IMG/VR virus record: IMGVR_UViG_3300049893_000651
Location: 1 to 24,149 of that record
Source of the DNA: a virus
Length of the DNA stretch: 24,149 nucleotides
Strand: one strand, 5' to 3'
This document shows positions 1 through 24,149 of this stretch, in pieces; position 1 is the first letter of the stretch, and each line of letters begins with the position of its first letter. The notes under the pieces were generated by a model. It was not told the DNA's origin, searched no databases, and worked only from the letters and a program-made list of their open reading frames with translations. The position numbers and the translations under genes were made by a program.

Positions 1-41
1 TCTGACATTGCAAGCTGAATTTGTGCAAGATGTTGGAACAT
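1..41 (-). CDS. Possible start of next gene (partial, cut by window edge)
   Basis: An ATG at 41-39 opens a frame that stays open for 13 codons to the window edge (MFQHLAQIQLAMS). It is preceded by AGGGGG four bases upstream, a plausible Shine-Dalgarno match similar to the G-rich sites used elsewhere in the window. It lies directly after the terminator-like hairpin at 55-116, so it would start a new transcription unit or depend on read-through. The fragment is far too short to identify. In comparable phages a lysis or accessory gene could sit here, but nothing visible says so. Confidence 0.3.
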   Translation of the reverse strand, partial: MFQHLAQIQLAMS

Positions 42-54
42 ACTGCCCCCTGAT

Positions 55-116
55 AAAAGAAAAGCGGCCCGGGACCCCGTGTGGGGTAATCCTCTGTGAC
101 GAGGAAACCGGACCGC
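55..116 (-). terminator. Rho-independent terminator with branched stem
   Basis: Read on the minus strand, a 9-base-pair outer stem pairs GCGGTCCGG (116-108) with CCGGGCCGC (72-64), including one G-U wobble. It is followed at once by TTTTCTTTTA (63-54). The stem encloses two small hairpins: CCTC-N6-GAGG (104-91) and ACCCC-ACAC-GGGGT (87-74), giving a three-way junction. The wobble pair would be a C-A mismatch on the plus strand and the T-tract exists only on the minus side, so the element serves minus-strand transcription. It sits 92 bases after the last structural gene and probably ends the late operon. Confidence 0.72.
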
Positions 117-139
117 CGCGCGTCGAGCCGTGAAGCTCT
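55..139 (-). ncRNA. Candidate small structured RNA
   Basis: A transcript starting at the promoter-like sequence 173-146 would begin near 139 and end at the U-tract near 55, giving about 85 bases. Its 5' end forms a GAGC-UUCACG-GCUC hairpin (138-125). A GC-rich linker follows, then the branched terminator structure. The octamer CTCTGTGA (plus strand) occurs at 136-143 and again at 92-99. No open reading frame of note fits inside. It does not fold as a tRNA. It could equally be only a leader plus terminator with no role of its own; promoter and function are inferences. Confidence 0.3.
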
Positions 140-145
140 GTGAAC

Positions 146-173
146 AGTATAGCGCGATCTGCTGGTATTACAA
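146..173 (-). promoter_or_regulatory. Putative sigma70-type promoter
   Basis: The minus strand carries TTGTAA (173-168) and TATACT (151-146) separated by 16 bases: four of six and five of six matches to the -35 and -10 consensus. It lies between the end of the beta-helix gene and the branched terminator. It would therefore either produce the short RNA ending at about 55 or supply a downstream gene by read-through. A single match of this quality can occur by chance. Confidence 0.33.
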
Positions 174-207
174 TGGCCTGATGCTGGTAAAAACTATCCT
201 GACGCCA

Positions 208-1542
208 TCAAGCCGCGAATGCATAGCACTGAGTAGCGAGGTCGTCTTGATCAATTCCGATATTGATTTTGTAGTCACCAACAAGGCCAGCCATAGTTAA
301 CTGCGGGAACGCTTTCAGAGCGTTTGAACCAGCTTTTACGGTAAAATCCTTATTATCAGGATCGGTCAATTGTGGGTTAACACCAGTAATATTCGTGCTA
401 TCAAGTGTGCCTAGATATGTGGTAGAAATGTCTGTGGTGTTGTTATAGAAAATATTATACATGATCAGCATTCCGCCATTTGCAACCGTGTCAGATATTG
501 CTGTGCCACATGTATGGAAGATGCAAGCCATGATTGGTATGGTCCGTAGAAACGCGCCGTCTGATTTGATGCCATATGAAGTGCATTTATAAAATATGCA
601 ACCGTGCAGTTGCGCGCCAGTACCGGTCGCCGCTGACTGGATTAAACCGTTAGTCAACGTATCGAATACGCAGTAAAAAAATCGCCCCGTATTTGTCGAT
701 GCGAAGGAAGCTCCCGTCAAACTATCATGCAGATAGCAGTACAGTAAGTTGTTCGTCCCACCTGCCAGCGCTACACCGGACGCCGCAGTTAGCTCACACA
801 ATATATAGTAAGTAAAACTTTGAGAAGCAGAAGATGTCGCGCTTGCGCCTGAATTATTAAACGAGCAGTTATAAGCTATGCCGCCTGTACCCCCGGAAAC
901 AAGCGTCTGTCCTGAACGAGATCCATCGTAACGAACATGTGAGGTGCGCCAATATTGCCCGAATGTGAGTCCATTTGAACTCATATTCAGAATTGGTCGA
1001 TTAGTTCCGGTAGGAGCGTCGCCACGAGTAGTATTGTATCCCTCAAACACAATGGGTGCCGTTGCTGTAGACGAAGTTGATGCCACAGAAATAGCCGCTG
1101 TATATGTGTAGGTTCCGCCCCGAATCCACGCTTTATTCCCACCAACCATCTGTTCGAAATGGGCATCAAGTGGGACAAGTAAGCGACCACCTACACGTCC
1201 ATATCCGTTGGTCATGTTATTTGATGTGCCAATCACGCGATCAATTGTTATGGTGTTTGGATCAACATACGTCATTACGCAATACAGACCCGCTGTATTT
1301 CCGGTACCCGGAGCGGTGTATATGTTTAGTATGCTGCCAACAATACTAGAGTCGAAATTCCCGCCTGCTGACGTGACTGTGGTGGAATTTGCGGTACACG
1401 CAAGATCAAGCCATTCCCTATAATAGCTGTCAGACTGGCTATAGTCCGTACCGGCACCAGAAACCCCTGATGCATAACCGCCGCCGTTATTTTGATTTCC
1501 ACCAGTTCCGTACTCTAATACTGTGGTCGCATCAAGAGCCAT
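208..1542 (-). CDS. Beta-helix virion protein / candidate tailspike or accessory adhesin
   Basis: A 444-residue protein. The N-terminal region has a Gly/Asn-rich stretch (NQNNGGGYASG, about residues 16-26) and GTDYSQ soon after, seen in many phage beta-helix proteins. After about residue 135 it shows short repeated rungs with regularly spaced GG, NN, CxF and IFY-type turns (LLYCYLHD, RFFYCVFD, LHGCIFYKC, IMACIFHTC, LIMYNIFYNN). This is the usual signature of a right-handed parallel beta-helix. No signal peptide or membrane segment is visible. It is the last gene of the fibre cassette; its ATG lies five bases beyond the upstream gene's TGA, with GGGGTGA as a weak Shine-Dalgarno site. A role in receptor binding or surface polysaccharide attachment/degradation is inferred from fold and position. 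No catalytic residues can be assigned. An alternative is a non-enzymatic head or tail decoration. Confidence 0.75.
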   Translation of the reverse strand: MALDATTVLEYGTGGNQNNGGGYASGVSGAGTDYSQSDSYYREWLDLACTANSTTVTSAGGNFDSSIVGSILNIYTAPGTGNTAGLYCVMTYVDPNTITIDRVIGTSNNMTNGYGRVGGRLLVPLDAHFEQMVGGNKAWIRGGTYTYTAAISVASTSSTATAPIVFEGYNTTRGDAPTGTNRPILNMSSNGLTFGQYWRTSHVRYDGSRSGQTLVSGGTGGIAYNCSFNNSGASATSSASQSFTYYILCELTAASGVALAGGTNNLLYCYLHDSLTGASFASTNTGRFFYCVFDTLTNGLIQSAATGTGAQLHGCIFYKCTSYGIKSDGAFLRTIPIMACIFHTCGTAISDTVANGGMLIMYNIFYNNTTDISTTYLGTLDSTNITGVNPQLTDPDNKDFTVKAGSNALKAFPQLTMAGLVGDYKINIGIDQDDLATQCYAFAA

Positions 1543-1546
1543 CTAT

Positions 1547-1858
1547 TCACCCCGTTATAATTTGATTGCTGTTACGATTCCACCCATCATCCGATATGTC
1601 GGCGCCAGTAGGAATCGATACGTTGTCCATGTTGCACTGGATGAAGCGAACATTCTGCATGTTTGCTGGTATCGAATTGTATGGCGGGACCACTCCTTGT
1701 CTCGGTGACTGGTAAAAACATGAATTGATTACGCAGGTGTTATCAAATTCAGCAGGGTCAATCTCAGATAAATCAACGTCAGTGAAATCGCCATGCGAAT
1801 ATTTCTCATTCACTTCCCACGTCCTGCCGTTCAAACCGCACTCTGTAAATGTTGTCAT
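1547..1858 (-). CDS. Small pentapeptide-like phage protein, function unknown
   Basis: A 103-residue protein starting by an ATGA overlap with the end of the fibre gene. Its middle runs in five-residue steps, with hydrophobic residues (mostly F, L or C) recurring at every fifth position: GDFTDVDLSEIDPAEFDNTC, and later VRFIQCNMDNVSIP. This resembles a short, irregular pentapeptide-repeat solenoid. Cys residues fall at the solenoid positions. I recognise the general pattern from small proteins next to phage fibre genes, but know of no assigned function. Position between the fibre and a beta-helix adhesin suggests a virion accessory, a fibre chaperone, or a spacer linking adhesins. All three are inference. 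Confidence 0.6.
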   Translation of the reverse strand: MTTFTECGLNGRTWEVNEKYSHGDFTDVDLSEIDPAEFDNTCVINSCFYQSPRQGVVPPYNSIPANMQNVRFIQCNMDNVSIPTGADISDDGWNRNSNQIITG

Positions 1859-4800
1859 ACTCTCGTCACCCTCAACTGAACATGGATTATTTTACACGTC
1901 GTCACACTGTCAAGATTGACAGTGAACAGATCATTCTGAGCAATGCTGGTGTCTGACCAGCTGGACACGTTGGCGCTATTTGTCTGGGCGCTGGATAGGG
2001 TAGGCTTATTTCCCGATCCACCAACAATGGACGAACCGCCCACCTTGATGTCAACCACCGCAGACCCGGACGCATCTGCCGCAATGTACCAACTGTCTAT
2101 CGTGCATGCGTATGGTGCCGGCAGTAGGCAGTATGCCCCAGTGGCCGGGACCGATCCGCCACCATTAATTACGAAAAACAGCGTGCTATTCATCCCTGAA
2201 ATCGCGGTGACTGGGTGTGAGCTGGCCGCGTCACGATTGATCAGCGTGTTGTGGTCAGTTGGACTGATGTTTGCGCTTGAAACCTGCCCAGTGGTGTGCA
2301 TTGGCGTAGCTGAAATGTATGTCGGAGTGCCGCCAACATTCCGGTATATCACGCGATACACCAGCCGCCATTCGCGGGTTGAGAACCCGTAGACAGTCGC
2401 AAGGGCGCTATTTGATGCGGCTGTAGTAGTTAAATGTTGGTTCTGGCCAACCACAACAAAATAAGGATAGTTAATATCGTTTGTATGATAAACGTCGTTT
2501 ATAACATATTTACTCGCGTCTACGCTTGCAAGTGTTCCAGCATTGTCATACTGTAGCGCACCAGTGTTAACAGAATACGGCGTGGATGTATTCGGAACAA
2601 TTCGTGATGCTGTCAGACCAGCATTTCGATAAACAAGCGTGCATGTCGTTTTCGTTCCGCCGGTATCGTTTGGAATATCCTCGTCAAACATAAGGCCCTG
2701 CGACATTGACAGCGTAGTATTGGTAAAAGTTCCGATTGACCCCGAGCCGTACAGCGCACCAAAAGCCATATGGTGGGCATAATGTATGCCCCGATCCTTC
2801 AGAATCCCATGCCGTTCTTCACCAACAGAATAATTTGAGCCGTCCTTGTAAACGGTAGCAACCGGCACATTATTACTCAGAATATCCCACGGACTGGTAG
2901 AAACGCTCAGTGTTCCTGAATCGGTGTAATAGATATAGTGTTGTGTCAGGTCTGTGCTGATTGCCACAGATTGGGTCGTTGTCTTGTTTATTTTCGTGCC
3001 ATTCGCATAGACGTTGTAATTTGTACCCGTCGTGATTTCAAAATTACTACCGTTCATTGCGATAGTGCTGGACGTGCGGTTTTCAAATCCGTGCAGTGCC
3101 TGGGCGTTCACATTCGCAGAAGACAAAGCAGTTCCGTTGATCTTATACGATTGACCAGAAGGTATGTTTATCGTTCCGTTATCGTCAACAGTCACAAGTG
3201 AATTTTGGATCAGCTTTCCAGTAGTCGAGTCGTATCTAGCAATGGCATTATCGGTGCTAGATGATGGGCCAACTACATCACCAGTACCACCAGCGCCGCC
3301 AACAATTCCGCCCCCTGTTGTTCCTACTGCCTGTACAAACGTGGATGTTCGTAAATTTCCAGAATCATCAAACCATAAATACCTTTCAACTGAATTTGGC
3401 TGAGATAACCCTATAAAACCAGAATAATTTCCGTTGTTTGACCAAATACCAAATGTTGTATTGTAATAACCACCAACTGAACAATTTAAATATGCTTTAC
3501 GATCTACGCCGGGTGTTTGATCATTATTCTCAATTGATGCACGCACGACGTTATATACAGGCGTATCATTTATAACTATATGCGTGTGTGCACCAGAAAG
3601 ATCACCGATCACTGATCCATTTGTTGTTCCAACATGATTAAATGTCGATGAATGACGAAGTTTCCCAGTATCATCAAACCACATGAATCTTACAGTTCCA
3701 TTACTTTGATCTAAGCGTATATATGGCGCTGGATATGATGCACCTGCATGTTTGTAAATCCCTAAAGAACTGTATCTTGTATCAACTTTTACATATAGTT
3801 CGGCAGACTGACCGTCAACTAGCGTTTCACTAGAAACCTTTGAGTAAACTGAGCCTGATGAAACGCTATTTATAGTTTGATGATAATGTGATGATGGAGC
3901 AAAAACGACAGGTATTCCTGATAAACTTGAATAAGGTATTTGAGCGCCGCCACTCCCTACAGTGTGATTATGCGAATCACCACTTGTAACACCGTTTCCA
4001 ACAGGAGCGTATACGCCTGAATGGTTATGATTTACTGGTGAATAAACCCCAGTGTGAGTATGTCCATCAAGCGAATATAAAAGCCCATGATCATGATTAC
4101 CTGCTGCTGCCTGATATGCGCCAGTTCCTATTGAATGATGTAATGCAAGCGGACTTGAATCTGTATCAGGTGATTGATGTGTATTTGACTGCAATAATTT
4201 ATCAACAGTATGTGTATGATTTGATGGCTGAAATGATGCTGGTATATTTTTAAGATTTGCATAAGGTATTTGCGCAGTTTGACTACCATCATGAGTATGC
4301 GCGCTTCCACCATCCACACCATTACTGAATAGCGCGTATACACCTGAATGGTTATGATTTACTGGTGAATAGTCTCCTAGATGATTATGATTTCCTGCCG
4401 CTGCCTGGTATACGCCAGTTCCTATCGTGTGATGAAGTGCAAATGGGCCTGAGTCTGTATCAGGCGATTGATGTGTATTAATTACCTCTAGCTTATCTAC
4501 TATATGCGTATGTGCAGATGGAGTAAATGATAACGGTTTATTTGTTAGGGTATTGTAATTTATAAATGCCCCGTCAAATCCATTATGAGCATGACTATTT
4601 CCATTTGTAACTAGACCAGTGTGACTATGTGATACGGCTGCCTTTCCAGATAGGGCGCTATTCAGGTCTGTTTGATCTGCCAGTGTTCCGGTTATTGATC
4701 CCCATGTTCCGCCACCACCTGACCCGCCTGAAATCTGCAATCCCATTTGTTGAAGTAATCGCACAGTTTTATCAAGCTGCTCACCAAGTCCGGCAGCGTC

Positions 4801-5103
4801 AAATGGATAAGCCGTTGGATCATAAGTATTAGATAATGGCTCTTCAAGTCTCAATTCAATTGTGTAATCGGAAGTTAATGGATCAATTGTATTTGGAATA
4901 GGATACGTCACAACCTTGCTTGATGTATCGACAGAAAAATTCGTTGTAACCTCTGTTTCAACGCCATTTGAATCAGTTACATAAATCTTTAAATAAGTAT
5001 CATCTGTATCACCGTCAGGCAGCGTGAAATCATAATCCCATTCAGTTTGATTTCCGTCGCAAACATATGGACCACTCTTTGGGATTTCTACGCCAAAGGT
5101 CAT
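1855..5103 (-). CDS. Tail fibre / receptor-binding protein
   Basis: A 1082-residue modular fibre. Residues 1-105 form a beta-rich tail-attachment domain (WDYDFTLPDGDT, YPFDAAGLGEQLDK), with a short amphipathic helix to about 124 and a glycine hinge. TWGSITGTLADQTDLNSAL (133-151) is a common fibre motif. Residues 159-410 are rich in HxH motifs (H159/H161, H171/H173, H198/H200 and more), which in the T4 long tail fibre tip bind metal along a trimeric needle. A 98-residue segment from D203 is repeated from D301. Two WFDD-x-G-x-LR units lie 102 residues apart (W475, W577). GDVVGPSSSTDNAIARYD (about 608-625) is a widespread module linker. It is followed by a domain with GEERHG (around 765), DHNTLINRDAASSHP (around 955), and a C-terminal beta-sandwich (ADASGSAVVDI) that probably contacts the receptor. 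It starts by ATGA overlap with the preceding gene. Composition changes sharply near the linker, pointing to module exchange. Confidence 0.88.
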   Translation of the reverse strand: MTFGVEIPKSGPYVCDGNQTEWDYDFTLPDGDTDDTYLKIYVTDSNGVETEVTTNFSVDTSSKVVTYPIPNTIDPLTSDYTIELRLEEPLSNTYDPTAYPFDAAGLGEQLDKTVRLLQQMGLQISGGSGGGGTWGSITGTLADQTDLNSALSGKAAVSHSHTGLVTNGNSHAHNGFDGAFINYNTLTNKPLSFTPSAHTHIVDKLEVINTHQSPDTDSGPFALHHTIGTGVYQAAAGNHNHLGDYSPVNHNHSGVYALFSNGVDGGSAHTHDGSQTAQIPYANLKNIPASFQPSNHTHTVDKLLQSNTHQSPDTDSSPLALHHSIGTGAYQAAAGNHDHGLLYSLDGHTHTGVYSPVNHNHSGVYAPVGNGVTSGDSHNHTVGSGGAQIPYSSLSGIPVVFAPSSHYHQTINSVSSGSVYSKVSSETLVDGQSAELYVKVDTRYSSLGIYKHAGASYPAPYIRLDQSNGTVRFMWFDDTGKLRHSSTFNHVGTTNGSVIGDLSGAHTHIVINDTPVYNVVRASIENNDQTPGVDRKAYLNCSVGGYYNTTFGIWSNNGNYSGFIGLSQPNSVERYLWFDDSGNLRTSTFVQAVGTTGGGIVGGAGGTGDVVGPSSSTDNAIARYDSTTGKLIQNSLVTVDDNGTINIPSGQSYKINGTALSSANVNAQALHGFENRTSSTIAMNGSNFEITTGTNYNVYANGTKINKTTTQSVAISTDLTQHYIYYTDSGTLSVSTSPWDILSNNVPVATVYKDGSNYSVGEERHGILKDRGIHYAHHMAFGALYGSGSIGTFTNTTLSMSQGLMFDEDIPNDTGGTKTTCTLVYRNAGLTASRIVPNTSTPYSVNTGALQYDNAGTLASVDASKYVINDVYHTNDINYPYFVVVGQNQHLTTTAASNSALATVYGFSTREWRLVYRVIYRNVGGTPTYISATPMHTTGQVSSANISPTDHNTLINRDAASSHPVTAISGMNSTLFFVINGGGSVPATGAYCLLPAPYACTIDSWYIAADASGSAVVDIKVGGSSIVGGSGNKPTLSSAQTNSANVSSWSDTSIAQNDLFTVNLDSVTTCKIIHVQLRVTRV
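3880..4497 (-). repeat. Tandem 98-residue duplication inside the tail fibre gene
   Basis: Residues 203-300 (4497-4204) and about 301-408 (4203-3880) of the fibre are related copies. Each opens with a DKL...NTHQSPDTDS segment, then ALHH-IGTG-YQAAAGNH, one or two HxH-GVY units, and an AQIPY...L...IP stretch. The sequence caggYgattgatgtgtatt recurs exactly 294 bases apart (4461 and 4167). The second copy has about ten extra residues, a further HTHTGVYSPVN unit, so copy number of the short HxH block also varies. The repeat is in frame and probably sets needle length. Confidence 0.8.
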
Positions 5104-5618
5104 AACACAGAAGCCCTTTCCACGTTTAAAATAATCGAAAATGGAGTAGCAGTCGTATCATCTGGTGTGTAACCACTAACAGTCTGAAGGCATCCGATTA
5201 AATATGGTGTACTCTGAAATGTAATAACCTTGTTTGGTGGTGTCGCAATTTCCGTAAATGCATAATCACCCATAAGTGAAAGCGCAGGCAGTTGTAGCTT
5301 AAAGCAAAATCCTGATTCAGCTTTTAAAAAACCGATGCCATCGTTATCGTTTAATGCCGTGATATTCGCATTAAATAAATACAGATTGAAAACACCAGTT
5401 GCCAATGATGCCGGTATAGCTGAAAAATTTACCTGCAATGATGCGCCAACAACCTTAATAGTCTCGTTCGCATCAAAGGCAGTTACATCGAATACACGAT
5501 TGACTTTTGTGCCGGTTCCAGACCCGATAAAATCAAGTGCTGAGTAAGCCGTATTGGTAGCGGGCTTTGTAAATGATGAAACTAACTGAAAAGATTTCTG
5601 ATACGGATATAAAGCCAT
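5100..5618 (-). CDS. Beta-rich virion-type protein preceding the fibre, function unknown
   Basis: A 172-residue protein with an all-beta appearance and no charged or coiled segments: SSFTKPATNTAYSALDFIG near the N-terminus, LYLFNANITALNDNDGIGF in the middle, LIGCLQTVSGYTPDDTTATPF near the C-terminus. The FTKPA-NTAY and L-GYTP patterns recur in small structural proteins of many tailed phages, which I recognise only as a type, not by name. It is the first gene after a 74-base gap with a promoter-like block, has a strong AAGGGGG site six bases from ATG, and ends by ATGA overlap with the fibre gene. Coupling to the fibre suggests an adaptor joining the fibre to the tail. A capsid decoration role is also possible. 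Confidence 0.72.
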   Translation of the reverse strand: MALYPYQKSFQLVSSFTKPATNTAYSALDFIGSGTGTKVNRVFDVTAFDANETIKVVGASLQVNFSAIPASLATGVFNLYLFNANITALNDNDGIGFLKAESGFCFKLQLPALSLMGDYAFTEIATPPNKVITFQSTPYLIGCLQTVSGYTPDDTTATPFSIILNVERASVL

Positions 5619-5646
5619 GGCTTACCCCCTTGTTAAATTGAATGCT

Positions 5647-5675
5647 ATTTTTTGTATATACATAAATTTTACCAT
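5647..5675 (-). promoter_or_regulatory. Promoter-like element upstream of the fibre cassette (copy B)
   Basis: On the minus strand this reads ATGGTA, an AT-rich spacer, then ATGTATATACAAAAAAT (5663-5647). The same 17 bases, again preceded by ATGGTA and ATTTA, occur at 23224-23208. The core TGTATATACA (5653-5662) is a perfect 10-base palindrome. TATATA (5660-5655) could serve as a -10 box, but no good -35 lies 16-18 bases upstream here, so a phage-specific activator, repressor or polymerase site is as likely as plain sigma70. Predicted start near 5648, about 30 bases before ATG at 5618. Confidence 0.5.
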
Positions 5676-5676
5676 G

Positions 5677-5689
5677 CAATCATTGATTG
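5677..5689. promoter_or_regulatory. Short inverted repeat next to promoter-like copy B
   Basis: CAATCA-T-TGATTG forms a 13-base inverted repeat with a one-base centre, right after the stop codon of the giant ejection protein and just upstream (minus strand) of copy B. The one-base loop and lack of a following U-tract argue against a terminator. A protein-binding site is possible. No counterpart is seen at copy A. Confidence 0.3.
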
Positions 5690-5692
5690 TCA

Positions 5693-8600
5693 CTACTTAT
5701 CAGCCTTTTTCCGGCGCACCATAAGATCGATTGGCTTCGCTTCCATCTCACCTGTCATAATGTCGTGGGCATTCCACAACAGTACATTCGCCTGAGTTGC
5801 CCAAGGCACTCCTGGCCAGTATGTTGCCGAATTACTCCACTTCTCAAGTTTCTCTGAAAACTCCGCGTCTTCACGCACAAGCATTGCCTCTAGCGCTGAT
5901 TCAAGCGGTCGAGTGAACGCAAATGATGTTTGCGCACGCATCTTTTCCTTCTGGCCAGTTACAAACAGGCCGACATTCCGGGATATCAGATTCCCAACAA
6001 TCGGGATTGGACGCACCCAAAAATCTACATCTTTACGCACAAAATACTGTAGCCAGCTTTCATCATCGTTTTTCCTGTCACCCATAGCCATCGATGTGGC
6101 AACTGGCATGAGAAACATATTGGCGGCCACCCAACTGGAAATCCCGATTTTATCATTTATGCTCAATGGTTCTTTCATTTCTTGGCCGGCCAAATAGATA
6201 TGCTCCACCTGGGTATATGCCCAACTCATAAAAAGATTCAATGCCCTACGCCAACCGGTCGTCTGACGCAATACCTTTGGCCTGTCTTCAGCTGCCGCAG
6301 ATGTGAAAATTTGAACCAAATTAGAGTTAGCAATTTTGACGGCTTTATTCTCACCGATGCCCATGGCAATAGCACGATCATAACTCTCATTCCATACAGC
6401 GCTTTCACATATTGTTGATATTGTATGGTAGAACCCGAATATGAGGGAATTTAAAAGCCTGCCACGCTTCTTATTTTGGAAGTAGTCGTATATGTCAGTG
6501 CTTCTGCTTTTCATTCTGTCACGGGCAACCAGAGACTTTTCAAGCATGCGATTTGTATGCTTTGAGAAATGCTGAGTATCTTCAAGCTGTTTTGCCTGAT
6601 TATTCATGATCACATTACCGATATCTGCTGCGCTCTGGAAAATTGAGCCTGGCGCTATTTTTGCTACCTTTCCAGCAACACCAAACACGCCGGACTTAAA
6701 TCCAAGTTTATATGGAGCCGTGAAAAATAAGCTGGATAAGTCACCTGTGGCTTGCCGAATATTCCATGCCATTGTTGCTACGGATGTGGATCGCGCAAAA
6801 ACATCCATATACTTTTCAAGATTTGCCACCTTTGAATTTTCAGAATTTCCATTTGTAGCAACAAATTCAAAGTAGTTTTTCAAGTCGTTAAAAGATTCAT
6901 CACCGTGCTTAGACGACCATATGTTTTTAAAATCATTCGATTTCAAAAGTTTGTTCAACCCAAGTAGGTTTTTCCTGTAATAGATATCACGCAACACAAG
7001 ATCAATTTGATGAATTCCACGGATTGGATCAATATCAACAACATAGTTCGCCCATGCTGATCTTGCCTTAGTGTACCCATTCGCTGTCAGTGTGTGATAT
7101 GCGGCTGAATCAGGCAAATCATATTGATCAAAATATTCGCCTGTTGCAAAGTTTTTATCCCGCTTCAGTGGTGCATACCACCCTTCAACGTATTGTGATT
7201 TGATATTGCCACTTTCATCACGAACCTTTACAGCCATCACGCGCTTATCAACATCCCTTGGCGCAAAGCCCTCTATCTCTAGGTAAGTGTCAACTACATT
7301 CTTGTCGTCTTTTCCTGAAAATATTTCATCACACACTTTGCCATATTCGCGAATGTAATCCCACATTTCAGGCGTCATGTACTTATCCAAAATCGTGTTG
7401 ACATAGTCATTTGTCCAATGATCGCCAAACATATTAGAAAAACCAGTCACTACCCGATCAAGCCCACTTTCAGTGCCAACAAAATGAGCAATTCCAAGAA
7501 CTTCATACATAGACAGTTTTCGGCCCTTCTCCCACTCAGCGTCCACATACTTTTTATGGAGTTCAGGCAAATTCAGTTTTTCCAAATATTCGGAAAGATG
7601 ATTCAATATTGGCAATCGCCGTGCTTCATACTTCGCCCTGGATTCACGCAACGGATCAGTGATTGCACGCCATATCGGATTTTTCGTTGGGTTTTTCACA
7701 TCACCAAAAGCCAAAGCAAGCGTTTCCACTCTGAACATATAAACCTTAGCTGATGATATAAACCCCTTCACACGGTTACCGATATCTTCCTTGTAATTGA
7801 AATCCTCTGATACTGTTCGAGAACCTTCAACCTTCAAACCTTTTTTCCGAACATAGTCAGATATCTCAGAAATAAACTCACCAAAATCCCTACGCTTCTC
7901 ACCAATCAATATCGTGTTCTCGTCATTGGCAATCTTTCGTATTGCCTTTGTGGTGTCATACAAGTCATGTAGCTGGCTCAAAGACAGCGCCTTGATATCC
8001 ATATACAATTCAGGATCACCAAGCCAATATGGCAAATCAATCTTGTCAAAATATGTGTTGTACCAATCTGGGAATGTCGTTTTAAAGAAATCATCAAAAG
8101 ATGAATGCTTTACACCAAACCGACCAAGCAAGTCAATCATAGCGTCAAGATGCACCTGATTTTTCATCAAATCTTTCCTGACTGTTGCAGTCTTATAAAT
8201 CGATCTGATATGGCGCTCTGCAAGTCTGGCCTGCTTTACTGCCGCCCTGTATTGGCTGGCAGCAAGTATCTGTTCATATTTCGCAGACACCGCCTTATAC
8301 ACATTGCGATCTTTAACGGCCTTTGCCGACAATACCGCATGATTTCGCTGTTTTGTGATCAATTCCCTCAGCGCTTTTCTCACCTGGGGCAATGTCATTT
8401 CAGATACTACACGCCAGCTGGCGGCATCAATCTCGTCCTGTCTCGCACGGATATCCTTGAAATAACCCTTGATTTCTTTATCTGCTGATTGTATGAAAAG
8501 TTTTTCGTACATTTTTTCAGTCTTTGCACGCAAAATCTTTTCTTCATACTTTTCTTTCAATTCTAATTGATCAAATAGCGCAGAGTATAAAATAGAATTT

Positions 8601-11600
8601 ACCGCCTGCTCTTTGTCCCACTTCATAAACTCTTTTTGATCAGCCAATTTTTTCCGCATTTCAATACGTGTATTTTGTTCCTTCTGTTTTGATTTCTCAA
8701 CGACAGCTCTCAGCTTTTCAACATGCTCAGCCTTTAATTCTGGAATCTCGATATCACGCAATATTTCCTCATTCGTCGGAAGCTCACCTAACTGCTTTAA
8801 CGCCTCATGCTCAGCAATGAGCGCCGTGATTGTGTCCCGGTTGTGATACGCTTCCATTGCCTTTTCATGGAAATCCGAACTATCCATGAGCACTGGGTAT
8901 TTTTCTTGTGCCGCTTCTGCAACAGCGGATTCTAAGAACTTTGACGGGCTTTCAGATTGACGGATAATTTCAGCCGCCTCAAGTATCGTCTTTACCCCAA
9001 GCATTTGATCAGACCCAACAAGCTCATCCGCCGTAACCCGACCTTCAAGCACATCCGATGCAACACCCTGCATGTACATGTGCGCAATATCAGGATCATC
9101 GAATAACCCGGGTTTGTCGGTGCTCCAATTTTTCAAATACCCATACACGCCACCACGCCACATATCATTGGCGATAGTGCCGTCCTTCTTTTCGTTAGAT
9201 TGCTGGTCAATGAATTTCTCGCGGCTTTGTAGGTACTTGCCTTCAAGCTCGTCAGACATTGCGCCAACAAGCCGCCTGAACGCCTTCTCATTTCCATCCT
9301 CACTGTATCGTCGAAGCCGGCGAAGCAGGGGAGTGGCAACGCCTGATTTTCTCAATTCATTCCATGTTGAATCGCTTTGAAGATCAGCACGAACCTGATC
9401 AATTTCATCCTGGGTGGCAAGCATTCGATCAAAGAACCCGCGAATTTTGGGGTTTATGTTGATACCAAGATCAGTATCAATGATCCACCCTTCTTTTCGT
9501 AGGGTTGAAATCTCCTTGCTTGGCAATACTTCTTGTGGCAATATCTGTTTTTTCAGAACGTATGACTTGATCGTAGAATAAATTTCAAGCATCCATTTCC
9601 TGAAATTACGGAATGCACTTTTCAAGTCTTTGCTTGGCGCCTCACCATTTTTCAAATACGCCTCAAACGAACGTGCAAATGTCTCCTGCTGCTGAGTCGT
9701 TATGGTTTCCTGATCATCCGCAATTCCAAGCCAATCACGGATCAACCCCCAATTCTCCGCGTATTCCTCTGATATCTCTCGCCCGCTTTTCACAAACTCA
9801 AACTTATCCTGAAGGAAGACATGCGCCATTTCATGCATAAAGCTCGATTGGTTTGAACCCTTGAAAATATTTATCACCCTTGGAAGCGTATCAAGATCAA
9901 CTGATGCAAAAGTCTTTCCGGGATTGTACTGTGCTTTTAAATGGTCATTAAACGCCTGCTCTTCATCCGTTAGCTTTGATACCAAATCATAAATCTTACG
10001 CTCAGTATGAAACTCCCCGCGTGATAGCATATCAATCACTTCGTTCATATCGGATGTACCGAATAACTCAGGTGAAACGGTATCCCAAGGAATTCCCTTT
10101 TTCATATCTGTGGTGAAAGTGTCTTTCGGATAGGCATTGATTACCTCAGAAAAATCGGATGCGTTATCAGGTGATATAAATATCTTCTGCTTTGATTTCT
10201 TTACGAATTGACGAACCTTATATGCCGGATCATTCTTGGCTGTCTCCATGACTTCCATTCTGATTCGTGACCGCATTGCCGCACGATTTCCGGTTTCAAG
10301 GTGAATTGGCCCGTAAATATCAGGTAATAGAGAATCAACAACTTCATCAAATGATCGGCCACTTTCTTGCGATTCACGAACAATTGATTTCATCACAATG
10401 GCCGTTTGTGATTCTGCCTCTGTTTTTATTCCACGGCCAGTGCGACCAGTTTTCTTGTATGCATTTTCAAGTCGTTGCTTTAAAATTGCTGAAATCTCGT
10501 CATGACGAACTTGGTTTTCAGAAATTATTTCCTCAAGCGCTTTACGACCATCCTTAACAAACTCATCCACGCGCTTTGCCTGGTTAGCCGTCAAATCATC
10601 CCGTGACATTCGCACAGACCCTGGCATAAGATCAGATAGCGATTTGTTTTCTTCAACCGGCTCCCTGACGGCATCACTCCATTTTTCCAGAGGAATTTCA
10701 GCGTACTTGCCGCCATCCTCAATTGCTTCCTGATAAAACCGTTCAAGCCCTGCACGCCTGAAATATTCGCGTGTTCCTTCCTCACCAAACGATTCATGGA
10801 AATCTGTAATGTCTATACCTACAGTCGGATGCTCGTGTTCGCCAGCGACCATTTTAGCGTGTTCCTCTGCCAGATGCGGGGCGCGCTCATGCATGTCATT
10901 ATTTTTGATCGCCGCGTTAATCCCTTCTATGGCATCAACACTTTCAGTGGATTTCGCAAGTGATTCGCTCAGGCCCATCATGCGGCCCAGCGCCTTTTTG
11001 GTGCCTAGACCAATCAATGATATTGTGCCGGCTCCAATAAGTGTTGGGAGAATCGCTTCTGTGGCTGATGATATCGCAATGTCACCAAAGTCTGACGTCT
11101 TGTCATACTGCTCACCCTGAATTGCCGCATAGTTGACAGCCATCTTTGTTGCAAAGTTCTGTGCGTAGTTATCAGCAAACGCAACAGCATTGGCTTTTAC
11201 AAGGTCAACCGTCGCAGTAGCGATAGCATTCTCAAGGGTTTTCCCTGAATACTTTGATATGTTCGATGTGATCTGCTTCAAAGCAAGTTTTGTTGCAGGC
11301 GTGTTTTCAGCAATCTTGTTCAGCATTGGAATGCTTGACTTTGAAATCACTGATCCCACACCTTTAAACCCGAACTTTGCAAATGTGGCAGTTCCGGCAG
11401 CGTTCAACACTGCGACAGTAAACCCGGCAACATTGGATGCCCGGCGTAAAGCATCAATATTGCTGATTCCAGCATCAACGCCCATACGCATTGCCATTGC
11501 AAATGCCATGTCCTTCGAGTAATTGAATCCAGATTCTATACCAGCTTTTGCCGGTTCATACGCGGCACCAAGCCCAACACCGATGCCAGCCCCAACCCCG

Positions 11601-12319
11601 GCGGTAGCGGGAGACGCGGCACCGGCCCCACTGATAGCGCCAGCAACAGCGCCAGCTGATGCCCACTTCACCATTTTCAAACCGCGATATTCTTTGGCAC
11701 CACGAACAAACCCATTTTTCACAGTGCCCGCAAGATCGACCAATTGCCGTCCTATATTCGACGCAATGAATGGCACTGTTTTCCATCCGGTCGGCGTTTC
11801 AAATTTCTGCTGATACGCGGAAAGCTCCCTCATCCTTTTCAACAAGTCCGCCTGCTTTGCCTTGCTCATGTTCGTATTATTAAGCTGGATTGCCGCTTCA
11901 TTCAGCTTGCGATCAATTTGGTTGTAACGGCTTTTCTTGGCATAGCCCTGGACAACGCTTTCAAAAAAACCGAACTCCGGGCCACGCTCAATGGTGGCCG
12001 CCATTGTATCAGGTTCTTTCCAAGCATTTGATGTGGCCGGCAATTCGTTAGAAAGCTCTTCCCATGTCGGTGTGCCCTGCACGATATCATGCAGAGTGTT
12101 TTTAACCGTCTGCTCAGAATCAATCGGAATTTCATACGCCTTCACTCCGGCGTTCTTAGCCAGGTTCGACCGCATGATTGCTTGTTCCGTCTGGATTTCT
12201 CGCTGTTGATAATATGAAGCTCGAAGCTCGTCAGCTGATACTGTGTCTACTTCCTGGCCCCATAGGGTAGGAGCCACGCGCCGTGCTTCTTCAGGGCTTA
12301 ATTCTTGGTATCTTGGCAT
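5693..12319 (-). CDS. Giant internal virion / DNA-ejection protein with zinc-peptidase motif
   Basis: A 2208-residue protein, third of three consecutive ejection-type genes and comparable in position to T7 gp16. Its ATG overlaps the previous TAA by one base (TAATG). Residues 217-255, 296-325 and 420-445 are Gly/Ala-rich and hydrophobic, suited to membrane insertion during ejection; another such segment lies around 2060-2080. Residues about 495-560 (GIDITDFHESFG, GGKYAEIPLEKWSD) resemble a region found in large multi-domain phage proteins. Residues 829-833 are HEMAH within FMHEMAHVFL, followed by QQETFARSFEAYL with E879 as likely third zinc ligand: a gluzincin-like metallopeptidase signature. 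A long charged helical region spans about 1185-1390. No lytic transglycosylase motif was recognised. Likely packed in the capsid core and injected to span the envelope. Peptidase activity, and whether it targets host envelope or virion proteins, is inference. Confidence 0.85.
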   Translation of the reverse strand: MPRYQELSPEEARRVAPTLWGQEVDTVSADELRASYYQQREIQTEQAIMRSNLAKNAGVKAYEIPIDSEQTVKNTLHDIVQGTPTWEELSNELPATSNAWKEPDTMAATIERGPEFGFFESVVQGYAKKSRYNQIDRKLNEAAIQLNNTNMSKAKQADLLKRMRELSAYQQKFETPTGWKTVPFIASNIGRQLVDLAGTVKNGFVRGAKEYRGLKMVKWASAGAVAGAISGAGAASPATAGVGAGIGVGLGAAYEPAKAGIESGFNYSKDMAFAMAMRMGVDAGISNIDALRRASNVAGFTVAVLNAAGTATFAKFGFKGVGSVISKSSIPMLNKIAENTPATKLALKQITSNISKYSGKTLENAIATATVDLVKANAVAFADNYAQNFATKMAVNYAAIQGEQYDKTSDFGDIAISSATEAILPTLIGAGTISLIGLGTKKALGRMMGLSESLAKSTESVDAIEGINAAIKNNDMHERAPHLAEEHAKMVAGEHEHPTVGIDITDFHESFGEEGTREYFRRAGLERFYQEAIEDGGKYAEIPLEKWSDAVREPVEENKSLSDLMPGSVRMSRDDLTANQAKRVDEFVKDGRKALEEIISENQVRHDEISAILKQRLENAYKKTGRTGRGIKTEAESQTAIVMKSIVRESQESGRSFDEVVDSLLPDIYGPIHLETGNRAAMRSRIRMEVMETAKNDPAYKVRQFVKKSKQKIFISPDNASDFSEVINAYPKDTFTTDMKKGIPWDTVSPELFGTSDMNEVIDMLSRGEFHTERKIYDLVSKLTDEEQAFNDHLKAQYNPGKTFASVDLDTLPRVINIFKGSNQSSFMHEMAHVFLQDKFEFVKSGREISEEYAENWGLIRDWLGIADDQETITTQQQETFARSFEAYLKNGEAPSKDLKSAFRNFRKWMLEIYSTIKSYVLKKQILPQEVLPSKEISTLRKEGWIIDTDLGININPKIRGFFDRMLATQDEIDQVRADLQSDSTWNELRKSGVATPLLRRLRRYSEDGNEKAFRRLVGAMSDELEGKYLQSREKFIDQQSNEKKDGTIANDMWRGGVYGYLKNWSTDKPGLFDDPDIAHMYMQGVASDVLEGRVTADELVGSDQMLGVKTILEAAEIIRQSESPSKFLESAVAEAAQEKYPVLMDSSDFHEKAMEAYHNRDTITALIAEHEALKQLGELPTNEEILRDIEIPELKAEHVEKLRAVVEKSKQKEQNTRIEMRKKLADQKEFMKWDKEQAVNSILYSALFDQLELKEKYEEKILRAKTEKMYEKLFIQSADKEIKGYFKDIRARQDEIDAASWRVVSEMTLPQVRKALRELITKQRNHAVLSAKAVKDRNVYKAVSAKYEQILAASQYRAAVKQARLAERHIRSIYKTATVRKDLMKNQVHLDAMIDLLGRFGVKHSSFDDFFKTTFPDWYNTYFDKIDLPYWLGDPELYMDIKALSLSQLHDLYDTTKAIRKIANDENTILIGEKRRDFGEFISEISDYVRKKGLKVEGSRTVSEDFNYKEDIGNRVKGFISSAKVYMFRVETLALAFGDVKNPTKNPIWRAITDPLRESRAKYEARRLPILNHLSEYLEKLNLPELHKKYVDAEWEKGRKLSMYEVLGIAHFVGTESGLDRVVTGFSNMFGDHWTNDYVNTILDKYMTPEMWDYIREYGKVCDEIFSGKDDKNVVDTYLEIEGFAPRDVDKRVMAVKVRDESGNIKSQYVEGWYAPLKRDKNFATGEYFDQYDLPDSAAYHTLTANGYTKARSAWANYVVDIDPIRGIHQIDLVLRDIYYRKNLLGLNKLLKSNDFKNIWSSKHGDESFNDLKNYFEFVATNGNSENSKVANLEKYMDVFARSTSVATMAWNIRQATGDLSSLFFTAPYKLGFKSGVFGVAGKVAKIAPGSIFQSAADIGNVIMNNQAKQLEDTQHFSKHTNRMLEKSLVARDRMKSRSTDIYDYFQNKKRGRLLNSLIFGFYHTISTICESAVWNESYDRAIAMGIGENKAVKIANSNLVQIFTSAAAEDRPKVLRQTTGWRRALNLFMSWAYTQVEHIYLAGQEMKEPLSINDKIGISSWVAANMFLMPVATSMAMGDRKNDDESWLQYFVRKDVDFWVRPIPIVGNLISRNVGLFVTGQKEKMRAQTSFAFTRPLESALEAMLVREDAEFSEKLEKWSNSATYWPGVPWATQANVLLWNAHDIMTGEMEAKPIDLMVRRKKADK

Positions 12320-14028
12320 TAATATGTCACCTTGTAATATTTCCCATTACGATACACGATATCTGGCTCCTGTAACCATTTTTGTGTTTCAGCTGGCAAA
12401 TCAGATAGCTTAACTCTTCCTGCATTTAAATCCTTGATCCATTCTGACTTTGTTTTCTGGAAAGGCATCACCTTTGTCTTTTTTGTCCCAAACCCAAAAC
12501 GGCCACGGCCAGTGATTACCTTTACGGAAGTGAATGATTCCTCATAAAATTTATCGATCTGCCCGGAAGATGGCTGTTTGTTTTCCTTATTCACATAATC
12601 ATTCACACGAGAATCAACCCAACTTTCAACATTCTGCATATCAGTGATGGACATAACCTTGATCTGATCATCATATTTCTTCCGAATATTATCAGACATG
12701 TTATAGTCATTGCTTTTTATCTTTGTCAGAACAGGTATCCCGCGATAACCGGAAACGGTAACAGCATCTTCAAGTCGAAGCCATGGATTTTTCACTAGCA
12801 TGTCTTCAGCCGAATTATACTGACCAGATAATAATTGACGTGTGAATTTATTCAGCTTATCCCTATATAGCTTTTCTTCTGATGCTTCCTTTGGTGCCGG
12901 TGGCTGCAATTGATTTATGATTTGTGTTTTCATTGCACTCTTCACATCACTTGATACATTCGACGCCGCTAAATCACTGAGCAATTTCTTTTGTGCAGCC
13001 GGTATTCTTTCAGGTCTGTTTTGAACATACAATCTGGCATTGTTAATTCGATCAATCCAAGACACCGTATCCGTATTATCCTGATTGCGCTTTGTTTCGT
13101 CCTTAATGGAAAACTGCGATTTGACTGCTTGGGTAAGGGCCTGTATTTGATCAGGCGAACCACCAACCTTTTGAACAGCATCAATCGCATTTTCAAGAGC
13201 TTTAGGGCCCTTACCATAGAATTTGTCAGCAATGTTTTCCGCATTTGTCTGAAGCGTCAAAGCCGCCTTAACACTCTCGGCTTTCTGCATATAATCGGAA
13301 TACACAATGGACTTTTCACCGCCCAGGATATCAGCGTTTGATTTAATCCGTGCCATAGCTTCATTATAGTAACCACCTTCAAGCATTGAAGTGACAAGGG
13401 CACCAAATGCTTTCTGTGACACATCCCGAAATTTTGAGTCTGTTATCGCTTTAGGTATGCCATTTTCAGCGTCATTGGACAGCATCATATCGTAGATTGA
13501 CTTGAATCCTGATTTGATATTTGAATCAATTGGATTATTGATGATATCACTTGCCGTCTGGCTGATCAGACCATTTGTCAGGTCGGTATTATAGGCCTTC
13601 TTCTGTGTCAACTCGCTGGTAGAAATCTGATCAATGGCATTAATTCCAGATTCGGTCAAAACCTGACGATATTTATCTCGGTATTCAGGATATGCAATTG
13701 ACTGTAATGATTTCTCAACCCGTTCATTTCTCCACTTCTGATATTCTTCAGTGATTCCTTGTGCGTCCTTACCCCTGCGGTCTAATAGATCGCGACGTTT
13801 AGCGCTATCCTCAGATTGGAATCTAATCAATTCCTCATTTACCGCTGTCTGTCTGTTCTGTTCTTCCATTGCCTTCAATCGTTCGGTAACCTGCTCAGAT
13901 GCTTTTTGGAGTGTGCCCCATGCGGCGGCAGTGGCCTGGGCCGCTTCAACTCCAAACGCCTGCTGTATTGGCTGGGCGATTTCTTTGGATGGAGCTTGGA
14001 TTTGCTGTTGATATTCTGGTAGCTTCAT
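12319..14028 (-). CDS. Internal virion / ejection protein (T7 gp15-like position)
   Basis: A 569-residue, largely helical, Gln/Lys/Asp-rich protein with few long hydrophobic stretches. The N-terminus (YQQQIQAPSKEIAQPIQQAFG, then QATAAAWGTLQKASEQVTERLKAMEEQ) leads into long amphipathic helices to about residue 145. The middle part contains TPR-like alternating helices (for example DVSQKAFGALVTSMLEGGYYNEAMARIKSNADILGGE). The C-terminal 70 residues become beta/basic. Its ATG overlaps the preceding TGA as ATGA, and its stop overlaps the next start. Sitting between a small coiled-coil protein and a giant core protein, it fits the middle component of a three-part ejection channel such as T7 gp14-gp15-gp16. 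The assignment rests on order, size and helical character rather than a catalytic motif. Confidence 0.72.
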   Translation of the reverse strand: MKLPEYQQQIQAPSKEIAQPIQQAFGVEAAQATAAAWGTLQKASEQVTERLKAMEEQNRQTAVNEELIRFQSEDSAKRRDLLDRRGKDAQGITEEYQKWRNERVEKSLQSIAYPEYRDKYRQVLTESGINAIDQISTSELTQKKAYNTDLTNGLISQTASDIINNPIDSNIKSGFKSIYDMMLSNDAENGIPKAITDSKFRDVSQKAFGALVTSMLEGGYYNEAMARIKSNADILGGEKSIVYSDYMQKAESVKAALTLQTNAENIADKFYGKGPKALENAIDAVQKVGGSPDQIQALTQAVKSQFSIKDETKRNQDNTDTVSWIDRINNARLYVQNRPERIPAAQKKLLSDLAASNVSSDVKSAMKTQIINQLQPPAPKEASEEKLYRDKLNKFTRQLLSGQYNSAEDMLVKNPWLRLEDAVTVSGYRGIPVLTKIKSNDYNMSDNIRKKYDDQIKVMSITDMQNVESWVDSRVNDYVNKENKQPSSGQIDKFYEESFTSVKVITGRGRFGFGTKKTKVMPFQKTKSEWIKDLNAGRVKLSDLPAETQKWLQEPDIVYRNGKYYKVTY

Positions 14029-14528
14029 TTCTTGTCCTCACCCTTGCCTTGACCCATCATTGGTATCCACCGGCTTGAAACGCTCGATGCAGTATCCAGC
14101 CAGGTCATTGCCGACTGTGCTGACGAAGTCTCGAGAGCATATTTACCAGATTGCCGTAATTGCCTTTGCTTCTCCCGGCTTGTAGCAATCAAATTCTGTG
14201 CGGTCTGTTGCAATATGGTCTTATCGATAGCCAACTGTGAGGCCGTTGATTTGGATAGCGCCTTTAATCCGGCGCCCTCGTAACCGGCAGAAGCGGCGGC
14301 AAGTGTCTGTTCATCCTCAACTGATGCCGCGGCCCGTGTGATTTCGCTTTCCTTCCGACTAACCTGAAACACATCCTCAATAGATCGCTTTTCCTCAGCG
14401 ACGGCTAGGCTGTTATAATATTCCTGTTCACGCCTGCCGGCCTCAGCCTGGGCCTCTGCTTTTTGACTGCCGGAAAATATGTCGAAAAGGGTTTGTGCCG
14501 CTGCAAAAATAACCATCAAATCAGCCAT
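14025..14528 (-). CDS. Small internal virion protein (T7 gp14-like position)
   Basis: A 167-residue protein with a short hydrophobic N-terminal helix (LMVIFAAAQTLFDIFSG), then an Ala/Glu/Gln-rich helical body (about residues 20-130) and a basic, flexible C-terminus. AAASAGYEGAGLKALSKSTAS around residues 77-97 matches the Ala/Gly turn found in gp14-like internal proteins between two long helices. Shine-Dalgarno TAGGAG lies eight bases before ATG. It opens the ejection block, right after the nozzle gene, and is coupled by ATGA to the next protein. Expected to be ejected first and to form the outer-membrane part of the channel. That role is known for T7 gp14 and inferred here. Confidence 0.7.
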   Translation of the reverse strand: MADLMVIFAAAQTLFDIFSGSQKAEAQAEAGRREQEYYNSLAVAEEKRSIEDVFQVSRKESEITRAAASVEDEQTLAAASAGYEGAGLKALSKSTASQLAIDKTILQQTAQNLIATSREKQRQLRQSGKYALETSSAQSAMTWLDTASSVSSRWIPMMGQGKGEDKK

Positions 14529-14539
14529 GATTCACACTC

Positions 14540-17374
14540 CTATTCAATATTCATGATAATCCCTGCAATCTGAGAAGGCAAAGGGCTTTGCTGTTCGTGA
14601 TAAAACTGTGATGCTTCCCATGCGTTTTCACTCGAATGCCGGGACAGCAAATCAAACTCTTCCCACCCGGTAAATGGCTGTTCAGGACTGCCAATACTCG
14701 TTGATCTGGCCGGCACTTCAATCTTTTCCGCTTCGCTCGGACCAACCCAACCACCAACGGAATCAACCCACCGCACTTTTACTTTCGATACCTTTTGCTT
14801 TTGTGCGTGACCGGATTCGCCTTGTCTATCGACTACCTGATGTAAGGGCTCAAACTTTGCTGTATATGGAAGACCGATTTGAATTTTCGAGGCGTTTGAA
14901 TCAAGCGTCAAAGTGGCGGTCTGTCCTGTAACTGTCTTTCCAGATATCTTGTATCCGTCTGCCAATACTCCGATAGTCTTTCCTTCATACACATAAATAT
15001 CTGTATAAACTGTCTCTGCCCATGTCTTCGTTGGTGACTGACTTGTGAGTGTCTGGCCAGCATCAACAAAAAAAGCGTCAGTAATCGATGTGTAATTTCT
15101 GGAATCAAGCCATTCAACCTCATAGGTTTTCAGTCCATAGTGCATGCGCTCCACCACAATAAACAGCTTGTCAAAATCACCAGACATTACAGCAATGTCA
15201 TGGATAACGCCACCAAAGTCGTGAATGGAGAAAGCGGCAATTTGAAGCTGACGTGAATAGGTGAGTGATACCAATTTACCGTCTGACCTCAGAAGCCAAA
15301 CGATTCCCCAAGGCTTTGCCTGATACACTATCCGCTTGAACGTGTACCCATTGAAATACTGCCGGCAGAATACCTGCATTTCAGTGTTGTCATAGCTGTC
15401 ATTCTGTTCAGTGTAGTCGAACGCCCTCAATGACGATAGCCCGGACTGAAGATACATGATCGTTCGGTCGGCAATTACCGGTTCAATTGCACCTGAACCA
15501 ACACCAGACGATTTCCGTGTGATCGGAATATTCAACGGACCATAACCGGCAGTATCTGGAATTACAGACCACTCTCCACGCTTTGTGAATATGATCAGGT
15601 CACGAAATGAAATCACATTGGTGATTGTTTCTGTGCTCTCAGATGGCAAATCAACGTTCATTGCATCCGCAGGCTGTACGGGATTATTGATTTTGAAATT
15701 GAAATAGTCACCTGGCTGTGATTCCCACCGGGTATCTGGTTGGGAAGTAGTGCAAGCAAAACCAAGTCGGTTCTGATAGAAGTACACGACCGATGGCCAT
15801 CCATCAATATCATTGAACGCATCAATTTCAATGGTGTCATAATCGATATTTGTATTCGGTGCATCCACTGTATTCAGTGTGGGAACAGATGATGGCGGTG
15901 GTGTGATGGGCGTGAAATAAGACTGTGAATCCTGTATAACACCATAACTCTCATAGGCAAATGCATCCGTATTCAATTCAAATGAAACAGAATCACCAGC
16001 ACCACCATTCTTTATTACAATCTTGATCGCGCACTTTTCGTTGAACGTGAATGATCCATAAGTACCGACTGTGATTTCCTTGCCTAGAATCCAGTTACAG
16101 TCAGTGCCGACAGTCAGATTCATTTCAGTTGCATAATAGAGCTTTATGTAATATGTCCCGGACTGTGATCCGGTAAACGAATAGTAAATTGTTCCATTAC
16201 AAATGATTGGCGATAGATACCGCGTGATTGCTGTAGATACCGTTCCGGTGTACTTGTAGGCAGGGTAGAACTTGTTCAGCTTGATATTGGCGCCGTAGAT
16301 ATTGGAAGCGCCCCACTTGTACCCTGAAAATGGACTGGGGCCATACCCACTTGCCTTATCAATCGCCAGGTCAGAATCAGAATAAAAGAACGGACCATAG
16401 TCAAGCGAAATATCTTCCAGATAAAAAGCATCAAGCGCATAAAATTTCAGCACCTTGGGCTTTTTTGTGCCAGTCACAAACACAATTAAATCCCGGTGAT
16501 GGACGTGCTTAATCAGCTGGATGTCATTAGCGTCATAATCTGTTGTGATTTCTGGGTTGATAATTGAAGCCAACACCCCGACCTTTGTATAGATCAGGTC
16601 ATTCATAAATTCATTCAGCCGGTACGCACCTTCAGTATATGGAAATTCGTCATATACGATATTTGAAGTTGGTAAAGTGCCGTCCCACATTGAATCTGTA
16701 GTGACCCACCAGTAACTTATATCCAAACTAAAGCCGGAACCATTCGCAACAAGATAGGAGTTTACAGCGCTTTTCGAGTTTTTTGATCCTGTTGTATTCG
16801 CAAATTTAAAGGTGAAAAGTGGCTTTGTATTGTATGTTGTTTCTGTAATCACAAAATTATCGGATGAATTCACAGCAACTTGGACATAACAACATGGCAA
16901 TCCAACTGGTGTATCGCTCACAATGTAAGTGTTAGATGTGGAATGGATAGTCATGTGAGCGGTACCGCTTTTCAACGTATACCCGCTGCCGGTTTTCACA
17001 TACTCAAACGGGTTATAATACCCGGTATATTTTCGCTTTGTTAAAGTTAAAGGTGACCATTCATTAAGATTGTTCGTATCTAAATTTGTAGTTGTAGCGT
17101 CTGAGTTTAATATCCGCATTTTTGTTGGTGAGAACTGCAAAATATACTTCTCACTGTCTGATATCTCAAGCGGTATGATGCGATTCGCATACTGCATATT
17201 GTTGAATTGCTTTGTGAAGTGCGTACCTGGGCGCATCATCCAGTTTCCTTCAGGCGTGATGAAGCCATTTTCACTTGTCTTAATTCCGTACTGTACGCGC
17301 TGAATATCCTGTCTATGATAGAGGGCAGGGCTGATCACACCACCTGAAAATGACTGTTGCAGTTTTTCAACCAT
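14540..17374 (-). CDS. Tail nozzle protein (tail tubular protein B-like)
   Basis: A 944-residue protein that forms the tail tube end in podoviruses. The N-terminus has the typical SFSGGVISPALYHRQD and GFITPEGNWMMRPGT (about 39-53) of this family. Residues about 575-760 carry its conserved core: NVISFRDLIIFTKRGEWSV, an RKSSGVGSGAIEPV segment, YLQSGLSSLRAFDYTEQNDSYD, IVYQAKPWGIVWLLRSDGKLVSLTYSRQ, and IAVMSGDFDKLFIVVER. The region about 300-560 is beta-rich and looks like an inserted domain. GAGG lies five bases before ATG, within the end of the adaptor gene. Length is near that of BPP-1-type nozzle proteins and longer than T7 gp12. It follows the adaptor, as in related phages, and would be the binding platform for the fibres. 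Confidence 0.9.
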   Translation of the reverse strand: MVEKLQQSFSGGVISPALYHRQDIQRVQYGIKTSENGFITPEGNWMMRPGTHFTKQFNNMQYANRIIPLEISDSEKYILQFSPTKMRILNSDATTTNLDTNNLNEWSPLTLTKRKYTGYYNPFEYVKTGSGYTLKSGTAHMTIHSTSNTYIVSDTPVGLPCCYVQVAVNSSDNFVITETTYNTKPLFTFKFANTTGSKNSKSAVNSYLVANGSGFSLDISYWWVTTDSMWDGTLPTSNIVYDEFPYTEGAYRLNEFMNDLIYTKVGVLASIINPEITTDYDANDIQLIKHVHHRDLIVFVTGTKKPKVLKFYALDAFYLEDISLDYGPFFYSDSDLAIDKASGYGPSPFSGYKWGASNIYGANIKLNKFYPAYKYTGTVSTAITRYLSPIICNGTIYYSFTGSQSGTYYIKLYYATEMNLTVGTDCNWILGKEITVGTYGSFTFNEKCAIKIVIKNGGAGDSVSFELNTDAFAYESYGVIQDSQSYFTPITPPPSSVPTLNTVDAPNTNIDYDTIEIDAFNDIDGWPSVVYFYQNRLGFACTTSQPDTRWESQPGDYFNFKINNPVQPADAMNVDLPSESTETITNVISFRDLIIFTKRGEWSVIPDTAGYGPLNIPITRKSSGVGSGAIEPVIADRTIMYLQSGLSSLRAFDYTEQNDSYDNTEMQVFCRQYFNGYTFKRIVYQAKPWGIVWLLRSDGKLVSLTYSRQLQIAAFSIHDFGGVIHDIAVMSGDFDKLFIVVERMHYGLKTYEVEWLDSRNYTSITDAFFVDAGQTLTSQSPTKTWAETVYTDIYVYEGKTIGVLADGYKISGKTVTGQTATLTLDSNASKIQIGLPYTAKFEPLHQVVDRQGESGHAQKQKVSKVKVRWVDSVGGWVGPSEAEKIEVPARSTSIGSPEQPFTGWEEFDLLSRHSSENAWEASQFYHEQQSPLPSQIAGIIMNIE

Positions 17375-17376
17375 GT

Positions 17377-17964
17377 CTACCTCGCGTCTGTGTATGTGCT
17401 TGTTTCAGGTAATATGATTCTTTGCTGGGCGTTATCCAGACCCTTGGCCTTCATTTTCGTCATTTCATACATCTCAATATTGCTTTTCCGCTTTTCTTCC
17501 TTGTCGGTCAAAAACACGGCCATTTCAGCGGCCAATTTGTATTTGATCGCTTCAATAACGTGTGCAGTATAATCCACCGTCGGGCTGACATTCTTGATAT
17601 AAACTGCATGGGCATCATCAAGGTTCGTAACAATGATTCGATTTGAAATCGACGTGTCACGAACAACATCCCATTTGTCCGCAATATTACCAAGTGAATC
17701 GTTCACTGACCTCAAGAGTAATGCAGATGCCGGGAAAGTGTAGGCATATTCATATCCAGGGATATCACAAGTAGCAAGCTGAGATAGCTCCGCATGGCAG
17801 ATGGAAAACCGCAAACCCATTTCCGTCAAAACCATTTCCACTGTATGCGTGTAATACACCCGATACGCTTCAACCCGCTTGTCTGTCCCGGTAAGCGCTG
17901 ACAGCCGGCTTTCGCCAAGTGTCGCAAGCGCCATATTCATTATCTCAAGGTCAGTGATCGACAT
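17377..17964 (-). CDS. Tail adaptor (tail tubular protein A / gp11-like)
   Basis: A 195-residue, mainly helical protein. DLEIMNMALATLGESRLSAL at residues 5-24 is the standard opening of gp11-type adaptors. It is followed by VEAYRVYYTHTVEMVLTEMGLRFSICHAELSQL and YEYAYTFPASALLLRSVN, with the helix-strand-helix arrangement that packs beneath the portal ring. A C-terminal helix ends in a charged tail. GGGGGG lies eight bases before ATG. Stop and the nozzle gene's ATG are two bases apart. In podoviruses twelve copies attach to the portal and hold the nozzle. Order adaptor-nozzle is conserved. Confidence 0.85.
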   Translation of the reverse strand: MSITDLEIMNMALATLGESRLSALTGTDKRVEAYRVYYTHTVEMVLTEMGLRFSICHAELSQLATCDIPGYEYAYTFPASALLLRSVNDSLGNIADKWDVVRDTSISNRIIVTNLDDAHAVYIKNVSPTVDYTAHVIEAIKYKLAAEMAVFLTDKEEKRKSNIEMYEMTKMKAKGLDNAQQRIILPETSTYTDAR

Positions 17965-17967
17965 AGC

Positions 17968-18348
17968 TTATGCCCCCCGTACTTTCCGCTTTGTGGCAGC
18001 GGTAGCATCATCAAGAGCGGTTTCATCCGGGACATTGCTTTGGTCCTCAATGACGGATTCCACGTACTCTTTCAACGACTCATCAATCTGATCAGTAAGC
18101 TCATTAGCCACCGTTTCAGTAGGCTGTTCCGGCTCTGTTTGTTCGGAAGTGACCGGCATTTCTGCCGGCTCTCCCCGATATTCACGAACCATATTGATCG
18201 CGGCCTCATCCGTAGGCTGAAAGCATTTGAGCAATAAACCATCGAATTTATCAAGCTCGAATGGTTGAACGTCATGTACTTCTTCACCTGTGGTAAAGAA
18301 CCGATCACGAAAGCCGTAGCTCTTCTCTGTCGCCGTGAATATCGCCAT
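17968..18348 (-). CDS. Small acidic protein of the head-tail junction region, unknown
   Basis: A 126-residue protein. Residues 1-57 look folded (IFTATEKSYGFRDRFFTTGE, FDGLLLKCFQPTDEAAINMV). Residues 58-115 are low-complexity and strongly acidic (many Glu, Gln, Thr, Pro), and the last ten are basic (ATKRKVRG). It lies three bases from both neighbours, the cement protein and the tail adaptor. Its ATG has only a weak GGTGT upstream, so coupling to the previous stop is likely. A small acidic gene at this place is common in this phage type, but I know of no proven role. Possibilities are head completion or assembly chaperone. Confidence 0.62.
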   Translation of the reverse strand: MAIFTATEKSYGFRDRFFTTGEEVHDVQPFELDKFDGLLLKCFQPTDEAAINMVREYRGEPAEMPVTSEQTEPEQPTETVANELTDQIDESLKEYVESVIEDQSNVPDETALDDATAATKRKVRGA

Positions 18349-18349
18349 T

Positions 18350-18751
18350 TTATGACACCGCCTGGAATGACACGTCTCCCGTTACGAATGCGGATGCCAA
18401 AGCCGGACCAGTAGCGTTAGAACCAGCGACAGTATAATAAACACGGACATACCGCTTTGTATTCTGCGGAATCTTGAATTTAACCAGAGTCGTATTTGCA
18501 GTTAACGAAGCCGGCAAAAGTGCCGCCGTTGAATAATGGGTAGTTGCGTTTGAAAAGCCTGTATTATCAGCGCTTTGAACTGAAACAACAAGGCTAGTCA
18601 AAGTCGCCCAAGCATTTGCGCCAGTTTTTACAACTACCCAAGAACCATCGTATGCGCCACCCGCGGCCAACGTGTCAATATAGTTTGTACTTGCCGCTGA
18701 TCCCGTTACGGTCTGCCCGTCTGACATATAGGTCAAGTTATCAGTAATCAT
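18350..18751 (-). CDS. Capsid cement/decoration protein, Bbp16-like
   Basis: A 133-residue, all-beta protein. The layout fits the Bbp16 cement protein of BPP-1: N-terminal NLTYMSDGQTVTGSAASTNYID, a loop, LTSLVVSVQSADNTGFSNAT in the middle, then TTLVKFKIPQNTKRYVRVYYTVAGSNATGPALASAFV. Ending strands (RYVRVYYTV) and SAASTNYID are particularly typical. Bbp16 is a jelly-roll trimer that clamps capsid proteins at the shell surface. AAGGAG lies seven bases before ATG. The gene is the second after the major capsid gene; BPP-1 has cement right after capsid, so an extra gene is inserted here. Confidence 0.78.
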   Translation of the reverse strand: MITDNLTYMSDGQTVTGSAASTNYIDTLAAGGAYDGSWVVVKTGANAWATLTSLVVSVQSADNTGFSNATTHYSTAALLPASLTANTTLVKFKIPQNTKRYVRVYYTVAGSNATGPALASAFVTGDVSFQAVS

Positions 18752-18762
18752 GTTTTTTCTCC

Positions 18763-19263
18763 TTAATAGAATCCAACAACACCAGTTGTGTAGTGGAATA
18801 CGAGATTTACTGCCGGTGTAGCCGCCGTTGTCCCGTTGGTAATTGACAACTTAATCACATCGCCTGGGTCAAAGCTGGAATAAACATCATTCCAATTGGT
18901 GTGTAATGTTGTTTTATCAGGAAACAACGTCACTGCATTGAATGTAAGACTGACCACAGATGTGTCGTTCTTTTTCAATACCCATTCTGATGTGTTACTG
19001 CCATCAATTCCCGCAGAATTATCAAGCGCATGGATTGTGACTGACCGTAACGTGCGGTAGGTTTCAAGTGCTGTATTGGTAAACGTTGGATTTGTCCAAA
19101 TCGCAACCTCATCCAAATCAACACCAGCCGCAAGTGCCGGGATATGAATGCATGTTTCATAGTGGCTATGAGGTTGAAAAGTATACAGCTCATTTACCAT
19201 TGTCTGGACATGCTGCCGTAAACTGCCACCACCAAAAACATCACGAAATTGAATAATCGCCAT
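18763..19263 (-). CDS. Beta-sandwich capsid-associated protein, probable head decoration
   Basis: A 166-residue protein placed directly after the capsid gene, with AAGGAG seven bases before ATG. The N-terminal 35 residues are helical (FGGGSLRQHVQTMVNELYTF). The rest alternates strands: VDLDEVAIWTNP, TLRSVTIHALDNSAGIDGSN, SVVSLTFNAVTLFPDKT, FDPGDVIKLSITNGTT, AVNLVFHYTT. The GDVIKLSITNGT-AVNLVFHY ending resembles the C-terminal domain of phage head fibres and decoration proteins, where a polar 'GD' turn precedes two edge strands. Strong ribosome site and location suggest high expression. I do not recognise an exact family. Alternatives are a second cement protein or head-fibre trimer. Confidence 0.65.
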   Translation of the reverse strand: MAIIQFRDVFGGGSLRQHVQTMVNELYTFQPHSHYETCIHIPALAAGVDLDEVAIWTNPTFTNTALETYRTLRSVTIHALDNSAGIDGSNTSEWVLKKNDTSVVSLTFNAVTLFPDKTTLHTNWNDVYSSFDPGDVIKLSITNGTTAATPAVNLVFHYTTGVVGFY

Positions 19264-19274
19264 GAGTGCGCTCC

Positions 19275-20288
19275 TTATGAAATCGCAGTTTCAGTGTTAA
19301 GAATCGCATCGCAACGACGGATAGGAATACCCTTGAATCGCATTTCAGTGTAGGTGACACCATACAGAGGATCAACCAAATCAACGTACCGGAAAGTATC
19401 GCTGAACAGCTTCATTTTGATTTCAAGGTAGGTCATTACAGTGCGATTGCAATAAAACACCATTTGCTTTCCAGATGGGTTATTGATCATATTGACGGCA
19501 CGGGTCATGTGCTTGATCAGGTTCGTTGAAGTGTCTGTGGAATCACCAGCAGTCGCCAGGTCAGACATATCAATATTCGCAATACGAACAATGTTCTTAT
19601 AGTTCTGGACAGCAAGACCACAATCCCAACCATAGATCGATGCTAAACCACGGAATTTATTGTTCGACGCATCAAAACAATCAATTTCGCCAAGGTCCTT
19701 ATATTGAATACCAGCCTGACTGTTTTTCGGGTAGATGCCATAAACTGAGTTATCGCCCCATGCAACCAGCCACATAGATGAATTATCAGAAGATGAACCG
19801 CCAGCCTTAATGATTTGTCCACCAGTATCTGAATTTGAAGTAGCCGCATAACGAGGCGCAAGGCCAGTGAATTCAACTTCGTTGCTGTCCTGATTGCCAT
19901 AGAATAGAAGATCAACAAATGTTTGATTCAACGATTCAATGAATGCCGCGTCTTCACTCATACGCCAAGATTCGGTGTTGCCGTTCAATTTCGCTAATTT
20001 AAGATCAACCTCAGCGCGGGTTTCCAGCATTGCCATTGTCTCAGTGCGTTGCATGGTGGTTGACTTGGTTGCCGCAACACCCTGATTCAAACGCCGTTTG
20101 GTTACACCAGGCAGTGACGTACGATAAGTAGTAAGGTGACCAGTAGCCAGATTAGAAGCCTTCCAAGGAATATCAAGTCGGATTGCATCTTCACGGGCAA
20201 GGATTTCAACGATATTACGCGAAATCATGCCATCTTCCATACGGTTATAAAAGTCAATTAATGTCGGTAAAGTAGTTGCTAAAGGCAT
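19275..20288 (-). CDS. Major capsid protein (HK97 fold)
   Basis: A 337-residue protein of the epsilon15 gp7 / BPP-1 Bbp17 type. The N-terminus (ATTLPTLIDFYNRMEDG, then NIVEILAREDAIRLDIPW) has no long prodomain helix, consistent with a separate scaffold. TTYRTSLPGVTKRRLNQGV (about 53-71) is the E-loop region. SEDAAFIESLNQTFVDLLFYGN is the spine-helix area. The C-terminus MRFKGIPIRRCDAILNTE (about 314-331) is the typical ending P-domain strand. AAGGA lies just upstream of ATG with a seven-base spacer. It follows scaffold, as in this phage group. There is no visible protease gene, so maturation cleavage is not expected. Confidence 0.9.
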   Translation of the reverse strand: MPLATTLPTLIDFYNRMEDGMISRNIVEILAREDAIRLDIPWKASNLATGHLTTYRTSLPGVTKRRLNQGVAATKSTTMQRTETMAMLETRAEVDLKLAKLNGNTESWRMSEDAAFIESLNQTFVDLLFYGNQDSNEVEFTGLAPRYAATSNSDTGGQIIKAGGSSSDNSSMWLVAWGDNSVYGIYPKNSQAGIQYKDLGEIDCFDASNNKFRGLASIYGWDCGLAVQNYKNIVRIANIDMSDLATAGDSTDTSTNLIKHMTRAVNMINNPSGKQMVFYCNRTVMTYLEIKMKLFSDTFRYVDLVDPLYGVTYTEMRFKGIPIRRCDAILNTETAIS

Positions 20289-20302
20289 AGCACTGTCCTT
20301 TC

Positions 20303-20881
20303 TTAATCAAGTACCATATTGCTATTTGGATACATTGGTTGTTTTTGTGGGGTAGGGACGCCACCACCGGATACATTTGCATCCTTCAAGGATTCCCCAA
20401 TTGCCGCCATGAATTTCACGAAAACTGGATTATTACCAAGTCCGGTCTCCCGCTGAAAAGCGGTGAACGCTTCGCGATCATCTTTTGGCATGAACTTATC
20501 AAGCGCGGTCATAATTGCGGCCTGCTTGTCTTTCAGTTTATCGCCAAATGCTTTATTGATTTCTGCTTTTTGTTCCTCTTGCTTCGCTGACCATTCTGCT
20601 TTTCGTTTCGCTTCCTGTTCAGACAACGCCTTTTCAACCGCGCTTTTCGTTGCGTCTGACTTATCCTTCAACCAATGCTCTGCCGCTTCCTTGGAAAGCC
20701 CGAGACTCTTGAACATATCCTTGTGTTTTTGGATATCTTCATCATTGAGGCTCAGCCCTTCAGGCAGCTTCAAATCATCATAGGACACGTCAACCGCTTT
20801 TTCTGCGGGTTGATTCATTGCATCATCAAGGACAGTACCTTGTCCATGGCCTTCATTTTCCACTTCAGTTTGTTGTGTCAT
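20303..20881 (-). CDS. Scaffolding protein
   Basis: A 192-residue, charged, helical protein with few aromatic residues. The N-terminal 30 residues are acidic and disordered. Residues about 48-125 form a Lys/Glu/Ala-rich coiled coil (SLGLSKEAAEHWLKDKSDAT, ALSEQEAKRKAEWSAKQEEQ). MTALDKFMPKDDREAFTAFQRETGLGNNPVFVKFMAAIGESL (about 129-170) is the capsid-interaction-type C-terminal region. It lies right before the capsid gene and overlaps the 3' end of the Bbp19-like gene by 17 bases. This order and composition match scaffolds of BPP-1-type phages. It guides procapsid shell assembly and is then expelled. Confidence 0.85.
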   Translation of the reverse strand: MTQQTEVENEGHGQGTVLDDAMNQPAEKAVDVSYDDLKLPEGLSLNDEDIQKHKDMFKSLGLSKEAAEHWLKDKSDATKSAVEKALSEQEAKRKAEWSAKQEEQKAEINKAFGDKLKDKQAAIMTALDKFMPKDDREAFTAFQRETGLGNNPVFVKFMAAIGESLKDANVSGGGVPTPQKQPMYPNSNMVLD

Positions 20882-21170
20882 TTTCGTTCATAGCCTTTCT
20901 GGTGTCGAGCACCGATTTTCTTTCATTTACCATCTGCCTATACTTGTCCGGCGCTTCCGTGATCAATAGGTGCATCAACTGTTTTCCAAGGTCAGATTTA
21001 CCATTCTTATACGCCATTGCATATGCATTCTGGTCAAAGTGTGACTGTAAAGGCTGGCACTGTTCGAGTAGCCAGAACATAAACCTTCGGAAGTCCGGGC
21101 GGGCGATCAGTGTATTAAAATCCTTCCTGATCTGGTCAATGTCCCTCATCTCTGGTACAAATGCGGTCAT
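20865..21170 (-). CDS. Bbp19-like phage protein
   Basis: A 101-residue protein coupled to the portal gene by an ATGA overlap and to the scaffold gene by a 17-base overlap. FRRFMFWLLEQCQPLQSHFD (27-46), AYAMAYKNGKSDLGKQLMHLL and APDKYRQMVNE reproduce the helical pattern of the Bbp19 domain found between portal and scaffold in BPP-1-like podoviruses. No catalytic or membrane features. Its function in assembly is not established to my knowledge. Conserved location next to portal and scaffold suggests a help in initiating procapsid assembly. Confidence 0.75.
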   Translation of the reverse strand: MTAFVPEMRDIDQIRKDFNTLIARPDFRRFMFWLLEQCQPLQSHFDQNAYAMAYKNGKSDLGKQLMHLLITEAPDKYRQMVNERKSVLDTRKAMNENDTTN

Positions 21171-22879
21171 ACTGGCTGGCCCCCCGTTATCGCTCCAAGT
21201 GCGGTCTGTTTACCGATAGGAGTTTGGGCAAGTGCCTGGGTGGCCTGGATGGCGCTGGTATAATCCTGGCGCTGCTGCTGCTCCATCATTGCTTGTTCGC
21301 GGGTTTCACGCAGTTCACGTACCTTGTCCGCGCCCTTCAAATGTTCGTTTGCACCCAGGTTTAGTGCGTATTTCTTCACAACATCATCAACGTCCAGCCA
21401 GTCCATCGGATCATCACCGGAATCACCCTGGGTGCTACTCCGTAAGTATGTCAAAAACTGGACGAGCTGTTCCATCGGTAGCATTTCAGTTGCACGCTGA
21501 AGGATAGACAGGATACCAACGAACTTGAATTTGACTTCTTGGCCCTGCAATGCGGAAGGCACCCGGCCAATGCGGGCCTCGGCCAGTGTCATCAATTCGC
21601 CTTCAACCGTGACCATCGTATTCATCACGATATTGAGCACGATTTCAAGCATATGAGACAGCGCCTTTTGAAGCTGCATAACGACAGGGCCCACGGCCTC
21701 AACCATTTCAGAGTATCGGCGATTCACTTCATAGGCGGTCATTCGATTTGGGCCAAGGGTTTTCAACAACTGGAATAAATCAACAAAGAACATCGAGTCA
21801 ATTTTCAGTTCCTTTTCCCTGATCGCCTCAATCAAATATTTCGGGTCCCTGAACGGCATTGCAGGGGTAAGGCCGATATTCCCACCGCCGGCAGCCGCCA
21901 TGCCAGCCTCAAAAGTAATCACACCACCTGGCACGATCTGTGTATGATCGCTGACCCCATGTGACACCCAAGTCGGATTGGCATTAAAGGCATTGATCAT
22001 ATTCAAGTCTTTCTGCATGGCCTGAAGCTCTTTCACTTCTGGAAGGGCGATAGCACCGGGATATTCGCCACCATAAATCTGGCTGCTATCAATCGGGTGG
22101 GCCGTCGCTACGACGACAGGAAAATAATCAAATCCGCTCTGTTCAATGAACTTGTCCTGATGCTCAGATTCCAGCCACTTCAACGACAGCCACCGGCGGG
22201 ATCGGGGATCATCCTTTGTGGCCTCATAATCGCTATTCGGGATAATGATCCACATATAATTCCGGTAGGTATTAAACTGCTTATTGTCATACGCCTGCTT
22301 AATCGAATATGGCATCTGATCATACCCGAACTCTTCCACAAGCTGGCCAACAGATTTCCTCTGTTTGACTGCAAACTTGGTAACTGCGCCACGCTTATCA
22401 CGGCCAAGATAGTAACTCCCTGCGGTAAACGAATATGCACGCACAACATCTTCATAGTCGCGGGCGACAATAAACACACCACGGGAAAACAGATTGAATT
22501 CCTTGTACAGATTAATCAACTCGGCATAGACATTCGATTCAGCCAGGATCAACCGGATATCAGCGGTAAGATCAGCAAGCCATTGTGCGGCATCGGAATC
22601 ATCATAGGCTTTATTCATTGGCTGGCAGACAAACCACGTTTTGGTCTGATCGCTCATATAACTCATAAACCCGGCGGCGCACTTCTCGACGCTAGTGAGT
22701 GCATAAGAATTCAAAATCGTTTTGCCATCGACAAACCGCTTTTTATTCTCCGACAGGTTGAAAGCGCCACGCATAGGGGCCATATACTTTGAAATCTCAA
22801 CATCCATAGACTGCTGAGCCGCCCTGTACTCGGATTCCATCGAAAGGTAAATCTTTTCTGCCGTCTTTTGATCAATCAT
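21167..22879 (-). CDS. Portal protein (head-to-tail connector)
   Basis: A 570-residue protein of the podovirus head-to-tail connecting family. Landmarks: KTILNSYALTSVEKCAAGFM near residue 55, DIRLILAESNVYAELINLYK around 107-126, YMWIIIPNSDYEATKDD near 210, HPIDSSQIYGGEYPGAIALPEVKELQ around 258-285, and NRMTAYEVNRRYSEMVEAVG near 385. The end (EQQQRQDYTSAIQATQALAQ) is a Gln/Ala-rich coiled tail. It starts inside the preceding gene's stop (ATGA) and ends likewise over the Bbp19-like gene. Twelve copies form the ring through which the terminase packs DNA and on which the adaptor docks. Length is normal for the family. Confidence 0.9.
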   Translation of the reverse strand: MIDQKTAEKIYLSMESEYRAAQQSMDVEISKYMAPMRGAFNLSENKKRFVDGKTILNSYALTSVEKCAAGFMSYMSDQTKTWFVCQPMNKAYDDSDAAQWLADLTADIRLILAESNVYAELINLYKEFNLFSRGVFIVARDYEDVVRAYSFTAGSYYLGRDKRGAVTKFAVKQRKSVGQLVEEFGYDQMPYSIKQAYDNKQFNTYRNYMWIIIPNSDYEATKDDPRSRRWLSLKWLESEHQDKFIEQSGFDYFPVVVATAHPIDSSQIYGGEYPGAIALPEVKELQAMQKDLNMINAFNANPTWVSHGVSDHTQIVPGGVITFEAGMAAAGGGNIGLTPAMPFRDPKYLIEAIREKELKIDSMFFVDLFQLLKTLGPNRMTAYEVNRRYSEMVEAVGPVVMQLQKALSHMLEIVLNIVMNTMVTVEGELMTLAEARIGRVPSALQGQEVKFKFVGILSILQRATEMLPMEQLVQFLTYLRSSTQGDSGDDPMDWLDVDDVVKKYALNLGANEHLKGADKVRELRETREQAMMEQQQRQDYTSAIQATQALAQTPIGKQTALGAITGGQPV

Positions 22880-23187
22880 ATCTGGCCCGCTCCACTTGTC
22901 CCGTCAAAATTTGGTGATATCAAATTGCTCACCGGGTTCACTGTATCCATTGCCGTTCGGCCACGCTTCATCTCAATATTCCGCTGTATCCGGGCACGCA
23001 TCGAAAGCACCTGCCGGGTACCCTGCTTCCGCTTCCGTTCGGTCGCGCCATAAACCTGGTCTATCAACGAGGACATATCAGTTCCGGGTACTGCTGAAAA
23101 AGTAGTTCCCGGGGTAGCGGACTTGTATATGCCAGACAGCATATTTTCAAAATCTCCTTGAATAGGCAAATATCCAATGTAAGCCAC
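22876..23187 (-). CDS. Small protein between terminase and portal, unknown
   Basis: A 103-residue protein beginning with GTG (23187-23185); GAGGGAG seven bases upstream decides this start. It is the first gene after the promoter-like gap and couples to the portal gene by ATGA. About residues 1-35 are apolar (AYIGYLPIQGDFENMLSGIY). The middle is strongly basic (ERKRKQGTRQVLSMRARIQRN), with a positive net charge. The end is Asn/Gly-rich. The basic centre would fit nucleic acid or acidic-protein contact. A small gene at this place is usual in related phages, but no function is known to me. Confidence 0.65.
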   Translation of the reverse strand: MAYIGYLPIQGDFENMLSGIYKSATPGTTFSAVPGTDMSSLIDQVYGATERKRKQGTRQVLSMRARIQRNIEMKRGRTAMDTVNPVSNLISPNFDGTSGAGQI

Positions 23188-23207
23188 GCTAAAACTCCCT
23201 CATTGAC

Positions 23208-23244
23208 ATTTTTTGTATATACATTAAATCATACCATATTTCAA
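23208..23244 (-). promoter_or_regulatory. Promoter-like element between terminase and head genes (copy A)
   Basis: On the minus strand TTGAAA (23244-23239) and TATATA (23221-23216) are 17 bases apart, a good sigma70-type arrangement. The -10 region lies in ATGTATATACAAAAAAT (23224-23208), identical to copy B at 5663-5647; both are preceded by ATGGTA and ATTTA. The palindrome TGTATATACA spans 23214-23223. Predicted start near 23209, just ahead of the GAGGGAG ribosome site, gives a leader of about 22 bases. It lies entirely after the terminase stop codon. Confidence 0.55.
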
Positions 23245-23250
23245 CAAAAA

Positions 23251-24149
23251 TCAATACCTATTAAACCCATATATGCTTTTAACTGCGTGCTCCATATTCG
23301 CGATAGGTACAGTAGAACCATAGTTCGGGAGAGCCAAACCGGCAGCTGTAAGGGCGGGATAATCAAAGCCCCCTGATCGCTTCTGTATCGGAATGGCAAA
23401 CGTAACGGCAAGGGCATCGGCACGGTTAGGCGACCGGATACCACGCACCTTCATATCCTTCTTCGATTCAAGTATCATCCACCCGGCCCTTGTTCCACTC
23501 ATTACCGTATGCATTTCAGGGAAGGCTAGTTCCTGTTCAAGCTCTGTGTCATCATTATCAAGCACAGCACCATCACGCAGCCATATCCCCATCTGCCGCC
23601 ATATCCACGTCCGCATATTCGCATAACCAACTTCCGGGGCCTTACTACCAAATGGCACTAAATACACGCCCTTAAAGCCCATAGCCTTCAGCGCACTATA
23701 AATCCCAGTACCATACCCCTGATCCAATATCCACGCATCAACAGGATACTCGTGCATTGTCCGTACCCTCGCAACAATATCACCGGCAGTAATCACATCA
23801 TTGTCATTCCTCGGGATTGTCAGGACATGCCGCACAAAATTGCCCTGCCTCAAATACACCTCAAGCGGATCATCACCTGTCCACGAACCATCTATACCAA
23901 CAATAACAGGGGCGTGATTCCAATCCGTCTTACTCCGAAACACCCGCTTACGGGCACTCGCGATCCACTCAGACAATATCGCCTGATTAATACTCGACCT
24001 GGGGAACATACCCCTAATTCGTACCCTAACAAAATCAGAATCCTCACCCCACTCATCAACCATGGCCGCCAATTCCGCCTTATTCGTCAGCGTCACTGTC
24101 CGGCTATCAATCTGCTTTGTCCGCCACCGACTCTTTGGCTTATGAAAAC
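23251..24149 (-). CDS. terL: Terminase large subunit, nuclease part (5' end outside window)
   Basis: The frame is open to the window edge, so the protein start and the ATPase domain are missing; about 299 residues are visible. A GTG at 24096 is an internal codon, because homologous sequence continues before it (WRTKQIDSRTVTLTNKAEL). GEDSDFVRVRIRGMFPRSS marks the end of the ATPase/linker region. The RNase H-like nuclease follows with three acidic landmarks: D in VGIDGSWTGDDP (codon 23892-23890), D in WILDQGYGTG (23724-23722) and D in SPNRADALAV (23418-23416). The enzyme pumps DNA through the portal and cuts it. Stop is TGA, 63 bases before the next gene. No small terminase is inside the window; it would lie further right. 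Confidence 0.9.
   Translation of the reverse strand, partial: FHKPKSRWRTKQIDSRTVTLTNKAELAAMVDEWGEDSDFVRVRIRGMFPRSSINQAILSEWIASARKRVFRSKTDWNHAPVIVGIDGSWTGDDPLEVYLRQGNFVRHVLTIPRNDNDVITAGDIVARVRTMHEYPVDAWILDQGYGTGIYSALKAMGFKGVYLVPFGSKAPEVGYANMRTWIWRQMGIWLRDGAVLDNDDTELEQELAFPEMHTVMSGTRAGWMILESKKDMKVRGIRSPNRADALAVTFAIPIQKRSGGFDYPALTAAGLALPNYGSTVPIANMEHAVKSIYGFNRY

Follow-up and report, generated by a model that had tools for sequence, protein, structure and literature searches.

A palindromic block shared at the predicted start sites of two putative late promoters in a BPP-1-like podovirus

The only two long gaps inside the late gene array of this viral DNA each hold a match to a sigma70 promoter of the extended -10 class, and at the predicted start site of both lies the same 17-base block, ATGTATATACAAAAAAT, built around a palindrome. 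The explanation that we consider somewhat more credible than its opposite is that these are two late promoters, here called P_A and P_B, placed under common control by a lineage-specific operator at the start site. Within that model the promoters are well supported, and the operator role of the palindrome and the existence of a regulator are what we infer.

The window, by which we mean the whole stretch of DNA analysed (24,149 nucleotides), is a 24.1-kb IMG/VR fragment with every gene on the minus strand. The gene order is large terminase (partial), a 103-aa protein, portal, a scaffold/protease-like protein, major capsid and small head proteins, followed by two tail-tube proteins and inner virion proteins that include a 2208-aa giant, after which come 172-aa, 1082-aa fibre-like, 103-aa and 444-aa proteins. 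The 1082-aa fibre gene contains repeated stretches at 4016-4360, where a repeat of 14 or more bases spaced 327 bp indicates internal repeats in the protein. The relatives of the window are BPP-1-like podoviruses, with capsid identity of about 43% to BPP-1 and others and portal identity of 25-28%. No close relative was found in IMG/VR with the portal, the 172-aa protein and the capsid as queries, the best identity in the capsid alignment being 46%.

Copy A of the block lies in a gap of 63 bp (23188-23250) 5' of the head/tail genes and copy B in a gap of 74 bp (5619-5692) 5' of the fibre genes, just as the first-pass annotation had placed them. Its further statement, that these are the only gaps above 60 bases, holds inside the gene array, where all others are of 14 bp or less, and fails for a third gap of 166 bp at 42-207. 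The features of the two gaps, with the first gene behind each, are as follows.

23249-23254, minus strand: P_A -35 hexamer TTGATT, with a sub-optimal 15-nt spacer, overlapping the terminase stop codon
23228-23236, minus strand: P_A extended -10 element TGG-TATGAT, approximate rank 8 of 24108 minus-strand positions
23208-23224, minus strand: copy A of ATGTATATACAAAAAAT, with TGTATATACA at 23214-23223, about -2 to +8
22876-23187, minus strand: 103-aa protein, first gene behind P_A, with a GTG start and GAGGGAG 5' of it
5688-5693, minus strand: P_B -35 hexamer GTGACA, with a 16-nt spacer, overlapping the stop codon of the 2208-aa gene
5666-5674, minus strand: P_B extended -10 element TGG-TAAAAT, approximate rank 1 of 24108 on the minus strand and rank 1 over the two strands together
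5647-5663, minus strand: copy B of ATGTATATACAAAAAAT, with TGTATATACA at 5653-5662, about -3 to +7
5100-5618, minus strand: 172-aa protein, first gene behind P_B, with the 1082-aa fibre-like gene (1855-5103) next

The 103-aa protein behind P_A has no PHROG or Pfam match, and the 172-aa protein weakly matches Rhizobium phage proteins (26-31% identity). No regulator or DNA-binding domain was found among the window proteins scanned, the 24-kb fragment holding late genes only.

The 17-mer occurs exactly twice. With up to three mismatches allowed, the only further matches in the window come from reading these two sites on the opposite strand, against a chance expectation of 0.17, and the core TGTATATACA, a perfect 10-bp palindrome identical in both copies, is confined to these two places even with one mismatch. 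These counts bear out the first-pass description of the repeat and its core, and dispose, within the window, of the concern that unrelated copies might lie elsewhere. Equally sound was its report of ATGGTA and ATTTA 5' of both copies at near-equal spacing, the difference being 1 nt. When ATGGTA is included, 27 of 30 aligned bases are identical between the copies, which stand in direct orientation at module borders; identity continues beyond the dyad into CAAAAAAT / ACAAAAAAT, and the flanks of the two promoters are not shared, the likeness being limited to the promoter region. Since the longest string common to both gaps (17) exceeds the maximum of 14 seen in 3000 dinucleotide simulations of the gap pair (mean 6.9; 0/3000 reached 17), the repeat is not due to chance. 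Both leaders are essentially unstructured. An RNA hairpin or terminator in the block was considered and rejected, its folds being near zero and weaker than those of shuffles.

In both copies ATGGTA belongs to an extended -10 element, in which TGn stands directly 5' of a TATAAT-like hexamer, and the -35 element that is optional in this sigma70 class, at 15-19 nt, is present as GTGACA/16 in P_B and TTGATT/15 in P_A. The first-pass annotation had credited copy A with a good -35 and copy B with none; the reverse is the case, P_B being the best sigma70 match of the window on a ranking by one simple matrix, written from general knowledge, which is approximate and on which the exact rank depends. Each of the three gaps holds a top-8 minus-strand site, and the placement of three of the eight best sites within ~300 bp of gaps is not expected. 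Counted from the -10, the block spans about -3 to +15, which places it at the start site and makes it neither a -35 nor a -10 element. The combination of an extended -10 with a start-site block makes host polymerase the likely reader, so that a phage polymerase is not needed. The earlier proposal that the block itself is the recognition element of a phage factor, premised on a copy B devoid of sigma70 features, thereby loses its footing; a phage-encoded regulator acting at the shared palindrome is possible, and the parallel in Pseudomonas phage AF described below raises that possibility. What stands of the proposed division into separately controlled units is that both gaps hold predicted promoters, from which the head/tail and fibre blocks could be started separately. 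The promoter matches lend good support to a promoter of its own for each of the two sets, morphogenesis and fibre genes, and co-control of the two late blocks is plausible.

The third gap, between the 444-aa gene and an ATG at 41, has a predicted promoter of its own from which the block is absent.

146-173, minus strand: P_C, TTGTAA-16-TATACT, sigma70-like, approximate rank 6 on the minus strand

The sequence after P_C, at nt 50-145 of the minus strand, forms a compact GC-rich structure (-40.6 kcal/mol, z -4.6) in which two inner hairpins are closed by a 10-bp stem and followed by a U-rich tail, just 5' of the ATG at 41. It has no Rfam match and no significant DNA relatives, and could represent either a small RNA or a terminator of elaborate form.

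The conservation in relatives that the first-pass annotation had anticipated was not found, TGTATATACA being absent from 80 homologous IMG/VR loci (~1.06 Mb) and from six reference phages. A pattern scan of viral contigs for the block gave five matches, three of them from one unrelated lineage and two chance-like, and none for a permuted-palindrome control; a DNA search against phage records gave only matches with E around 1, in AT-rich genomes. A scan of bacterial and archaeal genomes was discounted, its ten scattered matches, some within genes and some promoter-like in Clostridia/Lactobacillales, being no evidence for a phage element. In unrelated podovirus contigs (L012 1715-1805; also L009 and L010), TGGTATAAT-ATA-ATGTATATACAAAAA stands 5' of the tail-adaptor gene; this type of block is very like copy A of the window.

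The gap behind the giant inner-protein gene is itself common among relatives, measuring 60-86 bp in BPP-1, DC33, Carin1, MW202640, Tr60_Ab31, vir555 and AF, and being shorter or absent in CP2, PS25B.1, HU1 and MW202473; in some relatives it contains a terminator-like hairpin. A loosely defined search for recurring start blocks, which yielded 503 real and 209 control pairs, was uninformative and gave way to a targeted one in 93 BPP-1-like sequences, which looked for paired extended -10 sites with a 9-mer in common downstream and took the reversed sequence as control. The pairs of the window and of AF, together with one coding repeat, were all that this returned (reversed control 0), a result from which no frequency estimate follows, many of the 93 members being incomplete loci that fail to reach across both sites.

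Pseudomonas phage AF (JX676771) is a distant BPP-1-like relative (portal identity 28%) that shows the same design as the window: two extended -10 promoters, one at the packaging/head block and one behind the giant gene, with one palindromic block at both starts and nowhere else in the genome. Its P1, 5' of the terminase genes, reads TGGTATGATTGATCAATATTTGACCAATAC, and its P2, in the gap behind the giant inner-protein gene, reads TGGTTAAAATTTGATCAATATCC; these are the first and second best plus-strand sigma70 matches of the phage, P1 having been scored with the record ends joined, as the site lies 19 bases from the start of the record. Both carry TTGATCAATAT at the start site, an 11-mer with exactly two copies in the 42.7 kb genome (expected 0.005), and near-copies lie at +12 of P1 and about -36 of P2. 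The two phages differ in the palindrome, which is TTGATCAA(TAT) in AF and TGTATATACA in the window; in the position of the first promoter, 5' of the small terminase gene in AF and behind the large terminase gene in the window; and in the extra operator-like copies, which are present in AF and absent from the window. A near-identical sister contig, L173, repeats this design, and its P1 and P2 share 17 identical bases. Its P1 carries the stretch TGGTTAAAATTTGATCA, identical to its P2 and missing from P1 of AF, which suggests copying between promoters. Clusters of TTGATCA(A) were also noted around both late promoters, at 27-48 and 20234-20281 in AF (L164) and at 2309-2350 and 22166-22212 in L173.

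The palindrome was not found upstream of the one Cro/C1-type gene of AF, and auto-control by that protein is therefore not supported; a role as an immunity-type operator near the Cro-like gene was accordingly dropped. The AF relatives at 49-63% whose giant/fibre junction is readable (L176, L177, L180, L185) lack a long gap at that place, which implies that the second promoter is optional in the group. The AF layout suggests that in each phage a control element peculiar to it links the two late gene blocks.

A mechanism consistent with these features can be outlined. Host RNA polymerase would recognise TGG-TATGAT or TGG-TAAAAT together with a partial -35, and active transcription from P_A and P_B would begin at a nucleotide within the palindrome, so that both messengers would start with nearly the same A-rich leader, e.g. 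AUAUACAAAAAAU. TGTATATACA would be the binding site of a dimeric protein, probably a regulator of the phage whose gene lies beyond the fragment; this protein would keep both promoters closed early in infection, with the head/tail and fibre blocks then presumably released together. Early repression would be the simplest sign of regulation for a dyad placed on the start of a strong promoter. We read the shared dyad as an operator because AF has a dyad of different sequence that is likewise a palindrome, is confined to its two promoters and recurs in extra copies at other distances; such varied spacing from the start would suit an operator better than a fixed leader. Against an operator, the shared part extends past the palindrome into CAAAAAAT, an extension that a simple dyad operator does not need, the window block is not conserved among homologous loci, and no regulator appears among the window proteins scanned.

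The main rival to co-control dispenses with the regulator, and takes P_A and P_B for plain constitutive host promoters whose block is kept as initially transcribed sequence, an A-rich leader that could serve start-site choice, promoter escape, message stability or ribosome loading, with the palindrome incidental. We regard this as possible but doubtful. Identity that runs past the dyad into ACAAAAAAT and the lack of structure in both leaders are what it would predict, and the block 5' of the tail-adaptor gene in L009, L010 and L012 looks as if such a start region were simply a good one; yet the start-site sequence of AF differs and is nonetheless palindromic, with extra copies both upstream and downstream of the start, P_C does without the leader, and the L012-type block is not retained in its own 55-60% relatives. 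An unlikely alternative is that the identity reflects ancestry rather than a function for every base, through recent copying of a promoter by short gene conversion or promoter transposition, or through a homology linker for module exchange. The 27 of 30 identical bases, the direct orientation at module borders and the stretch shared by P1 and P2 of L173 all speak for copying, which leaves unexplained, however, the sharing of promoters without their flanks and the same arrangement in AF. Copying is in any case compatible with co-control by an operator, because it would keep both promoters under one regulator.

It is very improbable, by comparison, that P_A and P_B are promoters of a phage-encoded RNA polymerase or of a phage sigma factor to which the shared 30 bases serve directly as recognition sequence, a version of the phage factor suggested in the first-pass annotation. 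The length of the shared block, and its place in the operon's only two long internal gaps, would suit such a reader, but both sites are top sigma70 matches, and the shared region has a 1-nt change of length between the copies, of a kind that single-subunit polymerase promoters do not normally tolerate. Nor is an RNA polymerase annotated in the relatives examined, and none was found in UFJF_PfDIW6 (PMC8951688).

Among known systems, repressor operators at the start site have a symmetric site overlapping -10 to +10, and both copies carry such a dyad, at about -3 to +8. The use of one element by several late promoters is a known phage design, exemplified by T7 class III and by the Ogr-dependent promoters of P2. 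In P2 and 186, as in the window, several late promoters of one phage share a TGT...ACA dyad; theirs, dependent on Ogr/Delta, is TGT-N12-ACA near -55, and that of the window is TGT-N4-ACA at +1. The fixed-length block of ~23 bp with G-rich start that marks T7-type single-subunit polymerase promoters is not matched by the 1-nt length change and A/T-rich start seen here, and in place of the LexA/SOS box CTGT-N8-ACAG both copies have ATGT-N8-AAAA. TreR boxes TTGTATATACAA / ATGTATATACAA have the TGTATATACA dyad core (PMC11356801), and an oligonucleotide with TGTATATACA was used with E. faecalis Phd (PMC13034048). The B. licheniformis TreR variant ATGTATATACAA equals window bases 23224-23213 and 5663-5652, giving the window a GntR/HutC-type, TTGTATATACAA-like box by sequence resemblance only; the fragment has neither such a regulator nor tandem operators. 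These examples show that a TGTATATACA dyad can be bound, and do not indicate its binder in the window.

A second and different class of late promoter is apparent in other members of the group. BPP-1, Limnohabitans phage DC33 and MW202640 have four GGT[GA]CCCGT[GA] boxes each, all of them on the late strand, and three more loci (L044, L057, L064) have two each; 17 of the 18 boxes have TAnnnT at exactly 18 nt downstream, and most lie close 5' of a start codon. DC33 (L004, PQ492659.1) carries a taxonomy line of Inoviridae and the genes of a BPP-1-like tailed phage. The boxes in the three phage loci with four each are as follows.

L003, late strand: GGT[GA]CCCGT[GA] boxes at 13408, 15570, 18955 and 33517
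L004, late strand: boxes at 34056, 22241, 4585 and 964
L006, late strand: boxes at 39325, 33342, 21844 and 4786

Like the window, BPP-1 and DC33 have a lineage-specific repeat in a few of the gaps of the late region, the giant/fibre gap among them. They share, however, a box at what appears to be the -35 position with a minimal -10, whereas the window, which has no GGTRCCCGT box, shares the region from -10 to start. A box in that position suggests an activator or an altered reading of the -35.

No account of late transcription control in BPP-1-like short-tailed phages was found in the literature searched, nor did that search, from which the original AF genome paper was absent, give a description of host-type extended -10 promoters with a dyad at the start site. 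We propose tentatively, and with confidence somewhat short of even, that some BPP-1-like podoviruses link their late units through host-type extended -10 promoters and one phage-specific start-site palindrome, which may vary between lineages (TGTATATACA here, TTGATCAA in AF) and be homogenised between promoters, while others use the repeated GGTRCCCGT box at the -35 position to the same end. The two repeated promoter classes, at the start site in the window and AF and at -35 in BPP-1 and DC33, offer precise start sites to map. Their arrangement would mean that the genes of host recognition can be started separately from those that build the virion, and yet be linked with them through an element that both have in common.
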